In this document: piece by piece, positions 1 to 64,000 of the stretch | How positions within the stretch are numbered: the first letter of the stretch is position 1 | How the letters are laid out: every line of letters starts with the position of its first letter | NCBI RefSeq assembly: GCF_020595125.1 | Contig: NZ_JACNMS010000003.1 | Coordinates: 186,001 to 250,000, forward strand | Direction: 5' to 3' | Source: Jeotgalibacillus aurantiacus | GTDB taxonomy: Bacteria > Bacillota > Bacilli > Bacillales > Jeotgalibacillaceae | DNA: 64,000 nt | Position numbers and translations under genes: made by a program | The notes under the pieces: model-generated | Seen by the model: the letters and a program-made list of their open reading frames with translations, nothing else | Told to the model about the DNA's origin: nothing | Databases searched by the model: none

Positions 1-420
1 AAGGAAACGCTTCGCCATGCAGAATACTTTACGATTTTTATCGGCACCAATGATTTGATTAAAACGAATGGAGGAGACTTATATCCTCTATATGAAGACC
101 GGATCGAAGCGGGGAAAGCAGATTACAGAAAAAATGTAGAAGAGATTTTATCCATCATCCGTGCGGAAAATCCCGATGCACCCATATTATTTTTGGGGCT
201 GTTTAATCCGTATCCCGAGTCTGAAGAGATTCAGCAGGTGATCACGGAGTGGAACGGGTTGACGCAGGAAATGCTTGCTGATGACGGGCGAGTCAAATTC
301 ATCGCAACAGATGGGCTTTTAAAAGAAAAAAGCACCGATTACTTCAGCGATGCACTACACCCTAATAGTAAAGGGTATGAACTAATAACGGATGAAATCA
401 TCAGAGAGTATGATTTTTAA
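1..420 (+). CDS. SGNH/GDSL-family lipase or esterase, 5' end outside window
   Basis: The reading frame is open from the first base, so the N-terminus is missing. Near the start the frame reads IGTNDL, the block III G-x-N-D motif of SGNH hydrolases, and near the end DALHPNSKGYELI, the block V D-x-x-H motif that supplies the catalytic Asp and His. The nucleophile Ser block lies upstream of the window. The middle part (ILFLGLFNPYP) fits secreted lipolytic enzymes of the YpmR type in Bacillus. Substrate cannot be told. A methyltransferase gene follows 21 bases later on the same strand. Confidence 0.85.
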   Translation, partial: KETLRHAEYFTIFIGTNDLIKTNGGDLYPLYEDRIEAGKADYRKNVEEILSIIRAENPDAPILFLGLFNPYPESEEIQQVITEWNGLTQEMLADDGRVKFIATDGLLKEKSTDYFSDALHPNSKGYELITDEIIREYDF

Positions 421-441
421 TAGAAGGAGCGTGTATGCGCA

Positions 442-1185
442 ATGGAACAGTACTTCCATGAAGCGTTTGAAGGATTGGTAAGATTAGGCCCGGGAAGTGA
501 AACGTCTACAAAAAAGGCGATATCCCTTGTCCCGCTGCCAAAAGAAGAGCCAATCCGCATTTTAGATATCGGATGTGGAACAGGCATTCATACGATGCTC
601 CTCGCAGAAGCCTTCCCGAACGCTGATATCACAGCGATTGATATCAGCGAAGAGCATTTAGAAGTACTGAACGAAAAGTTGAAAATCTTTCAGCTTGAGG
701 ACCGGGTTCATGTGAAAAATCAATCAATGTTTGAGCTCGATTATCCGGAAGGAACGTTCGATCTGATCTGGTCTGAAGGGACGATCTACATCGCTGGATT
801 TCAGTCAGGGCTGAAGGATTGGCGTTCTCTTTTAAAAGATGGGGGATATTTGTTCTGCAGCGAGATTTCCTGGCTGCATGCCATGCCATCTGAATCAAGC
901 CGTGCCTTCTGGGAGCAGGGTTACGCCGAAATGAACACCATCCCGAATAAAATTATTCAGGTTGAAGCGAATCAATATGCGTTCGAAGCCTCGTTTGTTT
1001 TACCTCAATCAGACTGGCTTGTTGAATATTATGCGCCACTCGCTGACCGCTTGAAGCAAATGAAGGAAAAATATCCTGAAAACGAAGAAGCGCTGAACGT
1101 TGTGGCGATGCTTGAGCAGGAAATCAACCTGTTCAAACAGCATCCGGATGACTACAGTTACGTTTTTTACGGGATGAAGAAATGA
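442..1185 (+). CDS. Class I SAM-dependent methyltransferase
   Basis: A protein of 247 residues with a clear Rossmann-type SAM-binding core: motif I ILDIGCGTG at residues 40-48 and the acidic motif II DITAIDIS around residues 62-69, followed by FDLIWSEG. A small-molecule methyltransferase is likely, but the substrate is unknown. AAGGAG lies 12 bases before this ATG; the nearer ATG and GTG codons are out of frame, which fixes the start. It follows the hydrolase closely and may share its transcript. Immediately after the stop comes a hairpin-armed repeat (1198-1285). Confidence 0.85.
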   Translation: MEQYFHEAFEGLVRLGPGSETSTKKAISLVPLPKEEPIRILDIGCGTGIHTMLLAEAFPNADITAIDISEEHLEVLNEKLKIFQLEDRVHVKNQSMFELDYPEGTFDLIWSEGTIYIAGFQSGLKDWRSLLKDGGYLFCSEISWLHAMPSESSRAFWEQGYAEMNTIPNKIIQVEANQYAFEASFVLPQSDWLVEYYAPLADRLKQMKEKYPENEEALNVVAMLEQEINLFKQHPDDYSYVFYGMKK

Positions 1186-1197
1186 TGAAGAAGATGA

Positions 1198-1285
1198 GGA
1201 CGGAGCGGCTGTGGTATTCAGCGTGCTCTGTCCTTTTTGTATGCGATTGGAAAAAGGGGTGGCAAAAGGAACAGCTGCTCCGTCC
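1198..1285. repeat. Family D element with GGACGGAGCGG arms, copy 1
   Basis: Inverted arms at 1198-1212 (GGACGGAGCGGCTGT) and 1271-1285 match at 14 of 15 positions. The loop contains a CTCTGTCCTTTTTG segment. It lies 12 bases after a stop codon. A second copy of similar layout is at 28274-28372, also just after a stop codon. It may act as a terminator or be a small dispersed palindromic element. Confidence 0.6.
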
Positions 1286-1308
1286 CCCTGAATTGCTCTG
1301 AATGGGAA

Positions 1309-1495
1309 TGTACTGTTCACGGCGGTTTTTGTATCGAATCAATTATTTATTGTCATGTTTCAGGAAATATATGTATTGTTTCAGCTGTTAATTGTATCGT
1401 TCCGTTCTCAGAGTGGCATTTTTGTTATGTTTGAACTTTGATATGTAACGTTCACGATCAGATTTGTACTGTTTCAAAATAGAATTGTATCGTTT
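1309..1495 (-). repeat. Family A 4+5 array, copy 1 (nine units, 21-bp pitch)
   Basis: Nine degenerate copies of TGTATCGTTC (on the minus strand GAACGATACA) start at 1309, 1330, 1351, 1372, 1393, 1423, 1444, 1465 and 1486. Every step is 21 bp except one of 30 bp (1393 to 1423). Read on the minus strand this is four units, the long step, then five units. The same spacing recurs at 17369, 21752 and 30019. It lies in the 678-bp gene-free stretch 1186-1863, which also holds elements at 1198-1285, 1513-1544 and 1581-1768; I see no gene there. Confidence 0.85.
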
Positions 1496-1512
1496 GGTGT
1501 TAAGCACATTCT

Positions 1513-1544
1513 CGTGTAGAGGTTGAGCTGTCCCTGAACTCTAC
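1513..1544. repeat. Family C hairpin (GTAGAG...CTCTAC)
   Basis: GTAGAGGTT at 1515-1523 pairs with AACTCTAC at 1537-1544 around a GCTGTCCC loop. It belongs to the group of ~35-bp palindromes seen after several genes (21023, 27241, 54222, 58376). Here it lies between two arrays rather than directly after a gene. Confidence 0.55.
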
Positions 1545-1580
1545 CTGTCGAATTCGTGCCAAAATGGTCGTGTGACGAGT

Positions 1581-1768
1581 GATGGAATCGTGTTCAGTTG
1601 TGAAGGGATTCCGTCTGGTTGTGAGGGAATTGACATTACGGTCTGAAGGAAAACAGTAGCGTGTGAGGCCTAGTGAAGGAATTAATTTTTCAAAAGAAGG
1701 AATCAACATCTCAAAAGCCTGAATGATTTTCCAGAAAGAAGGTATTGTTAGCGGTTGTGATGGAATTC
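1581..1768 (+). repeat. Family B 4+5 array, copy 1 (nine units)
   Basis: Units related to GTGAAGGAAT (counted from the G of GAAGG or its variants) start at 1581, 1602, 1623, 1645, 1675, 1696, 1717, 1738 and 1759. Steps are 21 bp, with one of 22 bp and one of 30 bp, the latter between units four and five. First and last cores are 178 bp apart, as in the three other B arrays at 22031, 40821 and 60992. Between this array and the next gene (1769-1863) I see only GC-rich sequence with CCGCGG boxes. Confidence 0.85.
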
Positions 1769-1863
1769 CGCGGCGGACGGTCCTGGCCAACAGTGTAGTG
1801 TAACCCGTTCCCGCGGCGCACGTCACAGCCAGCAGTTGCTCCTCATTCCGCGTCAACCCCGCC

Positions 1864-2418
1864 TCACCCCAAACGCTTCCTCTCCGCAACTGGTGGATAC
1901 TCCGTCAGCAGCCCTTCATAGATCAATACAGTCTGATCTGATTCCCTGAAATCATTCGGTTCAACAAGCGCGGGAAGCTTATCCCAGAGTCTGATGTCTG
2001 CGCGGTGCAAAATGTCTGCGACAAACTGTGAACAGAAATACATCCCGATTGGCTCAAAGGGCTCCTTCATTGCCACGCCAAAAACACCCAGTAAATTATA
2101 AATCATTTTACGGTCATTTCGTTTGAACAGTTCAATCAGTCTGACCACCTTGCTGTACTGGCGGTCTGTGACCTCAATTTCATAGACGGCACAGGTGGTT
2201 TTCGGAAAGTGTTTATAGGTGCCATAAAGCACATCTTCCTGTACAAAACCGCCATTTAAGGGGTTATTAGGATTTTTTCGCCCGAAGCTATATAATTGAA
2301 TTAGCTCTGCATCTAATGAGAGAGAGGAATGGTTGTAGGGGGCTTTTGTGTATTTTTTAATGGTTTTGGTGAAGATCGTTCCCGTGTCTGATAACAGGAT
2401 ATAAATCTTTTTAGCCAT
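1864..2418 (-). CDS. Permuted papain-like (YiiX/NlpC-P60 superfamily) protein
   Basis: A protein of 184 residues with the two landmarks of circularly permuted NlpC/P60-like enzymes: an early His in APYNHSSLSL (His30) and a late Cys in GMYFCSQFVADIL (Cys129). Such proteins act as amidases, thioesterases or lipid-modifying enzymes; the substrate is unknown. No signal peptide is seen, so a cytoplasmic location is likely. AAAGGAGTG precedes the ATG on the minus strand. The next gene is divergent, with only 17 bases between starts, so the promoters must overlap. Confidence 0.7.
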   Translation of the reverse strand: MAKKIYILLSDTGTIFTKTIKKYTKAPYNHSSLSLDAELIQLYSFGRKNPNNPLNGGFVQEDVLYGTYKHFPKTTCAVYEIEVTDRQYSKVVRLIELFKRNDRKMIYNLLGVFGVAMKEPFEPIGMYFCSQFVADILHRADIRLWDKLPALVEPNDFRESDQTVLIYEGLLTEYPPVAERKRLG

Positions 2419-2435
2419 GGGATGTCACTCCTTTT

Positions 2436-3404
2436 ATGAATGGGGCTGTCAGTATGAATGATATATTTCAATACATATACTTTATTTTCCTTCTTTTAAT
2501 ATCGGTCAGTTTGCTCGTCTCGTTGATTACCTTTTATCAAAAGAGAAAAAATCATGGAATCAATAAATATGATGAGCTTGTAATCCGGACACGTCTCTGG
2601 TGGGGGATGGCTGTGATCTTCTGTTTGTCGATCGCCTTTCATCCGAATGTATCGCTCATTTCATTAATGATCTTATGTTTTATGGCCTTAAAAGAGTATT
2701 TCTCCATGATGGATACGCGAAAGCAGGACCGTCGTATTTTTATCTGGGCCTACCTGGCGATCCCGCTTAATTTTTATTGGATTTATATTGGCTGGTATGG
2801 CATGTTTATTGTCTTTATCCCGATCTATGTGTTTTTGTTTCTGCCGCTGGCCCGTATTTTCAGAGGCGGAAGTATCGGCTTTTTAAAGTCGGTCAGTGTG
2901 ACGCAATGGGGACTGATGCTGATGGTGTTCGGGATCAGCCACCTCGCCCTTTTTGCAAAAATGCCTGAGATCACGCGGCACGATGTCACGATCGCGACGC
3001 AATACGGGGCGTTAATGGTGTTGTATCTTGTTCCTCTCACACAAGTAAATGATGTCGTGCATTACATGGTGTCTAAAAAGTTTGGCAGAAGAAAAGTGCT
3101 GACGGCTGCAAATCCTAATCTTACATGGGAGGGGTTTGTGTGCGGCGTCATTGCAACGATTCTTTTATCCATAGTCATCGCACCCTATATCACGCCGATG
3201 TCGCTCGGTTTCAGTATCGTATCCGGTCTGATCATCGGGGTAACCGGGTTTTTTGGAACGCTCGTTGTGTCTGTGTTAAAGCGGAACTTCTTCTTCCGTG
3301 AAAACGGGGGTAAAGTGGCAGAGAGCAAGTTTATTAATAAAATAGACAGCCTGACCTATACGGCACCAGTGTTTTTTCATCTTGTTTACTATTATATTTT
3401 CTAA
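2436..3404 (+). CDS. Phosphatidate cytidylyltransferase-like (CdsA/YnbB-type) membrane protein
   Basis: About eight membrane segments over 322 residues. The region GRRKVLTAANPNLTWEGF and the C-terminal SVLKRNFFFRENGG resemble the CdsA family, which makes CDP-diacylglycerol from phosphatidate and CTP. The classical signature (KR...KD...HGG..DR.D) is only partly kept: after KR the sequence runs into KFINKIDSLTYTAP, so activity is not certain and YnbB-like paralogues are the better comparison. The start is uncertain: ATG at 2454 is preceded by a weak GGGG site, whereas 2436 has none. Confidence 0.65.
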   Translation: MNGAVSMNDIFQYIYFIFLLLISVSLLVSLITFYQKRKNHGINKYDELVIRTRLWWGMAVIFCLSIAFHPNVSLISLMILCFMALKEYFSMMDTRKQDRRIFIWAYLAIPLNFYWIYIGWYGMFIVFIPIYVFLFLPLARIFRGGSIGFLKSVSVTQWGLMLMVFGISHLALFAKMPEITRHDVTIATQYGALMVLYLVPLTQVNDVVHYMVSKKFGRRKVLTAANPNLTWEGFVCGVIATILLSIVIAPYITPMSLGFSIVSGLIIGVTGFFGTLVVSVLKRNFFFRENGGKVAESKFINKIDSLTYTAPVFFHLVYYYIF

Positions 3405-3476
3405 CGAATAAAAAGCTTCCTGTTGGACTGACGCAGCATTGTCTCTTTATCATAAAGTCAGACTGGAGGGAACCGC

Positions 3477-4250
3477 ATGCTGATTGATCGTTTTCTTACA
3501 TTTCTGGATGTAGAGAAAAAGGAGCCGTCTCTTTCTTATTTAAATGAATTGATCCACGCTCATCAAACAAAGGTTAGGTGGGAGACACTATCTAAGTTCA
3601 TTGATTATGAGAACTTAAGTCCGGCAGACGCTTATCTGCCATCAATGGACTCTTACATTGATCGAATTATCAATAAAGGGGTAGGGGGTACCTGTTATAC
3701 ACTGGCAAGAGGGTTTCATTTGCTTCTTAGTGAGCTTGGTTTTGATGTGAATTATTTATTCATGGAACCGAATCATTTATGCCTGAGAGTGGATCTCGAA
3801 GGAGAACCTTATTACGTGGATGTTGGATACAGTGCGCCCTTATTTAAAGCCTATCCTATGTTTGAATCCTTCGAGGTTGTGGCGCCGGCAGAAACGTTTA
3901 CTTACACAGTAATGGAGTCAAAGATACTCGTCGAAAGAAATCCTGGTCCGACTAAAACCCTTAACCCTGAGCCTGTTTCATGGTCGGAAATTGAAGCGCA
4001 TATTAAAGGAACCTATGACTGGAAAGATGGATTTGCTTTTCAATCGTTAAAGCTTTTTGGATACCTGGATGGGGTTCCTGTATCGTTGCGTAATCATGAG
4101 CTTCGCATTTTCAAAGAATCAGGCTTCGAGGATCAAGTGCTGAATCCGGAAGAGGTCATGGGTTGGGTGAGAAAATTTGATGTTAATGAGGAATTTTACA
4201 AAAAAGCTGTGAGTATTTTTGTAAAAAGAAAAAATGTTAAACCATACTGA
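3477..4250 (+). CDS. Arylamine N-acetyltransferase family protein
   Basis: A protein of 257 residues carrying the NAT catalytic triad: Cys73 in GVGGTCYTLARGF, His100 in EPNHLCLRV and Asp115 in YYVDVGYSAP, with the 15-residue His-Asp spacing normal for the family. These enzymes move an acetyl or larger acyl group from CoA to arylamines or other amines in the cytoplasm. A GGAGGG site lies just before the ATG. It stands alone between the CdsA-like gene and the copper block, and a hairpin follows its stop. Confidence 0.85.
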   Translation: MLIDRFLTFLDVEKKEPSLSYLNELIHAHQTKVRWETLSKFIDYENLSPADAYLPSMDSYIDRIINKGVGGTCYTLARGFHLLLSELGFDVNYLFMEPNHLCLRVDLEGEPYYVDVGYSAPLFKAYPMFESFEVVAPAETFTYTVMESKILVERNPGPTKTLNPEPVSWSEIEAHIKGTYDWKDGFAFQSLKLFGYLDGVPVSLRNHELRIFKESGFEDQVLNPEEVMGWVRKFDVNEEFYKKAVSIFVKRKNVKPY

Positions 4251-4256
4251 TACATC

Positions 4257-4288
4257 CAGCCCTTGATCCGAAAGGTTTTCAGGGGCTG
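4257..4288 (+). terminator. Probable terminator after the acetyltransferase gene
   Basis: CAGCCC at 4257 pairs with GGGCTG ending at 4288, with further TTGA/TTCA pairing inside. AAAATATTTTT follows rather than a clean T-run, so strength is uncertain. Confidence 0.45.
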
Positions 4289-4310
4289 AAAATATTTTTG
4301 AGCTTTCCTG

Positions 4311-4339
4311 TTTACAAAAAAGTAAAAGGGGTGTATATT
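4311..4339 (+). promoter_or_regulatory. Sigma-A-type promoter of the thioredoxin gene
   Basis: TTTACA at 4311-4316 and TATATT at 4334-4339 are separated by 17 bp. The CsoR-like palindrome at 4343-4361 starts four bases after the -10 box and would cover the transcription start. Confidence 0.65.
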
Positions 4340-4342
4340 GAA

Positions 4343-4361
4343 TATACCCACATGGGGTATA
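4343..4361. promoter_or_regulatory. CsoR-like copper operator 1
   Basis: TATACCC at 4343-4349 and GGGTATA at 4355-4361 form a perfect inverted repeat around five bases. This matches the layout of CsoR operators in front of Bacillus copZA. It is one of four such sites in 4 kb. Confidence 0.7.
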
Positions 4362-4380
4362 TAGAGAAGGAGGTGAAGAA

Positions 4381-4701
4381 ATGGAGCAAATAACAACAAA
4401 TCAATTTTACGATCAAATGAAACTGATGGATCAACCTGTTGTTTTGAAGTTTTCAGCAGACTGGTGTTCAGGCTGTCGTCAAATTGCCCCAGTGGCTGAA
4501 GCAGTATCAGAGGAATATAGTGATTCAGTCAAATTCTACGAGGTTAATGTGGATCAGGAACCTGAATTAGCTGAACAGTTCGGTGTCATGAGTCTGCCAA
4601 CCTTCATTGCATTTAAAGATGGTGAAGAGACAGGCAGAGAGGTTGCACCTTCTGCTTCAGAAGACACATTAAAAGCGTTTATAAAAAATTTTAAAAAATA
4701 A
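4381..4701 (+). CDS. Thioredoxin-family protein, CSGC active site
   Basis: A thioredoxin fold of 106 residues with the active-site motif WCSGC (Cys29 and Cys32), in place of the usual WCGPC, and the cis-Pro loop MSLPTF. There is no signal peptide, so it works in the cytoplasm. The operator at 4343-4361 and its position before copZ suggest that it protects or reduces thiols under copper stress; this is inference. GGAGGTGAAGAA precedes the ATG. Its stop codon abuts a second CsoR-like palindrome, so copZ can be started independently. Confidence 0.85.
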   Translation: MEQITTNQFYDQMKLMDQPVVLKFSADWCSGCRQIAPVAEAVSEEYSDSVKFYEVNVDQEPELAEQFGVMSLPTFIAFKDGEETGREVAPSASEDTLKAFIKNFKK

Positions 4702-4720
4702 TATACCCTATAGTGGTATA
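4702..4720. promoter_or_regulatory. CsoR-like copper operator 2
   Basis: TATACCC at 4702-4708 faces TGGTATA at 4714-4720, one mismatch from a perfect palindrome. It lies right after the thioredoxin stop codon and before copZ, next to an AT-rich TAATATA that could be a -10 box. Confidence 0.65.
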
Positions 4721-4736
4721 TATGGAGGGATTTATG

Positions 4737-4946
4737 ATGACAAATCAAACATTACAGGTAAAAGGAATGTCTTGTGGGCATTGCGTGAAATCAATTGAAG
4801 GAAATGTTGGAGAGCTCCAGGGTGTAGAAAGTGTAAAAGTTAACCTGTCTTCAGGAAAAGTGGATGTTGTGTTTCAATCCTCAGAGGTTAAATTAGAGCA
4901 GATCATTGCAACCATTGAAGATTCAGGCTATGAGGTCCAGCAATAA
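4737..4946 (+). CDS. copZ: Copper chaperone CopZ
   Basis: A single heavy-metal-associated domain of 69 residues, the usual CopZ length. The Cu(I)-binding motif is GMSCGHC near residues 10-16, and the protein ends in a typical IEDSGYEVQQ strand. CopZ carries Cu(I) in the cytoplasm and hands it to the CopA ATPase encoded next. The ATG at 4737 is chosen because GGAGGG lies seven bases before it; the ATG at 4734 is also possible. A strong hairpin follows, and copA has its own operator, so the two genes may be separate transcripts, unlike the usual copZA operon. Confidence 0.93.
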   Translation: MTNQTLQVKGMSCGHCVKSIEGNVGELQGVESVKVNLSSGKVDVVFQSSEVKLEQIIATIEDSGYEVQQ

Positions 4947-4955
4947 AAACAAAGT

Positions 4956-4989
4956 AAATCGTGCTGCATAAAGTCAGCACGATTTATTT
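4956..4989 (+). terminator. Terminator between copZ and copA
   Basis: AAATCGTGCTG at 4956-4966 and CAGCACGATTT at 4975-4985 form a perfect 11-bp stem with an 8-base loop, followed by ATTTTA. Confidence 0.8.
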
Positions 4990-4999
4990 TAAAATAATA

Positions 5000-5018
5000 T
5001 ATACCCCATATGGGTATA
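5000..5018. promoter_or_regulatory. CsoR-like copper operator 3
   Basis: TATACCC at 5000-5006 and GGGTATA at 5012-5018 make a perfect inverted repeat directly upstream of copA, overlapping an AT-rich TAATATAT stretch that may be the -10 region. Confidence 0.7.
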
Positions 5019-5034
5019 TAAGAGGTGAAGAACT

Positions 5035-7449
5035 ATGAGTGATTTTAAGGAAGCCAGCCTTCGTATTGAAGGGATGACATGTGCGTCGTGTGCGATCAGA
5101 ATCGAGAAAGGATTAAAGAAAATTACGGGTGTGAAGGATGCTGCGGTTAACTTTGCTGTGGAGAAAACAACTATCGTTTATGATGATCAACTTACGAGTC
5201 TGCGGGAGATGGAGCAAAAAATCGAATCACTCGGATACAAGGTAGTGAATGAAAAAGCTGAGTTTAGTATCACGGGAATGACGTGTGCAGCATGTGCAAA
5301 CAAAATTGAGAAGACGTTAAACAAAATGGATGGCGTTCAATCAGCAGTTGTTAATTTTGCCATGGAATCTGTCCAGGTACATTATCGTCCGGAAGATACA
5401 TCCTTCTCAGATATGCAGAAAGCTGTGAAGAAACTTGGATATGAACTTCATCAAAAATCACAGGACGGAGCTGGTGAATCAGATTACAGGGAGAAGGAGA
5501 TTGCAAGACAGCAAAGTCGTTTTATCTTCTCCAGTATTTTGTCCGTTCCTCTGTTGTGGGCAATGGTGAGCCATTTTGAGTTCACATCATTTATATGGTT
5601 ACCTGAAATGTTTATGAATCCATGGGTTCAGTTGGCGCTTGCAACACCTGTTCAATTTATCGTAGGTGGTCAGTTTTACAAAGGAGCCTATAAAGCACTA
5701 AAGAATAAGAGTGCCAATATGGACGTGCTGGTAGCATTGGGAACCTCGGCTGCTTATTTTTACAGCATTTATCTGAGTGTTCTTTCAATCGGATCAACTG
5801 GTCATATGGTCGAGCTGTATTTCGAAACGAGTGCGGTATTGATTACATTGATTATTTTAGGAAAGCTGTTTGAAGCGAAAGCGAAGGGACGATCTTCTGA
5901 AGCGATTAAAAAGCTGATGGGTCTTCAGGCAAAAACAGCCACTGTTTTTCGTGATGGACAGGAGCTTCAGATCCCTATCGAAGAGGTTGTAACTGGTGAC
6001 ATCATCTCTATTAAACCAGGTGAAAAAGTACCGGTGGACGGTATTATTCTGGAAGGGAGATCTGCGTTTGATGAATCCATGATTACCGGCGAAAGTCTTC
6101 CCGTTGATAAAGTCACGGGAGATGAAGTCATTGGCGCGACAGTCAACAAAAATGGATTTATCAAAATCAAAGCAACCAAGGTTGGGAAAGATACTGCGCT
6201 GTCACAGATTATCCGCGTTGTTGAAGAGGCACAGGGATCGAAAGCGCCGATCCAGAGGCTCGCAGACAGTATCTCTGGGGTTTTTGTTCCAATCGTTGTA
6301 GGGATTGCGTTTATAACCTTCTTCGTCTGGTATCTGGTCATTGACCCGGGTAATTTTGCAGGAGCACTTGAGAAACTGATTGCCGTTCTGGTTATCGCCT
6401 GCCCATGTGCGCTTGGTTTAGCAACGCCTACAAGTATTATGGCAGGTTCAGGACGCGCTGCAGAAGCAGGCATTTTATTTAAAGGCGGCGAGCACCTTGA
6501 GACCGCACACCGGATTGATACCGTTGTACTTGATAAAACAGGAACAGTAACCAATGGTAAACCTGTATTGACAGATGTGTATCTCACTTCCGGACACAAC
6601 GAAGCAGAGGTGCTGCGCCTGGTTGGATCAGCAGAGCAGCCGTCAGAGCACCCTCTGGCTGAAGCGATTGTTGAAGGGATCAAAGAAAAAGGAATTTCAC
6701 TTGAAAAGACCGATGAATTTGAAAACATCCCTGGTTACGGAATTATCGCAGCGGTTGCAGGAAAAAAGGTGATTGCCGGAACGAGAAAGCTGATGAAGCA
6801 GCACGATATTTCCTTTGAGGATCATTTATCAACAGTAACGAATTTTGAAAAAGAAGGAAAGACAGCAATGCTGATCGCAATTGATGGAGGATTTGCAGGC
6901 ATTATCGCTGTAGCTGATACTGTAAAGGATTCATCTGCCAAAGCCATCTCAAGATTAAAAGAAATGGGAATGGAAGTCATTATGATGACAGGTGATAATC
7001 CACAGACTGCACAAGCGATTGCAGCAAGTGTGGGTATCGATCGTGTCATTGCAGAGGTTCTGCCCGAAGGTAAGGCCGAGGAAGTCAAAAAACTTCAGCA
7101 GGCCGGGAAAAAAGTGGCGATGGTTGGAGACGGAATTAATGATGCTCCTGCTCTTGCAACCGCAGATATTGGAATGGCGATCGGTACAGGAACAGATGTC
7201 GCGATGGAGGCGGCAGATATTACATTAATCAGAGGAGATCTGATGAGTGTCGGTGATGCCCTGTTCATGAGTAAGAAAACGATTAGAAATATAAAGCAGA
7301 ATTTGTTCTGGGCATTTGCCTATAACAGCTTGGGTGTACCGATTGCAGCAGCAGGGTTCCTTGCTCCATGGCTTGCCGGTGCAGCAATGGCATTCAGTTC
7401 AGTATCTGTTGTGCTGAATGCGCTGAGACTTCAAAAAGTAAAGCTGTAA
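5035..7449 (+). CDS. copA: Copper-exporting P1B-type ATPase CopA
   Basis: An 804-residue Cu(I) pump of the cell membrane. It has two N-terminal metal-binding domains (GMTCASC near residue 14, GMTCAAC near residue 82), as in the Bacillus CopA with two domains, then membrane helices, the TGES loop, the CPC motif at 456-458 in helix 6, the phosphorylated Asp500 in DKTGT and GDGIND at about 698. It exports Cu(I) delivered by CopZ. AGAGGTG precedes the ATG. The downstream His-rich protein begins within 20 bases and is probably cotranscribed. Confidence 0.95.
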
Positions 7450-7468
7450 CATGACAGGAGTGAAGAGG

Positions 7469-8350
7469 ATGAAAAAATCAGTAAAAATATGGACAGTTTC
7501 CGGTATAGCTTATTTAGGGCTGGTTATAATTGGGTATAGTCTTTTTGTGGGGAATGAAGAAGAGCCCCACTCTGATGCTCATGAAAAAACAGCAATGGAA
7601 GTAAAAGGAGATTCACATGAACATGAAGCTAATCCAAATGAAAAGGAGAATGAACAGATGGAAAATCATCAGCACCATCAGCACGCGACACATAACGATC
7701 ATGCAGCAGTTGAAAATGAGGTATCTGTAACAGCAGCGTATGAGGATGGAAAGATTGTGGTGGAACTAAAGGACCCGGAAGGTAATGCGCCGGTTCTTGA
7801 AACAAGTCATGAAAAAGATCTTCACTTAATTGTAGTGAAAAATGATTTAAGTGAGTATCGTCACCTTCATCCGGTCAGCAAAGAGAACGGCGTTTTTGAG
7901 CAGGTCTATGAGTTACCTGATGGAATGTATAAAGTGTTTGTAGATATAAAACCTAAAGGACTTGCCTATCAGGTCAAACCTGTTGAACTGCATGTGGGTG
8001 AACATCAGAATCATTCAGCTGAGAATGATCTCTCAGTAGATACAGAGTTTGAAAAAACAGTAGATGGACGCACTGTAGCGCTTTCGGTTAACTCCTTAAA
8101 GGTAAATGAACCAACAGTTTTCACATATACAAGTAAAGATGGGAAGCCCGATCCGTATCTTGGCGCATTGGGTCACGTAGTGATTCTGGATGAGGATGCA
8201 GAGGAGTTTATTCATGTTCACCCTTCGTCAGAGGATGAAACCGTTTTTGAAACCCACTTCAGCAAGCCGGGGATTTACAAGGTATGGGGAGAATTCAAGT
8301 TTGGTGAACAGGTCCATGTGTATCCATTTGTTATAGAAGTAACTGAATAA
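7469..8350 (+). CDS. Membrane-anchored His-rich protein with two YtkA/FixH-like domains
   Basis: One N-terminal membrane segment (about residues 8-26) is followed by a His/Glu-rich linker (runs such as NHQHHQHATHNDH) and two similar beta-sandwich units. The first contains LHLIVVKNDLSEYRHLHP and the second GHVVILDEDAEEFIHVHP, each ending in an HLHP or HVHP motif. It should face the outside of the cell. The His content and its place behind copA suggest surface copper binding; this is inference. AGGAGTGAAGAGG favours the ATG at 7469 over that at 7451. Confidence 0.7.
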   Translation: MKKSVKIWTVSGIAYLGLVIIGYSLFVGNEEEPHSDAHEKTAMEVKGDSHEHEANPNEKENEQMENHQHHQHATHNDHAAVENEVSVTAAYEDGKIVVELKDPEGNAPVLETSHEKDLHLIVVKNDLSEYRHLHPVSKENGVFEQVYELPDGMYKVFVDIKPKGLAYQVKPVELHVGEHQNHSAENDLSVDTEFEKTVDGRTVALSVNSLKVNEPTVFTYTSKDGKPDPYLGALGHVVILDEDAEEFIHVHPSSEDETVFETHFSKPGIYKVWGEFKFGEQVHVYPFVIEVTE

Positions 8351-8354
8351 GGTT

Positions 8355-8381
8355 GGAGCCATACAATTCTGTATGGCTTCC
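8355..8381 (+). terminator. Hairpin after the copA transcript
   Basis: GGAGCCATAC pairs with GTATGGCTTC across a six-base loop. No long T-run follows directly, so termination may be partial. Confidence 0.5.
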
Positions 8382-8393
8382 TGTAATCATTTT

Positions 8394-8412
8394 TATACCC
8401 CGTAAAGGTATA
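8394..8412. promoter_or_regulatory. CsoR-like copper operator 4
   Basis: TATACCC at 8394-8400 faces AGGTATA at 8406-8412, one mismatch from perfect, with the same seven-five-seven layout as the three other sites. It precedes the MATE exporter gene. Confidence 0.6.
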
Positions 8413-8426
8413 AAGGGAGTGAGGAA

Positions 8427-9851
8427 ATGGACACAACACAGGTGCTTGATGTAGCTTCATCAAGAAAAGATAAAATAAAAGTCATTCTACTGTTGGCCAT
8501 TCCGGCAGTGGCAGAAAACTTTTTTCAAACCGTACTGGGATTTGTTGATACGCTGTTTGTATCTCAAATCGGGCTGGCAGAAGTTTCAGCAGTAGGCGTA
8601 ACGAATGCCATATTGGCCATTTATTTTGCTGTTTTTATGGCAGTGGGTGTCGCTGTTAATGTTTACGTGGCGAATAATTTAGGAGCAGGCAAAGTAGAAA
8701 GGGCACGTCATATTGCCCAGCAGGCTGTTATCTTATCCGTTTTACTCGGAGTCTTGTTTGGACTGGTGACATTATTCTTCGCTGAACCGCTGCTTTTGCT
8801 GATGGGGATCGAAGAAGAGGTGCTTGCTGCAGCCAGTATTTACTTTAAGGTAGTAGGTATACCTTCCGTGTTCATGTCACTGATGTTTGCATTGAGCAGT
8901 ATTTTAAGAGGAGCTGGAGATACGACGTCACCAATGAAAGTCAGTATCGCTGTTAACGTGATTAACATTGTGCTGGATTATGTTTTTATCTTCGGTTTCT
9001 GGATGATTCCAGGCATGGGCATTCTCGGTGCAGCGCTTGCAACAGTAATGGCAAGAATAGCCGGAACTGTATTACTACTCCGTTATATACGCAAAACATC
9101 AACGGTTTCATTCCGCAGAGATTTCTGGAAGCCTGACTGGGAGCATCAACTGGAGCTGTTGAATCTGGGAAGTCCGGCTGCAATGGAGAGACTTGTCATG
9201 AGGGCCGGACAGATCGTGTATTTCGGATTTATTGTTGCACTGGGTACGAGTACTTTTGCTGCACACCAGATTGCCGGAAATCTTGAAGTGTTTTCTTACA
9301 TGCTGGCCTATGGTTTTGCAACAGCTGCAACGATCCTTGTCGGCAAAAATATTGGTGCTAACGATCATCAGGCTGCGAAGGAATATGCAAAATTAAGTAC
9401 GTATCTGGCAATTGGTTTCATGTCATTTTTCGGATTACTGCTATTCTTTTTCGGAGGATGGGCAGGTACTTTATTTACAGACGATCAGCAGGTCATCGCA
9501 GATATTGATATTGCATTGAAAATTGCTGCCATCTTCCAGCCGTTTTTAGCTGTCGTGTTAGTTTTAACAGGTGGATTTCAGGGAGCGAACAATACAAAGT
9601 TTCCTATGTATTTGACAACGATCGGTATGTGGACGATACGTACAGGTGCTGTTTATCTTCTCGCGATCACATTTGAGATGGGGATTGCAGGAGTCTGGAT
9701 CGCAATCGGACTTGATATTATTTTCCGGGCTATTGTGCTATGGATCCGATTTACAAAAGACCGTTGGATTTCTGTTAAAAAAGAAAAGTTGTCTCCCTGT
9801 CACCCGAAAACGAGAAACGCCAGATTATCAAGATGTGTAAACAACTATTAG
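8427..9851 (+). CDS. MATE-family multidrug/toxin exporter
   Basis: A protein of 474 residues with about twelve membrane segments and the typical MATE features: GFVDTLFVSQIG in the first helix, the LRGAGDT loop and a second, similar half. MATE proteins export cationic drugs or metabolites using Na+ or H+ gradients. A CsoR-like operator directly upstream puts it in the copper set, which is unusual for this family; export of a copper-binding or thiol compound is possible but not shown. The C-terminus ends in a basic tail with two Cys. GGGAGTGAGG precedes the ATG. Confidence 0.88.
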   Translation: MDTTQVLDVASSRKDKIKVILLLAIPAVAENFFQTVLGFVDTLFVSQIGLAEVSAVGVTNAILAIYFAVFMAVGVAVNVYVANNLGAGKVERARHIAQQAVILSVLLGVLFGLVTLFFAEPLLLLMGIEEEVLAAASIYFKVVGIPSVFMSLMFALSSILRGAGDTTSPMKVSIAVNVINIVLDYVFIFGFWMIPGMGILGAALATVMARIAGTVLLLRYIRKTSTVSFRRDFWKPDWEHQLELLNLGSPAAMERLVMRAGQIVYFGFIVALGTSTFAAHQIAGNLEVFSYMLAYGFATAATILVGKNIGANDHQAAKEYAKLSTYLAIGFMSFFGLLLFFFGGWAGTLFTDDQQVIADIDIALKIAAIFQPFLAVVLVLTGGFQGANNTKFPMYLTTIGMWTIRTGAVYLLAITFEMGIAGVWIAIGLDIIFRAIVLWIRFTKDRWISVKKEKLSPCHPKTRNARLSRCVNNY

Positions 9852-9867
9852 AAAAGAGGGAATCGGC

Positions 9868-10146
9868 ATGAAACTGACACTTTATACAAGACCAACCTGT
9901 TCGGATTGTCAGCAGGCGAAGAAATACTTGAAGGAAGAAAGCATCCCTTATACAGAAATTGATCTGTCGAATCAGCCTGATAAGGAAGGTGAACTGAGGA
10001 CTGTGACGGGAACGGGCATTGTTCCGGCTTTTGTTTTTTCAAAACAATTGTTTTTTGGCATTAAAGTAAAGAGAGACGTTTATATAGGATTCGAACGCAA
10101 TGAAGCCGCAGTCAGAAAATTATCGCAAAAAATAAAGAGCGGCTGA
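9868..10146 (+). CDS. Glutaredoxin/NrdH-like protein, CSDC motif
   Basis: A small thioredoxin-fold protein of 92 residues beginning MKLTLYTRPTCSDC, with the active site C-S-D-C and a cis-Pro in GTGIVPAF. It probably reduces or exchanges disulfides in the cytoplasm. It follows the MATE gene by 16 bases with its own AGAGGG site, so both likely share the copper-controlled transcript. With the thioredoxin at 4381 it makes two thiol-redox proteins in this block. Its TGA stop codon lies inside the loop of a strong terminator hairpin. Confidence 0.8.
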   Translation: MKLTLYTRPTCSDCQQAKKYLKEESIPYTEIDLSNQPDKEGELRTVTGTGIVPAFVFSKQLFFGIKVKRDVYIGFERNEAAVRKLSQKIKSG

Positions 10147-10159
10147 GGCCGCTCTTTAT
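10132..10159. terminator. Bidirectional terminator with a stop codon in its loop
   Basis: ATAAAGAGCGGC at 10132-10143 and GCCGCTCTTTAT at 10148-10159 form a perfect 12-bp stem with the loop TGAG. The TGA in the loop is the stop codon of the glutaredoxin-like gene. On the minus strand the hairpin ends the copper-storage-like gene. Confidence 0.75.
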
Positions 10160-10171
10160 GGCTTGCTGGAG

Positions 10172-10498
10172 TTATGCTGCCATCTGACGGCAGGCGTCGG
10201 CACACTTGCGGCAGGCTTCAGCACATGCCTGACAATGGTCATGATCATGTTTGGCGCACTCATCAGCACACGCGTCACAAATCTCTGCACACAATCCACA
10301 GATTTCCCTCACGTGCGGGCTGTTCGTTTGCATAGCTGTAATCGCAAGCTGACATACATCGGCGCATTCCCGATCCAATCGGATACACGCCGCCATCATT
10401 TTAACATCCTCTTCATTCAAACAGGCGGAAAAACACCTATTACAGGCTTCCAAACATTCCTGGCATGCTTTCAGACAGTCTTCAAATTGATGGCTCAT
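10172..10498 (-). CDS. Cys-rich four-helix copper-storage-like protein (DUF326/Csp3-like)
   Basis: A protein of 108 residues with Cys spaced along helices (CLKACQECLEACNRC, CADVC, CGLCAEICDAC, CQACAEACRKCADAC). This is the pattern of DUF326 proteins such as the cytosolic copper-storage protein Csp3, where a four-helix bundle lined with Cys binds many Cu(I) ions. No signal peptide is present. The start at 10498 is chosen because AGGAGG lies eight bases before that ATG; earlier in-frame Mets have none. It lies opposite the copper genes, fitting a copper role, but lacks a CsoR-like palindrome of its own. Confidence 0.85.
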   Translation of the reverse strand: MSHQFEDCLKACQECLEACNRCFSACLNEEDVKMMAACIRLDRECADVCQLAITAMQTNSPHVREICGLCAEICDACADECAKHDHDHCQACAEACRKCADACRQMAA

Positions 10499-10594
10499 CT
10501 TCATTTCCTCCTCTAAAATAAGTACTAGTGTAGGAATTCCCCTCTTTACTTCAAATAAACGGAAAAGCAGGATATCCATATAAAATACTGCGTT

Positions 10595-10628
10595 TCTGCA
10601 CAAAATCTGCACGTAATTTACTTATAAT
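10595..10628 (+). promoter_or_regulatory. Promoter with TCTGCAC direct repeats before the sensor kinase gene
   Basis: TCTGCAC occurs at 10595-10601 and 10606-10612, an 11-bp repeat as bound by OmpR-type dimers. A perfect TATAAT follows at 10623-10628. AATCTGCAC followed by TTTAC also occurs upstream of the YdhK-like gene, suggesting shared control by the response regulator. Confidence 0.55.
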
Positions 10629-10655
10629 TTTCAGTGATAGGGAAGGAACGGTGAC

Positions 10656-11984
10656 ATGAATAAGCTTTCACTAAAAATCAGTCTGTTTTACCTGACAGGG
10701 CTCATTATTATACTCACGGTGTCTCTATGGCTCGTTCATGACCATTTAGTCGATCAGCAGATTAAGAATGAGAACGATCAGTTGTATCAGCGTGGTGTAA
10801 GTCATCGTGATGCATTGGAAACAGACTCGTCAGCTGATGTGATACAGCACGTTATATTAATGGAAAGATCAGCGTTATCGGATGTAACCCTGTTTGATGC
10901 AGAAGGAAGTCTGATTGCTTCCTCGTTGGAAGATCCCTCTGTTGTAAGCGGCTGGCCTTTAAAAGAAGGGATAGTAGAGGCTGACTGGAGATCAGATGGC
11001 TATATCGGGAGCATCGCGATGCTGCCGGATGGAGGAGCTGTGGTCATGTCTAAAAGCACGGAATCTCTTCAGCAGCTGATTAATGAATTAAATGGACATT
11101 TCTTTCTTGCAGCTTTTTTATCACTTGTATTTATCGTGTTCAGTGTATATTTTTTAACCACACTTGTTACAAGACCATTGCTGAACATCAGTCATTCCGC
11201 CTCGCAGCTTAGTAAGGGGGAAGTGCTGACCATGCCGGAGACAAACAGGCGTGACGAGATTGGCAGGTTATCGCAATCTATCGAAAAAATCTCGGCTGAC
11301 CTCCATCATATGAAGCAGTCCAGAAGTGCCTTTTTAACTTCTATTTCTCATGAGCTTCGGACACCTATTACGTATATAAAAGGGTACTCAGGTCTTTTAA
11401 CGAAAGAGAATTCTGAATATGGTGAAATTATACATGAAGAAGCGAACAGGCTTCAGCGGTTGACAGAGGATTTATTTGAACTCGCGAAAATGGAGGAAAC
11501 ATCCTTTGCCATCCGTCCGGAAGAAGTAAGAATGTCCGAGTTGATAAGGGATGCGGTGAGTCGGGTGGACCAGGCTCTTTCAGAGAAAAAAATCTCTCTT
11601 CATTATCAGGTTGGTGAAGAAATAACAGAATGGCTGGATCCGATTCGTGTAGAACAGGTTTTTATCAATCTGCTTGATAACGCAATTAAATATACCCCCG
11701 CTTCAGGAGATATTATGATCAGGATCAGGAAAAACTATTGTGAGATTGAAGATTCAGGACCCGGTATTCCGGAGGGCGATCTTCCTTTCATTTTTGACCG
11801 TTTTTATCGAGTGGATAAATCGAGGAACCGTCAATCTGGAGGAACAGGACTTGGCCTGGCTATTGTAAAGGAAATCGTGGAAGCACATGGCGGATCTATT
11901 GAAGCATCAAACAGTGACCGCGGAGCGAAATTCATGATCACATGGAAGGGAGAGGGGCATGAAAAAAATTCTTTTAACGGATGA
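10656..11984 (+). CDS. Membrane sensor histidine kinase
   Basis: A protein of 442 residues: membrane segment near 8-26, an outside sensor part to about 148, a second membrane segment to about 170, HAMP linker, HisKA domain with the phosphorylated His near 232 (SHELRTP) and HATPase_c motifs NLLDNAIKYT and GTGLGLAIV. It phosphorylates the response regulator encoded by the overlapping next gene. The gene order kinase-then-regulator is the reverse of the more common one. The signal is unknown; copper or cell-envelope stress fits the neighbourhood. Confidence 0.9.
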   Translation: MNKLSLKISLFYLTGLIIILTVSLWLVHDHLVDQQIKNENDQLYQRGVSHRDALETDSSADVIQHVILMERSALSDVTLFDAEGSLIASSLEDPSVVSGWPLKEGIVEADWRSDGYIGSIAMLPDGGAVVMSKSTESLQQLINELNGHFFLAAFLSLVFIVFSVYFLTTLVTRPLLNISHSASQLSKGEVLTMPETNRRDEIGRLSQSIEKISADLHHMKQSRSAFLTSISHELRTPITYIKGYSGLLTKENSEYGEIIHEEANRLQRLTEDLFELAKMEETSFAIRPEEVRMSELIRDAVSRVDQALSEKKISLHYQVGEEITEWLDPIRVEQVFINLLDNAIKYTPASGDIMIRIRKNYCEIEDSGPGIPEGDLPFIFDRFYRVDKSRNRQSGGTGLGLAIVKEIVEAHGGSIEASNSDRGAKFMITWKGEGHEKNSFNG

Positions 11985-12633
11985 CGAAGCGAGAATGCTG
12001 GACTTACTTAGCTTGTATCTGACTCCCGCAGGCTTTCACTGCATAAAGAGTACGAGCGGTGAGCACACTTTAAAACTTTTAAAGGAGGAAGAGATAGACC
12101 TTGTTTTGCTGGATGTATTAATGCCTGGGTTTAACGGCTTTGAAACAACGGAAGCCATCAGGCGTTTTTCAGATGTACCCATTATTCTCCTGACGGCTCT
12201 TCACCAAAAAGAAGATATTGTGAAGGGGCTGAAGCTCGGAGCAGATGATTATATCGTCAAACCGTTTGATGAGGACGAGCTCGTTGCCAGAATAACAGCT
12301 GTTTTTCGCAGGGTAAGTGATGATTTTGCCAGAAGAATCGAAAAGGACGGTCTGATATGGGATGAGTTTTCACATGAGCTGATTTACAATGGGATGACGA
12401 TTCCTGTGACGCCAAAAGAATTTTCGATTATCGGGCAGCTGATTAAGAATCCGAATCGCGTGTTCTCAAGAGACCAGCTCTTATCGATTGTATGGGGATA
12501 TGATGTAGGTACTGATGGCAGAACGGTTGATTCCCATGTGCGAAATCTTAGGGACAAGCTCAGAAAAGCAGGGTTTCCAGCTGATCAGTATATCAAAACA
12601 GTCTGGGGAATCGGTTATAAATGGCTGAAATAA
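11959..12633 (+). CDS. OmpR-family response regulator
   Basis: A protein of 224 residues with a receiver domain (phosphorylated Asp near residue 52 in LVLLDVLMPG, conserved Lys in DYIVKPFD) and a C-terminal winged-helix domain (TVDSHVRNLRDKLR). It overlaps the kinase gene by 26 bases, so the two are translationally coupled; GGGAGAGGGG before the ATG lies within the kinase gene. Likely binding sites are the TCTGCAC repeats at 10595 and the related motif at 12680. It probably controls its own operon and the YdhK-like lipoprotein gene. Confidence 0.92.
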   Translation: MKKILLTDDEARMLDLLSLYLTPAGFHCIKSTSGEHTLKLLKEEEIDLVLLDVLMPGFNGFETTEAIRRFSDVPIILLTALHQKEDIVKGLKLGADDYIVKPFDEDELVARITAVFRRVSDDFARRIEKDGLIWDEFSHELIYNGMTIPVTPKEFSIIGQLIKNPNRVFSRDQLLSIVWGYDVGTDGRTVDSHVRNLRDKLRKAGFPADQYIKTVWGIGYKWLK

Positions 12634-12657
12634 ACGATGCTAAAAAATTTCACATAT

Positions 12658-12690
12658 AAATGTGCTGTTTTCCATAGAATCTGCACATTT
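12658..12690 (+). promoter_or_regulatory. Candidate response-regulator site before the YdhK-like gene
   Basis: AAATGTGC at 12658-12665 and GCACATTT at 12683-12690 form a perfect 8-bp inverted repeat. The right half contains AATCTGCAC followed by TTTAC, also present before the sensor kinase gene. Confidence 0.5.
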
Positions 12691-12737
12691 ACTGGGTAAG
12701 CTATTTAATGAATCTATTTATATGGAGGGTTAATAAA

Positions 12738-13358
12738 ATGAAGCTGAAAAAGAAACTGATGACAGGTGTTTTAACGATCTCTGCCAGTGCACTGCTATTT
12801 GCATGTGGCGATGATGGGGACAGTCAAAACGCTGATAATATGAATGACGATGAAATGATGGAAATGGAATCCGACGAAGAAATGGATCACTCAGAGATGG
12901 ATCATTCTGAGATGGACCACTCCGGCATGGAGATGTCCGGTTCAGGTGAGTTGCCTGAAGGACTCGAGGAAGCAGCTGATCCAGCCTTTGAAGTAGGCAG
13001 CACAGCCATTATTACTGATGCACATATGCCAGGTATGGAGGGAGCAGAAGCAACGATTGTTGGCGCGTATGATACAGTCGTATACACCATTTCCTATGAT
13101 CCAACCACAGGTGGCGAACGCGTAGAAGACCACAAATGGATCATCCATGAAGAAATCGCGGATGCACAGGAAGAACCTTACGAAGAAGGCGATGAAGTAA
13201 CCGTCGAAGCCACACACATGGAAGGCATGGAAGGCGCTACAGCTGAAATCGATTCCGCCGAACAAACCACCGTCTACATGGTCGACTTCACCTTAGAAAA
13301 CGGAGAAGAAGTCACTAACCATAAATGGGTGACGGAGAGTGAATTGTCTGCGGAATAA
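12738..13358 (+). CDS. YdhK-family (DUF1541) Met/His-rich lipoprotein
   Basis: A lipoprotein of 206 residues: signal peptide with lipobox LLFACG, an acidic linker, a threefold M-D-H-S-E/G repeat, then two DUF1541 repeats (HMPGMEGAEATIVGAYDTVVY and HMEGMEGATAEIDSAEQTTVY regions, each ending in a KW motif). Bacillus YdhK belongs to the same family. The Met/His repeats suggest metal, probably copper, binding at the cell surface; this is inference. GGAGGG precedes the ATG at 12738, favouring it over 12708. A promoter motif shared with the two-component system suggests joint control. Confidence 0.85.
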   Translation: MKLKKKLMTGVLTISASALLFACGDDGDSQNADNMNDDEMMEMESDEEMDHSEMDHSEMDHSGMEMSGSGELPEGLEEAADPAFEVGSTAIITDAHMPGMEGAEATIVGAYDTVVYTISYDPTTGGERVEDHKWIIHEEIADAQEEPYEEGDEVTVEATHMEGMEGATAEIDSAEQTTVYMVDFTLENGEEVTNHKWVTESELSAE

Positions 13359-13366
13359 TAATAGTG

Positions 13367-13412
13367 AAGGTCTGTTCCGGGTCTGTGTTAGATCCAGGAT
13401 AGACCTTTTTTC
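13367..13412 (+). terminator. Terminator of the YdhK-like gene
   Basis: AAGGTCT at 13367 pairs with AGACCTT at 13401-13407, followed by a T-rich run. The loop carries the GGGTCTGT sequence common to family C hairpins in this window. Confidence 0.7.
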
Positions 13413-13502
13413 TTTAATAAAAATCAGAACATCGCCTTAAAAAAGGAGGAAATAAATACACTTAAATGGAAATTAATATACAGGAGAAGGTGGGTGTTTT
13501 TA

Positions 13503-14069
13503 ATGTTAAAAAGAAAATACGGGGAGCGTCATGACTGGACTCGAATTGTAAAAAGGGAATTTGCTCAAAGTTACATAAAGTCAGAGTCCTATCAGGGGTA
13601 TGTGACTTTACTGCATACAGTTGAAGTGACAGAACCGCTTTTTGTTACATATGGAGATGAACGAATCTGTATCGTCAATGACGGCTATATGTGGCTACAG
13701 CAATTTCCTGAGGGGAAGCATCATGCTGTAACGGTCATGTTTAATGAAAAAGGGGAAGTTGTGCAGTGGTACATTGATATTTCACGCGAAAATGGCATTC
13801 ACGATGGAAAGCCATGGATGGATGATTTATTTCTAGATTTGATTGTTCTGCCTTCCGGTAAGCTGATTGAAAAGGATTCGGATGAGTTAGAGGCTGCTTT
13901 TCAGAAGGGGATCATTGATGATCAGCTGTATCATTTAGCCTGGAAAGAGCTGAAGAAAGTAAAGCAGGACATCCAATCAGAACAGTTTGGGTTATTAAAT
14001 CTGGCGCAAGCTCATAGGGAAAAGCTTAGTCAGGAGCTTGCTGGGCAATGCCATTCATTTAAAGATTAA
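13503..14069 (+). CDS. DUF402-domain protein
   Basis: A protein of 188 residues with the DUF402 core: DERICIVNDGYMWLQQFP, VQWYIDIS and the acidic block DDLFLDLIVLPSGKLIEKDSDEL. DUF402 proteins include nucleoside tri/diphosphatases and RNA-associated proteins that bind divalent metal through these acidic residues. The exact substrate is unknown. ATG 13503 is preferred over the GTG at 13494, as AAGGTGG lies nine bases before it. Single gene with its own terminator. Confidence 0.8.
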   Translation: MLKRKYGERHDWTRIVKREFAQSYIKSESYQGYVTLLHTVEVTEPLFVTYGDERICIVNDGYMWLQQFPEGKHHAVTVMFNEKGEVVQWYIDISRENGIHDGKPWMDDLFLDLIVLPSGKLIEKDSDELEAAFQKGIIDDQLYHLAWKELKKVKQDIQSEQFGLLNLAQAHREKLSQELAGQCHSFKD

Positions 14070-14110
14070 AGAGTGCTGCATGATTTAACATAATGAGAAT
14101 AGATGTTGAG

Positions 14111-14140
14111 AAAAGGAGCCTTGATGATCAGGCTCTTTTT
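14111..14140. terminator. Terminator between DUF402 and GNAT genes
   Basis: GAGCCT and AGGCTC pair around an eight-base loop. A-rich and T-rich flanks let it work for both converging genes. Confidence 0.7.
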
Positions 14141-14167
14141 CTGTGCAGATAAACGACGGTCATCGCA

Positions 14168-14647
14168 TCATTCGTTTATTTTAAACTCCATTTTACGACT
14201 CATCGTAGTCATGCCGAGCGATTCATAAAATTCAATTGCGGATGTATTGGCCTCTGACACACCCAATTCAATGCTGCTTACTCCAAGATTTCTTCCAAAA
14301 TCAAAAACGTATTTTGTCAGCTTTTTACCGATTCCTTTTTTTCGATGGATTTCAGAGACGCATAAACTCTGTATGTATAAAACTTTCCTTGCCTTAACAA
14401 AAGTATTCTCATTTATTTCTTCTTCCTTCGTCACGATCACCCCAGCGATATCTTCAGCAATCACAGCGACAAAAATATGCTGTTTATCATCCAGTAGCTG
14501 ACTTTCGAAAAACGCCTGTTCAACTGGGGTTGTATTCTCTTTATATAAATCCGGCCTTGCTGAAACATGGAAATCGTGTACCTGCTTAAATAAAGGCAGT
14601 AGTGACTTGTAATCATTTTGTTTGGCGGTGCGAATTGATAGTTCCAT
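14168..14647 (-). CDS. GNAT-family N-acetyltransferase
   Basis: A protein of 159 residues with the GNAT fold: acceptor region at the start, then LYIQSLCVSEIHRKKGIGKKLTKYV, the acetyl-CoA pyrophosphate loop (R-x-x-G-I-G-K), and the C-terminal ANTSAIEFYESLGM. The substrate is unknown. A weak AAGAGG site precedes the ATG. It converges with the DUF402 gene and is the first of a minus-strand group of small membrane or lipoprotein genes when viewed from 3' to 5'. Confidence 0.82.
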   Translation of the reverse strand: MELSIRTAKQNDYKSLLPLFKQVHDFHVSARPDLYKENTTPVEQAFFESQLLDDKQHIFVAVIAEDIAGVIVTKEEEINENTFVKARKVLYIQSLCVSEIHRKKGIGKKLTKYVFDFGRNLGVSSIELGVSEANTSAIEFYESLGMTTMSRKMEFKINE

Positions 14648-14687
14648 TTTATAACCTCTTTATGATCATTTATTGAGATCACTTTTT

Positions 14688-15176
14688 TTATTCTGACACG
14701 TCTACTTCTAAAGTGGAAGGTAAAAACAAATAGGTATAATCGATCGTGATCTTTTGAGGTGAATGATCTCCGAAAGTTCTTAATCCATAATGTTTTACTA
14801 CCTGTGTATCCTCTACTGTATATAGGTCGTTCAGTTCCTCTGAGGATAGCGCTGGCTGAATAGCATATTCATTAATGTTATGAAAGCTAATGTAAGGGTC
14901 CTCGTCAAGACCGTCACCGGCAATAATGTGATTGCTTCTGCCTATGCCCAATTCAGTCTGCTCAACTTTTTTTTCATCAGCCATAACTTGTCTGAGACTT
15001 ACATCTGTGAAACCGTCATTGATAATCTCTATTACTCTTTTTGTCTCGTCATCTGCATAAAAACTTACGCCATTTGCGGATAAAGGAGGATTAAATTTCA
15101 AATAAATCACGCTAACTAAAAGAAGAGCAATTATAGTACCGCTGATTATTAATAAAACTTTTCTCAATCTAACCAC
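14688..15176 (-). CDS. Hypothetical membrane-anchored protein
   Basis: A protein of 162 residues with one N-terminal membrane segment (about residues 6-26, after basic residues MVRLRK) and an outside domain without a motif I recognise. The outside part is acidic and rich in beta-type patterns, ending FLPSTLEVDVSE. It lies beside a lipoprotein gene on the same strand, so a cell-envelope role is likely. No close family is recognised. Confidence 0.65.
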   Translation of the reverse strand: MVRLRKVLLIISGTIIALLLVSVIYLKFNPPLSANGVSFYADDETKRVIEIINDGFTDVSLRQVMADEKKVEQTELGIGRSNHIIAGDGLDEDPYISFHNINEYAIQPALSSEELNDLYTVEDTQVVKHYGLRTFGDHSPQKITIDYTYLFLPSTLEVDVSE

Positions 15177-15250
15177 TTCTTTCCGAGAGGATGTAAAGTT
15201 TTACTCGACATTTTGAAGAATAGAGCTTGGAACAGCCACCAAAATCTCCA

Positions 15251-15766
15251 CTACTGAACCGGAGTAAGTGAAATGTCTTCATAGGGTACTTTAATCAGGG
15301 CGTAAAAGAATCGATTGTCACCACGGAGCTTCAGGTTTCTTTCTTCACCATCCCCTGAAAGTTTCATTTCCTGAATGGTGTGATCGAAAGCTTTACCAGT
15401 TAGAATAGAGGCGGATATTCCACTGTCTGTTTGAAATGGAAATGCGGCAGTAGAATAAGGTAACTCGCCCTCAACTTCAAAATTAACGATCGGATCGGTT
15501 CTTTTCCAACTGTATGTACCATTATTTTCAATAATGTTTCCAGTGCCTAATCCACTTGAACTTTCATAAAAAACAAATGTTTCACCTTGAAATTTCTCTG
15601 TGCTTAAAACTGATTCAAGACCAGACCCCTCTTGCGCCAAGCCAGATTCAATCGCTTCATTTTGAGTGTCAAACCACTCCACTGCATTTTCATTGTTGCA
15701 TCCGGCAATGAAGAAAGCGAAAGATAAGATGAAAAAGATAAATAAGATTCTTTTCAAACAATTCAC
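15251..15766 (-). CDS. Hypothetical lipoprotein
   Basis: A protein of 171 residues with a signal peptide and lipobox FFIAGC near residues 18-23, then a soluble outside domain. The part EWFDTQNEAIESGLAQEG is of a type common in Bacillus lipoproteins of unknown function. A GGAGTGAA site precedes the ATG. It is one of a minus-strand group of five short envelope-type genes (14688-16374). Confidence 0.7.
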   Translation of the reverse strand: MNCLKRILFIFFILSFAFFIAGCNNENAVEWFDTQNEAIESGLAQEGSGLESVLSTEKFQGETFVFYESSSGLGTGNIIENNGTYSWKRTDPIVNFEVEGELPYSTAAFPFQTDSGISASILTGKAFDHTIQEMKLSGDGEERNLKLRGDNRFFYALIKVPYEDISLTPVQ

Positions 15767-15839
15767 TCCGTTTCTTTAAAGATTGCAACGATCGGTGTGG
15801 ATAAGAAAAAAGGGTGATTCAAGCTACCTCAAACTTTCA

Positions 15840-16022
15840 TTAATTTCTAAACTTCTTCCTTACTTTGTATTGTTGGACAGTTATTAACCAGAAAACAGCA
15901 GAAAAGATAAAAATAATGATGAGATTTTTTACATTAATATCAATCCCCATGACCAAGCTGAATAAAAGTAAAAATCCATAAAACAAGATAGCTACATCTA
16001 AAAACGAAGATTTTAAAATCAC
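15840..16022 (-). CDS. Small two-helix membrane protein
   Basis: Sixty residues with two membrane segments (about 8-26 and 32-49) and a basic tail QQYKVRKKFRN. The start is a GTG preceded by AAAGGAGTG, a good ribosome site, which supports a real gene. Function unknown. It lies between the lipoprotein and another small membrane protein on the same strand. Confidence 0.6.
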   Translation of the reverse strand: MILKSSFLDVAILFYGFLLLFSLVMGIDINVKNLIIIFIFSAVFWLITVQQYKVRKKFRN

Positions 16023-16065
16023 TTTTCACTCCTTTGCTGTAAACTTCAGAGGCATATTCTCAACT

Positions 16066-16374
16066 CTACGCTGTTCTCTTCATGCTGCGTTGATTTCTAA
16101 CAAGTGCAAACGCATTAAATAATATTGTGAAAGCAATAAGGACTGATGACGCAAAGACCACGGCTCTGATTTCTGAGAGTGCAGACCAGTCTTCGATATT
16201 TACCAGGTGCTGTTCATAAAGAAATTGGAACAGAAGCGCGATCGTGCACGCAGTAAAACTCGTGAAAATCGTTATAGATATTGATATTTTAGGTTTTCTT
16301 GATGCCAGAAATACAAGTGGGATTGCCCACGCAATCAGCCCGAGTAGTAAGCTTCCAAGATTTAAATAACCCAT
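16066..16374 (-). CDS. Small three-helix membrane protein
   Basis: A protein of 102 residues with three hydrophobic segments (about 5-22, 29-50, 68-92) and a basic tail. The start at 16374 is chosen because AGGAGG lies seven bases before this ATG; the upstream in-frame ATG at 16428 has none and would overlap a hairpin. Function unknown. It heads the minus-strand group of short membrane genes. Confidence 0.65.
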   Translation of the reverse strand: MGYLNLGSLLLGLIAWAIPLVFLASRKPKISISITIFTSFTACTIALLFQFLYEQHLVNIEDWSALSEIRAVVFASSVLIAFTILFNAFALVRNQRSMKRTA

Positions 16375-16403
16375 TATTGTTTTGCCTCCTATTATTTTGT
16401 CAA

Positions 16404-16436
16404 TGTAGACTTCAAGGACAGGCCCCAAGTCTACGC
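16404..16436. repeat. Family C hairpin (GTAGACTT...AAGTCTAC)
   Basis: TGTAGACTT pairs with AAGTCTACG around a GGACAGGCC loop. It directly follows the end of the broken NIF3/CutA-like gene on the minus strand. Confidence 0.6.
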
Positions 16437-16755
16437 TAATCCAACAACGGAATGATGTACATCACTGCTTCTTCGTATGGGTGAATGTCTTTAACAATTT
16501 GTTTTGCCAGCGCAAGTTTGTCAATTGGGCATCTGAATTCCATTTTGCATTCTTCCCCGAAGGATATTTCGTTTTGATTTCCGTTGAAAGGTTTGGCGGT
16601 GTTTAGTGGCCGCCAGTAGCCTTTTGTATGTGTGTAGGACAGAACAGGTCGTAATGTCCAACCTGCAAAATGCCGGCATCATTCAGACGGTTTCGTAACG
16701 GAATAATGATGTCCTCAGGCAGTAATACTTCTATTTTTACAGACGAGAATCTCAA
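16436..16755 (-). pseudogene. Broken NIF3/YqfO-type CutA-like domain gene
   Basis: Two reading frames join into one protein of about 105 residues. The first frame gives VKIEVLLPEDIIIPLRNRL, NDAGILQVGHYDLF and then runs out of frame. The second gives HTKGYWRPLNTAKPFNG, then FGEECKMEFRCPIDKLALAK and IVKDIHPYEEAVMYIIPLLD, ending in TAG. The HPYEE motif and GYWRP-N-P layout are those of the CutA-like domain inserted in YqfO/NIF3 proteins and of stand-alone relatives. The frameshift is near the TTCTGTCC stretch around 16635-16645. A sequencing error would give the same picture. Confidence 0.7.
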
Positions 16756-16851
16756 CTTCCTCTATCCTTTCCTCTCTTTTTCCTGATATAGTCATTAGTA
16801 TACTAAAAAGAGGAAAAAGTTTCATAATCCGATTAAAAAGTTGGTGTGAAG

Positions 16852-17325
16852 ATGAATATTTTTCTTGAAGCGTTGAATGATGCTGATTTAAAAGCAGTTT
16901 ATGAGTTTGAAAAAATGAACCGTGCTTATTTCGCCCGGTTTATTCCGGATAGAGGCGATGACTATTTTGAACAGGACTTTTTCCGGGAGCAGTACCAGTC
17001 TCTGTTAAATGAGCAGCTTGAAGGACAGTCTGAATTTTATCTGATCAAAAACGACCGTGGCCGGGTTATTGGCCGGATGAATGTGGTGGATATTAAAAAT
17101 GCACGTGGATTTCTCGGCTATCGCATTGGAGAGTCAGAGGCTGGAAAAGGCGTTGCGTCTTCTGCGCTTGAGCAGCTTCTGAGGAAAGAGCTGAGTGTGA
17201 CGAGAATGATTGGTAAAACAACGCCGGACAATATCGGCTCCCAGCGCGTCATGTAAAAGAACGGCTTCCGCAGAACACATGAGGACGATGACTTTGTCTA
17301 TTTTGAATGGATGAAGATGAACTGA
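16852..17325 (+). pseudogene. GNAT acetyltransferase gene with a premature stop
   Basis: The frame encodes a RimJ/RimL-like acetyltransferase up to NIGSQRVM, then has TAA at 17254-17256, and continues in the same frame as KNGFRRTHEDDDFVYFEWMKMN to a TGA at 17325. Intact relatives read SQRVLEKNGF here, so one base change (probably GAA to TAA) breaks the gene after about 135 residues. The lost part is the last strand of the fold. Readthrough or a sequencing error are alternatives. Confidence 0.75.
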
Positions 17326-17360
17326 GCGTAGTGTGGGGGTCTGTCCCTGGGTCTATGCTA
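17325..17360. repeat. Family C hairpin, degenerate
   Basis: AGCGTAG pairs with CTATGCT around GGGTCTGTCCC. It starts at the stop codon of the broken acetyltransferase gene. Confidence 0.5.
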
Positions 17361-17368
17361 AATGGAAT

Positions 17369-17555
17369 TGTCCTGTTCACAGCAGTTTTTGGATCGATTC
17401 AATTTTTTATTGTTGCGTTCCAGAAAATATATGTATCGTTTCAGATTTTTATTGTATCGTTCACCTTTTACCAGAGAGTTTTTGTTATGTTCGACCCTTG
17501 AATTGTAACGTTCACCATCATAATTGTACTGTTTCAAAATGGAAATGTATCGTTC
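17369..17555 (-). repeat. Family A 4+5 array, copy 2 (nine units, 21-bp pitch)
   Basis: Cores related to TGTATCGTTC start at 17369, 17390, 17411, 17432, 17453, 17483, 17504, 17525 and 17546: 21-bp steps with one of 30 bp. The total length of 187 bp equals that of the other A arrays. On the minus strand one frame stays open through the array and reads as heptads such as ERYNKNL and KRYIYFL. It ends 54 bp before the -35 box of the ileS leader. Confidence 0.85.
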
Positions 17556-17608
17556 CGTTGTTCCGCGCAACATTAGCGTCCGGCTCCGTCCCCGCGACTC
17601 TCCATCTC

Positions 17609-17638
17609 TTGACAATCTCCAACGACTTAGCATAAGCT
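17609..17638 (+). promoter_or_regulatory. Probable promoter of the ileS leader
   Basis: TTGACA at 17609-17614 with a weak -10 (TAAGCT, 17633-17638) 18 bp later. It is placed about 35 bp before the start of T-box stem I. Confidence 0.45.
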
Positions 17639-17668
17639 ATGTCTAACAAAACCCAATGTTTAACATTC

Positions 17669-17919
17669 GATGACGAGAAAGAGTAGCGATGGTGCTGAAG
17701 CAAAGAGAGCTGACGGTTGGTGTGAGTCAGTGTTCAGGCGATTGTGAAGATCCTCTCCGAGAAGCGGTGCTGAGTTTGTTTAGGTGCCGACGGGATTCCG
17801 CCGTTACAAGGAACGCGTATGATGGTACGTTGAATGAGAGTCCGGGATGTTTTCCGGGAATCAGGGTGGTAACGCGGGCTAAGCTCGTCCCTAACGTTTG
17901 TTTAGGGGCGGGCTTTTTT
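17669..17919 (+). promoter_or_regulatory. T-box riboswitch of ileS
   Basis: A leader with the full T-box layout: AGTA and GAA of the S-turn in stem I, GAGAGCTGACGGTTGGTG distal region, the T-box AGGGTGGTAACGCGG at 17863-17877, and a terminator (GCTCGTCCCTAA/TTAGGGGCGGGC, 17883-17913) with six T. The likely specifier is ATC at 17750-17752, one base after GAA, fitting isoleucine. The TGGT of the T-box bulge would pair with an ACCA tRNA end. Uncharged tRNA-Ile should allow readthrough into ileS. Confidence 0.92.
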
Positions 17920-17943
17920 GTATGCAAAAAAGGAGGAACGGAT

Positions 17944-20900
17944 ATGGTTAGAAGTCAAATGCAGGAGACGGCAACGGAGCGTGAGAAGCGGGTTCAGGAC
18001 TACTGGAGTGAGCAGCAGGTTTTTCAGCAGTCGATTGATCAGCGGGAGGGAAAAGAGACCTTTGTCTTTTATGAAGGCCCTCCAACGGCGAATGGTCTGC
18101 CGCATGCGGGTCACGTGCTGGGCCGTGTGATCAAGGATTTTGTCGCGCGCTATAAAACGATGAGCGGTTATCAGGTTTTAAGAAAAGCCGGGTGGGATAC
18201 GCATGGTCTGCCGGTTGAGCTTGGAGTGGAAAAGAAACTTGGCCTTTCCGGTAAACGTGAGATTGAGGAATATGGTGTAGAGAAATTTATTGAGGAGTGC
18301 AAGAAAAGTGTGTTCGATTACGAGCGGCAGTGGAGAACGTTTACCGACGCGATTGGCTACTGGGTGGATATGGAGAAGCCATATGTCACGCTGGAAAATC
18401 GCTATATTGAAAGCGTCTGGCATATCCTTTCGAGCATTCATAAACGCGGACTTCTAGAGCAGGGACACCGGGTTGTACCATACTGCCCGAGCTGCCAGAC
18501 CTCTCTTAGTTCACACGAGGTTGCACAGGGCTACAAGGATGTGAAGGATCTGTCCGTAACGGCAAAATTTAAGGTCAAAGGGGCTGAACATGAATACTTC
18601 CTTGGCTGGACCACAACGCCGTGGACGCTGCCATCTAATGTGGCGCTTGCAGTGAATCGTGATCTGGATTATGTAAAAGTGAAGCAGGGTGAAGAGGTTT
18701 ATATCGTCGCAAAAAATCTTGCAGATGCGGTCTTTAAAGACAGCTTTGAAGTCGTAAGCGAACATAAAGGCAGTGACTTCACCGGGTTATCCTATGAGCC
18801 GCCGTTCCAATATCTTACGCTTGAAAAAGGACACGAAGTCATCGCTGCTGATTTTGTCACGGATGACAGCGGAACAGGGATTGTCCACCTGGCTCCGGCG
18901 CATGGTGAGGATGATTATCAGGCGATCAAGGACAGTGGGCTTGATTTTGTCAAAGTAGTCGATGAAGCAGGGCGTTACACGGCTGAAGTGACCCCATTTG
19001 CAGGGGAAAAGGCGAAGGATCAGGATGTGGCGATCATCAAGCTGCTTGCTGAGAATGGTCGCCTGTTTGAAAAAGAGAAATATGAGCACAGCTACCCGCA
19101 CTGCTGGCGTTGTGATTCTGCCCTGATTTATTATGCGATGGAGGGCTGGTTTATCAAAACAACCGCGATCAAGGATACGATCATCGCCAATAATCAGTCT
19201 GTCGAGTGGCATCCTGGGCATATGAAAGACGGCCGTTTCGGTAAGTTCCTTGATAGCATGGTGGATTGGAATCTCGGGCGGAACCGCTATTGGGGCACCC
19301 CGCTGAATGTCTGGGTATGTGAAGATTGCGGGCATCAGCATGCACCTGACAGCGTGGCAGATCTAAGGCATCATGCCGAGCAGGAAATCGGTGAGGACCT
19401 TGATTTGCACAAGCCTTACGTGGACCGGATCACGTTGACGTGTCCATCATGTGCAGGGTCCATGACGCGCACAAAAGAGGTGATTGATGTGTGGTTTGAC
19501 AGCGGCTCAATGCCGTTTGCCCAGTATCATTACCCGTTTGAAAATAAAGAGCTGTTTGAAAAGCAATTCCCGGCTGATGTGATTGCTGAAGGGGTCGATC
19601 AGACGCGCGGCTGGTTTTACAGCCTGCTTACCGTTTCCTCGCTTTTCACTGGGAAAGCGCCTTATAAACGCGTGCTGTCACTCGGACATATCCTGGATGA
19701 GGACGGCCGTAAAATGTCTAAAAGTAAAGGCAACGTCATCAATCCGATGGAGCTGGTCGAGCAATACGGAGCAGATGCACTGCGCTGGGCGCTTTTAGCT
19801 GATAGTGCACCATGGAACAACAAGCGTTTTTCAGCAAATCTTGTTGCACAGGCAAAATCGAAGCTTGTTGATACACTGCATAACGTTCATTCGTTCTATT
19901 CGCTTTATACAGAGATCGACGGCTTTGACCCGGCTGTTCATGGGAAAGGCGAGCAGGCACTTTTAGATCAATGGGTGCTGTCGAGGCTGAATACAGTAAC
20001 GGTGAAGGTGAAAAAGCATCTGGATGACTACGACTTTACAGCAGGTGCACGGGAGCTGTCTGTGTTTGTAGATGAGCTGAGCAACTGGTATATCAGACGT
20101 TCACGCGACCGTTTCTGGGGAGAGGGGTTAGACGATGATAAGCGCGCTGCCTATCACACACTCCACACTGTCCTTGTAAATGTGAGCCGTCTGCTGGCAC
20201 CTTTTACACCGTTTATCGCAGAGGATATTCACGAACATCTGACTGGAACAAGTGTGCACTTATCCGATTTTCCACAGGCTGACCTGAATCTGGTCAATGA
20301 ACAGCTTGAAGCGGATATGGATCGTGTGCTGCAGGTCGTGGAGCTGTCCCGTCAGCTGCGCAATACAACAAACCTGAAAACAAAGCAGCCGCTCGCAAAA
20401 GTGACCGTGATCGGGTCAAAAGAAGAAACCGATCCGCTGAGAAAATATGAAGCGATTGTGATGGACGAAATCAATGTGAAAGCGGTAGAGCTGAGTCAGG
20501 AAGCGGGTGAGGCGGTACGCTACGAAGTGAAGCTGAACTTCCCGACCGCAGGACCGAAGCTTGGCAAAAAAGTCGGTGCGGTTCAAAAAGCACTGCAGCA
20601 GCTGACCTCAGAGGAAGCGAGGGCCGTTGCGCAGCAGGGATATGCGGACGTCGAAGGTGAGAGAATTGAAGCAGAAGATCTCCAGATCCGCCAGCAAGCA
20701 GACGAAGGACTCGAGCTCGCCTCCAATGCCGTCTACACCGTCCTGCTCGACACCGTCTTAACAGAGGAACTGAAAGCAGAAGGACTCGCACGGGAACTGA
20801 TCAGAGGCGTCCAGCAATACCGGAAAGAGCTCAACCTTCCCGTCGACCAGCGCGTCACACTCAGCTTCCATACAAACGACCAAATCAAAAACGTCATCAC

Positions 20901-21018
20901 CACCCACCAGCAGCTACTCGAAAACAACCTGCTGCTGAAAACCATCAAATTCGAACAAAAAAATGATATGAAAACACTAGAATTTGATGGGCATAGCGTA
21001 AAGATTGCCATAGAATAA
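17944..21018 (+). CDS. ileS: Isoleucyl-tRNA synthetase, eukaryote-like (IleRS2) type
   Basis: A class I synthetase of 1024 residues, about 100 longer than the common bacterial enzyme and similar in make-up to IleRS2/MupA-type proteins. HAGH (residues 54-57) is the HIGH motif and KMSKS is at about 590; [10 protein letters not shown] and CPSC/CEDCG zinc-type motifs are present. It joins isoleucine to tRNA-Ile. AAAGGAGG before 17944 sets the start; the longer in-frame extension lies inside the T-box and is rejected. IleRS2 enzymes are less sensitive to mupirocin than IleRS1; the normal HxGH order is kept here, unlike the swapped motif reported in hyper-resistant MupA. Confidence 0.93.
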
Positions 21019-21022
21019 AAAG

Positions 21023-21057
21023 AGTGTAGACATGGGGTCTGTCCCTATGTCTACACT
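21023..21057. terminator. Family C hairpin, likely ileS terminator
   Basis: AGTGTAGACAT pairs with ATGTCTACACT around GGGGTCTGTCCC, four bases after the ileS stop codon. No T-run follows. Confidence 0.55.
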
Positions 21058-21083
21058 ACTACTTCATTAAGGGGGGAGAATGA

Positions 21084-21650
21084 ATGGTCAACATTTTTTG
21101 GGGGTTAATTTTGATCTTTTTCAATCCGAATCTTAACTTTCTTGATCTCGGTGTGATCGATTACTTGTGCAATATACTTGGATATGCGCTGATCCGGTCC
21201 GGGATCAGGGTGATGGAAAAGCAGTATTCCGGGGCCTCAAAGATCCAGCCATACGTCCTGTTCATGATCATTCATAGCGTAGTCTTTTTTCTGCTGAGCG
21301 TTTTCGGATACTCACCTGTTCATCTTCCATTGAATATTGATTGGGCCATCATTACAGTCATCGGACTAGGTTTTATGATGGCTGGCATGTTCATGGTGTT
21401 CGTGATTATTGGAATGCTGATTAAAGTTGTTGAGGAGGATGAAAACAGCTTTGTTTCTGTAAAAAAACTCAAAACCATTTGTGCGGGGATGATGGTGATC
21501 TTTACTCTGGCAGCAGTCAGCTATTTCTTATTCCAGGCGGTACCGGGTGTCTCGCTGACGCTGACGGCCATTTTATTGATATTGAAGGGTGTATTCCTGT
21601 TTGAGTTTTATCGTGGATTTGTTCGGGAGCGGGAGGTAGTGAGGCTGTAA
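21084..21650 (+). CDS. Hypothetical multi-pass membrane protein
   Basis: A protein of 188 residues with about five hydrophobic segments and a charged loop KVVEEDENSFVSVKKLK near residue 125. GGGGGGAG lies just before the ATG. I do not recognise a family. It lies between the ileS hairpin and a gene-free repeat block and appears to be a single gene. The short C-terminal tail VREREVVRL is basic/acidic and cytoplasmic. Confidence 0.65.
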   Translation: MVNIFWGLILIFFNPNLNFLDLGVIDYLCNILGYALIRSGIRVMEKQYSGASKIQPYVLFMIIHSVVFFLLSVFGYSPVHLPLNIDWAIITVIGLGFMMAGMFMVFVIIGMLIKVVEEDENSFVSVKKLKTICAGMMVIFTLAAVSYFLFQAVPGVSLTLTAILLILKGVFLFEFYRGFVREREVVRL

Positions 21651-21698
21651 GTAAGCATGTCAAGTGAATCAAGATTTATGTCCCTGTGTTTCTTTTAG

Positions 21699-21749
21699 TT
21701 TGCCGCGGAATCAGCTGTTTGTGATCAGTCAGTTGGGCTTCGCGTCAAA
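21699..21749. repeat. Flanking module F, copy 1
   Basis: A 51-bp segment bounded by TTTGCCGCG and CGCGTCAAA (imperfect inverted ends). It lies three bases before A array copy 3. Related modules are at 21956, 29963 and 30238. Confidence 0.6.
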
Positions 21750-21751
21750 AG

Positions 21752-21938
21752 GATCAATACAAATCATTTGTGGGACAATACAATAATAATTTGAAACAGT
21801 ACAAAAAGCTTTTGCAACGAGACAATTAAGGTCGTTCTAATTGTCAACGATACAAATATTTTTTAGAACAGAACATTTATTTAATGGCTCGATACATAAA
21901 AAAATTGAAACGATTGAATAAATGATGAGAACGATACA
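21752..21938 (+). repeat. Family A 4+5 array, copy 3 (nine units, 21-bp pitch)
   Basis: Cores related to GAACGATACA end at 21761, 21782, 21803, 21824, 21854, 21875, 21896, 21917 and 21938. The single 30-bp step falls between units four and five. The length is 187 bp. Internal units, for example GAAACGATTGAATAAATGAT as unit eight, are shared with copy 4. It lies in the 661-bp gene-free stretch 21651-22311, which is filled by array A, two F modules, array B and a hairpin. Confidence 0.85.
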
Positions 21939-21955
21939 AAAGCAAGCCGATTAAG

Positions 21956-22006
21956 TTTACCGCGAAATCAACTGCTCGCAATCAGCCAGTCGGTCTTCGC
22001 GTCAAA
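21956..22006. repeat. Flanking module F, copy 2
   Basis: Exactly 51 bp between TTTACCGCG and CGCGTCAAA, like copy 1. It separates A array copy 3 from B array copy 2. Confidence 0.6.
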
Positions 22007-22030
22007 CGGTCAATGGGGTTGTTACGAAGT

Positions 22031-22218
22031 GAGGGAATTATTGTTAGTAGTGAAGGAATTCGGATAAGAGAACGAAGGAATCCAAGTCTGGATTGAAGGG
22101 AAAACAACGGCTCGAAGGTCTAGTGAGGGAATAAAAATTCAGAAAGAAGGAATCGAAATTTGAAACGAGGGAATTAATTTTTCAAAAGCCTGAATAACTC
22201 AAGCGAGTGAAGGAATCC
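22031..22218 (+). repeat. Family B 4+5 array, copy 2 (nine units)
   Basis: Units start at 22031, 22052, 22074, 22095, 22125, 22146, 22167, 22188 and 22209. One step is 22 bp and the step between units four and five is 30 bp; first and last cores are 178 bp apart. Unit sequences align one to one with the B arrays at 1581, 40821 and 60992. Confidence 0.85.
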
Positions 22219-22256
22219 AAATCAGGCCCGTCAATCCCATCTGTCTATTTAAAATA

Positions 22257-22304
22257 GGGGCGTATATCTTGTTTCGTACATCGAATGAAACAAAATATAC
22301 GTCC
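22257..22304. terminator. Long hairpin at the end of the inositol monophosphatase-like gene
   Basis: GGGGCGTATATCTTGTTTC and GAAACAAAATATACGTCCC pair over 19 positions with two wobble differences. It lies just after the minus-strand stop codon. No strong T-run is seen. Confidence 0.5.
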
Positions 22305-22311
22305 CTGTGTT

Positions 22312-23115
22312 TCAATCCAACCCTTCCCTCACCAACCCCAAAAAGTAAGCCCGATTCTCCGGGTGGCAGGCGATGAAATAAGGTGATTCGGATTTGATGC
22401 CTGTGAACTCGTTGCCATCGAAGTCGAATACGAGTGCGCCTGCTTCCCGGACCATGAGTAGTCCTGAGTAGAGGTCTTCTCCTTCGGAATTGTAGAGCAC
22501 GACCCCATCAATTTCACCCTTAGCCAGCAGTGCCCAGCATAAGGTTGGTGCCCATGTACGTAGCATGCGTTTACAGTTCAGGTCTAGGTGCTGGCGAAGC
22601 TGGACGGCTTTGGCTTCGTTTCGCACGGCATGTCCCTGAATCCAGGCGATTGTAAAGCGGTTAGGGTTCTGGCGCTTTTGTACCTGCATGACCTGGCCGT
22701 TACAGGACGCACCAGCGAGTGTATCTGCCACATACAATCGGTCAATGACGGGTTCATAAATGACACCAAGCACAGGCTGATTTTTATGTATTAAGGTTAT
22801 AGAGGACGAAAACACGGGCAGGCCGATCGCAAAGTTGTTCGTGCCATCTAGCGGATCCACTTGCCAGGTCCAGTCACTCTTCACATCATTGTGACCTGAT
22901 TCCTCACTGATAATCGCATGGTCAGGAAATGATTTCGTCAGCTGTTTTAAAATAATCGACTCCGCTGCGTGATCTGCTTCCGTCACCACATCACCGAATT
23001 CATCCTTCTCTGTCACCTGCGCCGACCGGTCAAATGCCGACAACGCAGCCTGCCCAGCCTCAACCACCACTTTTGAGGCAACCTCTCTTGCTTTGATTAA
23101 AACCTGTTCCATCAT
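22312..23115 (-). CDS. Inositol monophosphatase-family phosphatase
   Basis: About 267 residues with the Mg2+/Li+-sensitive phosphatase motifs: EADHAAE, EESGH (metal-binding Glu), VDPLDGTNNFA (the D-P-L-D-G-T metal site) and near the end EDLYSGLLMVREAGALV, where most relatives have a W-D-x-A-A motif; the missing W-D may alter substrate choice. Family members split inositol phosphates, NADP or other sugar phosphates. The start is uncertain between GTG 23121 and ATGs at 23115 and 23112, because the ribosome site is weak. Confidence 0.85.
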   Translation of the reverse strand: MMEQVLIKAREVASKVVVEAGQAALSAFDRSAQVTEKDEFGDVVTEADHAAESIILKQLTKSFPDHAIISEESGHNDVKSDWTWQVDPLDGTNNFAIGLPVFSSSITLIHKNQPVLGVIYEPVIDRLYVADTLAGASCNGQVMQVQKRQNPNRFTIAWIQGHAVRNEAKAVQLRQHLDLNCKRMLRTWAPTLCWALLAKGEIDGVVLYNSEGEDLYSGLLMVREAGALVFDFDGNEFTGIKSESPYFIACHPENRAYFLGLVREGLD

Positions 23116-23303
23116 TTTCACCGCTTTCCATTAAAATGGTTTTTACTGCAGTTTAATGGTAGTGGCTACACTTCATGCTGTCAATGAAGCTCAAAAAATC
23201 AAATGCCATTTTGTTCAAATGATATGAATATTGAAAATACATTGACGCAACTGAAAATGAACCTTCATAATTATTGTAAGAAATTTCTTTAGGAGGAGAA
23301 TGG

Positions 23304-24254
23304 GTGGAAACAGTTATTAAGGTTGAAAATTTAGCGAGATCATTTAGAACAAAAGGACAGGTTAAGCGGGCTGTGGATGGGATCAGCTTTGAAGTGAAGA
23401 AAGGCGAAGTATTCGGTCTGCTCGGGCCGAACGGTGCCGGGAAAACGACGACCATTAAGATGCTGACAACCCTCCTTTTGCCGACAGAGGGAAGGGCTGA
23501 AATATTTGGTTATGACGTCCATCATGAGAGTCATGAAATCCGTAAGCTAATTAACTTTGTTTACGGTGGGGAACGTGGTGTTTACGGCAGGTTGACTGCA
23601 ACTGAATATATGAACTATTTCTGTACGTTATATAAAATTCCGCGAAAGGAACAGCGCAGCATGATTGCTGAATTGCTGGAGCTGGTTGGACTGATGGAGG
23701 CCGCGGATAAAAAGATACATACTTATTCTAAAGGGATGATTCAACGTTTACATATCAGTCGCTGTCTGATCAATTCGCCGAAGCTTTTGTTTCTGGATGA
23801 ACCGACCATCGGGCTTGATCCGGTTGGCGCACGGATGCTTCGAAGCCTGATTCAAAAGCTCCAGAAGGATGGCATTACGATTATTTTGACGACCCACTAT
23901 ATGCAGGAAGCGGATGAGCTTTGTGACAGAATTGCCTTTATTAAAGACGGGAAAATCAGTCTGATCGGAAGTGCAAAGGAGATTAAGCGAAGCAGTGGAC
24001 ACACGAGAATGTTTGAAGCCATTGTTCAAATGGAGGAGATAGAAAAAATCGAGAAAGAGCAGACGATTTCCATTCATACAATGGAAGAACTGAAGCAGCT
24101 GTTTTATTCCATTACATTTGAAGTGAAAATGAAAGAAATGGACATTCAGCAGATCAAACAGATCCTGTCTAAATATGGTGAAGTCGTTCACGTCATTCAA
24201 AAGGAAATGTCACTCGAGGATGCTTATATCTCTCACATGAAGGAGCTTGGGTGA
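23304..24254 (+). CDS. ABC-2-type exporter, ATP-binding protein
   Basis: A protein of 316 residues with Walker A GPNGAGKTTT (41-50), a signature-like YSKGMIQRL near 142, Walker B LLFLDEPTIGLDP near 160 and a switch His in TTHYMQEADEL. The C-terminal extension is typical of the DrrA/NatA group. It powers the two membrane proteins encoded by the next two overlapping genes. The GTG start has AGGAGGAGA before it. The exported substrate is unknown; the group includes drug, lipid and antibiotic exporters. Confidence 0.92.
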   Translation: METVIKVENLARSFRTKGQVKRAVDGISFEVKKGEVFGLLGPNGAGKTTTIKMLTTLLLPTEGRAEIFGYDVHHESHEIRKLINFVYGGERGVYGRLTATEYMNYFCTLYKIPRKEQRSMIAELLELVGLMEAADKKIHTYSKGMIQRLHISRCLINSPKLLFLDEPTIGLDPVGARMLRSLIQKLQKDGITIILTTHYMQEADELCDRIAFIKDGKISLIGSAKEIKRSSGHTRMFEAIVQMEEIEKIEKEQTISIHTMEELKQLFYSITFEVKMKEMDIQQIKQILSKYGEVVHVIQKEMSLEDAYISHMKELG

Positions 24255-25021
24255 ACATGAACTCAGCTGAATTATTGATAAGAGAGATTAAGTATTTTAC
24301 AAACTTCAATAATAAAATGTATCAATTTCTATTGTTCTTTCAACCACTCGTTTTCCTGACCATTACTTATTTTCTCGGGCAAATGAGAGAGGGGATAGAA
24401 GTGGAGCGTTTTATTGTTGCTTCAGCCATTATCAGTATGTGGAGCTATGTGCTTTATTCATCCGGCTCGGCACTCGTCAGCCAGAAGTGGAGTGACACGC
24501 TGAAGATGCTCGTTGTAGCGCCTGTTTCGCTGTTTTCAGTGATCCTGTCAAAAGTGCTGAGCAATGCTGTCATTGCCCTTATTTCCATGGTCATAACGTT
24601 TATCTACAGTGTCGTGATTTTTCGTTTTGACTTACATATTCCAAATGTCTGGCTGTTTTTCGGGAGCGTACTTGTTCTCGTTTTTTCTCTCAGTGTGATT
24701 GGCTTGATGCTGGCGTTTATTTTTTCAGCTTTTGAAAATGTGTTTGCCTTTCAAAATTTGATTCTCACACCGTTGATTGTTCTTTGTGGTGTCTTTTTGC
24801 CGGTGGAAAACTTCCCTGTATTTCTCCAGGTGATTGCTTACGGCATTCCGATGACCTGGGGAGTGGAGGCTGTCTATAGCTCGCTCAGTCTGTCATCTGA
24901 GATGTATCAGCAGGCCGGTTTTTCACTTTTGCTGAGTGGGGTGTACTTAATTGTTGGATTAGTATTTTATAAACGCATTGAGATCGCGCTCCGGAGTAAA
25001 GGGAATTGGGGGGTGATGTGA
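24251..25021 (+). CDS. ABC-2-type exporter, membrane subunit 1
   Basis: About 256 residues with six membrane segments of the ABC-2 type and the late segment VENFPVFLQVIAYGIPMTWGVEAV, which is typical of this family. It overlaps the ATPase gene by four bases (GTGA). A second start (ATG 24257) is possible. Together with the next gene it forms a two-subunit channel, each subunit of half-transporter size. Confidence 0.85.
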   Translation: MNMNSAELLIREIKYFTNFNNKMYQFLLFFQPLVFLTITYFLGQMREGIEVERFIVASAIISMWSYVLYSSGSALVSQKWSDTLKMLVVAPVSLFSVILSKVLSNAVIALISMVITFIYSVVIFRFDLHIPNVWLFFGSVLVLVFSLSVIGLMLAFIFSAFENVFAFQNLILTPLIVLCGVFLPVENFPVFLQVIAYGIPMTWGVEAVYSSLSLSSEMYQQAGFSLLLSGVYLIVGLVFYKRIEIALRSKGNWGVM

Positions 25022-25803
25022 TGATGGGTAGGTTAAATGGATTTTCGTATTTATCGTTTAAAGCACTGTATTCTTTTCATTCTGTCAGACTGTTTTTCTT
25101 CTTTCGCCTTATTGATCCAATGCTGCATTATGTATTCATTGCGGCGATTGCAAGCGCGCTTGTCGGATCAGGTTATTTATCTTACATCATCATAGGTAAC
25201 ATCGCTTTTTACGCTGCCCAAATCATGATCATCAATTTCATTACGATGTTCAGGATGGAGCGCCGGTTTGGCACACTTGAGCTGAATATTGCGGCACCCA
25301 TGAATACGTTTGTGGTCATTTTCAGAAAATCAATTGTGCCGTTAGCTGATGGGCTGTTTGTTTTTCTATTCGGATTGTTGATTGGACAGCTGCTGTTCAA
25401 GGCCAATATTCCTTGGGATCAATTAGGGAATTTGCTGCTCATCGTGTTAGTCGTGACCTTTTCGGTTCTGTCATTGAGTCTGTTTTTTGCGTGCCTGAGT
25501 CTGCTGTTTTCAAACATCAATTTGTTTTTAAATCTTATCCTCGGCGGGCTGCAAATTTTGTGTGGCGTTCACTTCTCAGCGCATCTTTTACCAGGCTGGA
25601 TCGAGAGCATTTCCAGAATACTGCCGCTGACTCACGGCATTGAAGCGCTTCGAACCCTTTACGGACTGGAAGCCTACAACGTCCAAAGTCTCTTAATGAA
25701 AGAAGCACTGATCGGTCTCGGTTATCTGACTGTCGCTATTCTGATTGTAAAAGTGATGGAATACGCCGCAAGAAGAAGTGGGGCACTGGTGAAGTCGGCT
25801 TAA
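25021..25803 (+). CDS. ABC-2-type exporter, membrane subunit 2
   Basis: About 260 residues, six membrane segments, with SRILPLTHGIEALR near the end matching the same place in subunit 1. The ATG overlaps the previous stop (TGATG), showing translational coupling; GGGGGGTGATG serves as ribosome site. The NIF3 gene follows 16 bases later on the same strand and may share the transcript. Confidence 0.85.
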   Translation: MMGRLNGFSYLSFKALYSFHSVRLFFFFRLIDPMLHYVFIAAIASALVGSGYLSYIIIGNIAFYAAQIMIINFITMFRMERRFGTLELNIAAPMNTFVVIFRKSIVPLADGLFVFLFGLLIGQLLFKANIPWDQLGNLLLIVLVVTFSVLSLSLFFACLSLLFSNINLFLNLILGGLQILCGVHFSAHLLPGWIESISRILPLTHGIEALRTLYGLEAYNVQSLLMKEALIGLGYLTVAILIVKVMEYAARRSGALVKSA

Positions 25804-25819
25804 ATAAAGGGGTGTAAGA

Positions 25820-26722
25820 ATGAAACTTTCACAGCTGACGCAAGCATTAAATCAAGAGTTTTCTATTCACCAATATGGCAAGGACCCAGCCTTCAGCCGT
25901 TTTATACCACAGGTGTACTCACCAGGTTGGGAGTCTTATTTTGAGAAGGAATTCAATGAGCTATTTAACGGACTGATGATAAAAGGGGCGCCGGAGGTTC
26001 AGTCCGTTTTTCTGGCTGTATTTCCAACGGAGGAAGTACTGGAGCGGTTTTTACAAGAGGGACAAGCAGGGGATTTGCTTTTTATGCATCACCCGCTTGT
26101 GATGGAATGTGGAGATCCGCTTGGTATATCAGGCAGAGGGTTTGTTCCGATTTCCGGCGATTATTTAACGGAAATCATACGCCGAAAGCTATCTATTTAC
26201 ACATGCCACATTCCGATGGATTATCATCCCGTGTTAAATACGAGCAAAGCCATTATCAAAGCATTACAGGGGACCATTACAGATGGTTTTGAACCCGATC
26301 ACTTCGGAAATCACCTGATTCATATGGTCGAGATTGATCCGATATCTACTGCAGGGCTAATAAAAAAACTGAAAGGAATTTTTGAGATTCCCTATGTTGA
26401 TTTTGAAGGCCGTGAGATTGAAATCATCACAAAAATTGCAGTTGTGGCCGGCTGCGGTGACAAGGTGGATTGGATTCAGGAAGCTGAAAAAAGAGGCGCA
26501 CAGGCATATATATCGGGTGAAATTCACTGCCATATTGATAATGACTATGGACAAATGAAATATAGCCAAATCATGCATTATGTGAAAGAAACCAGCATGT
26601 CACTGATTGGCGTCTCTCATTCAGCCTCAGAATATCTTGTGAAAAAGACACTCATGAAGGAATGGTTTGAACAAGCAGGTGTGCAAACAAAACTGCTGCC
26701 ACAGAGCAGGTGGTGGGTGTGA
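25820..26722 (+). CDS. NIF3-family dinuclear metal-centre protein
   Basis: A protein of 300 residues with the NIF3 metal-binding features: FMHHPL (His90-His91), YTCHIPMD, SGEIHCH, and a late GVSHSASE with His and Glu. Members form ring-shaped hexamers with two metal ions per subunit; some are called GTP cyclohydrolase type 2 homologues, but the function is not settled. It lacks the CutA-like insert of YqfO. The broken gene at 16436-16755 encodes just such an insert domain, so the two may be related. GGGGTG precedes the ATG. Confidence 0.82.
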   Translation: MKLSQLTQALNQEFSIHQYGKDPAFSRFIPQVYSPGWESYFEKEFNELFNGLMIKGAPEVQSVFLAVFPTEEVLERFLQEGQAGDLLFMHHPLVMECGDPLGISGRGFVPISGDYLTEIIRRKLSIYTCHIPMDYHPVLNTSKAIIKALQGTITDGFEPDHFGNHLIHMVEIDPISTAGLIKKLKGIFEIPYVDFEGREIEIITKIAVVAGCGDKVDWIQEAEKRGAQAYISGEIHCHIDNDYGQMKYSQIMHYVKETSMSLIGVSHSASEYLVKKTLMKEWFEQAGVQTKLLPQSRWWV

Positions 26723-26768
26723 TTCCTGACTGTTTTTTAGATGTAAAGATGATCCGGGAGGAATGACT

Positions 26769-27242
26769 TTGAAAAGGATGTTGTTTTTTATACTTTGCCT
26801 TGGTCTCGCTGGCTGCACTCAGTTAGACGAGAACGCTGAAACGGCACAGCAGCATTTAATCGATCTTGGATACGACGTAAAGTCTTACGAAGGCAGTCAG
26901 GCTTATTCATTTACAAAAGGTGATCTTGGCAACATGCCTCACAATTATATCTGGGCAGTGCAATCAACCTCACCAGAGCCATACTTCGGGGAAGAAATCA
27001 CACAGCAAATCTTCCTTGTAGAAGATCATCCACTGAATGAGGTCTATTCAGATCAGGAAGGCTTCGGAGACAAAGTCGAAGTCAGGATCTTCATGCTCAA
27101 TGATCAAATCATCGGCGGAACCTCATCTCCAACAGGAGAAGGCATCTCAGGGTCAGCCCACTCTATTGACGGCCGCACCCCTGAAGAAGTACAAGGAGAG
27201 AACCTCAATGAATTGCTGAGGGAGTGGGAGGAAGGTAGGTAG
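26769..27242 (+). CDS. Hypothetical lipoprotein
   Basis: About 157 residues with a short signal peptide and lipobox LGLAGC. The mature part has an acidic beta-rich character and the sequence HSIDGRTPEEVQGENL. TTG at 26769 is preferred: GGGAGG lies seven bases before it, whereas the ATG at 26763 is only one base from that site. No family recognised. It ends in a family C hairpin that overlaps the stop codon. Confidence 0.65.
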   Translation: MKRMLFFILCLGLAGCTQLDENAETAQQHLIDLGYDVKSYEGSQAYSFTKGDLGNMPHNYIWAVQSTSPEPYFGEEITQQIFLVEDHPLNEVYSDQEGFGDKVEVRIFMLNDQIIGGTSSPTGEGISGSAHSIDGRTPEEVQGENLNELLREWEEGR

Positions 27243-27276
27243 CGTAGACTTAAGGGAGAGACCCTGAGTCTACGCT
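27241..27276 (+). terminator. Family C hairpin, likely terminator
   Basis: AGCGTAGACT and AGTCTACGCT form a perfect 10-bp outer stem with an AGGG/CCCT inner part, followed by TTTT. It overlaps the lipoprotein stop codon. Confidence 0.7.
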
Positions 27277-27307
27277 TTTAAATGTTGAATTAAAAAAGGA
27301 TGGTTAT

Positions 27308-27730
27308 ATGAAACGTGTAGATGTTGTTTATGTCGTAGTGAATGATGAACATGAAAATGTTTTGATGGTGAAGAATAGAGGGAAGAATGGGTCTTATTTT
27401 ACTTTGCCAGGCGGAGCGGGAGCGGTTGAGAAGGGTGAAACGCTTGTTGAAGCAGCTGAGCGTGAAGTGAAAGAGGAGACAGGGTATGAGGTAAAGGTCG
27501 GAAACATTCTATGTGTGACAGAAGCATTTTTTGATGAGCCGAATCACCACGCGATATTCTTTACTTTCTCTGGGGAAATCAAAGGGGGAGACATTGATCT
27601 TTCAAACCCGGAAGAAATTGAGTCCGTTGAATGGCAGCCTTTAAAAGAAGCTGAAAAACATGCACTTGTGGTGAAGCAGGAAGGACTGCTTCAGGAAATG
27701 AAGACGGTACCTTATTTATTGAGGAGGTAG
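27308..27730 (+). CDS. Nudix hydrolase
   Basis: A protein of 140 residues with a complete Nudix box: GGAGAVEKGETLVEAAEREV continuing KEETGYEV, that is G-x5-E-x7-R-E-x-x-E-E-x-G. Such enzymes split nucleoside diphosphates linked to other groups, often to remove damaged nucleotides. AAAAGGATGG precedes the ATG. It is followed within four bases by an acetyltransferase gene, likely the same operon. Confidence 0.9.
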   Translation: MKRVDVVYVVVNDEHENVLMVKNRGKNGSYFTLPGGAGAVEKGETLVEAAEREVKEETGYEVKVGNILCVTEAFFDEPNHHAIFFTFSGEIKGGDIDLSNPEEIESVEWQPLKEAEKHALVVKQEGLLQEMKTVPYLLRR

Positions 27731-27734
27731 CGTG

Positions 27735-28268
27735 ATGAAGATACAACTACAAACAAATAGATTGATCTTGAGAGATTTGGAAGAAGGAGACTGGTACGAG
27801 GTTCATCAGTACGCTTCTATTCCTGATGTGAGTAAATATCAACCTTGGGGTCCCAATACGGAAGAAGAGACACGGGAATTCGTCATAGAAGCCATAGAAG
27901 CTGCTCTTCATCAACCGAGAGCAAGATATGCACTTGGCGTTGTTTTGAAAGAAACGAAGCGGCTGATTGGTGCTGTCGAGTTAAATATAAAGGAATACAA
28001 TCAAAGTGGAGAACTTTCCTATATTCTTCACCCTGAATTCTGGGGAAATGGGTTTGCGTCAGAGGCAGCGAAAAGGCTGGTTGCGTATGGATTCAAAGAA
28101 CTTGAGCTGCATAAAATCTTTGCCACATGTGATCCCAGAAATACAGCTTCTTCAAATCTATTACAAAAACTAAGCATGACATACGATGGCAGGTTACGGG
28201 ATGATTTGTTCATTAGAGATGGCTGGAGGGACTCATCTTTGTTTAGTTTGCTTGAGTATGAATACTAA
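27735..28268 (+). CDS. RimJ/RimL-type GNAT acetyltransferase
   Basis: A protein of 177 residues beginning with the RimJ/RimL pattern LQTNRLILRDLEEGDW, then GELSYILHPEFWGNGFASEA (the acetyl-CoA loop) and NTASSNLLQKLSM. It may acetylate a protein N-terminus or a small amine. GAGGAGG lies seven bases before ATG 27735, favouring it over GTG 27732. A family D element begins five bases after the stop. Confidence 0.88.
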   Translation: MKIQLQTNRLILRDLEEGDWYEVHQYASIPDVSKYQPWGPNTEEETREFVIEAIEAALHQPRARYALGVVLKETKRLIGAVELNIKEYNQSGELSYILHPEFWGNGFASEAAKRLVAYGFKELELHKIFATCDPRNTASSNLLQKLSMTYDGRLRDDLFIRDGWRDSSLFSLLEYEY

Positions 28269-28273
28269 AACAA

Positions 28274-28372
28274 GGGGACGGAGGGGGTGTTCCTTTTTTG
28301 CAGACCTGTCCCCTGTTGAACAGTCATGTTTAAAGGGACAGAGCACGGCAAATGGCACACCCGCTCCGTCCC
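28274..28372. repeat. Family D element with GGACGGAG arms, copy 2
   Basis: Arms at 28274-28293 and 28354-28372 (GGGACGGAG-x-GGGTGT pattern) match with a few changes. The interior holds CTGTCCCC and AGGGACAG pieces. It fills the space between the converging acetyltransferase and MFS genes, as copy 1 (1198-1285) follows a methyltransferase gene. Confidence 0.6.
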
Positions 28373-28382
28373 TCTGTTACCT

Positions 28383-29594
28383 TCACACGCCACTTTTTAT
28401 TTTAACTGCACCAAAAAACCCCGCTTCTGACTGTGTTCTATAGAGTAGAATCGTAATCAATAGCATGATCAGCGCCCCTGTTAACACGGTCATTCTTAAA
28501 GAGATGAATTCAGCTGAGTATGCGAACAGAGCTGTGATCATGACAATGCCAAGAGCTCCGATAAAATCAAACAGGCTGGATACACGGCCCATGCGATCGA
28601 CCGGAATATGTGTTTGAATGTACGTCAGAAATCCTGTGTTGGCAAAGGATAAAGCGAGTCCGATGATGAATACGCCCAGACAGGCAACGATAAAGTGATT
28701 TGAAGCGGCGAAGATCATATAGCCGACTGCGGTCATCACAGCACCAGCCTGGATCATTGTCCTGATATTGAATCGGTCAGCGCCGTACAAATTGATCGCG
28801 GAGCCAATGAGAATCCCGGCTCCTGCAACGCTGACAAGAAATCCATAATCACTGTCTGAAAGCAGCAGCACCTCTTTTGAAAACGAAACCTCCAGAGAAT
28901 CCACAGCTGTCTGCAGTACAACAAAGCCTGTAAACAGAAAGTATGCGATCGCGACAACAGGTTGATCGTATCTAAACGACAGAGCGAGTTTCCAGTCTGC
29001 CACCAGATCCGTTTTTATCGAAAAAGAAGGGATCGACACACTCTTTTTTCCTTCTTCTTTAATAAATGCAATGAGCACAGCCGCCACTGCAAGCGCACAC
29101 GCATTCAGGTAAATAGCAAGCATCGGGCTCCCGGCCATCAGGATGACTCCAGCCACAGCAGGTCCCAAAAGAAAAGCTCCTGAGTCAAGTAAGCTGCGGA
29201 TTGAATTGAAGCGTTGCATCTTGTGGTCAGGAATCATTTCAGCTGTGAAAGTAAGCATTGCCGGCTCATAAAGAGAGCTCAGCATTTGCAGAAAAAACAC
29301 CAGCACATAACAAATCCAAATATGTTCAATAGAGAACGCAACCCCTATCACGAGGATACTCTGACCAATGAACAGTGAGAGCAGCAACCGTTTTTTAGAA
29401 ACACGGTCCACCAGACTGCCACCCCAGAAAGTCGTCAGCAATGCTGACACAGGGCGGATCATGTAAAGAGCGGCTACGGCGGCTGCAGATCCCGTCTCGT
29501 TAAAAATAATGAGGTTTAACGCAATAAAGTAAATCCAGCCCCCTAGGCTTGCAAAACCCATGGAAATCAATAGTCGTATAGCTGCAACACTCAT
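28383..29594 (-). CDS. MFS transporter (MFS_3/EntS-like), T-box controlled
   Basis: A protein of 403 residues with about twelve membrane segments. The first loop motif is WGGSLVDRVSKKRLLL, a G-x-x-x-D-R-x-S-x-x-R/K variant of MFS motif A. The start region (ASLGGWIYFIALNLIIFNET) is much like that of the MFS gene at 47943, so the two are paralogues. A T-box leader lies directly upstream, so expression should rise when one amino acid is short; amino-acid or peptide transport is therefore more likely than drug export. GGCGGTG precedes the ATG. Confidence 0.87.
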   Translation of the reverse strand: MSVAAIRLLISMGFASLGGWIYFIALNLIIFNETGSAAAVAALYMIRPVSALLTTFWGGSLVDRVSKKRLLLSLFIGQSILVIGVAFSIEHIWICYVLVFFLQMLSSLYEPAMLTFTAEMIPDHKMQRFNSIRSLLDSGAFLLGPAVAGVILMAGSPMLAIYLNACALAVAAVLIAFIKEEGKKSVSIPSFSIKTDLVADWKLALSFRYDQPVVAIAYFLFTGFVVLQTAVDSLEVSFSKEVLLLSDSDYGFLVSVAGAGILIGSAINLYGADRFNIRTMIQAGAVMTAVGYMIFAASNHFIVACLGVFIIGLALSFANTGFLTYIQTHIPVDRMGRVSSLFDFIGALGIVMITALFAYSAEFISLRMTVLTGALIMLLITILLYRTQSEAGFFGAVKIKSGV

Positions 29595-29624
29595 GTGAAC
29601 ACCGCCTTTTCATTTGTTGAAAAA

Positions 29625-29907
29625 TAAAAAACCCCACCTCCAAGACTGTTGTCTTGAGGGCGAGATTTGATTCGCGGTGCCACCTCAGTTTGTTCATATG
29701 TCGCCATATCAACCTTTTCAGGTACAGCTTTATAGGTATACCCAAGCTCGATAACGGAAGCAGCCGTTCTGCCATCACCCATTCAGGATCCGGCAAAATG
29801 CTCAGAGGCTTGATTCAATAACCGCCATCCTGCTCCTTTTCACCAGTCGTCGGAGCTCTCTTTTGAGGATTCAGGTTACCTACTCTTCTCTTCATCGCAA
29901 ATAAATT
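29625..29907 (-). promoter_or_regulatory. T-box riboswitch of the MFS transporter gene
   Basis: Read on the minus strand: TATGAT -10 box (29914-29919), AGTA and GAA of stem I, the T-box AGGTGGCACCGCG (29673-29685) and a terminator CCTCAAGAC/GTCTTGGAGG with six T (about 29628-29660). The T-box bulge TGGC would pair with a tRNA ending GCCA. After GAA the specifier reads TCA (Ser) directly, or CAA (Gln) with the one-base offset seen in the ileS leader. Both tRNAs can carry a G discriminator, so the amino acid is unresolved. Confidence 0.85.
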
Positions 29908-29962
29908 TCATTGATCATACCACAGGATGGAAATGACTGTCATCTGTTTTTTGGATTTTTAG

Positions 29963-30014
29963 TTTGCCGCGGAAAGGGTTGTTTTACGAACGGCTGGGGT
30001 GGTGCCGCGTCAAA
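29963..30014. repeat. Flanking module F, copy 3
   Basis: 52 bp bounded by TTTGCCGCG and CGCGTCAAA. It lies four bases before A array copy 4. Confidence 0.6.
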
Positions 30015-30018
30015 CAGG

Positions 30019-30205
30019 CAACGATACAAATCATTTATGGAACGATACATTAAACATTTGAAACAGTACAAAAAGCTTTTCCAACGTGACAATTAACCGG
30101 GCTTTGAGTGTTAACGATACAAATATCTGGTAGAACAGAACATATATTTGACGGAACGATACATAAAAAAATTGAAACGATTGAATAAATGATGAGAACG
30201 ATACA
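30019..30205 (+). repeat. Family A 4+5 array, copy 4 (nine units, 21-bp pitch)
   Basis: Cores related to GAACGATACA end at 30028, 30049, 30070, 30091, 30121, 30142, 30163, 30184 and 30205. Steps are 21 bp with one of 30 bp between units four and five; length 187 bp. It is closely similar to copy 3, including the last two units, and like it is bracketed by F modules. Confidence 0.85.
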
Positions 30206-30237
30206 AAAGCTCAGCCGGCCCGCCCGCCCGCCCCCAG

Positions 30238-30285
30238 TTTGCCGCGAAACCATCCCATCATCCACCAACCCATCTCCGCGTCAAA
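30238..30285. repeat. Flanking module F, copy 4
   Basis: 48 bp bounded by TTTGCCGCG and CGCGTCAAA, on the far side of A array copy 4. A GC-rich CCCGCC run separates array and module. Confidence 0.55.
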
Positions 30286-30290
30286 CCAAC

Positions 30291-30313
30291 AAAAAACCCG
30301 GCCGCAGCCGGGT
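30291..30313 (-). terminator. Terminator of the DUF2817 gene
   Basis: On the minus strand GACCCGGC pairs with GCCGGGT across a four-base loop, followed by six T. Confidence 0.85.
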
Positions 30314-30321
30314 CACATCTT

Positions 30322-31458
30322 TTATCCTTTAATCACATACAATCCTTCATTCCGAAACACACTCTCCATCGCTTTCCGGCCTTCCTGGAGAATGGCGAGG
30401 CGCCATTCGTGGTCATCCGGGTAGAACATGGCTGTGAATTCATCGAGGATTTCCTCGCGATCTTTTTCGTGGACTGCGCCTTCCCAATACAGCTGATTTT
30501 CCAGAATGATCGTCAGGAATTCACGGATGGTGGCGGACATACTCGTTCCGAATGTGCCGAATTCAAACAGCGCAGAGAATAAGTATTTATCGGGATACGA
30601 GCGTTTTTTGATCGCGTAAAAGTGGTTGGTCGAGTCACCTTTTACCTCTTCGGGATCATACTCCTGAATATTCTTTAACCCGTATGTCTTTTTCAATTCT
30701 TTGACGGTACGTCCATCACGATCACTCATCACCATGGTGACTTCATTAGACGGTCCGAGGGCTGTATGCCAGTCTAGATGAATGACACGGTCAAAAGTTT
30801 CCAGCAGCTTTTCCTGAATGCCTTTCAGAAAGATGGCCGATTCTTCTTTTTCCTTGCCACCATAGTAGACACCCTTCGGAAACTCATACTGACCCATGCC
30901 TTTAGCAGACATTAAGCCACTGTAGCCTTCGTTTACCGCTCCTTTTGCCATATGGTTCCGGATGTTTGACTTCTCCACGAGCAGACTTTCAATTTTCCCG
31001 GATGGCAAAAACAGTTCCTGCAGCTTTTCGTATTCCTGGTTTGTATTTTCGGGAACGTGTCCAGGATCTACGAGATAATTCCGGTTCAGATCGATGTTGT
31101 TTTCAGTAACCCGTCTCCGGTGACGCATGCCCCACGGGTTTAAAGCATGGATCAGACATAGTCCCGTTCTCTTTTCATCCAGCAGGTAGGCAAGCTCATG
31201 AGCGAACACGTCCAGCATCGCAGCCCCCGCAAAGCCTTCAATCCCATGCTCCCCGGTCGTCATAAAAAGTACCCGTTCATTCTCATGCGTGCCTTCTGCA
31301 TAAATCATATCAATTGTATTATTATCAGACTCCTGTCCGATAAAATGAGTGGAAAGCTCAACATTCGGCCAGATCCGCTTAATTTTCTCAAAGTTTTTTC
31401 GGAAAACAGCTCTGGACGTTTCATAATCTCTCTGGAAATACTCATCAATGGTCTTCAT
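30322..31458 (-). CDS. DUF2817 / M14-like metallocarboxypeptidase
   Basis: A protein of 378 residues with the zinc-peptidase pattern of the M14 superfamily: TTGEHGIEGFAG (His71 and Glu74 ligands), NNIDLNRNY (substrate-binding Arg) and HLDWHTALG near 220 (third ligand). DUF2817 proteins are of this fold. There is no signal peptide. ATG 31458 has GAGGAG eight bases upstream; the GTG at 31467 is too close to it. The likely substrate, a peptide or amino-acid conjugate, is unknown. Confidence 0.82.
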   Translation of the reverse strand: MKTIDEYFQRDYETSRAVFRKNFEKIKRIWPNVELSTHFIGQESDNNTIDMIYAEGTHENERVLFMTTGEHGIEGFAGAAMLDVFAHELAYLLDEKRTGLCLIHALNPWGMRHRRRVTENNIDLNRNYLVDPGHVPENTNQEYEKLQELFLPSGKIESLLVEKSNIRNHMAKGAVNEGYSGLMSAKGMGQYEFPKGVYYGGKEKEESAIFLKGIQEKLLETFDRVIHLDWHTALGPSNEVTMVMSDRDGRTVKELKKTYGLKNIQEYDPEEVKGDSTNHFYAIKKRSYPDKYLFSALFEFGTFGTSMSATIREFLTIILENQLYWEGAVHEKDREEILDEFTAMFYPDDHEWRLAILQEGRKAMESVFRNEGLYVIKG

Positions 31459-31550
31459 CTCACGCACTCCTCTCCTATAAAGAGGTTTCCACTTATCGGG
31501 AAGGGTGAAACCTGCTTTTTGGTATGATAGGTAAAAGGAGTGAAAAGGTC

Positions 31551-32033
31551 ATGACATCTGTTTCAATTCGACATTTGAAGGCATCTGATTTTGAACGTGT
31601 CTCACCGGTAATAAATGAATGGTGGGGTGGTCGCCAGATGGCTGACATGCTGCCGAGGTTGTTTTTCGTTCATTTTAACGAAACGAGTTTTATTGCAGAG
31701 GATAATGGGGAAGTAATCGGTTTTCTATGCGGGTTTTTGTCTCAAAGCCATTCAAAAGAAGCGTATATCCACTTTGTTGGTGTCCACCCGGATTATCGAC
31801 GTCACCAGGTAGGGCGTCTTTTATATGAGTCCTTCTTTGAGGTGACTCAAAAGGTAGGCCGTACCGCCATCAAAGCGGTGACTTCACCTGTAAATGAGCG
31901 GTCTATTGCATTTCATCGGAAAATGGGATTTTCTATTCAGGAAGGTCCTGATCAGGTAGGAGAGATTTTGGTGTTCCCGGACTACGATGGTAATGGGCAG
32001 GACCGCGTTCTTTTTGTAAATCAGCTAAAATAA
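31551..32033 (+). CDS. GNAT-family N-acetyltransferase
   Basis: A protein of 160 residues. The acetyl-CoA site is GVHPDYRRHQVGRLLYESF, and the fold ends in ERSIAFHRKMGFSIQEG and VLFVNQL. The presence of Q instead of G in R-R-H-Q-V-G is a small change from the usual loop. AAAGGAGTG lies before ATG 31551, which is preferred over 31524. A TATGAT box about 20 bases upstream could be its -10. Confidence 0.85.
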   Translation: MTSVSIRHLKASDFERVSPVINEWWGGRQMADMLPRLFFVHFNETSFIAEDNGEVIGFLCGFLSQSHSKEAYIHFVGVHPDYRRHQVGRLLYESFFEVTQKVGRTAIKAVTSPVNERSIAFHRKMGFSIQEGPDQVGEILVFPDYDGNGQDRVLFVNQLK

Positions 32034-32035
32034 AA

Positions 32036-32064
32036 AAATCCCCTCATGTTCTATAGGGGATTTT
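32036..32064. terminator. Bidirectional terminator
   Basis: AAAATCCCCT and AGGGGATTTT form a near-perfect stem with a ten-base loop between converging genes. Confidence 0.8.
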
Positions 32065-32067
32065 CCT

Positions 32068-32259
32068 TTATTCATCAGCCTGAAGTTTCTGTTTCTGGAC
32101 GATTCCAAACAAGCCAACTGCCGCTGTCATGTTTAAACCAACAGCTAAAATTAACATGACTGTTTTTGTTATGCCCAGTAGGTCCAATAGATTAGAAAAT
32201 ACGAGTAATAAAGAGCCTACAGTAAGCAAAGAGAAAAATGCAGCAAATTTTGTATCCAT
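32068..32259 (-). CDS. Small two-helix membrane protein
   Basis: Sixty-three residues, two hydrophobic segments (about 5-25 and 31-51), then a polar tail QKQKLQADE. TTGAGGACTGAC precedes the ATG on the minus strand, which supports this start over the TTG four codons earlier. Function unknown. It is one of three short membrane-protein genes on this strand (32068-32805). Confidence 0.6.
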   Translation of the reverse strand: MDTKFAAFFSLLTVGSLLLVFSNLLDLLGITKTVMLILAVGLNMTAAVGLFGIVQKQKLQADE

Positions 32260-32326
32260 GTCAGTCCTCAATTCTTTTTCTTTTAATACGAATAAAAAGA
32301 TCTCTAAGATTCATTTATTACATTGA

Positions 32327-32521
32327 CTACATAAATAATACAAACGCCAAAGCAGAACCGATGAGGATATAAATGCTAAGCAAGGTAATGGTCAGCTGTT
32401 TGGCAAAAAGTAAGTTTGGATTATGATTGGAAAAAGAAAATCTGGTTTGTTTAAACAGTTGATAAATAGCCATCCCACCAATAACGACAGCAAAAAAGAT
32501 CATAATGTACATCAGTTCCAT
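32327..32521 (-). CDS. Small two-helix membrane protein
   Basis: Sixty-four residues with hydrophobic segments at about 3-20 and 43-63 around a polar loop KQTRFSFSNHNPN. GAGGTGGGCGT before the ATG is a good ribosome site. No family recognised. Confidence 0.6.
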   Translation of the reverse strand: MELMYIMIFFAVVIGGMAIYQLFKQTRFSFSNHNPNLLFAKQLTITLLSIYILIGSALAFVLFM

Positions 32522-32652
32522 ACGCCCACCTCACTTCTTATATTTACCATTTTAACCTTCTCTAGAATTAAATTCCAGTACTTTTTAAATAATTTTTATG
32601 TTTTTTGGTAAATAGATGAAATGAAATTAGGTGTTGGAAGATACGTTACTAA

Positions 32653-32805
32653 TTATGTTTCTTTTTTTCCCGGCCTTGTAATACTCAAAACAATCGCAGC
32701 CGCGAAAAACAAAAATGCGGGTGGGAATGTATAAAGATTGCTGATGGGTGTGAAGATACCTGCCCAGAAAAGTACCGCACCTAAAATCAGGAATAGAATG
32801 GTCAT
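32653..32805 (-). CDS. Very short membrane protein, 50 residues
   Basis: A short gene easily missed by length filters. On the minus strand AGGAGG stands seven bases before an ATG and the frame encodes MTILFLILGAVLFWAGIFTP, a Pro-rich turn, a second hydrophobic segment (FLFFAAAIVLSI) and a basic end TRPGKKET. Two membrane helices are predicted. It lies opposite to and just before the Nudix gene at 32879. Confidence 0.65.
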   Translation of the reverse strand: MTILFLILGAVLFWAGIFTPISNLYTFPPAFLFFAAAIVLSITRPGKKET

Positions 32806-32878
32806 CGTTTTCCTCCTATGTGGAATCATTTGTTAAACTTAGTGTAACAAAATGGAATGGTAGAAAAGAGGTTTATGA

Positions 32879-33526
32879 ATGGAATCAGAAAAATTAACAG
32901 TATTTAATGAGCGTCATGAAAAAATCGGGGAGGCAACGAGACGCGAGGTGCATGAGAAAGGATACTGGCATGAGGCTTTTCACTGCTGGATTATTGCCTT
33001 TGAAGGGAAAATCCCATTTGTGTATCTCCAGCTCCGCAGTGAAGATAAAAAAGATTACCCGGGACTGCTCGATATCGCGGCAGCCGGACATATGCTCGCG
33101 GGTGAGACAGTGGAGGAGGGTGTCCGCGAGGTAGAGGAAGAGATCGGATTGAGGGTGAAACTGTCTGACTTGAAATCGCTCGGCGTCATTCCGTATGCTG
33201 TGAAAAATGGTGCGCTGATTGACCGCGAGCTGGCACATACATCCGTTTACATGTCTGCTAAGCCAGTGCAAAATTTCGTTCTACAGCCCGAAGAAGTAGC
33301 AGGAATGGTGAAAATCCCATTTGATGCATTCGCGGAGCTTTGGAGCGGAAAGCGTGATCAGGTGCTCATTGAGGGATTTGAGATTGATGAATATGGTGAG
33401 CAAGCTGAACTGAAAAAGCCTGCAGGAAGGGAAAGCTTTGTTCCTCACCCTGCATTTTATTATGATGAGGTCATCAAAGGGCTTCAAAAAGAAATTGAGG
33501 TGGCGAAAAGTGCTGGGATTGCCTAA
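32879..33526 (+). CDS. Nudix hydrolase (YfcD/IPP-isomerase-like)
   Basis: A protein of 215 residues. The Nudix box is AAAGHMLAGETVEEGVREV followed by EEEIGL. The N-terminal FNERHEKIGEATRREVHEKG and length match the group related to isopentenyl-diphosphate isomerase, which includes E. coli YfcD. The substrate is unknown. Its 3' end overlaps the GrpB-like gene by 17 bases, so the two are coupled. Confidence 0.88.
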   Translation: MESEKLTVFNERHEKIGEATRREVHEKGYWHEAFHCWIIAFEGKIPFVYLQLRSEDKKDYPGLLDIAAAGHMLAGETVEEGVREVEEEIGLRVKLSDLKSLGVIPYAVKNGALIDRELAHTSVYMSAKPVQNFVLQPEEVAGMVKIPFDAFAELWSGKRDQVLIEGFEIDEYGEQAELKKPAGRESFVPHPAFYYDEVIKGLQKEIEVAKSAGIA

Positions 33527-34016
33527 AGGGGAAGTTTTTCTCGTGCCATGGACAGAAGGTTGGCAGCGTGAATTTGAATCTGAAAAGAAGCGTATTGAAG
33601 AGATGGCGGGTGCATTTATTCTGGAGGTGCATCATATCGGAAGCACATCCGTTCCCGGGCTCAGCGCAAAACCGATCCTTGATATTGCAGTAGAAGTATC
33701 CTCATTTAAGCTTGGAGAAGACTGCATTGCGCCTCTGGAGAAGCTTGATTACGGCTATAAAGGGACAGCGATTTTACCTGATCGTCATTATTTTAGTAAA
33801 GGCGAACCGAGAACGCATCAGATCCACCTTTACGAAACAGGAAGTCCGTATTTGGAAGAACAGTTGAAGCTTCGGGATATTTTGAGGAATGATGAGCAGG
33901 TCATGAGAGAATACGAGTCATTGAAGCGTGAGCTGGCAGACGCTCATCAAAATGACAAACATCTTTATGCGGAGCGGAAGACGGTGTTTATAAAAAGAAT
34001 ATTACTTAATGAGTAA
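33510..34016 (+). CDS. GrpB-family (UPF0157) nucleotidyltransferase-like protein
   Basis: A protein of 168 residues with the GrpB/UPF0157 core: HHIGSTSVPGLSAKPILDIAV, a G-S-x-x-x-x-G...D-x-x nucleotidyltransferase-type motif, and RTHQIHLYETGSP. The GTG start at 33510 is chosen, as TTGAGGTGG precedes it and the family normally begins shortly before the conserved V-P-x-T-x-x-W. It overlaps the Nudix gene. Function in the cell is unknown. Confidence 0.85.
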   Translation: MLGLPKGEVFLVPWTEGWQREFESEKKRIEEMAGAFILEVHHIGSTSVPGLSAKPILDIAVEVSSFKLGEDCIAPLEKLDYGYKGTAILPDRHYFSKGEPRTHQIHLYETGSPYLEEQLKLRDILRNDEQVMREYESLKRELADAHQNDKHLYAERKTVFIKRILLNE

Positions 34017-34045
34017 AGCGGGATTTTCTCATCCTGCTTTTTTTT
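34017..34045 (+). terminator. Terminator after the GrpB-like gene
   Basis: AGCGGGAT pairs with ATCCTGCT (one wobble), followed by eight T. Confidence 0.8.
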
Positions 34046-34053
34046 ATTGCTTA

Positions 34054-34105
34054 ATATATCATTAAACGATATAATACATTTAATGATATATCATTAAACG
34101 ATATA
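34054..34105 (+). promoter_or_regulatory. Promoter and double operator of the PadR gene
   Basis: The 20-bp sequence ATATATCATTAAACGATATA occurs twice, at 34054-34073 and 34086-34105. Between and across them is a perfect 20-bp palindrome TTTAATGATATATCATTAAA (34079-34098). TATAAT at 34070-34075 is the likely -10 box. The layout fits autorepression by PadR. Confidence 0.7.
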
Positions 34106-34122
34106 GTAGAGGAGGTTCCTGC

Positions 34123-34458
34123 TTGGCTAGAAACGATGTACTTCAGACTGGTGAACTGACTGACACGTATTATTATATTTTGCTGGCTCTTGTAGAGGCG
34201 AGACATGGCTATTTAATTATGAAGACGATCGAGGAATTGACGAAAGGGAGCTTTACCGTGGGTCCGGCATCTATGTACACCTCGATAAAAAAGCTTTTAT
34301 CAGCAGGCATGATTGAGCAGCTTGAGGAAGAAAAGGATAAAAAGACTTACATCATTACAGAACAGGGCATATCGCTTCTGAAAAATGATATTAAAAGAAG
34401 AGAAGAAATGATTCAGCAGGCCAAAATGATATTCGGTCAGAAGGGAGAGGATTTTTGA
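34123..34458 (+). CDS. PadR-family transcriptional regulator
   Basis: A protein of 111 residues with the PadR winged helix: YYILLALVEARHGYLIMKTIEE, GPASMYTSIKKLLSAGMIEQ and the basic wing. The TTG start has GAGGAGG seven bases upstream. It should bind the repeated operator just before it. Such PadR genes often come with a DUF2812 membrane-protein gene, as here, where the next gene overlaps by one base. Confidence 0.92.
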   Translation: MARNDVLQTGELTDTYYYILLALVEARHGYLIMKTIEELTKGSFTVGPASMYTSIKKLLSAGMIEQLEEEKDKKTYIITEQGISLLKNDIKRREEMIQQAKMIFGQKGEDF

Positions 34459-35000
34459 TGAAAAGAAGGTATATCATGAGTGGCGGACTGGCGTTTAGTG
34501 AAGAAAAGGATATGATGAAACTATCGAGACTTTCAAAAAAAGGATGGGTGTTTGACCGTTTTACTTTTATGGGATATATCCTCAAAAAAGGTGAGCCTCA
34601 AGAGCTTCAGTTTGCGATTGATTACAGAAGCAATCCGGATGAAGAGTATTTTGAGCTCTTTAGGGAAGCGGGTTGGACACATGTAGGATCTCAGGCGAAT
34701 TATATTCATCTTTTTACAGCACAGCCGGGTGTTACGCCGATCTACACGGATCGTCCTTCAACACTTGAGAAGTACTCCAATGAAAAGAACTTCGTTAAAA
34801 AAGGAGCAATCTGGTCTCTGGCAGTTACACTGTGCATCGCACTGCTGCTTTATTTAGTGTATACCTTAACGTTTCCTGATGCTGTTGAAGCTGTTTTATC
34901 AGTCAGCTTGTCTGTTTTGTTGGGCCTCTCACTCATCAGCCTGATTTTTACGGGTCTTCCGTACCTGGGCTACGTTTACAAAATATATAAACTCAGATAA
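34458..35000 (+). CDS. DUF2812 membrane protein
   Basis: A protein of 180 residues: a cytoplasmic DUF2812 part (SEEKDMMKLSRLSKKGWVFD, FRAGW-type region FREAGWTHVG) and two membrane segments near the C-terminus (about 115-137 and 148-170). DUF2812 genes are regularly paired with PadR repressors in Firmicutes. The ATG overlaps the PadR stop codon (TGATG). Function unknown; a role in sensing or membrane stress has been supposed for the pair. Confidence 0.85.
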   Translation: MKRRYIMSGGLAFSEEKDMMKLSRLSKKGWVFDRFTFMGYILKKGEPQELQFAIDYRSNPDEEYFELFREAGWTHVGSQANYIHLFTAQPGVTPIYTDRPSTLEKYSNEKNFVKKGAIWSLAVTLCIALLLYLVYTLTFPDAVEAVLSVSLSVLLGLSLISLIFTGLPYLGYVYKIYKLR

Positions 35001-35055
35001 AGTCTTTGACTCACTTAAATCAAGAACCTTTCGAAGAGCGGGAGAAAGGGATAGT

Positions 35056-35082
35056 TATAACAACTGTACACCTTAGAGCGTA
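35056..35082 (+). promoter_or_regulatory. Candidate ECF-type promoter before the sigma factor gene
   Basis: TATAAC at 35056-35061 and CGTA at 35079-35082 are 17 bp apart, the AAC...CGTA pattern of ECF promoters. It lies 140 bp before the start codon, so the leader would be long. The evidence is weak. Confidence 0.3.
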
Positions 35083-35221
35083 AAACAAACGTTTGATTGA
35101 CAGCCCGTTTCAAATTTGCTCATCGTTCTGACCCGGTATACATTTAAAGAAAACACACTTACCCATATCTTTTTACAGAACCTGTTCGTTTCAGGGGTGA
35201 GAGTACGAAGGAGGGAAGGTT

Positions 35222-35869
35222 ATGCGCGCAAACCTGACATTGGTGAAAGACCAGCACGAGGAGGTTGGGGAGCTGATCTCCAGGCTTGAACGTTACTGCC
35301 AATTTCTGACCCGTAATAAATGGGATCGTGAAGAAGTTGCTCAGGAAGCACTGGCAAAGGCACTGAACGCTTACAAGATTGAGGACTGGAATGCGGCTCT
35401 TTTGAAAAAGATTGCTTATCATGTGTGGGTGGACCGCGTCCGGAAAATGGAGCGGGAGGCTCAGGTGATTCATGAACCGATCCACCAGCCTGTGTCAGAA
35501 GAATCTGAGGATCTGATGGGCGTTCTGGCGAAAAATCTGACGCCTAAACAATTAGTAACCTTCGTTTTAAAAGAGGGATTTCAATACAAAATCTCTGAAA
35601 TTGCTGAGCTGATGGGGATGACGGAAGCGGGTGTCAAGGCACTCCTGAATCGTGCGCGCGCCAGAGTAAAGGGACTGTCTGAATCAGATATCGAAAGCTT
35701 CTGGGAGGAAGAGCTGCGGGAAGAACTGTTCCCGGTTTTAGTGGACGCCGTTTCCATGCAGGATCCCGAAAAGCTTTTAGCGATGCTCCCGGCCATTTTC
35801 ACCCCGACAGCCAGCCTGAAAAAGGTGGTCAGCTTCCCTTCTTCAACCGTTCTCTCACTTGCAGCATAA
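35222..35869 (+). CDS. ECF-like RNA polymerase sigma factor
   Basis: A protein of 215 residues. Region 2 contains NKWDREEVAQEALAKALNAY and region 4 LTPKQLVTFVLKEGFQYKISEIAELMGMTEAGVKALLNRARARV, a typical helix-turn-helix. About 55 extra residues follow region 4, without the SnoaL-like domain of SigJ. No anti-sigma gene is adjacent; instead a clpP-type gene follows after 21 bases. It may guide RNA polymerase to stress genes and itself be controlled by proteolysis; that is inference. GGAGGGAAGGTT precedes the ATG. Confidence 0.82.
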   Translation: MRANLTLVKDQHEEVGELISRLERYCQFLTRNKWDREEVAQEALAKALNAYKIEDWNAALLKKIAYHVWVDRVRKMEREAQVIHEPIHQPVSEESEDLMGVLAKNLTPKQLVTFVLKEGFQYKISEIAELMGMTEAGVKALLNRARARVKGLSESDIESFWEEELREELFPVLVDAVSMQDPEKLLAMLPAIFTPTASLKKVVSFPSSTVLSLAA

Positions 35870-35890
35870 TGCGTGAAGGAGGAAACGAAC

Positions 35891-36472
35891 ATGGCGACTA
35901 TTCCTTATGTGATTGAGCAATCAAGTAAAGGTGAGCGCTCCTATGATATTTATTCCCGTCTGTTAAAGGACCGGATCATCATGGTGAGTGAGGAAATCAA
36001 TGATCAGATGGCCAACAGCATCGTCGCTCAGCTGTTGTTTCTTGCAGCAGATAACCCGGAAAAGGAGATTTCTTTGTACATCAACAGTCCTGGTGGCTCA
36101 ACATCTGCCGGCTTTGCGATCTATGATACCATGCAATACATTCAGCCGGACGTCCGCACGATCTGCACAGGTATGGCAGCATCCTTTGGCGCTATGCTTC
36201 TGATCGGCGGAACAAAAGGCAAACGTATGGCACTTCCAAACAGCGAAATCATGATTCACCAGCCGCTTGGTGGAGCCCGGGGTCAGGCAACCGACCTCGA
36301 AATCTCCGCTAAACGAATTCTGAAACTGCGTGAGCATATCAATCAAATCATCTCAGACCGCACCGGCCAGCCTGTCGAAAAGGTGGCAGCTGACACCGAT
36401 CGTGATTACTTTATGACAGCTGAAGAAGCATTGGAATATGGGATTGTGGATGAGATTATTTCGAAGAAGTAA
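35891..36472 (+). CDS. clpP: ATP-dependent Clp protease proteolytic subunit (ClpP paralogue)
   Basis: A protein of 193 residues. The catalytic triad is Ser98 (GMAASFGAM), His123 (MIHQPLGG) and Asp172 (DTDRDYF), at the same numbers as in B. subtilis ClpP. It has the LLKDRIIM strand and the IGF-loop region for Clp ATPase docking. It differs from the usual Bacillus ClpP at many sites and is not next to the genes that flank the main clpP, so it is probably a second copy. AAGGAGG lies eight bases before the ATG at 35891. Coupling to the sigma gene suggests a regulatory role. Confidence 0.92.
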
Positions 36473-36474
36473 TA

Positions 36475-36526
36475 AAAGAACCAGATAAACCTTTTGTGAG
36501 ATAGGGGTTTATCTGGTTCTTTTTGA
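36475..36526 (+). terminator. Strong terminator of the sigma-clpP operon
   Basis: AAAGAACCAGATAAACC and GGTTTATCTGGTTCTTT form a perfect 17-bp stem, followed by TT. Confidence 0.85.
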
Positions 36527-36535
36527 TTTTGACTA

Positions 36536-36758
36536 TTAGCAATGCTCTAACAACAGATTTCTTAAATCTCTATCTAAACTGTAGAGTTGATAAATTTCTT
36601 CAAATGTTGCACCATCCTTATAGCGCTCTTTTTGACCTGAATGATTACCACTTTTCTCTAAGAAGAAATCTTTGTAGCCATTAATAACTCCGTAATAATT
36701 TTCAACCTTTAAAAGTCAGAATATCTAATTGTTGTTGATGAGTTTTGAAGGGTTTCAT
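36536..36758 (-). pseudogene. Remnant of an Abi-like (AbiD/AbiF, Abi_2) gene
   Basis: On the minus strand an ATG at 36758 opens MKPFKTHQQQLDILTFKG and stops; another frame then reads VENYYGVINGYKDFFLEKSG and ERYKDGATFEEIYQLYSLDRDLRNLLLEHC to a stop at 36536. This is the N-terminal pattern of Abi_2 proteins (M-K-P..T...Q...L...G; NYY..INGYK..F; G..F..I..LY..DR.LR). About 20 residues and the whole C-terminal two thirds are missing. It marks the former presence of a phage-defence or toxin-type gene. Confidence 0.65.
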
Positions 36759-36780
36759 TCTAATCAACTCCACAAAAATA

Positions 36781-36824
36781 GCCCATCCCTCGTAAGGGAA
36801 TGAGCCTGATCACTTAAGATCACC
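36781..36824 (-). other. Hairpins upstream of the Abi-like remnant
   Basis: On the minus strand GGTGATC...GATC and GCTCATTCCC...GGGATGGGC can form two small stems, followed by ATTTTT, about 25 bases before the remnant start. A structured RNA is known upstream of abiF genes. Whether this is a relic of it cannot be told by eye. Confidence 0.3.
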
Positions 36825-36963
36825 TTAATATATGTTAAATGTGCTGTCAATATACGAAGTGCTTTATATGGACAATTCTGGGGATTTATGATGTTGAATT
36901 TAGTTTTCATTATTATTTTTTGAATATTCGTATTATAATATATGTCAGGAAGGAGGGGATGAG

Positions 36964-37755
36964 ATGATCACACGGTGGATAGGCAAATTAAAGTCGCTTG
37001 GAGTATTACTGCGCCGCTTTGCAGTGCTCTTTTTTGCGTTATTCCAGCCGGTTTCGGTGATTCTGATTGAGCGCCGGAGTGGTGATTTGTTTTCAGGTCA
37101 AGGGACAGATCCCTTTATTATCCCTGCCGGATATGCGTTTTCCATCTGGTCTGTCATCGTGCTTGGAACGATAATCTACGCGATCTATCAGCTCCTCCCC
37201 CGAACTTATCATATGAAGATATTCGATGAGATTGCAGGCTCATCGATACTCGTATTCATGGGATTTGCCTATTGGATCTGGCTCGCATCGATGCAGGAGC
37301 TGTGGGGGACCGTAGTCGTATTTATCGGTATGGGTCTCCTGCTGAGAACAATCTATCTGAAGTTATTAGCAGAAAGCTTCTCTAAATTTGAGCAATACTT
37401 TGTGCGCGGAAGCTTTGCGCTTTACTATGGCTGGACCACTGTTGCGGTCTTTGCAAATCTCGCTTCTGCCCTTCATTATTATGGACTTCCTCAGGGAGGT
37501 CCGGCCGGCTTAGCGTGGCAGGCAGTTGTTTTACTGGCAGCGATATTTGTATCCTATCAGCTGCTTGATGAGATTTATTTTTCTCTGCCGTACTTTGCAG
37601 CGATTTCGTGGGCGCTTGTTGCGATCGTGGTTGGAACGATACTTGCCGGAGTGCAGGCGTGGCCGCTGATTGTATTATCCATTGCAGGTACTGCATTTCT
37701 TTTATACAAAGGTATTCAAATAATACAGCACCATCATGAAGAGCCTTCCTATTAA
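36964..37755 (+). CDS. TspO/MBR-related membrane protein
   Basis: A protein of 263 residues with about seven hydrophobic segments. The stretch PAGYAFSIWSVIVLGTIIYA is typical of the group of TspO-like proteins of double length that carry the P-x-G-x-x-F-x-I-W-x-x-I motif. TspO proteins bind porphyrins and similar ligands; for this longer group the ligand is unknown. AAGGAGGGGATGAG precedes the ATG, and a TATAAT box lies at 36934-36939. Confidence 0.75.
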   Translation: MITRWIGKLKSLGVLLRRFAVLFFALFQPVSVILIERRSGDLFSGQGTDPFIIPAGYAFSIWSVIVLGTIIYAIYQLLPRTYHMKIFDEIAGSSILVFMGFAYWIWLASMQELWGTVVVFIGMGLLLRTIYLKLLAESFSKFEQYFVRGSFALYYGWTTVAVFANLASALHYYGLPQGGPAGLAWQAVVLLAAIFVSYQLLDEIYFSLPYFAAISWALVAIVVGTILAGVQAWPLIVLSIAGTAFLLYKGIQIIQHHHEEPSY

Positions 37756-37791
37756 AAATGGGGGGTTTTAAATGGCTTCACTTTGAAAACC

Positions 37792-37906
37792 GTGCCGTTT
37801 CATTCCTTCGCTTTCCGCGGCCGCGCGGTGAGCCAGCTATTGCTACGCAATACGCTGTCTCACCTGTCGCTTTTCTGCCGCAGGAGTCTACGGAATGAAA
37901 CGGCAC
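37792..37906. repeat. 115-bp palindromic-ended intergenic repeat
   Basis: The ends GTGCCGTTTCATTCC (37792-37806) and GGAATGAAACGGCAC (37892-37906) are perfect 15-bp inverted repeats. Inside are TTCGCTTTCCGCGG and a CAGGAGTCTACGG segment. Elements of this kind (CATTCC...CTTTCCGCGG...GGAATG) recur in many Bacillaceae genomes between genes. It may be a small non-autonomous mobile element or a structured RNA. The rest of the gap to 38028 shows nothing else. Confidence 0.75.
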
Positions 37907-38027
37907 TTTTTGTGTGAATGATGTAGAAATATCCAAATGAACCTTAAAGTTTTTATAGATAAAAAGGGTTTTTAGGAAGTTATATGGAAAGAGATGATGA
38001 ATACATAGATGTTAGGAGAATAAGCAA

Positions 38028-38813
38028 TTGAAACAAATGATGAAAGACAATCTTCAACCCTATCACAATCCCGAAAAATACGATTACATACAGGAAAATT
38101 ATAAGGCGGACCTGCCCTTTATTCTGGATTATGCCCAGAGGATCAAGCCTGAACACATTATTGAACTTGCCTGTGGGACTGGGAGACTGACGATTCCTGT
38201 GGCGAAGCAGGGCTATGATGTTACAGGCGTTGATTTACATCAGGGTATGCTGGATCGTGCAAAGGAAAAGGCGGAAGCAGTGGGAGTTCAGATTGATTGG
38301 ATTCAGCAGGATTGTACGAAGCTATCCTTACCCCGAAGTGCTTCTCTCGTTTATATGACAGGTAATTCATTTCAGCATTTTTTAACCAATGACATGCAGG
38401 ATCAGCTGATGCTTTCTGTTAAAGAGCATTTACATGCAGGTGGATATTTTATTTTCAACACGCGAAATCCTCTGTTACATGACCTGGCAGAGGTGGACGA
38501 ATATAAAACTAGATATTCAGATGCATCCGGCAGGCGGGTTGTGGAAGAAAATCGGGAGGTATATGATCCGATTACGCAGGTTCAGGACTGTTTCCAAACA
38601 CGCCGAACTTTTGATCAAGACAAGGAAGTTGAAACAGAGGAAATCTCAATCCGAATCCGATTTACCTTTCCTTTAGAGCTTGAAAGATTGATGAAGCAGC
38701 ACGGCTATGAGATTGAGGGTTTTTATGGCGGCTGGGGTCTTGAGTCGCTGAAGAAGGAAAGCAGTGAACTGGTTGTGGTGGTGAAAAGGGGAGAGGCCGA
38801 TCAAACTGAATGA
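38028..38813 (+). CDS. Class I SAM-dependent methyltransferase
   Basis: A protein of 261 residues with motif I IIELACGTGRLTIP near residues 44-57, motif II YDVTGVDLHQGML, and the post-motif NSFQHFLTNDMQ. The protein start NLQPYHNPEKYD is typical of small-molecule methyltransferases of this group. The TTG start has GGAG nine bases upstream. The HIT-family gene follows at once, so this is the first gene of a five-gene run (38028-40677). Confidence 0.85.
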   Translation: MKQMMKDNLQPYHNPEKYDYIQENYKADLPFILDYAQRIKPEHIIELACGTGRLTIPVAKQGYDVTGVDLHQGMLDRAKEKAEAVGVQIDWIQQDCTKLSLPRSASLVYMTGNSFQHFLTNDMQDQLMLSVKEHLHAGGYFIFNTRNPLLHDLAEVDEYKTRYSDASGRRVVEENREVYDPITQVQDCFQTRRTFDQDKEVETEEISIRIRFTFPLELERLMKQHGYEIEGFYGGWGLESLKKESSELVVVVKRGEADQTE

Positions 38814-38836
38814 AGAGCCTTTTTAGGAGTGACAGA

Positions 38837-39328
38837 ATGAGAACGTTAATACTGGCAAATGGCGAAGAGGTTCAGGTGAAGTGTCTGAGTTGTGCGATTA
38901 CAGGTGGACTTGTTGAGCCTGAGGGTGGCGTCATATGTGAAACGGAGTATTTTCACGCTCATCAGGACGTTGCGTATCCTATTCCGGGACTCGTCATTTT
39001 AGCATCAAAAAGACATATCACGTGTCTTGATGAATTGACTGAAAAAGAACGTCTGGACTACATCACCACCATGAGCAGGATCAGAGCGGCTCAGCGTGAA
39101 GAGCTCGGCATTGAGCACGTTTATTACTTTTACAATGAGGATACAACGCATCATTTTCATATCTGGATGGTACCGAGATATGACTGGATGAAGGATTTCG
39201 GGAGGTCTGTGGAATCATTGAGACCGGCCATGCTCCATGCCAGACATGAGTTAAATACAGACGAGAACAGAAAAATCGTACATAATGGGATCGCAGCGTT
39301 AAGTAAAGCGTTAAATATGACTAAATAA
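38837..39328 (+). CDS. HIT-family protein
   Basis: A protein of 163 residues with the histidine triad as HHFHIWMVP near residue 120 and the preceding YYFYNEDTTH. An early Cys pair, KCLSCAI, may bind metal. HIT proteins split or transfer nucleotides from nucleoside phosphates. ATG 38837 is chosen because AGGAGTGACAG precedes it; an earlier ATG at 38810 overlapping the previous stop is possible. Confidence 0.82.
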   Translation: MRTLILANGEEVQVKCLSCAITGGLVEPEGGVICETEYFHAHQDVAYPIPGLVILASKRHITCLDELTEKERLDYITTMSRIRAAQREELGIEHVYYFYNEDTTHHFHIWMVPRYDWMKDFGRSVESLRPAMLHARHELNTDENRKIVHNGIAALSKALNMTK

Positions 39329-39344
39329 GAAATGGAGAATGATC

Positions 39345-39785
39345 ATGAATATTTTATTTGCAGCAAAAGAAGACAGTAAGGAACTCGCACCATTATTTGA
39401 TGCGTACCGGCAATTTTACAATCAGCCATCCAACCTTGATGGAGCGGAGGCTTATTTATCAGAACGTCTGGCAGAAGGAGAGTCGATTATCTTTTTTGCA
39501 AAGGAGGGAGATGAGGTGCTTGGATTTACGCAGTTGTATCCAACCTTTTCGTCGATTTCAATGAGACGCGCATGGATTTTAAACGATCTTTATGTTTCTG
39601 AACAGGCGCGCAAAAAGGGAGTAGGAGAGCGACTGCTTCAGCAGGTAAAGGAATTTGCCGAGGAAACATCAGCAGCAAGTGTCAGTCTGAGCACTGCGCC
39701 GGATAACGAGAAAGCGCAAAGACTGTATGAGCGAAATGGTTATGTTCGGGATGAAGAATTCCTGCACTATGAACTCAAAATTTAA
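39345..39785 (+). CDS. GNAT-family N-acetyltransferase
   Basis: A protein of about 146 residues. WILNDLYVSEQARKKGVGERLLQQV is the acetyl-CoA binding strand and loop, and NEKAQRLYERNGYVRDEEF closes the fold. Closest in look to diamine- or amino-acid-acetylating GNATs. GGAG lies seven bases before ATG 39345, preferred over ATG 39339. The tautomerase gene follows after 12 bases. Confidence 0.87.
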   Translation: MNILFAAKEDSKELAPLFDAYRQFYNQPSNLDGAEAYLSERLAEGESIIFFAKEGDEVLGFTQLYPTFSSISMRRAWILNDLYVSEQARKKGVGERLLQQVKEFAEETSAASVSLSTAPDNEKAQRLYERNGYVRDEEFLHYELKI

Positions 39786-39797
39786 GGAGGGGACATC

Positions 39798-40010
39798 ATG
39801 CCTTACGTAAATATTAAAGTAACAAGAGAGAACGGCGGCCTCACAAAGGAAGAGAAAGCGGCACTCGTAAAAGGTGCAACGGATCTTCTTCAAAACACCC
39901 TTGGTAAAAACCCTGCTTCGACTGTGGTTGTGATTGATGAAATTGAGACGGATAATTATGGGTTAGGCGGGGAACTCATTACGGAGAGAAGGAAGCGGGA
40001 GAATGGGTGA
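39798..40010 (+). CDS. 4-oxalocrotonate tautomerase-like protein
   Basis: Seventy residues starting MPYVNIKVTRENGGLTKEEK. Pro1, freed when Met is removed, is the catalytic base of this superfamily. A full family length and the GATDLL region support a functional enzyme that moves keto-enol bonds; the natural substrate is unknown. AAGGAGGGG precedes the ATG. The next gene overlaps by eight bases. Confidence 0.88.
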   Translation: MPYVNIKVTRENGGLTKEEKAALVKGATDLLQNTLGKNPASTVVVIDEIETDNYGLGGELITERRKRENG

Positions 40011-40677
40011 ATTAACAAAAGTTCATTCTCCAGCTGTTTCCCGAGAAGCAGTGAAAATGAACGATCTTATCACTAATGAACAGGAATTAAGAGACTACCT
40101 CGGTGAGCCGAGTATCAATGCTACAAGTAAAGTCATTCCTTACATCGATGAACATGTGAAAGCATACATAGCAAAATCACCGTTTTTGACGATGTCTACG
40201 GCTGATGAAAATGGAATATGTGACGCTTCTCCCCGTGGGGATGCGCCTGGCTTTGTCCAGGTTCAGGATGAAAAGCACCTGCTGATCCCGGAGCGGCCGG
40301 GAAATAAACGGGCCGACTCGCTGATGAACATTTTGAAAAATCCAGGGATCGGTCTGTTATTTATGATTCCCGGGTTAGGCGAAACGCTTCGGATTAATGG
40401 CAAAGCGCGCCTGGTCAAGGATGCTGAATGGCTGGAGAAGATGGCAGTTCAGGGGAAAGCGCCGCTGCTTGCGATTCAGGTAGAGGTAGAGGAATGTTAT
40501 ATTCATTGCGCCAAAGCCTTTATTCGTTCGGGACTCTGGAAACCGGACTCCTGGCTTGAAAAAGAAGATTTGCCAAAGCCTTCTAAGATTCTTCATGCCC
40601 ACACGAAGCTGCCCGACACAACACCTGACAGTATTCAAAAGAGGCTTGAGGAAGGGTATCGGGAGCGTCTTTATTAA
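40003..40677 (+). CDS. Pyridoxamine 5'-phosphate oxidase-like flavoprotein
   Basis: A protein of 224 residues of the PPOX/FMN-binding split-barrel group: FLTMSTADENGICDASPRGDAPGFV, IPERPGNKRADSLMNILKNPGIGLLF and IHCAKAFIRSGLW match the MSMEG_1061-like subgroup. These bind FMN or F420 and reduce small molecules. The start at 40003 overlaps the tautomerase gene; a later ATG at 40057 is an alternative with no better ribosome site. A strong terminator follows. Confidence 0.85.
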   Translation: MGELTKVHSPAVSREAVKMNDLITNEQELRDYLGEPSINATSKVIPYIDEHVKAYIAKSPFLTMSTADENGICDASPRGDAPGFVQVQDEKHLLIPERPGNKRADSLMNILKNPGIGLLFMIPGLGETLRINGKARLVKDAEWLEKMAVQGKAPLLAIQVEVEECYIHCAKAFIRSGLWKPDSWLEKEDLPKPSKILHAHTKLPDTTPDSIQKRLEEGYRERLY

Positions 40678-40685
40678 AATTTTAT

Positions 40686-40719
40686 GGATTCAGCCGGATC
40701 ATGGCTGAATCCTTTTTTT
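40686..40719 (+). terminator. Terminator of the 38.0-40.7 kb gene run
   Basis: GGATTCAGCC and GGCTGAATCC form a perfect 10-bp stem with a seven-base loop, followed by seven T. Confidence 0.9.
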
Positions 40720-40820
40720 ATTGTAATGGGTGTTACTTTTTCAGACGACAAAGATGATTTGCCGCGAAGCTCATTCAGGGTGATCAGGAATATGGCTCCA
40801 CGTCCAGGCGTAGCTGGATT

Positions 40821-41008
40821 GAAGGAATCATGTTCAGAAGTGAAGGGAATCTGTTTAAGAGTGAAGGAATCGAACCCATGGAATGAAGGGAATAGAGTGC
40901 GTGAAGAGGCTAGTGAAGGAATAAAGTGACGGAAAGAAGGGATTCAATTCTGGAAAGAAGGATAAAAAAACCAGAACGATTGAATACCTGAACTGAGTGA
41001 AGGAATCC
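40821..41008 (+). repeat. Family B 4+5 array, copy 3 (nine units)
   Basis: Units start at 40821, 40842, 40863, 40885, 40915, 40936, 40957, 40978 and 40999; the 30-bp step is between units four and five, and first and last cores are 178 bp apart. A degraded F-like end (TTTGCCGCG, 40758-40766) lies upstream. It occupies most of the 460-bp gap 40678-41137; the rest shows only the terminator and AT/GC-mixed sequence. Confidence 0.85.
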
Positions 41009-41137
41009 CAGTGACGCGCCAAAAACACCCTATGTCCACCCCCGCACAATTTATTCCAAAACCCGTCACCAATCCACTCCTCTTTGCATTCACTAAACTA
41101 AACCAAACCATGCCCTCGTTAGAAGGAGGCACAGCGT

Positions 41138-41515
41138 ATGTCGTATCCTTTATTTCCATTTGACCCGGGGAATAACATTGGCAGTAACAGCAGCAACAGT
41201 GGCAGTGGCCTGTCTTCCTCGAGGCTTGCGGTGGTGGCTGCTGTTCTGACAACGATAGCGGACGCGATTGGTACGGTTGCCGCAGTCCGCGCAGTAGAAG
41301 AGGAAATTCAAAGTAATATTGAAGACCAGCAAAGGCAGGATGAGCAAAATAGAATGCTGCAGGAGCTGCAAAATCAGATTGGAGAGCTTCAGAAGCAAAT
41401 CGAATCATCGACTCAGTCAGGTCAATCGGCCTCGACGCCATCTTATTCAATTACAATTGAATCGCTCAACATCACACTTCCATCTTCTGAAGCCAACAAT
41501 GATAAAAATACCTGA
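41138..41515 (+). CDS. Hypothetical protein with coiled coil
   Basis: A protein of 125 residues: Ser/Asn/Gly-rich start, one hydrophobic segment (LAVVAAVLTTIADAIGTVAAV, about 31-51), then a Glu/Gln-rich coiled coil (about 54-91), and a Ser/Thr-rich end. AGAAGGAGG lies before the ATG, which supports a real gene. No family recognised. The last 73 bases overlap the 3' end of the opposite LysR gene. Confidence 0.65.
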   Translation: MSYPLFPFDPGNNIGSNSSNSGSGLSSSRLAVVAAVLTTIADAIGTVAAVRAVEEEIQSNIEDQQRQDEQNRMLQELQNQIGELQKQIESSTQSGQSASTPSYSITIESLNITLPSSEANNDKNT

Positions 41516-42357
41516 AGCGCCTTGGTCTGAAAGGAAGAAGCGGTGACGATTGAAAATTCTCTTTTAAACGGTAACCCTTTGACAGGCAACATAACAAGTT
41601 CGCCGCGGGCCAGCTCTTTTTTGATGGCCCATTTCGATAACAGAGTGACGCCAAGTCCGGATTCAACCGCTTCTTTGATCGCCTGCGTGCTACTGAAGAT
41701 CATCATGTCAGATGGGGTAATATCAAGCTGCTTGAAAACATGCTCTGCTGCTTCACGCGTTCCTGAACCTTCTTCCCGGCAGATCCACAGCTGATCAGCC
41801 AGCAATGAAGCCCCCAGTCTTTTTCTTTGCGCTAAAGGATGCCTGGATGATGCGACAATTACCATTTCATCTTCGGAATGTTTAGCTGAGGTTAATACTT
41901 TTTCCTGTTTAAAATGACCCTCGACGATCCCGATATCAAGCTGATTGCGACTGACCAAATCAGCGATGTGAGCCGTATTGCCGATTTCAACGGATGGCTG
42001 TATATCAGGATAAAGCTGATGCAGCTTTGCAATAATTGGCGGCAGCACATATTCACCAAAGGTATAGCTCGCTCCGATCGTCAGTGGGCCGCTTGCCTGA
42101 TTGGTGACGTCATCAACCAGCCGTTGCATGTGCTGATAAAGACGGTCCATTTCTTTTGCGTGATGAAAGACGATTTCACCAGCCTGATTCAACCGCACAT
42201 ATTTATTCGTGCGTTCGAGCAGTCTTGTACCCATTTTCTCTTCAAATGATCTGATATGCTGACTGACAGCGGATTGTGTCATGTGAAGCGTTTCTGCTGC
42301 TTTTGAAAAGCTTTTTTGTTCAGCGACCGTGATAAAGATTTGCATTTGCTGATCCAT
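41443..42357 (-). CDS. LysR-family transcriptional regulator
   Basis: A protein of 304 residues. The N-terminal helix-turn-helix is FSKAAETLHMTQSAVSQHIRSFEEKMG, followed by the usual two-lobed effector domain (PLTIGASYTFGEYVLPPIIAKL). It is divergent from a YeiH-type transporter gene, a common pairing (for example YeiE-YeiH, CysL-like), so it probably activates that gene in response to a sulfur or anion signal. GAGGTGATTCCG precedes ATG 42357. Its 3' end overlaps a convergent gene. Confidence 0.9.
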   Translation of the reverse strand: MDQQMQIFITVAEQKSFSKAAETLHMTQSAVSQHIRSFEEKMGTRLLERTNKYVRLNQAGEIVFHHAKEMDRLYQHMQRLVDDVTNQASGPLTIGASYTFGEYVLPPIIAKLHQLYPDIQPSVEIGNTAHIADLVSRNQLDIGIVEGHFKQEKVLTSAKHSEDEMVIVASSRHPLAQRKRLGASLLADQLWICREEGSGTREAAEHVFKQLDITPSDMMIFSSTQAIKEAVESGLGVTLLSKWAIKKELARGELVMLPVKGLPFKREFSIVTASSFQTKALQVFLSLLASEDGSVMLSDSIVIE

Positions 42358-42461
42358 CGGAATCACCTCAATTATCATTTTACTTATTGTTATTATTATA
42401 AATATTAATTTTTCTTATGAACAGTTTAGGCGTATGATGTGCAATAGAGGAGTGACGCATC

Positions 42462-43460
42462 ATGACGTTATCATCAAAACAGGCATGGCTTAGCGGCGTG
42501 CTTTTTACTTTTTTTATCGCCCTTCTCGGGTATTTACTTGCTTTGGTCCCAGGGTTTGACCGTGTGGGTCAGCTGGCTGGAGCGATTGTACTGGCGGTTT
42601 TTTACCGGCAGATTTTCGGTTATCCGGATAAAATCCGTTCAGGCATCACGTTTTCCACGAAACGCCTGTTGCGTGTGGCGATCGTGTTATATGGATTGAA
42701 GCTGAATATTGAAATTGTGCTGAATGACGGGCTGGGATTGCTCGTGCGGGATGCTGCTGTTATTATCTTCGCGATTTTTGCGACGATCTGGCTGGCGAAA
42801 AAGCTCCGTGCTGATCGAAGTATTTCGCTGCTGGTGGCGGTTGGAACGGGCGTTTGTGGTGCGGCAGCGATCGCAGCTGTAGCGCCGATTATCCGTGCAA
42901 AAGAAAGGGATACTGCGATCGCCGTTGGCATGATCGCTTTACTCGGCACGATTTTTGCGTTGGCTTATACATTGCTGCGCCCTATTCTTCCTTTAGATGA
43001 TGTGCAGTACGGCACGTGGGTGGGATTAAGTCTTCATGAGATTGCCCATGTAGCGCTTGCCGGAGAACCTGCGGGTGAAGAGGGGCTGGCGATGGCGCTG
43101 CTTGCAAAGCTTGGGCGCGTATTTCTATTAATCCCACTTTGTCTAATTCTCGTTTACTGGGTCAACCGCAAAACAGAGGCTTCAGAATCTGCTGAAGCTA
43201 AGATTGTTTTTCCGTGGTTTTTAGTAGGATTTTTATTACTAAGTGTGATTGGAACGTATGTGATTGGACCCGTTATCCCGGTGTCCGACCAGGTATTAGC
43301 TTTCATTTCTGACCTTACTACATGGCTGTTGACTGCCGCGATGGTGGGGCTTGGATTGAATGTCAGTCTGCAGGACATTCGTGACCGCGCCATGAAGCCA
43401 TTTTTAGTTATTTTGACAGTCTCAATCGTGCTATCTGTGTGGACTTATTTTATTGTGTGA
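42462..43460 (+). CDS. YeiH/UPF0324-family putative sulfate or anion exporter
   Basis: A protein of 332 residues with about ten membrane segments. Family landmarks are RVAIVLYGLKLNIE, VGTGVCGAAAIAAVAPIIRAK, and GLSLHEIAHVALAG. YeiH proteins are predicted to export sulfate or related anions and are placed next to LysR regulators. The intergenic 104 bases hold AT-rich sequence with TTATTATTATAAATATTAA, which can include the T-N11-A LysR-type site. A terminator follows. Confidence 0.87.
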   Translation: MTLSSKQAWLSGVLFTFFIALLGYLLALVPGFDRVGQLAGAIVLAVFYRQIFGYPDKIRSGITFSTKRLLRVAIVLYGLKLNIEIVLNDGLGLLVRDAAVIIFAIFATIWLAKKLRADRSISLLVAVGTGVCGAAAIAAVAPIIRAKERDTAIAVGMIALLGTIFALAYTLLRPILPLDDVQYGTWVGLSLHEIAHVALAGEPAGEEGLAMALLAKLGRVFLLIPLCLILVYWVNRKTEASESAEAKIVFPWFLVGFLLLSVIGTYVIGPVIPVSDQVLAFISDLTTWLLTAAMVGLGLNVSLQDIRDRAMKPFLVILTVSIVLSVWTYFIV

Positions 43461-43484
43461 ATAATCGAAAAAGGTAGTGTATGG

Positions 43485-43526
43485 AAACCCTGTCCGTTAC
43501 AATAAATGTAATGGACAGGGTTTTTT
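43485..43526 (+). terminator. Terminator of the YeiH-like gene
   Basis: AAACCCTGTCC pairs with GGACAGGGTTT, followed by TTT. Confidence 0.85.
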
Positions 43527-43546
43527 ATGTGGAGAGGATGCTGTAA

Positions 43547-43810
43547 ATGTGGATTGATGTGTTAGCAGATTTAGGTATGAGCATACAAATGTTTTTTCGC
43601 AGTACGCCGTCAGATGATGTCGTAAACCTGAACCGCAACATGCTGAGCCGGAGTGCCCGCTTTCAGTCTTATCTTCAGGAGCATTCGAAAAAGGTTGAGA
43701 AGGATGACGCGGTAAGATATGTGATTGGCAAAGCGAATCCGGATCGGGCTTTGAAAGATGAAAGGTATGCAGAGAAGCTTGAAAGGAAGCTGATTAAGGC
43801 ACTTAAATGA
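43547..43810 (+). CDS. Hypothetical small protein, 87 residues
   Basis: An 87-residue protein, charged in its second half (LKDERYAEKLERKLIKALK). No signal peptide; the start MWIDVLADLGMSIQMFF is moderately hydrophobic. GAGAGGATG precedes the ATG. No family recognised. It lies 10 bases before another tiny gene on the same strand and so heads the run 43547-47930. Confidence 0.6.
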   Translation: MWIDVLADLGMSIQMFFRSTPSDDVVNLNRNMLSRSARFQSYLQEHSKKVEKDDAVRYVIGKANPDRALKDERYAEKLERKLIKALK

Positions 43811-43820
43811 GGTGAATCGG

Positions 43821-43949
43821 ATGGGATGGGCTCTCTTACTTGCTCTATTTTATGCACCGATGTTTTATCAAATCCATAAGCGCCTTCGCTATCTGGAAAA
43901 CCGTGTGGCGGAGCTTGAAGGTGAGAAAGAAGGGAGGGTGACTAAATGA
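43821..43949 (+). CDS. Very short protein, 42 residues
   Basis: GAGGTGAATCGG precedes an ATG, and the frame gives MGWALLLALFYAPMFYQIHK followed by a charged, probably helical segment RLRYLENRVAELEGEKEG. It ends with TGA overlapping the ATG of the next gene (ATGA). One short membrane segment plus a short coiled coil is likely. The good ribosome site and the coupling support a real gene. Confidence 0.6.
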   Translation: MGWALLLALFYAPMFYQIHKRLRYLENRVAELEGEKEGRVTK

Positions 43950-44746
43950 AAATCCAGACAGAGGCAGTTCATGCATTAACGGAATCTTTGATCGGGAATC
44001 CGTTAGTGAAAGCCATCATTTTAAAAGGCTCGCTGGGAAGAGGAGAGGGAGACGATTTTTCAGATGTCGATCTGTATTGCTTTGTAGAGAAAGAGGATAC
44101 GGAACGATTTCTAAAGGACCGTATCCGGCACCTTGAAGCTTATAGACCGATTCTTTTTTATGAGGATTGCTTTATTATCGCCCCTCAGATCATTGCTGTG
44201 TATGACAATCTTCTGCATGTTGATCTGTTTACAGTGACAGAGGAAACGTTTAAAACATCAGATTTTTTTGAGGTGCTGTATGACCCGCACGACATCATGG
44301 GTCCGTTTGTTTCGAGGCAGCATTTGACGCTATCTGAGGAAGAGTTTGAGGAGGAGGCTTACGGTGTAGCGTGGTTTCTTTTTCAATACAGAAAAGCCTG
44401 CAAGCGCGGCAATGACGTGTGGGCGGTTGAACTGTTACATGCGGCTACGAAAAGTCTGGCAAAGGTCGTGCTGCATCAATACAGGCCTGACCGGGCCCAG
44501 CTCGGATTGAAGTGTCTGGAGAAAGAACTTCCGGATGCTCAGCTCTCAGAGTTTCGTTCTATTTTGTCGAAGCTGACACCTGTTCATCATAAACAGGCAG
44601 CTGATGAGATTCTTTTATATTTAGAGAGAGAAGGCGACTGGCTGGAGGAGACATTGGGTGAGCGTTCGTACGCCAAACGATTTTTAATGAAAATACAGGA
44701 GGTGTTCCGTGAAGAATTCATCGTTGGACAACGGGAACAGCGCTAA
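43946..44746 (+). CDS. Nucleotidyltransferase-domain protein
   Basis: A protein of 266 residues with the Pol-beta-type nucleotidyltransferase motif KGSLGRGEGDDFSDVDLY (Gly28-Ser29, Asp40 and Asp42 for Mg2+). The second half is helical, as in aminoglycoside nucleotidyltransferases, where it binds the substrate. Transfer of a nucleotide to a small molecule is likely; the drug or metabolite is unknown. AGGGAGGGTGAC precedes the ATG. Confidence 0.82.
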   Translation: MKIQTEAVHALTESLIGNPLVKAIILKGSLGRGEGDDFSDVDLYCFVEKEDTERFLKDRIRHLEAYRPILFYEDCFIIAPQIIAVYDNLLHVDLFTVTEETFKTSDFFEVLYDPHDIMGPFVSRQHLTLSEEEFEEEAYGVAWFLFQYRKACKRGNDVWAVELLHAATKSLAKVVLHQYRPDRAQLGLKCLEKELPDAQLSEFRSILSKLTPVHHKQAADEILLYLEREGDWLEETLGERSYAKRFLMKIQEVFREEFIVGQREQR

Positions 44747-45209
44747 GGTGCGCCTTGACCATTATTCAGACAAATATGCTGAAGATTTAAAGCGATATGT
44801 ATTGCCTCCTGAACAGCTCCCGTTTACGGCAATGCCGCTTCGGAAATTGGAGGAGCTTAAGGCAGGTCAGCATCCAGTCGTAATCACAGCCGGGGAGCAG
44901 GCGGTTGGATTTTTCATTTTACATACGAATGAGTTTGTGAGGACATTAACGGATCATCCGGCAGCCATTCTGCTGGGGTCCTTTTCAGTGTCGGCTGATC
45001 AGCAAGGGAAAGGATATGGTAAAGCGGGCTTACGGCTGTTATCTGACTGGGTCAAGCAGGCGTTACCGGGTTATTCAGAGATCGTGCTCTCGGTGAACCT
45101 GAAAAACGACCGCGCATTTGATTTGTATTGCAAAGTTGGATTTCAAGACACAGGAAGACGGATCGGCGGACCCATAGGTGATCAGCGGGTGATGAGGATG
45201 GAGGTGTGA
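44709..45209 (+). CDS. GNAT-family N-acetyltransferase
   Basis: A protein of 166 residues. SFSVSADQQGKGYGKAGLRLL is the acetyl-CoA site (Q-x-x-G-x-G-K/x), with NDRAFDLYCKVGFQDTG near the end. The GTG start has AGGAGG six bases upstream and lies inside the nucleotidyltransferase gene, an overlap of 38 bases. Substrate unknown. Confidence 0.85.
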   Translation: MKNSSLDNGNSAKVRLDHYSDKYAEDLKRYVLPPEQLPFTAMPLRKLEELKAGQHPVVITAGEQAVGFFILHTNEFVRTLTDHPAAILLGSFSVSADQQGKGYGKAGLRLLSDWVKQALPGYSEIVLSVNLKNDRAFDLYCKVGFQDTGRRIGGPIGDQRVMRMEV

Positions 45210-45211
45210 GG

Positions 45212-45916
45212 TTGGATCAAAGGGTGAAGGAGATCAGAAAAGAAGAAAAAGCCTATCATGACAAGGTTTACGAGGAATTGGTTTTATTTGAGCCTGGTTC
45301 CTGGCTTCGGAGTCCAGTTCGATCTGTTATTCAGACAGTAGATTTGTTTGAACATAAGAATATCCATGTATTGGATCTCGGTTCAGGTGTAGGGAGGAAC
45401 AGTATTCCCATTGCACAGAAGGTTCAAAGTTCAGGTGGTATGGTGACGTGTGTAGACCTCTTGGAATCAGCAATTGTTAAGCTGCGTGATTACAGGCTTC
45501 AGTATGGAGTAGAGAATCAAATCAAAGGTTTTGAGTCCGCGATCGAAGACTTTAGGATCGATGAAAATACATATGATTATATTGTGGCAGTCTCGAGCCT
45601 TGAGCATTGTGCCAGTTTGAATGATTTTAAAGAAATCCTTTCTAATATGAGAGCTGGTACAAGAGAGAGAGGTATACACTATTTGGTGATTAATACGGAT
45701 ATGGAAGAGATTGATATGACCACAGGGAAACGGTTGAATGTCCAGTTAGAAGTCGATTTGTCTACCAGAGATTTAGATGCTATTTTGACGAGCGGTTATC
45801 AGGGATGGGATGTATTAGATCATCACATAAAAGAGTTAACGTTTGAAATTGAGAGAAACGGTCTGGCCGTTCAACTTAATACAAAGGCCGTTACATTTGT
45901 GGTGAGAAAACCATGA
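45212..45916 (+). CDS. Class I SAM-dependent methyltransferase
   Basis: A protein of about 234 residues. Motif I is HVLDLGSGVGRNSIP, motif II MVTCVDLLE, and YDYIVAVSSLEHC is the post-motif region. It resembles tellurite-resistance (TehB)-type or other small-molecule methyltransferases, but a precise group is not certain. TTG 45212 is preferred: GGAGG lies seven bases upstream; a GTG at 45206 is an alternative. The next gene overlaps by four bases. Confidence 0.83.
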   Translation: MDQRVKEIRKEEKAYHDKVYEELVLFEPGSWLRSPVRSVIQTVDLFEHKNIHVLDLGSGVGRNSIPIAQKVQSSGGMVTCVDLLESAIVKLRDYRLQYGVENQIKGFESAIEDFRIDENTYDYIVAVSSLEHCASLNDFKEILSNMRAGTRERGIHYLVINTDMEEIDMTTGKRLNVQLEVDLSTRDLDAILTSGYQGWDVLDHHIKELTFEIERNGLAVQLNTKAVTFVVRKP

Positions 45917-46302
45917 AATTCTACATCGCATCCGGCTTTCAAAATAAACATGCAGTTCAGCACGTAAGTCAATCACTGAAAACAAATGGCTGGATTCATA
46001 CATATGACTGGACAAAAAATGAGCGGGCGAGCAGTTATGACATGCTGCAAGAGGTTGGGGAGCTGGAACGTGAGGCGGTTTTAGCGGCTGATTTGTTGAT
46101 CGTGCTGTTACCTGGCGGGAAAGGAACACATATTGAAATGGGGCTTGCCCTTGCTCAAAGAAAGAAGATTTATTTAGTTGCGCCGGATGAACGTGCGTGG
46201 GATTTTGACCAGACCAGTACGTTTTATCATTTGCCGGAGGTTGAACGTTTTACGGGAAGTGTTGAGGAATTTATCTTTTACATGTTAGGGGATTTAAAAT
46301 GA
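45913..46302 (+). CDS. Nucleoside 2-deoxyribosyltransferase-like protein
   Basis: A protein of 129 residues beginning MKFYIASGFQNK, with an internal DLLIVLLPGGKGTHIEMGLA, the signature of the nucleoside 2-deoxyribosyltransferase/TIR-like superfamily; the Glu in H-I-E-M-G is the usual catalytic residue. Members split the glycosidic bond of nucleosides or nucleotides. ATGA overlap with the preceding methyltransferase and the following acetyltransferase. Confidence 0.8.
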   Translation: MKFYIASGFQNKHAVQHVSQSLKTNGWIHTYDWTKNERASSYDMLQEVGELEREAVLAADLLIVLLPGGKGTHIEMGLALAQRKKIYLVAPDERAWDFDQTSTFYHLPEVERFTGSVEEFIFYMLGDLK

Positions 46303-46919
46303 AGATTCTAAACTATGACAAACAATTCGAGCAGAGCTGGCTCAGATGCAGGCTGCTTTCTTATTTCTACTCTGCCTTTTATGAAGATGTTTTGCGTGAA
46401 AAACCGGGATTTTCAAATCGAACGATTGAGCTGATCGCGGTACAGGATGACGAGGTCATTGGGTTAATAGATGTGGTACTCGATGATCCTGAGAATAAGC
46501 TTACCTTTTTGAGAAAAGAACATGGTGCTTTTATCGCTACAATCGCTGTGCATCCTGATCACCAAAATAACGGGATTGCGCAGGCGTTATATGACGAAGC
46601 GATGAAGAGATTAGACCAATATGAGGGCTTGTCCTTTATTGAACTTTATACGCGTGATGATGAGGCGGCAAACCGCTTTTATGAAAAACAAGGGTTTATT
46701 CAGTCAGTGAAATATTATGATGTTTTTGGTGTAGAAAAGGGTCTGAGAAAACCAGTTAGCGTAAAGCTGGGAGAGGGAAGAGTGCTGGCCGAAAGTGATG
46801 GAAAACCGGTTGGATTTGCATTGGTGGACAGCATTTATGAAGCCTATGACGAGAAGGGTGTTGACCAGATAGACCATGACCGGGTTGTGCCGGTTTATGG
46901 GTATTTGAAGGAGCTTTAA
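46299..46919 (+). CDS. GNAT-family N-acetyltransferase
   Basis: A protein of 206 residues. IATIAVHPDHQNNGIAQALYDEA is the acetyl-CoA site, followed by DDEAANRFYEKQGF. A C-terminal extension of about 50 residues (from VEKGLRKPVSVKL) is not part of the standard fold. ATGA overlap with the previous gene shows coupling. Substrate unknown. Confidence 0.85.
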   Translation: MKILNYDKQFEQSWLRCRLLSYFYSAFYEDVLREKPGFSNRTIELIAVQDDEVIGLIDVVLDDPENKLTFLRKEHGAFIATIAVHPDHQNNGIAQALYDEAMKRLDQYEGLSFIELYTRDDEAANRFYEKQGFIQSVKYYDVFGVEKGLRKPVSVKLGEGRVLAESDGKPVGFALVDSIYEAYDEKGVDQIDHDRVVPVYGYLKEL

Positions 46920-46954
46920 TCGACCATTTCATTCCTTGATGGGAGGCTTGGGTG

Positions 46955-47518
46955 ATGAAGACACTGCGTGTTGCATCAATCATCGAGTGGAGAAAGTGGC
47001 TAGAGCAAAATCATCTAAATGAACGGGAGGTTTGGCTTGAAAATCCACGCATAGAAAATGGTTATATGCTTGATTATATTGAAACAGTGGAAGAAGCCAT
47101 TTGCTTTGGCTGGATTGATGGCATTGCAAAAAAATCAGAAGAGGGTCACATGCTTCAGAGGTTCACTCCAAGGAAAAAGAATAGTAACTGGACTGAGCTA
47201 AACAAAGAAAGAGCCAGAAGGTTAATCCGCCTTGGAAAAATGCATCCATCAGGATATTCAGTATGTCCAAATTTAGATGAGAAGTCTTTTGTTATCCAGC
47301 CTGAGGTGTACAAAACAATAATCGAAGATGAACATGTAAAGAGCCGATTTGAAGCACTGCCTGACCTCTACAAGCGGGTGAGAATTGGTTATATTCAGGA
47401 ATTCCGGCCGGGATATCCTGAGTTTGAAAAGAGGTTAGCAAACTTTATTCTTAAAACAAAACAGGGCAAAATGTATGGGAATTGGAACGATGGAGGGAAG
47501 CTGACAGATGAAAATTAA
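46955..47518 (+). CDS. YdeI/OmpD-associated family protein
   Basis: A protein of 187 residues. [30 protein letters not shown] and [23 protein letters not shown] are the landmarks of the YdeI/OmpD-associated family (DUF1801-related in some members). Some members have been linked to resistance against antimicrobial peptides. ATG 46955 is preferred to GTG 46952 because GGGAGG lies about nine bases upstream. It overlaps fosB by 11 bases. Confidence 0.82.
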
Positions 47519-47930
47519 TGGGATCAATCATCTATTATTCTCTGTATCAAATCTGGATGCATCTATTTCATTTTATGAAACAGTATTTGATGCAAAACTT
47601 CTTGTGAAAGGAAATACGACAGCTTATTTTGACCTGAACGGAATTTGGCTTGCGTTAAACGAAGAAAAAGAGATTCCGCGTTCTGAGATACATGAATCCT
47701 ATACTCATATTGCTTTCAGTGTGGATGAGCAGGATTTAGAAGGTGAAATGAAAAGGTTGAAGGATCTGAATGTCAATGTCCTGGCCGGAAGAAAAAGAGA
47801 TGACAGGGATCGGGAGTCGGTCTATTTTACAGATCCTGATGGTCATAAGTTTGAACTTCATACAGGCACACTGCAGGATCGGCTTGATTATTACAAACAG
47901 GATAAAAAACATATGAAATTTTATACATAA
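47508..47930 (+). CDS. fosB: Metallothiol transferase FosB (fosfomycin resistance)
   Basis: A protein of 140 residues with the FosB landmarks in the right places: INHLLFSV (His8), ESYTHIAF (His67) and the C-terminal [15 protein letters not shown] (Glu116), the three metal ligands, and YFTDPDGHK. FosB opens the epoxide of fosfomycin with bacillithiol. GGAGGG lies before the ATG, inside the YdeI-family gene. Resistance is expected but not shown. Confidence 0.92.
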
Positions 47931-47942
47931 TGGAGTGATGAC

Positions 47943-49169
47943 ATGACTTCGAATCATAAGTGGCGGGCTCCGGGTCTGCTTTTAACATCAACCGGCATCT
48001 CGTCACTGGGAGATTTTATTTATCTGGTTGCGATTAATCTGATTGTCTTTAATATGACAGGCTCGGCTGCGGCAGTTGCCGGGTTATGGATCGTTGGACC
48101 GCTGACGAACATTGTTATGAAATTCTGGACAGGTAGCTTCATTGATTACAGAAGTAAACGAAAAGTGATCATCACAACTTATTGGGTCAGAGCATTACTC
48201 ATTGCACTGATTCCATTTGCACCAAATGTAATGATCGTTTATTTATTGTTGATTTTGTTAAGTGTAGCGAAATCATTTTTTGGTCCTTCCTCTGTAACTT
48301 ACATCACCATGCTTGTTCCTCATACGATGAGAAAAAGGTTTAATTCAATCCGCGCACTCACGATGTCAGGGGCATTTATTTTAGGGCCGGCGTTGGCAGG
48401 TGTCATGATTTTGGTTTCTTCCGTTGATCTGACTATCTGGCTCACTTCCATTCTTTTTATGCTGGCAGCTTTACTGTTTATTGGTCTGCCTGACAAGGAG
48501 GAGATTGATCGGGCATCTATCCCGAAACTCACGCTGAAACAGGTTGGAGCTGATTTCAGTGTGGTGATGGAGTTTGTCAAAGCGCATTCTTATGTTGCGA
48601 TGGTCTATATGAGCTTTCTCACAGTGATGCTTTTCACGTTTGCGATGGATGCGCAGGAGGTTGTTTTCTCACAGGAGGTGGTGGGGTTGTCAGAGTTTGA
48701 ATACAGTATGCTGATCAGTATTACCGGGGTTGGTGCTATTGTTGGAGGATTTGTTCTTTCTGTGCTTGCTGACCGGCTGTCAATTCGGATGATGATGACG
48801 ATCGGAATTTTGATGGTTACAACAGGTTATCTCGTCTATTCGTTTGCCTGGTCGTTCGCATCGATCGCAACCGGCTTTATCATTCTCGGATTTTTCATGT
48901 CATTCCTGAACTCGGGGATCGAAACATTTTATCAGAGTAATGTGCCCGTTGAGATCATGGGCCGTGTGACCAGCGTGTTCGAATTAATCCAGAGTGCTTT
49001 CCAGGTAATGTTTGTGTTACTGCTGGGACTTGCTGCAGATTTCTTTTCGCTACGGGAAGCCATTGTCACCGCTTCATTGCTCATGCTCGTGACTGCTTCA
49101 GCCTTTTCCATGCTCGTGTGGAAGCCAGGCTATACGTTTGCATTTGTGGAGGGAAATGAAAGGAGTTAA
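47943..49169 (+). CDS. MFS transporter (MFS_3/EntS-like)
   Basis: A protein of 408 residues with about twelve membrane segments; motif A-like region FWTGSFIDYRSKRKVII. Its N-terminal third closely follows the T-box-controlled transporter at 28383 (GDFIYLVAINLIVFNMTGSAAAVAGL), so the two are paralogues. This copy has no T-box. GGAGTGATGAC precedes the ATG, 12 bases after fosB, so it may belong to the same transcript. Confidence 0.88.
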   Translation: MTSNHKWRAPGLLLTSTGISSLGDFIYLVAINLIVFNMTGSAAAVAGLWIVGPLTNIVMKFWTGSFIDYRSKRKVIITTYWVRALLIALIPFAPNVMIVYLLLILLSVAKSFFGPSSVTYITMLVPHTMRKRFNSIRALTMSGAFILGPALAGVMILVSSVDLTIWLTSILFMLAALLFIGLPDKEEIDRASIPKLTLKQVGADFSVVMEFVKAHSYVAMVYMSFLTVMLFTFAMDAQEVVFSQEVVGLSEFEYSMLISITGVGAIVGGFVLSVLADRLSIRMMMTIGILMVTTGYLVYSFAWSFASIATGFIILGFFMSFLNSGIETFYQSNVPVEIMGRVTSVFELIQSAFQVMFVLLLGLAADFFSLREAIVTASLLMLVTASAFSMLVWKPGYTFAFVEGNERS

Positions 49170-49309
49170 CGAAGAAACGTTTATATGGTTTTAAGAAATT
49201 CGAGACGTGGTGACTTCAGTTCTTTCAGACGAATGTTTAAATGGATTTCCGACTTACGGCTGAAAAGAAACATTGTCAAATTTGATATGGTAAGGGTGAG
49301 GTGATCAAG

Positions 49310-49765
49310 ATGATAAAAGGATTGTACGAAGCGCATTTACCAGTCAGTGATTTGAAGGTTTCGATTGCATTTTATCAAAAACTTGGGCTGGAGCTTGCGC
49401 ATGAGCAGGAGAAAATTGCATTTATGTGGATTGTGAAGGGTGAGAGTTGGCTGGGGTTATGGGAGACGGAACAGGTGAAGATTCCTTATCATGCCTCTAT
49501 CCGCCATGTTGCGTTTCAGGCTGAAAAAGGAGATATCCTGCGGGCGAAACACTGGCTGAATGAACGTGGAATGGAAGTCAGAACCATGTTTGGCTTTGAT
49601 GAAACACGTCAGCCGCTTGTGCTGCCAAATAACCCGCAGGCACATGCTGCCATTTACTTTGACGACCCGGACGGAAACTCACTTGAATTGATTACGCCAA
49701 TCCGGCTCGATGTTGAAGAGGATTTTAACATGATGAGTTTTGAGGAGTGGGAGGCAAGAGGTTGA
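49310..49765 (+). CDS. VOC-family (glyoxalase/bleomycin-resistance-like) protein
   Basis: A protein of 151 residues with VOC-fold repeats: GLYEAHLPVSDLKVSIAFYQ and a second half with RHVAFQ and YFDDPDGNSLELI. The likely metal ligands are the early His, His of RHVAF and Glu of LELI. It may act on or bind a small toxic compound. ATG 49310 is chosen, with GAGGTGATCAAG before it; GTG 49301 is possible. Confidence 0.83.
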   Translation: MIKGLYEAHLPVSDLKVSIAFYQKLGLELAHEQEKIAFMWIVKGESWLGLWETEQVKIPYHASIRHVAFQAEKGDILRAKHWLNERGMEVRTMFGFDETRQPLVLPNNPQAHAAIYFDDPDGNSLELITPIRLDVEEDFNMMSFEEWEARG

Positions 49766-50199
49766 GTGCTGTGATTACTTATCAAATGCAGGGGCCACGC
49801 GTGTGCAGTCAGATGAAGGAGGTCTATGAATCAGTGGGCTGGATGAAGCACACTGAGCTGCAGATTGAACGGGTATTTCAGGCGAGCACGCATTACATTC
49901 TTGCCAAACATGATCATCGCATTATTGGCTTCGGTCGAGCGCTGTCAGATGGTGTTTTTAATGCAGCGATTTATGATGTGGTGGTACATCAGGAATATCA
50001 GGGTCAGGGGATTGCGCAGGAAATGATGGAACGTCTCATCCATGAGCTTGGTGACCTGTCTTGTATTCATCTGATTTCAACCACAGGTAATGAAAAATTT
50101 TATAAGAAAACCGGGTTCCAAAAAGTGGTGACGGGAATGGCTCGTTATAGAGATCCACATTTAAAAGAAGAATATCTGGAAAAAGGAGAGCAAGTATGA
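49762..50199 (+). CDS. GNAT-family N-acetyltransferase
   Basis: A protein of 145 residues. IYDVVVHQEYQGQGIAQEMME is the acetyl-CoA site, with NEKFYKKTGFQKVVTGMARY at the end, as in small Bacillus GNATs. TTG 49762 overlaps the previous stop codon (TTGA) and has GGAGG seven bases upstream; the GTG at 49747 is less likely. The following gene overlaps it by four bases. Confidence 0.83.
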   Translation: MSAVITYQMQGPRVCSQMKEVYESVGWMKHTELQIERVFQASTHYILAKHDHRIIGFGRALSDGVFNAAIYDVVVHQEYQGQGIAQEMMERLIHELGDLSCIHLISTTGNEKFYKKTGFQKVVTGMARYRDPHLKEEYLEKGEQV

Positions 50200-50687
50200 A
50201 CATAGAAGAGACCGTGAAACAGGCGGTTCAGTTACGTGATGAACGGAAGCTGAAAGAGTCTAATGAGCTGTTGATCCGGCTTGCAGAAGCCTATCCTGAG
50301 AATCCGGAGGTCCGTTATCAATGTGCGTGGAGTTTAGATGTGTTGGGACTTGAAGCCGCTGCAGTGCCACATTATGAAAAAGCGATCGAAGCAGGGTTGA
50401 CTGGTGACCAGTTAAAGGGAGCTTATCTTGGATTAGGCAGTACTTACCGGACACTTGGGGCATATGATAAGTCAAAAAAAGTCCTGTCGGAAGGCATCAA
50501 ACTTTTCCCGAATGAGCATGCCATACGCGTTTTTTATGCGCTAAGTCTATATAATCTCGGGGAACATCATGATGCGATGGAGCTTCTGTTGACCAGCTTA
50601 CTCGAAACGACAAGTGATGAGTCAATCAGAGTCTATGAAAAGGCACTGACCTTTTATAAATCAAGGCTGGATGAGGTATGGACCTGA
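50196..50687 (+). CDS. Tetratricopeptide-repeat protein
   Basis: A protein of 163 residues made of about four TPR-type helix pairs (PEVRYQCAWSLDVLGLEAAAVPHYEKAIEAG; AYLGLGSTYRTLGAYDKSKKVLSEGIKLFP; AIRVFYALSLYNLGEHHDAMELL), which bind protein partners. AAAGGAG precedes the ATG, which overlaps the acetyltransferase stop (ATGA). No catalytic domain. It is the last gene of the run 49310-50687. Confidence 0.85.
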   Translation: MNIEETVKQAVQLRDERKLKESNELLIRLAEAYPENPEVRYQCAWSLDVLGLEAAAVPHYEKAIEAGLTGDQLKGAYLGLGSTYRTLGAYDKSKKVLSEGIKLFPNEHAIRVFYALSLYNLGEHHDAMELLLTSLLETTSDESIRVYEKALTFYKSRLDEVWT

Positions 50688-51155
50688 TCATTCCTCATCC
50701 GGCTCTGTCCGTAAATGAATAAATGTGACAATCCTGCCGTCCTCAGAAAGCAGTTGCATAGAAAATCGATCATTGCTTTGAACCTCTCCAAGACTTTTAC
50801 TCTCAAAAACGATGACCTGTCCAATAGATTCGGGATCCTGTGTTCTTTCCACTTCATCCGCATCAGAAGGCGCAAAGCTGAGCGCGTATTCGCCCGCATC
50901 TTCAATTGATAATAACTCCTGGCCTTCAGATGTTAAGTCAATAGTGATTACGGAAGCCTGATCCTCCATAAAGACCGCAGCTACACCTTCATCTGAAATA
51001 TAATCATAAAGCAAATCATCTTCAGCTTTTTGATTTTCCCCATACGCCTCCACAAATGAAGCCAGCGACCCGCCAAGCTTGCCGTCCATAGAGACGGGCT
51101 CACTGCAGCCGGTAAGAAAAATGGAAAGCACCAAAAACATTCCCAAAATCTTCAT
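50688..51155 (-). CDS. Hypothetical lipoprotein
   Basis: A protein of 155 residues with a short signal peptide and lipobox FLTGCS. The mature part has LGGSLASFVEAYGENQ, a pattern seen in several small Bacillus lipoproteins, and an acidic body. Function unknown. It converges with the TPR gene and ends on the next base after it; the ribosome site is weak. Confidence 0.7.
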   Translation of the reverse strand: MKILGMFLVLSIFLTGCSEPVSMDGKLGGSLASFVEAYGENQKAEDDLLYDYISDEGVAAVFMEDQASVITIDLTSEGQELLSIEDAGEYALSFAPSDADEVERTQDPESIGQVIVFESKSLGEVQSNDRFSMQLLSEDGRIVTFIHLRTEPDEE

Positions 51156-51273
51156 GAAGACCTGCCCCCATTCTGTTAAACTGAAAAAGAGTACTTGTGG
51201 TTATTATTTCCTTTGTGGGAGATTTGAAACGCATCTTGAGTTGATTGCTTTAGGATTTTAAAGGGGTGGTGAA

Positions 51274-51741
51274 GTGAACCATTACATCCAAACGATGAGA
51301 CAAATGATTGGCTCCTCAACACTGCTGACGGTTGGATGTGGTGTTTTACTGGAGGATGAGAATGGCCGGCTTTTGCTTCAAAGAAGATCCGACTTTTCTG
51401 AATGGGGCATTCCTGGTGGCATTCTTGAAATTGGTGAAACGTTTGAGGAGACAGTGAGGCGTGAGGTGCTTGAGGAAACAGGGCTTAACCTTGCAAAGAT
51501 CAAATTATACGGTATTTATTCCGGTGTAAATGGATTCTCAGAATATGAAAATGGAGATAAGGTGTACAGTGTGCAAATTATTTTCCAAGCAACATTGAAC
51601 AATCCCAAACCGGTTAAGAACCTTGAGAGTAAGGAGCTTGTCTTTTTTCATCGCGGACATCTGCCAGAAGGCATTAATCCTCATCAGGCACCGTTCATTG
51701 AAGATTGGCATTTGGGTGTGAAAGGGCCGGTGGTGAAATGA
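51274..51741 (+). CDS. Nudix hydrolase
   Basis: A protein of 155 residues. Nudix box: GGILEIGETFEETVRREVLEETG. The N-terminal part (LLTVGCGVLLEDENGRLLLQRRSD) is typical of ADP-ribose/nucleotide-sugar type Nudix proteins. GTG start after GGGGTGGTGAA. It overlaps the DUF2785 gene by four bases. Confidence 0.9.
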   Translation: MNHYIQTMRQMIGSSTLLTVGCGVLLEDENGRLLLQRRSDFSEWGIPGGILEIGETFEETVRREVLEETGLNLAKIKLYGIYSGVNGFSEYENGDKVYSVQIIFQATLNNPKPVKNLESKELVFFHRGHLPEGINPHQAPFIEDWHLGVKGPVVK

Positions 51742-52538
51742 CTGAGCAAGAGCTGAAAGAAATATTAATGATGACATTGAAAAACAAGGGTGAACTATCG
51801 GATAACCTTATTTTACATATGATTACTCATATAGGTTCAACGGATCCGGTTTTAAGGGATGAACTAATTTATCAGGTATTTGGTAAATACGTAACAGAAA
51901 ATAGATTGAGTGATTCACAGCTGAATTTAATCACTGAGCAACTGCTGACACAGAAGAAGTTGCTGAGCGGAATAAATCAACCTGTCTCTGATGACGTATT
52001 TACCCGTTCATTCAGTGCGCTCGTTTTTGCGTTATTGCTAAAGCAGGATCATGAAAGCAGGTTCCTTTCTAAGGATTACTTTAAGCGGATCATCAAAGAG
52101 GTCCATGACTATGTTGTATTTGAAAATGATTTAAGAGGATATGTCCGGGATAAAGGCTGGGCTCATGCGGCAGCCCATGCAGCTGATCTGCTTAAGGCGA
52201 TTGTTTTGCATCCGTTAACGGGTGATGGCGAGCTAAGGTTGGTAATCAAAGGTGTTGAGCATTTCTTAATTTTCGCTCCTGGTTATCATGATGAAGAAGA
52301 GGAAAGACTGGCAATCGCATTTTTAGCATACACAACAAGATTTGAGTTAGACGGATGGTTAATAGATTTGCAGGAGCTTATCAGAGAGGTGCTTTTTCAT
52401 TCAGGTTCTCTACCAGATTTGGAGCGCTACCGTGTTAAAACGTCTTTAAAATTTTTTCTCCAGGCACTGTTTTTTAAGATAGATGAAGACTCAGCGAGAT
52501 CATATCTTGAACATCAAATCGTTAATCTAATGAATTAG
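51738..52538 (+). CDS. DUF2785 protein
   Basis: A protein of 266 residues with the DUF2785 landmark RGYVRDKGWAHAAAHAADLLKA in its second half. All-helical, no signal peptide. The family has no known function. The ATG at 51738 overlaps the Nudix stop codon (ATGA) and follows GGTGGTGAA; a longer in-frame start within the Nudix gene is rejected. Confidence 0.82.
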   Translation: MTEQELKEILMMTLKNKGELSDNLILHMITHIGSTDPVLRDELIYQVFGKYVTENRLSDSQLNLITEQLLTQKKLLSGINQPVSDDVFTRSFSALVFALLLKQDHESRFLSKDYFKRIIKEVHDYVVFENDLRGYVRDKGWAHAAAHAADLLKAIVLHPLTGDGELRLVIKGVEHFLIFAPGYHDEEEERLAIAFLAYTTRFELDGWLIDLQELIREVLFHSGSLPDLERYRVKTSLKFFLQALFFKIDEDSARSYLEHQIVNLMN

Positions 52539-52624
52539 TGTACCCGGTTGATTGATTAATAGAAAGATAGATGCCAGCCGGAAAAATTCATTTCTGGATT
52601 CCTTCACCTTTTTTAAAGGATTTC

Positions 52625-52650
52625 TGGAACCTTTTCCAATCCTGCACGTA
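52625..52650 (+). promoter_or_regulatory. Sigma-W-like promoter of floT
   Basis: TGGAAC at 52625-52630 and CGTA at 52647-52650 are exactly 16 bp apart, matching the TGAAAC-N16-CGTA pattern of sigma-W promoters. In B. subtilis the floT operon is sigma-W dependent. Confidence 0.6.
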
Positions 52651-52694
52651 CATATAGTTGGAATAATCAATTTATTTTAAGGAGGAATACATAA

Positions 52695-54221
52695 ATGGAA
52701 ATTTTAGCAGCGTTATCGATCATCATTCCGATTTTGGTCGTGCTTGCGATCATTGGTGCGGTTGTGTTTGTTTATTACAAGATCCGCTACAGAACGGCGC
52801 GTTCCAACCAGGCACTTATTATTACAGGACCTAAACTAGGTGATCCGAAGAAAGAGACGAATATTTTTACAGACAATGAAGGCCGTTCGATGAAAATCAT
52901 CCGTGGTGGCGGGCATCTTCTCCGCATGCACCAGACAGCAACACCGGTTGAACTGACATCGTTTCAGCTGAAGCTGACAACGCCACGTGTTTATACAAAT
53001 GGTGGTGTGCCGATCGTGGCTGATGCGGTTGCGATGGTAAAGGTGGCAGACACGCTGAAAGGGATCGCCAACTATGCCGAGCAGTTCCTTGGGAAGAAAT
53101 CAGCAGAGCTTGAAGAAGAAATTGCAGAGGTACTCAGTGCGAATCTTCGTGCCATCCTTTCGAAAATGACTGTTGAGCAAATCAACGAAGACCGCGAATC
53201 ATTTAACGCACAAGTAACAGAGGTTGCGCAAAAGCAGCTCGATGACATGGGGTTCCGTATCACATCCCTTGGGCTGACTGACCTTCGCGATGCTGACAGT
53301 GAAAATGGTTATTTAGAGAACCTCGGCCGTCCACGTATCGCAGAAGTTCGCAAGCTGGCTGAAATTGCAGAAGCCAATTCAGAAAAAGAAACACGTATTC
53401 AGCGTGCAAACTCTGATAAAGAGGCGAAAGAAGAAGAATACAAGCGCCAGACTGAAATTGCCGCTGCTCAAAAAGAGAAGGATCTAAAAGATGCAGCGAT
53501 CAAGGAAGAAACAGAACGTGCCCGTGCGAAATCGGAGCAATCGTATACGCTAGAAAAAGCTAAGCTTGATAAAGAGGTTCAGGAAGAAGAACTGATGCTG
53601 GTCGCAAAACGAAAAGAAGAAGAGCTGAGAATCCAGCAGCTTGAGCGTTCACGTCAGGTACAGATTGAAGAGGAAGAAAACAAGATCCGTAAGGCGAAAG
53701 CCGATGCAGATTACTACTCTGTTACCCGACAGGCGGAAGCAGAAGCGCGTAAAGCGGAAATTGACGGGGAAGCCCAGGCACGTATCAAACGTGAAGCCGG
53801 TCTGGCAGAGGCTCAGGTTATTCTAGAGCGCGGTAAGGCGGAAGCCGAATCAAGACGTCTATTGACAGAAGCGATCGCAGAGCACGGTGAAGTCATCCTT
53901 GCCGAAAAACTGATCGACATGCTGCCGATTTACGCTGAGAAAATTGCGAAACCGCTTGAAAATATCGAATCCGTTAAAATTCTCGATACAGGTGGTGGGA
54001 ACGGAGTCGCATCCTACGGAAAAAGCATCACCCAAACCATGGTTGAACTCCAGGAACCACTCAAAGAACTGACAGGGATTGACGTCTCCAAGCTCCTTTC
54101 CGACATGGTAAACCGCGGTAACACGCACACTGTGGTCAACAACAGTGGAGACACACCGGCTCAGAAAACAGTTACAACCCAAAAATCAGATGAAGCCGCA
54201 GCAACAAAGGATAAAGAGTAA
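52695..54221 (+). CDS. floT: Flotillin-like protein FloT
   Basis: A protein of 508 residues: an N-terminal membrane segment (about 5-30), the PHB/SPFH domain (GGGHLLRMHQTATPVELTSFQ to about 200), then a long Glu/Ala/Lys coiled coil (about 220-400) and a C-terminal oligomerisation part. FloT organises membrane microdomains and helps in the response to cell-wall stress. In B. subtilis it is preceded by the NfeD-type yuaF, which is absent here. TAAGGAGG precedes the ATG; a sigma-W-like promoter is upstream. Confidence 0.93.
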   Translation: MEILAALSIIIPILVVLAIIGAVVFVYYKIRYRTARSNQALIITGPKLGDPKKETNIFTDNEGRSMKIIRGGGHLLRMHQTATPVELTSFQLKLTTPRVYTNGGVPIVADAVAMVKVADTLKGIANYAEQFLGKKSAELEEEIAEVLSANLRAILSKMTVEQINEDRESFNAQVTEVAQKQLDDMGFRITSLGLTDLRDADSENGYLENLGRPRIAEVRKLAEIAEANSEKETRIQRANSDKEAKEEEYKRQTEIAAAQKEKDLKDAAIKEETERARAKSEQSYTLEKAKLDKEVQEEELMLVAKRKEEELRIQQLERSRQVQIEEEENKIRKAKADADYYSVTRQAEAEARKAEIDGEAQARIKREAGLAEAQVILERGKAEAESRRLLTEAIAEHGEVILAEKLIDMLPIYAEKIAKPLENIESVKILDTGGGNGVASYGKSITQTMVELQEPLKELTGIDVSKLLSDMVNRGNTHTVVNNSGDTPAQKTVTTQKSDEAAATKDKE

Positions 54222-54256
54222 AGTGTAGACTTAGGCGCTGTCCCAGTGTCTACACT
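54222..54256. repeat. Family C hairpin after floT
   Basis: AGTGTAGAC and GTCTACACT are perfect arms around a GCTGTCCC centre, directly after the stop codon. Confidence 0.65.
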
Positions 54257-54289
54257 AAAAAGCAGTCTTTCTCATGGAAGGCTGCTTTT
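54257..54289. terminator. Bidirectional terminator
   Basis: AAAAGCAG and CTGCTTTT arms with further AGTCTTT/AAGG pairing lie between floT and the converging membrane-protein gene. Confidence 0.75.
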
Positions 54290-54575
54290 ACTCTATTCGC
54301 CTGACTTTCTTTAAATTAGACAGAATCGTTGTTTTCAAAGAGGCATAACTGCCAACCGCCGCATAACCATAGAACCAGCCCATAAAAATACCGGCAACCA
54401 GACTTTCGCGATGGGAAATAAAGATGGAAATCAGCAATGCAACCGCAAGTGCGATAAAAGGAACAGTAGGCTTAGATGGCTTAAATCTCATCTTAATCAG
54501 CTGAGTCAAAATCATGATAAGCGGAACCGCAATCACAGCATCCCAGATATTCGTATGAATCACAGGAAAGTCCAT
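54288..54575 (-). CDS. Small membrane protein, holin-like layout
   Basis: A protein of 95 residues with about three membrane segments and the end GYAAVGSYASLKTTILSNLKKV, which recalls the C-terminus of phage holin-type proteins (G-x-A-A-V-G...K). There are no other phage genes nearby, so a holin role is not supported beyond that likeness. AAAGGTG precedes the ATG on the minus strand. Confidence 0.6.
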   Translation of the reverse strand: MDFPVIHTNIWDAVIAVPLIMILTQLIKMRFKPSKPTVPFIALAVALLISIFISHRESLVAGIFMGWFYGYAAVGSYASLKTTILSNLKKVRRIE

Positions 54576-54650
54576 GTTTTCACCTTTTTATTAATAGCAT
54601 GTGCATGATTAGCGATTTTATCCAATGACTATTCCCAAGGAGGTATTATG

Positions 54651-54950
54651 ATGCAGGAAAATCACTTGGTAGCAGCAAGGCTTTGGGGGTTGTTTAGTAT
54701 GATCGCAGGAGGTATTTTTCTCTTCTTCGCTCCTGGCATTGGTAGTGGAGTCGCAGACTGGTGGGTAGCACAAAGTAATTCCATGGGTTCGTTTGAATAT
54801 GTATATCAGGGATATATTACCGTTTTTATCGTGTTCGGAGCGATCTTATTGGTTCTGGGTACCCTCATATGGATTACTTCTTTAGCAGTCAGTCTTTTTG
54901 GTCAGGAGCGTATGGAGCAGGAGGAAGAAAGTCGGGAAGAAACAGCATGA
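54651..54950 (+). CDS. Small two-helix membrane protein
   Basis: A protein of 99 residues with hydrophobic segments at about 9-26 and 55-82, a loop with DWWVAQSNSM, and an acidic tail QERMEQEEESREE. AAGGAGG lies seven bases before ATG 54651, preferred over ATG 54648. No family recognised. Confidence 0.65.
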   Translation: MQENHLVAARLWGLFSMIAGGIFLFFAPGIGSGVADWWVAQSNSMGSFEYVYQGYITVFIVFGAILLVLGTLIWITSLAVSLFGQERMEQEEESREETA

Positions 54951-55148
54951 CTAGATTCGATTCTCTTTTAACGTTCTTAAGATTTCTCCAACCGCAATCG
55001 CAATAAAACCATTTAAAATAGCAAAGAACGGGACGAGCATGTTCGTGTTACCTCCGGACGAAAAAAGGCTCATAATGAGAAAAAGAGCGCCAGCAGTGAT
55101 AAATATACTTCCCAGTAAATAAAGTGCATTATGTACAAAAGTGGCCAT
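54951..55148 (-). CDS. Small two-helix membrane protein
   Basis: Sixty-five residues with two hydrophobic segments (about 8-28 and 37-55) and a basic end RTLKENRI. AAGGAGTTGATGAC precedes the ATG, a good ribosome site. It converges with the previous gene without any gap. Function unknown. Confidence 0.6.
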   Translation of the reverse strand: MATFVHNALYLLGSIFITAGALFLIMSLFSSGGNTNMLVPFFAILNGFIAIAVGEILRTLKENRI

Positions 55149-55241
55149 GTCATCAACTCCTTGGTGTCAATTGGTAAAAAAATAATAACACAGTGAGGTA
55201 ATACTGGGACAGACCAGATTAACAAAGCCTATCTAAAAACC

Positions 55242-55279
55242 AAAAATGCAGAACCACTTAACATGGGTTCTGCATTTTT
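55242..55279 (-). terminator. Terminator of the HxlR gene
   Basis: AAAAATGCAGAACC and GGTTCTGCATTTTT form a perfect 14-bp stem. On the minus strand the T-rich arm is downstream. Confidence 0.85.
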
Positions 55280-55606
55280 CTATTGCGCAAGCTCATCACC
55301 AGTTGCCTCTATATGGGCTTCTCCCCAGCTGCACATGACATCAAGAATCGGCTTCAGTGACCAGCCGTATTCAGTGAGCGAGTATACGACCTTTGGTGGA
55401 ACCTGGTCATAGACGGTGCGCTTCACAACACCATCCGCTTCAAGCTCGCGAAGCTGTTGGGTGAGCATTTTTTGCGTGATATTCGGCATCAGTTTTTTTA
55501 GTTCACTTGTTCGCTTATCCCCTTTGTCCAGGTGACATAGAATGACGACCTTCCACTTTCCCCCGATGACCTCGAGTGTGGCTTCAACAGGAATATTGTA
55601 CGGCAT
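55280..55606 (-). CDS. HxlR-family transcriptional regulator
   Basis: A protein of 108 residues with the HxlR winged helix: [43 protein letters not shown] and a wing [20 protein letters not shown]. There is no Cys close to the start, so it is not clearly of the thiol-sensing type. AAAGGAGGAG precedes ATG 55606, which is chosen over the longer frame. It is divergent from an MFS exporter gene which it probably represses. Confidence 0.92.
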
Positions 55607-55699
55607 ATAGGTCTCCTCCTTTAATTTGTAAGTAGAATAGCACAGGCTAAATGCGTTGAAAAGATGATTGCGGTGAAACCGTCCGAAAGGCATGGTAGG

Positions 55700-55738
55700 G
55701 TACTTTTTGGTGCCTATCGCACTTTAAAGTACGTACTT
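55700..55738. promoter_or_regulatory. Candidate HxlR operator
   Basis: GTACTTT at 55700-55706 and AAAGTAC at 55726-55732 are inverted, and AAGTACGTACTT at 55727-55738 is a perfect 12-bp palindrome. They lie between the divergent HxlR and MFS genes. Confidence 0.55.
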
Positions 55739-55827
55739 CCCAAAAGAAATAAACGGGTTCATACTGACAATTGTTCAACATCACGAAAGGCGCCTTCGTG
55801 TTCATTTTCATAGGGAGGAATCAAATC

Positions 55828-57078
55828 ATGACAACTAAAATGAATCAGCCTCCGCAGCAAAAAGGCGGAACGCTTGCTTTATTAGCACTAGCAATCAGTG
55901 CATTTGGCATCGGAACGACTGAATTTGTTCCGGTTGGTCTCTTATCATCCATTTCAGGGGATCTGCAAATATCTATTACATTAGCGGGATTATTGATTTC
56001 AGGATATGCGATCGGGGTAGCGATTGGTGCGCCGGTCTTAACGGCATTAACAGCCAAAATGAGCCGTAAAACATTGCTAATGGCCTTAATGGCTGTATTT
56101 ATTGTAGGTAATGTGGCTGCTGCTATGTCAGACAGCTTTGCGCTGCTGATCGTGGCCCGCTTCATCACTGCATTTTCACATGGAATCTTCTTTTCAATTG
56201 GATCAACGATTGCAGCGGATCTGGTTCCAGCTCATAAACGTGCCAGTGCTATTGCTTTTATGTTCACAGGTTTAACCGTTGCCACTGTGACAGGTGTGCC
56301 GCTTGGAACGTTTATTGGTCAGGCATTTGGATGGAGAGCGACATTTTGGGGTGTGGCGATTCTTGGATTGATCGGGATGGCTGCCAGTGCCCTGCTTGTC
56401 CCGAAGAACCTGAAAGAAGCACCGCCATCATCATTTAAAGATCAATTAGCGATTTTGAGAAATAGCCGTTTAATGCTCGCGTTTGCCATCACGGCCCTTG
56501 GATACGGCGGAACCTTTGTTGCTTTTACGTATTTAACACCGTTATTGGAAAATGTCACAGGCTTCAGTGCGAAATGGGTCAGCGTGATTCTTCTTGCTTA
56601 TGGTGTAGCGGTTGCGATTGGAAATATGATTGGCGGAAAAGCAGCAAATCGCAATCCGTTAAAAGCACTGCTTTGGATGTTTGTTTTTCAGGCAGTCGTG
56701 CTCGTTCTATTAAGTTTGGCAGCACCATTTAAAGTAGCGGGTCTGATCATGATCTTCATGATGGGGTTATTTGCTTTTATGAATGTGCCGGGTCTGCAGG
56801 TGCTTGTTGTCGATCTTGCTGAAAAATATGTACCATCAGCCGTCAACGTCGCATCAGCCCTTAACATAGCAGCATTCAACGTCGGGATCGCCATCGGTTC
56901 CTTCGTCGGCGGACTCATCGTCGACGGAATCGGTCTCATTCATACTCCCTGGATCGGTGCTGTTATGGTAGCGGGTGCCGTATTACTGACAGGAGCATTG
57001 CGCAAAATAGAAAGTGCAACAAGTAAAGAGACCAGAGTTTACGGAAGAACGGGAACAGACTCTGCTCTACGTGAATGA
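55828..57078 (+). CDS. MFS exporter (AraJ/YdhP-like, DHA1 family)
   Basis: A protein of 416 residues with twelve membrane segments. ISAFGIGTTEFVPVGLL in helix 1 and VPLGTFIGQAFGWRATFW (motif C-like) are typical of the AraJ/YdhP exporters of sugars, purines or drugs. GGGAGG precedes ATG 55828. Control by the divergent HxlR gene is likely. The last 12 bases overlap the end of the opposite Lrp gene. Confidence 0.9.
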   Translation: MTTKMNQPPQQKGGTLALLALAISAFGIGTTEFVPVGLLSSISGDLQISITLAGLLISGYAIGVAIGAPVLTALTAKMSRKTLLMALMAVFIVGNVAAAMSDSFALLIVARFITAFSHGIFFSIGSTIAADLVPAHKRASAIAFMFTGLTVATVTGVPLGTFIGQAFGWRATFWGVAILGLIGMAASALLVPKNLKEAPPSSFKDQLAILRNSRLMLAFAITALGYGGTFVAFTYLTPLLENVTGFSAKWVSVILLAYGVAVAIGNMIGGKAANRNPLKALLWMFVFQAVVLVLLSLAAPFKVAGLIMIFMMGLFAFMNVPGLQVLVVDLAEKYVPSAVNVASALNIAAFNVGIAIGSFVGGLIVDGIGLIHTPWIGAVMVAGAVLLTGALRKIESATSKETRVYGRTGTDSALRE

Positions 57079-57480
57079 CTTAATCACAGTCGCAGTCTTA
57101 TATTGAGCATAGCTGCTCAGGTTTTCTAGAAAAGTATTCAGATCATCGTGGCTTGTGAATCTCGTTTCAAGCAGATAACAGGCTTCCCCGGTGGTTTTGA
57201 CATGCTGAACAATGCTTGTTGACTGCTTTTCGATAAAGGCAAGATATTTTGTGTGATCAGGGCTTTGGGTAAATACCTGGATAAAGGCATGAACGGGAAA
57301 GCCGAGCTTCTCGTAGCTTTTTCGCACTGTGTATTTTTCGATCATGCCCTGATCCTCAAGTTTTTGAACACGCGCTGTTGCCGCCTGTCCGGTCAGGTGA
57401 ACTTTCTGACCAAGCTCCTTCATGGTGATCCGGCTATTCCGTTCAAGCTCTTGTAAAATGAGGTAGTCTGTCTGGTCCAT
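57067..57480 (-). CDS. Lrp/AsnC-family transcriptional regulator
   Basis: A protein of 137 residues. N-terminal helix-turn-helix LILQELERNSRITMKELGQKVHLTGQAATARVQKLEDQGMI and a C-terminal RAM-type ligand domain (HAFIQVFTQSPDHTKYLAF). It should bind an amino acid and act on nearby genes, perhaps the divergent metallo-hydrolase gene at 57601. GAAAGGATG precedes ATG 57480. Confidence 0.92.
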   Translation of the reverse strand: MDQTDYLILQELERNSRITMKELGQKVHLTGQAATARVQKLEDQGMIEKYTVRKSYEKLGFPVHAFIQVFTQSPDHTKYLAFIEKQSTSIVQHVKTTGEACYLLETRFTSHDDLNTFLENLSSYAQYKTATVIKSFT

Positions 57481-57600
57481 TCGATAACATCCTTTCAAAA
57501 ATCAAGTGAAATCAACACATTACTTGATTTAGATTATGTACAGCATCCTTCATTAAAGTTTATCCTAAACAGGAACAATCCGAAAAGGAGAAGTGATGAG

Positions 57601-58347
57601 ATGAAGCTGACGCACATTCGTAACGCAACGCTCGTAGTGGAATACGCGGGAAAAACGATTTTAGTGGATCCGTTTTTTGCGGAAAAAGGTTCACTGCCGC
57701 CGTTTCCGAACACACCGAATCAGGATATGAACAATCCGACTGTGGATTTACCGGTTAAGGTTGAGGATCTGTCAAAAGCCGATGCTGTGATCGTCACGCA
57801 CCTGCATGCCGATCATTTTGATGACGCAGCAAAACAGATTTTGCAGAAGGAAACACCTGTTTTTGCGCAAAATGAAGCCGATGCTAAAGTGATACAGGAA
57901 GCCGGTTTTCAGCATGTTTCTGTTCTGGGAGATCGTTCAGATTTTGAAGGGATTCAGCTGAGTAAAACTGCAGGACATCACGGAAAAGGTGAGATTGAAG
58001 AGCGAATGGGAGCTGTATGTGGTGTTGTGTTCAAACATCAGGATGAACAGACGCTCTACATCGCAGGTGATACCATCTGGTGCGATGAAGTTGAAGCGGT
58101 ATTAAAGGAAGTGCAGCCAGACGTAATTGTTTTAAATGCAGGTGCTGCGCAATTTCTTGAAGGCGGACCGATTATCATGGACCAGCACGACGTTCAAAAG
58201 GTAATCGATACAGCACCATCGGCAACCGTGGTCGCAGTCCATCTTGAAGCATTAAACCATTGTGTGCTGACACGTGACCAACTAAAAACACACATCCCGG
58301 ATGAAAAACTCCTTGTCCCAGAAGACGGAGAAGCCTATACATTCTAG
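57601..58347 (+). CDS. Metallo-beta-lactamase-fold hydrolase (YddR-like)
   Basis: A protein of 248 residues with VTHLHADHFDD (His67, His69, Asp71, His72), the zinc site of the fold, plus GHHGKG, the AGDTIW Asp and a late His in AVHLEALNH. It belongs to the UPF0173/YddR-like branch of metal-dependent hydrolases. In B. subtilis yddR lies beside the Lrp-type genes lrpA and lrpB, so the Lrp gene next door fits. GGAGAAGTGATG precedes the ATG. Substrate unknown. Confidence 0.85.
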   Translation: MKLTHIRNATLVVEYAGKTILVDPFFAEKGSLPPFPNTPNQDMNNPTVDLPVKVEDLSKADAVIVTHLHADHFDDAAKQILQKETPVFAQNEADAKVIQEAGFQHVSVLGDRSDFEGIQLSKTAGHHGKGEIEERMGAVCGVVFKHQDEQTLYIAGDTIWCDEVEAVLKEVQPDVIVLNAGAAQFLEGGPIIMDQHDVQKVIDTAPSATVVAVHLEALNHCVLTRDQLKTHIPDEKLLVPEDGEAYTF

Positions 58348-58350
58348 AAA

Positions 58351-58376
58351 AAGCACCGCTGCGGCGGTGTTTTTTT
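58351..58376 (+). terminator. Terminator of the metallo-hydrolase gene
   Basis: GCACCGC pairs with GCGGTG(T) across a short loop, followed by seven T. Confidence 0.8.
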
Positions 58377-58407
58377 GTAGAGTTAGGGACAGACCCCCAA
58401 CTCTACA
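58376..58407. repeat. Family C hairpin (GTAGAGTT...AACTCTAC)
   Basis: TGTAGAGTT and AACTCTACA are perfect arms around GGGACAGACCCC, directly after a normal terminator. This shows that family C hairpins are not needed for termination here. Confidence 0.65.
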
Positions 58408-58441
58408 CACTATGGTACAATTATCCAAAGGATGTGATCGG

Positions 58442-59107
58442 ATGAAGGCGGTTTTGTTTGATTTTGATGGAACGCTTTTGGATCGGGATGCTTCTGTTAA
58501 GAGGTTTGTTGCTGATCAATATGATCGATTGCCGCAAGTGAATATGAAGGTTGATAAAGATACATATATGAACCGTTTTATTGAATTGGATGCTCATGGA
58601 TATGTGTGGAAAGATCGGGTTTATGAGCAGCTTACAGAGGAATTTCGGATTGAAATGACTGCAGATGCATTGTTGCAGGACTATTTAAAAGAATTCCCGA
58701 ATCACTGTGTTCCTGTCAAAGGGTTGTATGAAATGCTGGAACATTTAAAAAGGAAATCTTATAAAATCGGCATGATTACAAACGGCTATGGGGATTTTCA
58801 GATGGCAAATATTCGTGCGCTTGGGATTGAAGGGGCATTTGATGTCATCCTGATTTCCGAATGGGAAAAGCTCCGGAAGCCCGACAGCCGTATCTTTCTG
58901 CGCGCACTTGAAAAGCTTGATGTGGAAGCTGAAGAGGCTGTGTTTGTTGGGGATCATCCTGAAAATGATAGTCAAGCAGCGAAGCGTGTTGGGATGAAAG
59001 CTGTGTTGGTTCAGAGTGCATTTCGACAGGATGAAGATGCGGGTGATGTGATAATGGATTTGAGAGAGTTGGAGGAAGTACTGCGTAAAGGTTCTTGTGG
59101 AGCATAA
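58442..59107 (+). CDS. HAD-superfamily hydrolase
   Basis: A protein of 221 residues with HAD motif I FDFDGTLLDRD (nucleophile Asp7, Asp9), motif II MITNGY, Lys in KLRKPDSRIF, and motif IV FVGDHPENDSQAAKRVGMKAV. The cap domain lies between motifs I and II, as in phosphoglycolate-phosphatase-like enzymes. Probably a small-molecule phosphatase. ATG 58442 follows AAAGGATGTGATCGG; the longer frame runs through a terminator and is rejected. Confidence 0.9.
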   Translation: MKAVLFDFDGTLLDRDASVKRFVADQYDRLPQVNMKVDKDTYMNRFIELDAHGYVWKDRVYEQLTEEFRIEMTADALLQDYLKEFPNHCVPVKGLYEMLEHLKRKSYKIGMITNGYGDFQMANIRALGIEGAFDVILISEWEKLRKPDSRIFLRALEKLDVEAEEAVFVGDHPENDSQAAKRVGMKAVLVQSAFRQDEDAGDVIMDLRELEEVLRKGSCGA

Positions 59108-59197
59108 TTAGTCCCAAAACTGGTCTTCTACACAAACCTAAGCGGGTTCTTGCAACTATCCCTATTAAATTGGAAATCATTAAAGATGGTGTAAATA

Positions 59198-60436
59198 ATG
59201 ATGTTGAAAAATAAAAACTTTCTCGTATTATGGCTGGGACAGCTGGCGACGATTTTTGGTAACCGTTTCAGTGATGTCGCAATCCCGTTAATTGTGTTAG
59301 AGCTTACAGGATCACCTTTGCAGGCAGCGCTCGTAGCGGTCTGCATGCAGGCACCTTCTTTTTTGTTCGCTTTGCCTGCCGGTCAGTGGATTGAAGGTAA
59401 GCTGAAAAAGTACGTGGCGATTGGGGCGGAGTCTATCAGCTTTCTTGTCATGGCTACACTTGCTTTTCTGGTCTGGGAAGATGGTTTGACTACGGGTGTG
59501 CTGGCTGTGGGTTTATTTATATTGGGTGTCTCCACCCTTTATTTTCGGATCGCTTTTAGTGCGATGATACCTGGTATTGTTGGTCGGGAAAATCTCTTGA
59601 GAGCCAACACTTATTTTGAAGGGGCGGATGCTGTCAGTACATTTGCAGGTCCGGTGCTCGCCGGAGGAGTGCTGACTTTGTATGGCACTGCAATGGCTTT
59701 ATCCATTGATGCATTAACCTATTTGTTATCGTTATTCGGTGTCATACTTGTTGTATTTAAAGAAAAGAACCAGACAAGGCGTATAAAGACAAAGGTAATC
59801 GCTGAGTATAAGCTGTCTTTGAAAAGTATTCGGTTTTTATTCGCCAATCCATACCAGCGATTCATCTCACTTCAGCACATACTCCTTAATTTTACGACAG
59901 TAACGGTTACGCTGACAGTCATCTTTTTAACGGATCAGACGCTAAATTTTACGCCATTTGAAATCGGCATCGTCTTATCAGGAGCTGGTATTGGAAATAT
60001 CATTGGAGTGTGGCTGATGGTACAGGTGGAAGGTTACTCCTGGCGAAGGCTATATAGCACGCTGCTCATCATATCGGGTCTCGGGCTCGTGCTTGTTTTC
60101 AGCGGATTGTCAGTGTGGCTGATGGCACTCGGTATGCTTATCTTCGACGGAGCGCTGTCGATGGCTTTTGTGGTTAATGGTTCAGCTCGTCAGGCTGTCA
60201 CGCCGGATGCTTTTTTAGCGAGGCTGGCAGGTGGAAGTATTCTGCTGAGTGGCATTGTTGTGGTCAGCGGACAGCTTTTCTCAGGAAGTATATCAGAAGC
60301 GGTCTCACCTGTGATTCCGTTAATAATCTGCAGCATACTTCTATTAACCGGAGGACTTTATGCACTTCGTTTTCGCTATGGACGTGGTGCTGTATCTACA
60401 CTTACTCCGGTTCATTCAGGTTTGGAAAATAAGTAA
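59198..60436 (+). CDS. MFS transporter (MFS_3/EntS-like)
   Basis: A protein of 412 residues with about twelve membrane segments. WLGQLATIFGNRFSDVAIPLIVLELTGS is the typical start of the group and GQWIEGKLKKYV replaces motif A. It is a more distant relative of the transporters at 28383 and 47943. The ribosome site is weak (GATGGTG). An acetyltransferase gene follows after 15 bases. Confidence 0.88.
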   Translation: MMLKNKNFLVLWLGQLATIFGNRFSDVAIPLIVLELTGSPLQAALVAVCMQAPSFLFALPAGQWIEGKLKKYVAIGAESISFLVMATLAFLVWEDGLTTGVLAVGLFILGVSTLYFRIAFSAMIPGIVGRENLLRANTYFEGADAVSTFAGPVLAGGVLTLYGTAMALSIDALTYLLSLFGVILVVFKEKNQTRRIKTKVIAEYKLSLKSIRFLFANPYQRFISLQHILLNFTTVTVTLTVIFLTDQTLNFTPFEIGIVLSGAGIGNIIGVWLMVQVEGYSWRRLYSTLLIISGLGLVLVFSGLSVWLMALGMLIFDGALSMAFVVNGSARQAVTPDAFLARLAGGSILLSGIVVVSGQLFSGSISEAVSPVIPLIICSILLLTGGLYALRFRYGRGAVSTLTPVHSGLENK

Positions 60437-60451
60437 TGTGGAGAGGTCACA

Positions 60452-61036
60452 ATGAAGATAGAGACAATGAAATATATCCATTTAGAACAAACAGATCAGC
60501 TTTTTTCAGAATGTCTCCGCGATCTTTTAAATCGCGAGGGACTGCGTCATGATCAGCAGCTTTTTGATGAGGAGGTCGGGCGGCTTAAGCGAATGGCGCG
60601 TGATTCTTTGGAGGGTGAGCAGATAAGATTTTTTGCAGCTTTTGATGGGGATTCGGTTGTCGGAACGGTTGCGCTGTTTGAACCGGGCGAGCTGATGAAA
60701 TGCGGATTGACACCTGAGCCTGGCAGGTTAGAGGTTGGTTGCGTTTATATCCACCCTGATCACCAGAGGCAAGGGGTCGCTCAATCCTTACTGGCATTTG
60801 CAGAAGAGGAGCTTTTACGTCTCGGGCACGACTTTTATTATCTCGATGCCGGGTTTAAAAGCTCTCAGCAATACTGGGTGAGTCGCTTTGGGAATGCAGA
60901 TGTGTTGCTGAGGGACCACTGGGGACAGGGAGCCCATCATATGATCTGGAAAAGATGGCTTGGTGGGGGAGAAGTACGCTCATTTGGATGTGATGGAAAA
61001 GTGAGCGTGAATGAAGGGATTCGTGGAGTGGAATGA
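60452..61036 (+). CDS. GNAT acetyltransferase with a repeat-derived C-terminus
   Basis: A protein of 194 residues. LEVGCVYIHPDHQRQGVAQSLLAFAEEELL is the acetyl-CoA site, followed by LDAGFKSSQQYWVSRFG. The fold appears complete by MIWKRWLGG (about residue 170). The last 15 codons, including VSVNEGIRGVE, are encoded by the first two units of B array copy 4, and the stop codon lies at the third unit. GGAGAGG precedes the ATG. Confidence 0.85.
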   Translation: MKIETMKYIHLEQTDQLFSECLRDLLNREGLRHDQQLFDEEVGRLKRMARDSLEGEQIRFFAAFDGDSVVGTVALFEPGELMKCGLTPEPGRLEVGCVYIHPDHQRQGVAQSLLAFAEEELLRLGHDFYYLDAGFKSSQQYWVSRFGNADVLLRDHWGQGAHHMIWKRWLGGGEVRSFGCDGKVSVNEGIRGVE

Positions 61037-61179
61037 AGGAATCACCGGGCCTTGTGAAGGGAAAAGAGTCCGGCCAAGAGGTTTTGATGGAATTAATTTT
61101 CCATAAGAGTGAAATCATTTTTGAAACGAGTGAATAAAAATTTCAAACGATCGAATAACTCCCCCGAGTGAAGAAATTC
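60992..61179 (+). repeat. Family B 4+5 array, copy 4 (nine units)
   Basis: Units start at 60992, 61013, 61035, 61056, 61086, 61107, 61128, 61149 and 61170. One step is 22 bp, the step between units four and five is 30 bp and first to last is 178 bp. Its first two units lie inside the 3' end of the acetyltransferase gene, so the array probably arrived at or was always part of the gene end. Confidence 0.83.
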
Positions 61180-61206
61180 CGCAAACATGTCCCACTAAAA
61201 GAAATT

Positions 61207-61234
61207 GGGGTCCGTCTCTATCTAAGACAGACCC
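61207..61234 (-). terminator. Hairpin at the end of the SDR gene
   Basis: GGGGTCCGTCT and AGACAGACCC pair with one wobble around TCTATCTA. On the minus strand AATTTCTTTT follows. Confidence 0.55.
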
Positions 61235-61245
61235 GTTTCACATTG

Positions 61246-61986
61246 TTACCCCGCAATCATTCCACCATCAATAATAAATTCAGAGCCTGATGAGTAGCTG
61301 GATTCATCTGAAGCTAAGAATACGCATAGTGCGGAAACTTCTTCGGGTTCCGCTTGTCTGCCGAGTGGGATGCCTGCCAGCATTTGCTCGAGTACGGCTT
61401 CGAGTTCCGGTGTCTGTGTCATCGGTGTTTTGATGATGCCTGGATGGATGGAGTTGACGCGAATGCCGTGCGGTCCGAGCTCAACGGCTGCTGATTTGGT
61501 CATACCGCGCACTGCGAATTTAGATGCATTATAGGCTAGCGTCATGGCCTGGCCCACCATTCCAGATATAGATGAAATGTTAATGATGGAGCCTTTGTCA
61601 GCCTTTTTCATGGACGGGAGCACTGATTTCATCCCTAAAAATACGCCCACTTGATTGATGTCGATCACTTTCCGGTAGTTTTCGAGGCTTAGACTTTCAA
61701 GCGGCTCCTGGATCACGATTCCGGCATTGTTCACCAGAACACTGATCGGCCCGAAATGCTCCTCGGTTTTATGAACGATATCTTTCCATTCTTCTTCACT
61801 GGTCACATCGTGCTTGAAAAATACACAATGATCGCCTAGTGCATGTGCTGTTTTTTCACCCTCTTCTGTCAGCACATCTGTAATCACGACCTTCGCACCT
61901 TCTGCAATAAAGGCTTTGGCATGTGAAGCACCCATTCCGCGGGCACCACCTGTAATTAACGCGACTTTACCATCAAGACGTCCCAT
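61246..61986 (-). CDS. Short-chain dehydrogenase/reductase
   Basis: A protein of 246 residues. Cofactor motif TGGARGMGASH (12-22), the NNAG motif, the catalytic S-x-Y-x-x-x-K set (INISSISG and YNASK near 153) and HPGIIKTPM near 185. It resembles 3-alpha/20-beta-hydroxysteroid dehydrogenase-type or glucose 1-dehydrogenase-like SDRs; the natural substrate is unknown. Asp after strand 2 (VVITDV) favours NAD over NADP. GGGAGGG precedes the ATG. It is divergent from a TetR-type gene, its likely repressor. Confidence 0.9.
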   Translation of the reverse strand: MGRLDGKVALITGGARGMGASHAKAFIAEGAKVVITDVLTEEGEKTAHALGDHCVFFKHDVTSEEEWKDIVHKTEEHFGPISVLVNNAGIVIQEPLESLSLENYRKVIDINQVGVFLGMKSVLPSMKKADKGSIINISSISGMVGQAMTLAYNASKFAVRGMTKSAAVELGPHGIRVNSIHPGIIKTPMTQTPELEAVLEQMLAGIPLGRQAEPEEVSALCVFLASDESSYSSGSEFIIDGGMIAG

Positions 61987-62039
61987 TTTTGAAACCCTCC
62001 CTTAATGTATTCGCTTTTTTTACAGCACGCCTGCCGAAA

Positions 62040-62145
62040 TTTGTCGAATGCAGAAATGCTGTGTACTTATAGTATAATAAGAAATAAGAACGGGGACGAT
62101 AGGCCTGTCATTTGTTATTCTACAGTTTGGCGTATTTTGTCGAAT
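62040..62145. promoter_or_regulatory. Paired TTTGTCGAAT motifs between SDR and TetR genes
   Basis: TTTGTCGAAT occurs at 62040-62049 and 62136-62145. The second lies within TATTTTGTCGAATAAAATA, with TATTTT/AAAATA inverted arms. One copy is near each divergent start, as expected for a repressor of both genes. Confidence 0.5.
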
Positions 62146-62166
62146 AAAATAACGGGAGGCGCACTG

Positions 62167-62802
62167 ATGAACAATCTTTATCCGGACAAACGTGTCGTGC
62201 GGACACGTCAAAAAATGATGGATGCTCTTTTGCGGACGATGCAGGATCTTACCTTTGATGAACTGACGGTGACGCGTCTGACTAAACTGGCAGGTGTTGA
62301 TCGCAGTACGTTTTATCACCATTACGACAGCCTGGACCATCTGATTGAACAGACCCTCTCCTATGAATTGACCCGTTTTGTTAAAGCTTACCGTGAGCCG
62401 TATGTGAACCTTCCATCCTTTCAATTAAAGGATTTATCATCTTCAGAAATAACGTTGTTTCGATCAATCTATGAACGTCGGGATTTTTTCACTAACGTTG
62501 TTTACTCATCTCTCCTTCCAGTCTTTCAGCAAAAACTCTCAGAAGCTATTCAATCCATGATTTTATCTGATTATCAGCTGCAGGCAATCGACATTGATCA
62601 GCAGCTCTATTCCATTTATCATTCAACAGCCATCACAGGACTCATCACACACTGGATCCAAACGAACTATCAGAAAACACCGGCTCAGATGGCTTCTCAA
62701 CTCTTAAATATCCTCCGCTTTCAGCCCGACTGCACATACATCGTTAAGCCGCTGCTGCCGCCATCCATGCTTGAAAAAGCGAGATTTATCCCATTTGAAT
62801 AA
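62167..62802 (+). CDS. TetR-family transcriptional regulator
   Basis: A protein of 211 residues. The N-terminal helix-turn-helix is LTFDELTVTRLTKLAGVDRSTFYHHYDSLDHLI, and the C-terminal ligand domain is of the DhaS/TetR_C-33 kind (LLPVFQQKLSEAIQ; STAITGLITHWI). It may sense the substrate of the divergent SDR. GGGAGGCGCACTG precedes ATG 62167; the longer upstream frame would cover the operator region and is rejected. Confidence 0.9.
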   Translation: MNNLYPDKRVVRTRQKMMDALLRTMQDLTFDELTVTRLTKLAGVDRSTFYHHYDSLDHLIEQTLSYELTRFVKAYREPYVNLPSFQLKDLSSSEITLFRSIYERRDFFTNVVYSSLLPVFQQKLSEAIQSMILSDYQLQAIDIDQQLYSIYHSTAITGLITHWIQTNYQKTPAQMASQLLNILRFQPDCTYIVKPLLPPSMLEKARFIPFE

Positions 62803-62821
62803 CTGAGAAAGGAAAGAAAAT

Positions 62822-62867
62822 GGTCTGTCTATAAGTCTCCCGTAGACTTTAGGGACAGACCCTTTTT
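62822..62867 (+). terminator. Terminator of the TetR gene (family C-like)
   Basis: GGTCTGTC pairs with GACAGACC and AGTCT with AGACT inside, followed by five T. Confidence 0.75.
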
Positions 62868-62936
62868 CTACATAGGAAAAAAGCCTATTTTTAGAATTGT
62901 GCGGCATTTTCCTTTCGCTCTCCTAAAAAATACTGT

Positions 62937-62965
62937 TATAATGCATAATTATGAAAGCGCTTTAA
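62937..62965 (+). promoter_or_regulatory. -10 box and CcpA cre-like site of the anion transporter gene
   Basis: TATAAT at 62937-62942 is followed by ATGAAAGCGCTTTAA at 62951-62965, which differs from the cre consensus at one key position. Its place at or just after the transcription start fits repression by CcpA when sugar is plentiful. Confidence 0.6.
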
Positions 62966-62982
62966 TAAAGGGGAGTGAGGAT

Positions 62983-64000
62983 TTGGATACGGTTAAGAGA
63001 TTGTGGGAAAGGTCATGGGATAGTCATGACCGGATTAAAGAACTGCTTTTATTTAGAATGAATATGAACCCGGGTGGTCCGAAAAGTGATGATCCGGATC
63101 GTATGGCGAAGGCGTCAGGTAAGCTGACTGGTACCTTTAGACAGCCATCACCTGAGGGAAGGGATTATTCAGCGAAACAGAAAGTCGGTCTATTTCTTGG
63201 ACCTGCCTTGTTTATTATTTTGTTGCTGTTTTTCCGGGCGGAAGGGTTATCAGCTGAAGCACTTGGTGTTCTGGCCGCAACAGTATGGATCGCGACTTGG
63301 TGGATCACAGAAGCGATTCCCATTCCGGCAACGTCATTGCTGCCGATTATTCTGTTTCCGCTGGTCGCGGGTGTTGGTGTTGGTGATGTAACCCCAAGCT
63401 ATGGAGATCCGCTTGTATTTTTATTCCTTGGTGGATTTATTATTGCTTTGGCTCTGGAGCGTTGGAATCTGCATAAACGAATTGCGCTCGGCATTATCTC
63501 ATTTGTCGGGACAAGCACAAGCGGCATCATGCTTGGCTTCATGGCTGCAACAGGCTTTTTGTCTATGTGGATTTCAAACACGGCAACAGCGATGATGATG
63601 GTGCCGATTGGAACGGCCATCATTTTTCAAATGTCATCCCTAATTGATGATGGTTCTGTGAAGGATGCAGAACATCAAAAAAGCCTTTTTGCTAAAGGAC
63701 TTATGATCGCAATTGCTTTTTCCGCTTCGATCGGGGGAATTGCAACCATAATCGGAACGCCGCCAAATACGATCCTGGCAGCCCAGCTCCGTGCCATTTA
63801 CGGCATTGACCTGTCATTTGCCCAGTGGATGCTGTTTGGGGTTCCATTTGCCGTCATTATGATTTTGTTTGCATGGGTGTATTTAGTGAAATTTGCTTTC
63901 CCAATGACGCTGAAGAACATTCCTGGTGGAAAAGAAGTCATTAAAAGAGAGCGTGAAGCACTGGGGAAAATGAGTGCGGATGAAAAGATGGTCGCGGTTG
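62983..64000 (+). CDS. SLC13/DASS-family sodium-coupled anion (dicarboxylate) transporter, 3' end outside window
   Basis: The frame starts at TTG 62983 after GGGGAGTGAGG and stays open to the last base, giving 339 residues so far. An N-terminal cytoplasmic part of about 65 residues is followed by membrane segments with WWITEAIPIPATSLLPI, SNTATAMMMVPIG and IATIIGTPPNTIL, the signature SNT and T-P-P-N motifs of the DASS family (SdcS-like). It probably imports succinate, malate or fumarate with Na+. A cre-like site suggests carbon control. Confidence 0.9.
   Translation, partial: MDTVKRLWERSWDSHDRIKELLLFRMNMNPGGPKSDDPDRMAKASGKLTGTFRQPSPEGRDYSAKQKVGLFLGPALFIILLLFFRAEGLSAEALGVLAATVWIATWWITEAIPIPATSLLPIILFPLVAGVGVGDVTPSYGDPLVFLFLGGFIIALALERWNLHKRIALGIISFVGTSTSGIMLGFMAATGFLSMWISNTATAMMMVPIGTAIIFQMSSLIDDGSVKDAEHQKSLFAKGLMIAIAFSASIGGIATIIGTPPNTILAAQLRAIYGIDLSFAQWMLFGVPFAVIMILFAWVYLVKFAFPMTLKNIPGGKEVIKREREALGKMSADEKMVAV

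Follow-up and report, generated by a model that had tools for sequence, protein, structure and literature searches.

What is being conserved when two families of repeats with different cores are laid out in the same way? The question arises in a 64-kb stretch of the 3.5-Mb Jeotgalibacillus aurantiacus genome (19 contigs), referred to here as the window, which contains eight arrays of nine units each, four of family A and four of family B (Table 1). We have examined the spacing, sequence constraint, genomic distribution and possible relatives of these arrays, and we weigh below what they may be for.

Two repeat families on one spacing plan

The family B unit is AACGATACAA plus 11 bases and the family A unit is AGTGAAGGAAT plus 10. 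Successive units of the window B arrays are separated by steps of 21, 21, 21, 30, 21, 21, 21 and 21 bp, and the A arrays follow the same pattern except for a 22-bp step at one of steps 2–3. The layout originally proposed for both families, four units, a 30-bp step and then five units, was therefore confirmed in all eight arrays. When scored as chains of fixed spacing, the B arrays reach 55–59 and the A arrays 57–61, compared with maxima of 37 and 45, respectively, in the best of 30 dinucleotide-shuffled windows and 35 and 47 at the best off-array place in the real window. A free-core scan, which looks for nine mutually alike 11-bp segments at 4+5 spacing whatever their sequence, returned the eight known arrays as its top eight places on the + strand of the window (scores 67–84); the next-best place scored 64 and six mononucleotide-shuffled 20-kb stretches peaked at 58–61. 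The reported side-by-side arrangement of A and B arrays is real, but with the boundaries used here the gap measures 77–83 bp and not 86–93 bp.

Table 1. Arrays and H elements in the window
Feature	Position	Strand	Remarks
Family B array 1	1303..1494	-	nine units, 4+30+5
Family A array 1	1578..1770	+	nine units, 4+30+5
Family B array 2	17363..17554	-	
H element	21698..21751	.	imperfect palindrome TTTGCCGCG...CGCGTCAAA; left of B array 3
Family B array 3	21753..21944	+	unit 8 = CGATTGAAT
H element	21955..22008	.	between B array 3 and A array 2
Family A array 2	22028..22220	+	about 80 bp downstream of B array 3
H element	29962..30015	.	left of B array 4
Family B array 4	30020..30211	+	orthologous G004 site is an A array; unit 8 = CGATTGAAT
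H element	30237..30287	.	right of B array 4
Family A array 3	40818..41010	+	unit 8 = CGATTGAAT
Family A array 4	about 60989..61181	+	overlaps end of predicted gene 60452-61036 by 48 bp

Across the whole genome, 36 A and 28 B arrays were parsed. The A model gave 56 matches at E ≤ 0.05, some of them on B arrays; among the 45 listed of these 56, three lay on B arrays and 36 of the other 42 entered the step counts. The six left out were partial or aberrant for the parser, two of them (C6:120100 and C3:156457) still showing the 4-30-5 plan. With the B model there were 30 matches at E ≤ 0.001; 28 were used, the remaining two being an A-type match and one that overlaps another. Units 4 and 5 are separated by 30 bp in 63 of the 64 parsed arrays and by 29 bp in the other, as the original proposal predicted. 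Nearly all remaining steps are 21 bp, with one 22 among A steps 2–3.

The parser admits each step only within 2 bp of 21 or 30 (28–32 bp for the middle step), and the unbiased test of spacing is consequently the free-core profile. This was computed at a threshold of 72, with long open frames removed and middle steps of 20–40 bp, for the window and for 200 kb of a second species, the congener G007. A middle step of 30 bp recovered 8 places in the window and 11 in G007; 29 bp recovered 4 and 7, and 31 bp 7 and 7, largely the same places as at 30. Every other step gave 0–2 places each, and the profile hence peaks at 29–31 bp in both species.

The two families also share a signature at one position. 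Unit 8 lies within one mismatch of CGATTGAAT in 15/36 A and 9/28 B arrays of the genome, compared with 0–8/36 and 0–4/28 at the other unit positions. Within the window, the reported occurrence of this unit holds for A copy 3 and B copy 3 and extends to B copy 4, but not for A copy 4, where unit 8 is CGATCGAAT.

Further families with other cores on the same spacing had been anticipated, and the free-core scan found them both in G007 and in the genome of the window. G007 carries GTGACCCGAAAT arrays (at 69055, 81964, 87975, 145287 and 165033), mostly 4+4, together with less regular AAAGGTGATRGATAAA and TGAATCAAT arrays. The J. aurantiacus genome contains TGTCGATAG arrays with a middle step of 30–31 bp (e.g. 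C1:757480, 928429 and 966485; C6:10268) as well as five- or six-unit runs built on yet other cores; matches near C1:319027, C1:878793 and G007:2877901 are, by eye, coding low-complexity repeats. An array in J. alimentarius reads 4-29-5 by eye. Among the arrays listed for G007 and G009, and leaving aside those split by inserts, A-type middle steps are 28–30 bp; three parsed arrays of G011 have middle steps of 30, 30 and 19 bp. Many of the cores resemble GA-NNN-AAT by eye.

Sequence constraint and exchange of arrays

Constraint was measured against orthologous sites in the congener G004, for which part of the genome was used. Partners were obtained for 22 of the 64 parsed arrays, and 18 pairs entered the clean statistics, four being excluded. 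Substitutions affect 90 of 1781 positions in the 11-bp cores (5.05%) but 210 of 1780 in the spacers (11.80%; p = 2e-13 for core versus spacer), while the 150-bp flanks differ at 610 of 5099 positions (11.96%). Indels are about four-fold rarer in the arrays than in the flanks (10 events per 3561 columns versus 60 per 5099, p = 2e-6), and since the flanks are partly coding this comparison should be conservative. Between distant copies within the genome, core identity is 78% in A and 71% in B and spacer identity 42–44% (42% in A), set against 30% for unlike unit positions of A. The AA/TT power at 10.5 bp is close to that of spacer-shuffled controls (A, 2.19 versus 2.64; B, 5.55 versus 5.34), indicating no extra curvature signal from the spacers. 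At 19–20 bp the AA/TT power rises above the control.

The arrays are intergenic: according to a simple gene caller written for this analysis, overlap with a flanking gene is at most 48 bp in 64/64 cases, a predicted gene at 17307-17501 (coding score 15) that lies mostly within B array 2 having been set aside before counting. A protein-coding repeat was rejected because no reading frame is kept across copies, any one frame being open in at most 10/36 A and 9/28 B arrays.

At the site of window position 30020, the same two H hairpins enclose a B array in G000 and an A array in G004. Visual comparison shows the G004 array to be similar to the A array at the 22-kb locus, the bases beside H included. 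In stretches of the genome chosen around arrays, an H half-site is found no more than 70 bp from a parsed array in 24 of 31 cases; in the window itself the figure is 9/9. The platforms, as we shall argue the arrays may be, apparently swap as cassettes; exchange is seen at one site, and recombination involving the flanking H repeats would be the route.

Distribution along the chromosome and across the order

G007 is assembled as two contigs, the 3.5-Mb one carrying dnaA at 856 and dif at 1,725,813. From 43 matches, 26 A-type arrays were counted, two matches being the second halves of split arrays and 15 weaker ones being dropped. Of these arrays, 21/26 fall in the first 40% of the replichores and 1/26 in the last third, and the second contig holds 0/43 matches. 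A polarity relative to replication, shared by 18/26 arrays (p = 0.08), was not accepted as a feature of the system. Free-core matches scoring at least 68 are distributed similarly: near the origin there are 14 in 200 kb and 1 in 60 kb, around ten of them clear 4+5 or 4+4 arrays by eye, and there are none in 160 kb around dif or in 80 kb of the second contig. In J. aurantiacus, 160 kb near dnaA contains 15 free-core matches, 12 of them outside frames of 500 bases; only about five are clear 4+5 arrays by eye, and the rest are shorter runs and one coding-like stretch. The 160 kb around dif has none, and 80 kb further along the dif contig has one. This 934-kb contig carries 0/64 parsed arrays where 17 would be expected from an even spread, and a single weak, unparsed A match (C2:658655, one of the six left out above). 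A hairpin repeat, GTAGAC...CTGTCCC (41 matches; 9 for the reversed control), is also absent from the dif contig. The origin bias of the arrays need not therefore mean function, and as proof of function it is weakened by this control.

Arrays are present in 7/12 congeners (G000, G004, G006, G007, G008, G009 and G011), with B arrays in 2/12. The A-type models found none in the other five, and a + strand free-core scan of 294 kb around the ParB genes of those five gave nothing above 64, which is also what the highest-scoring place outside the arrays reaches in the window. Among 397 genomes of the order, the R3 model matches 47 at 1e-4, including the seven array-bearing congeners; of 12 R3 loci inspected visually, ten are phased arrays, most of them lacking the 4+5 layout, and two are coding-like. 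The B model matches 8/397 genomes, and five of six further loci viewed are arrays by eye. Other genera of the order have arrays of about 19–22 bp pitch with other cores, mostly without 4+5 as judged by eye. A pattern scan of contigs returned at least 80 loci, of which seven were viewed: one is the J. alimentarius array mentioned above (L098) and six appear coding-like by eye. In viral contigs there are four matches to two B cores at 21 bp, two of them the same stretch, and none is a further B array by eye. Searches of the open-licence literature found no description of such arrays.

Candidate readers, known systems and rival readings

A protein family whose presence tracks the arrays across species had been predicted; the two families tested, ParB_N and Y1_Tnp, do not track them, and no reader protein was found in this comparison. 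ParB_N has two matches in each of the 12 congeners, array-bearing or not, and ParB/Noc was rejected as the tracking protein since array-bearing genomes have no extra or missing ParB-type protein. The Y1 transposase (PF01797) was rejected because its occurrence and that of the arrays do not match: it has no match in array-bearing G007 but is found in array-less G002, G003 and G010.

The best analogue for how the arrays could work is the type II partition system ParR-parC. In the accounts of the R1 and pSK41 systems, blocks of direct repeats (20 bp in pSK41; split into two regions in R1 parC) are wrapped on a ParR superhelix, and ParR families bind their own parC only (PMC9426499, PMC5016525). 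The Clostridium parC families, as described in one of these, differ in spacing too (PMC9426499), whereas the spacing of the arrays is constant. The arrays share direct-repeat blocks in helical phase with a ParR-type centromere but occur dozens of times, scattered over the chromosome. Noc sites each consist of one short palindrome, unlike the nine-unit direct repeats of the arrays, whose presence ParB_N number does not follow. They nevertheless offer a parallel, the Bacillus subtilis sites being described as many, chromosomal and scarce near the terminus (PMC6126333), just as the arrays are numerous on the chromosome and seldom found around the terminus. STAR elements of Staphylococcus aureus, like the arrays, are interspersed intergenic direct repeats, described as of unknown function; their account gives a 14-bp GC-rich consensus, T(G/A/T)TGTTG(G/T)GGCCC(C/A), spacers of at least 40 bp and variable copy number (PMC3532100). 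The arrays have 11-bp cores, 10-bp spacers, a 21-bp pitch and a mostly constant 4+5 plan, and we do not class them as STAR elements because cores and spacers differ from that definition. Nor do they belong with REP/REPIN elements and RAYT: they lack foldable palindromic units, the palindromes being those of the neighbouring H elements, and the Y1 transposase does not accompany them.

Given the observed spacing, constraint, distribution, exchange at one site and variety of cores, we put it at about an even chance that the arrays are phased platforms bound by related proteins that differ in specificity, for which we infer the protein, its oligomerisation, the exchange route and the cellular role. 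A platform for a multi-subunit protein is the simplest reading of the two-turn pitch, one-face phasing, fixed step, conserved cores, freer spacers and lack of RNA structure. Each array would be bound by a sequence-specific protein, with one subunit or dimer per 11-bp core; the 21-bp pitch corresponds to two helical turns, so that every subunit in a block would sit on the same DNA face, and the 30-bp step (about 2.9 turns) would hold the blocks of four and five at a fixed angle in one two-lobed nucleoprotein complex. The geometry would stay constant because it is set by subunit–subunit contacts, while drift or exchange of the DNA-contact surface would give paralogous readers different cores. 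Platforms may be swapped like cassettes via the flanking H repeats, with local spread of B copies, and their concentration in the origin half is suggestive of a part in organising or segregating the chromosome. A common ancestor or a common class of reader, as originally suggested, is supported by the 4-30-5 plan, the unit-8 signature, the A/B exchange at one site and the further cores. The companion idea of a phased platform for an architectural protein gains from conserved cores, rare indels, non-coding sequence and absent RNA structure; its architectural part we can only infer, because origin-proximal crowding is not exclusive to the arrays. We lean against, but entertain, a more far-reaching version in which paralogous proteins on 4-30-5 arrays around the origin form a geometry-defined system of diversifying specificity, with several distinct array sets per genome, like a dispersed multi-lineage centromere. 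Counting against the platform are families with only five or six units or 4+4, the middle step of 19 in one G011 array, and the failure of the protein comparison to yield a reader. The five congeners without detected arrays imply that the function can be dispensed with or is served by other means.

If the arrays were selfish intergenic repeats, dispersed in the manner of STAR or ERIC, the spacing would be a requirement of their own copying enzyme and of no benefit to the host. We judge this rather unlikely, yet much resembles such repeats: one B array is tandemly duplicated in G000 relative to G004, and B pairs less than 30 kb apart are 70.5% identical as opposed to 57.6% for distant pairs, so that B copies appear to spread locally as ordinary repeats do, which also counts against the platform. 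The arrays are moreover missing from five congeners, co-occur with hairpin repeats and share their chromosomal bias with another repeat. Against this, cores are conserved at orthologous sites while spacers drift like the flanks, A copies have no local similarity (61.0% identical near, 60.0% far), no terminal inverted repeats were seen by eye and the Y1 transposase does not track the arrays.

It is quite improbable that the arrays are roadblocks or insulators at gene ends, where polymerase would be halted by a bound protein between adjacent genes, chiefly converging ones. Convergent spaces do hold 26/64 arrays and divergent ones 5/64, compared with 61 tandem, 11 convergent and 11 divergent among all window spaces; but window spaces of at least 200 bp, array-bearing ones included, split 6/4/2 in the same order, so convergent enrichment is not established. 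A further 33/64 arrays lie in tandem spaces without fixed orientation (14 in the same sense as the genes, 19 antisense), and absence around dif would be unexpected. The same lack of a preferred sense argues against an RNA element acting post-transcriptionally, which is extremely improbable even with many arrays lying 3' of genes: mean fold z-scores are -0.53 to 0.46 and RNAalifold energy is 0 for both families and both strands, and the only Rfam matches in the window at gathering thresholds are two T-boxes. A structured RNA element was rejected on the absence of conserved secondary structure. Plasmid iterons are direct repeats at about two helical turns, a likeness that, with several cores per genome, could make the arrays decoys titrating plasmid or phage initiators, as iteron-like incompatibility arrays. 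This is very unlikely, since one constant geometry with different cores would not be expected of decoys for unrelated plasmids. Unlike iterons the arrays are chromosomal and dispersed, and one A and one B array gave no blastn match in 72,556 plasmid and 50,697 phage records, a search of limited reach for such diverged repeats.

Repeat families are usually defined by sequence, whereas here the spacing is conserved and the sequence interchangeable. This points to a protein scaffold whose DNA specificity can be exchanged, and the reader should be findable. If the arrays are selfish, they are an example of a repeat kept in strict helical phase; if they serve to organise the chromosome's origin half, they would constitute a new layer of nucleoid architecture.

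Periodicity and related repeats

AA/TT dinucleotide power at 19–20 bp in the A and B arrays of J. aurantiacus exceeds that of the same arrays with shuffled spacers. Long arrays of AACGGCACATAAACGGTG-type units, repeated at a pitch of ~20–22 bp, are found in two genomes from another taxonomic family of the same order, G019 (loci L004, L014 and L017) and G064 (L308 and L313); these arrays lack the 4+5 plan. A further, TTGATGCACTTGGGATCCTGTCC-like repeat lies immediately to the right of A-type arrays at two loci (L273 and L279) of the congener G007.

Extra DNA at arrays

Inserts of ~1.55 kb interrupt two A-type arrays of G007 (L280 and L281). By eye, a portion of one of these inserts appears transposase-like. 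The J. aurantiacus B array at C6:11747 (L034) contains ~180 bp that are absent from its ortholog in the congener G004, as judged by comparison with locus L031.

Other elements of the window

A pattern search of the J. aurantiacus genome returned 41 matches to the hairpin repeat, none of which falls on the 934-kb contig bearing dif. The gene following the plus-strand T-box leader encodes a protein matching class I tRNA synthetases. H elements adjoin arrays in the window, and may mediate array exchange.

Coordinates of features (window positions unless a contig is named)
Feature	Position	Strand	Remark
Split A-type arrays, L280 and L281	G007 C1:2954208-2955942 and C1:298046-299782		
T-box leader	17661-17895	+	Rfam RF00230
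T-box leader	29653-29904	-	Rfam RF00230
Hairpin repeat	17317-17360, 21015-21058, 54214-54257		GTGTAGAC..GGGTCTGTCCC..GTCTACAC; intergenic
H element	21698-21751, 21955-22008, 29962-30015, 30237-30287		TTTGCCGCG...CGCGTCAAA; imperfect palindrome, ~50 bp
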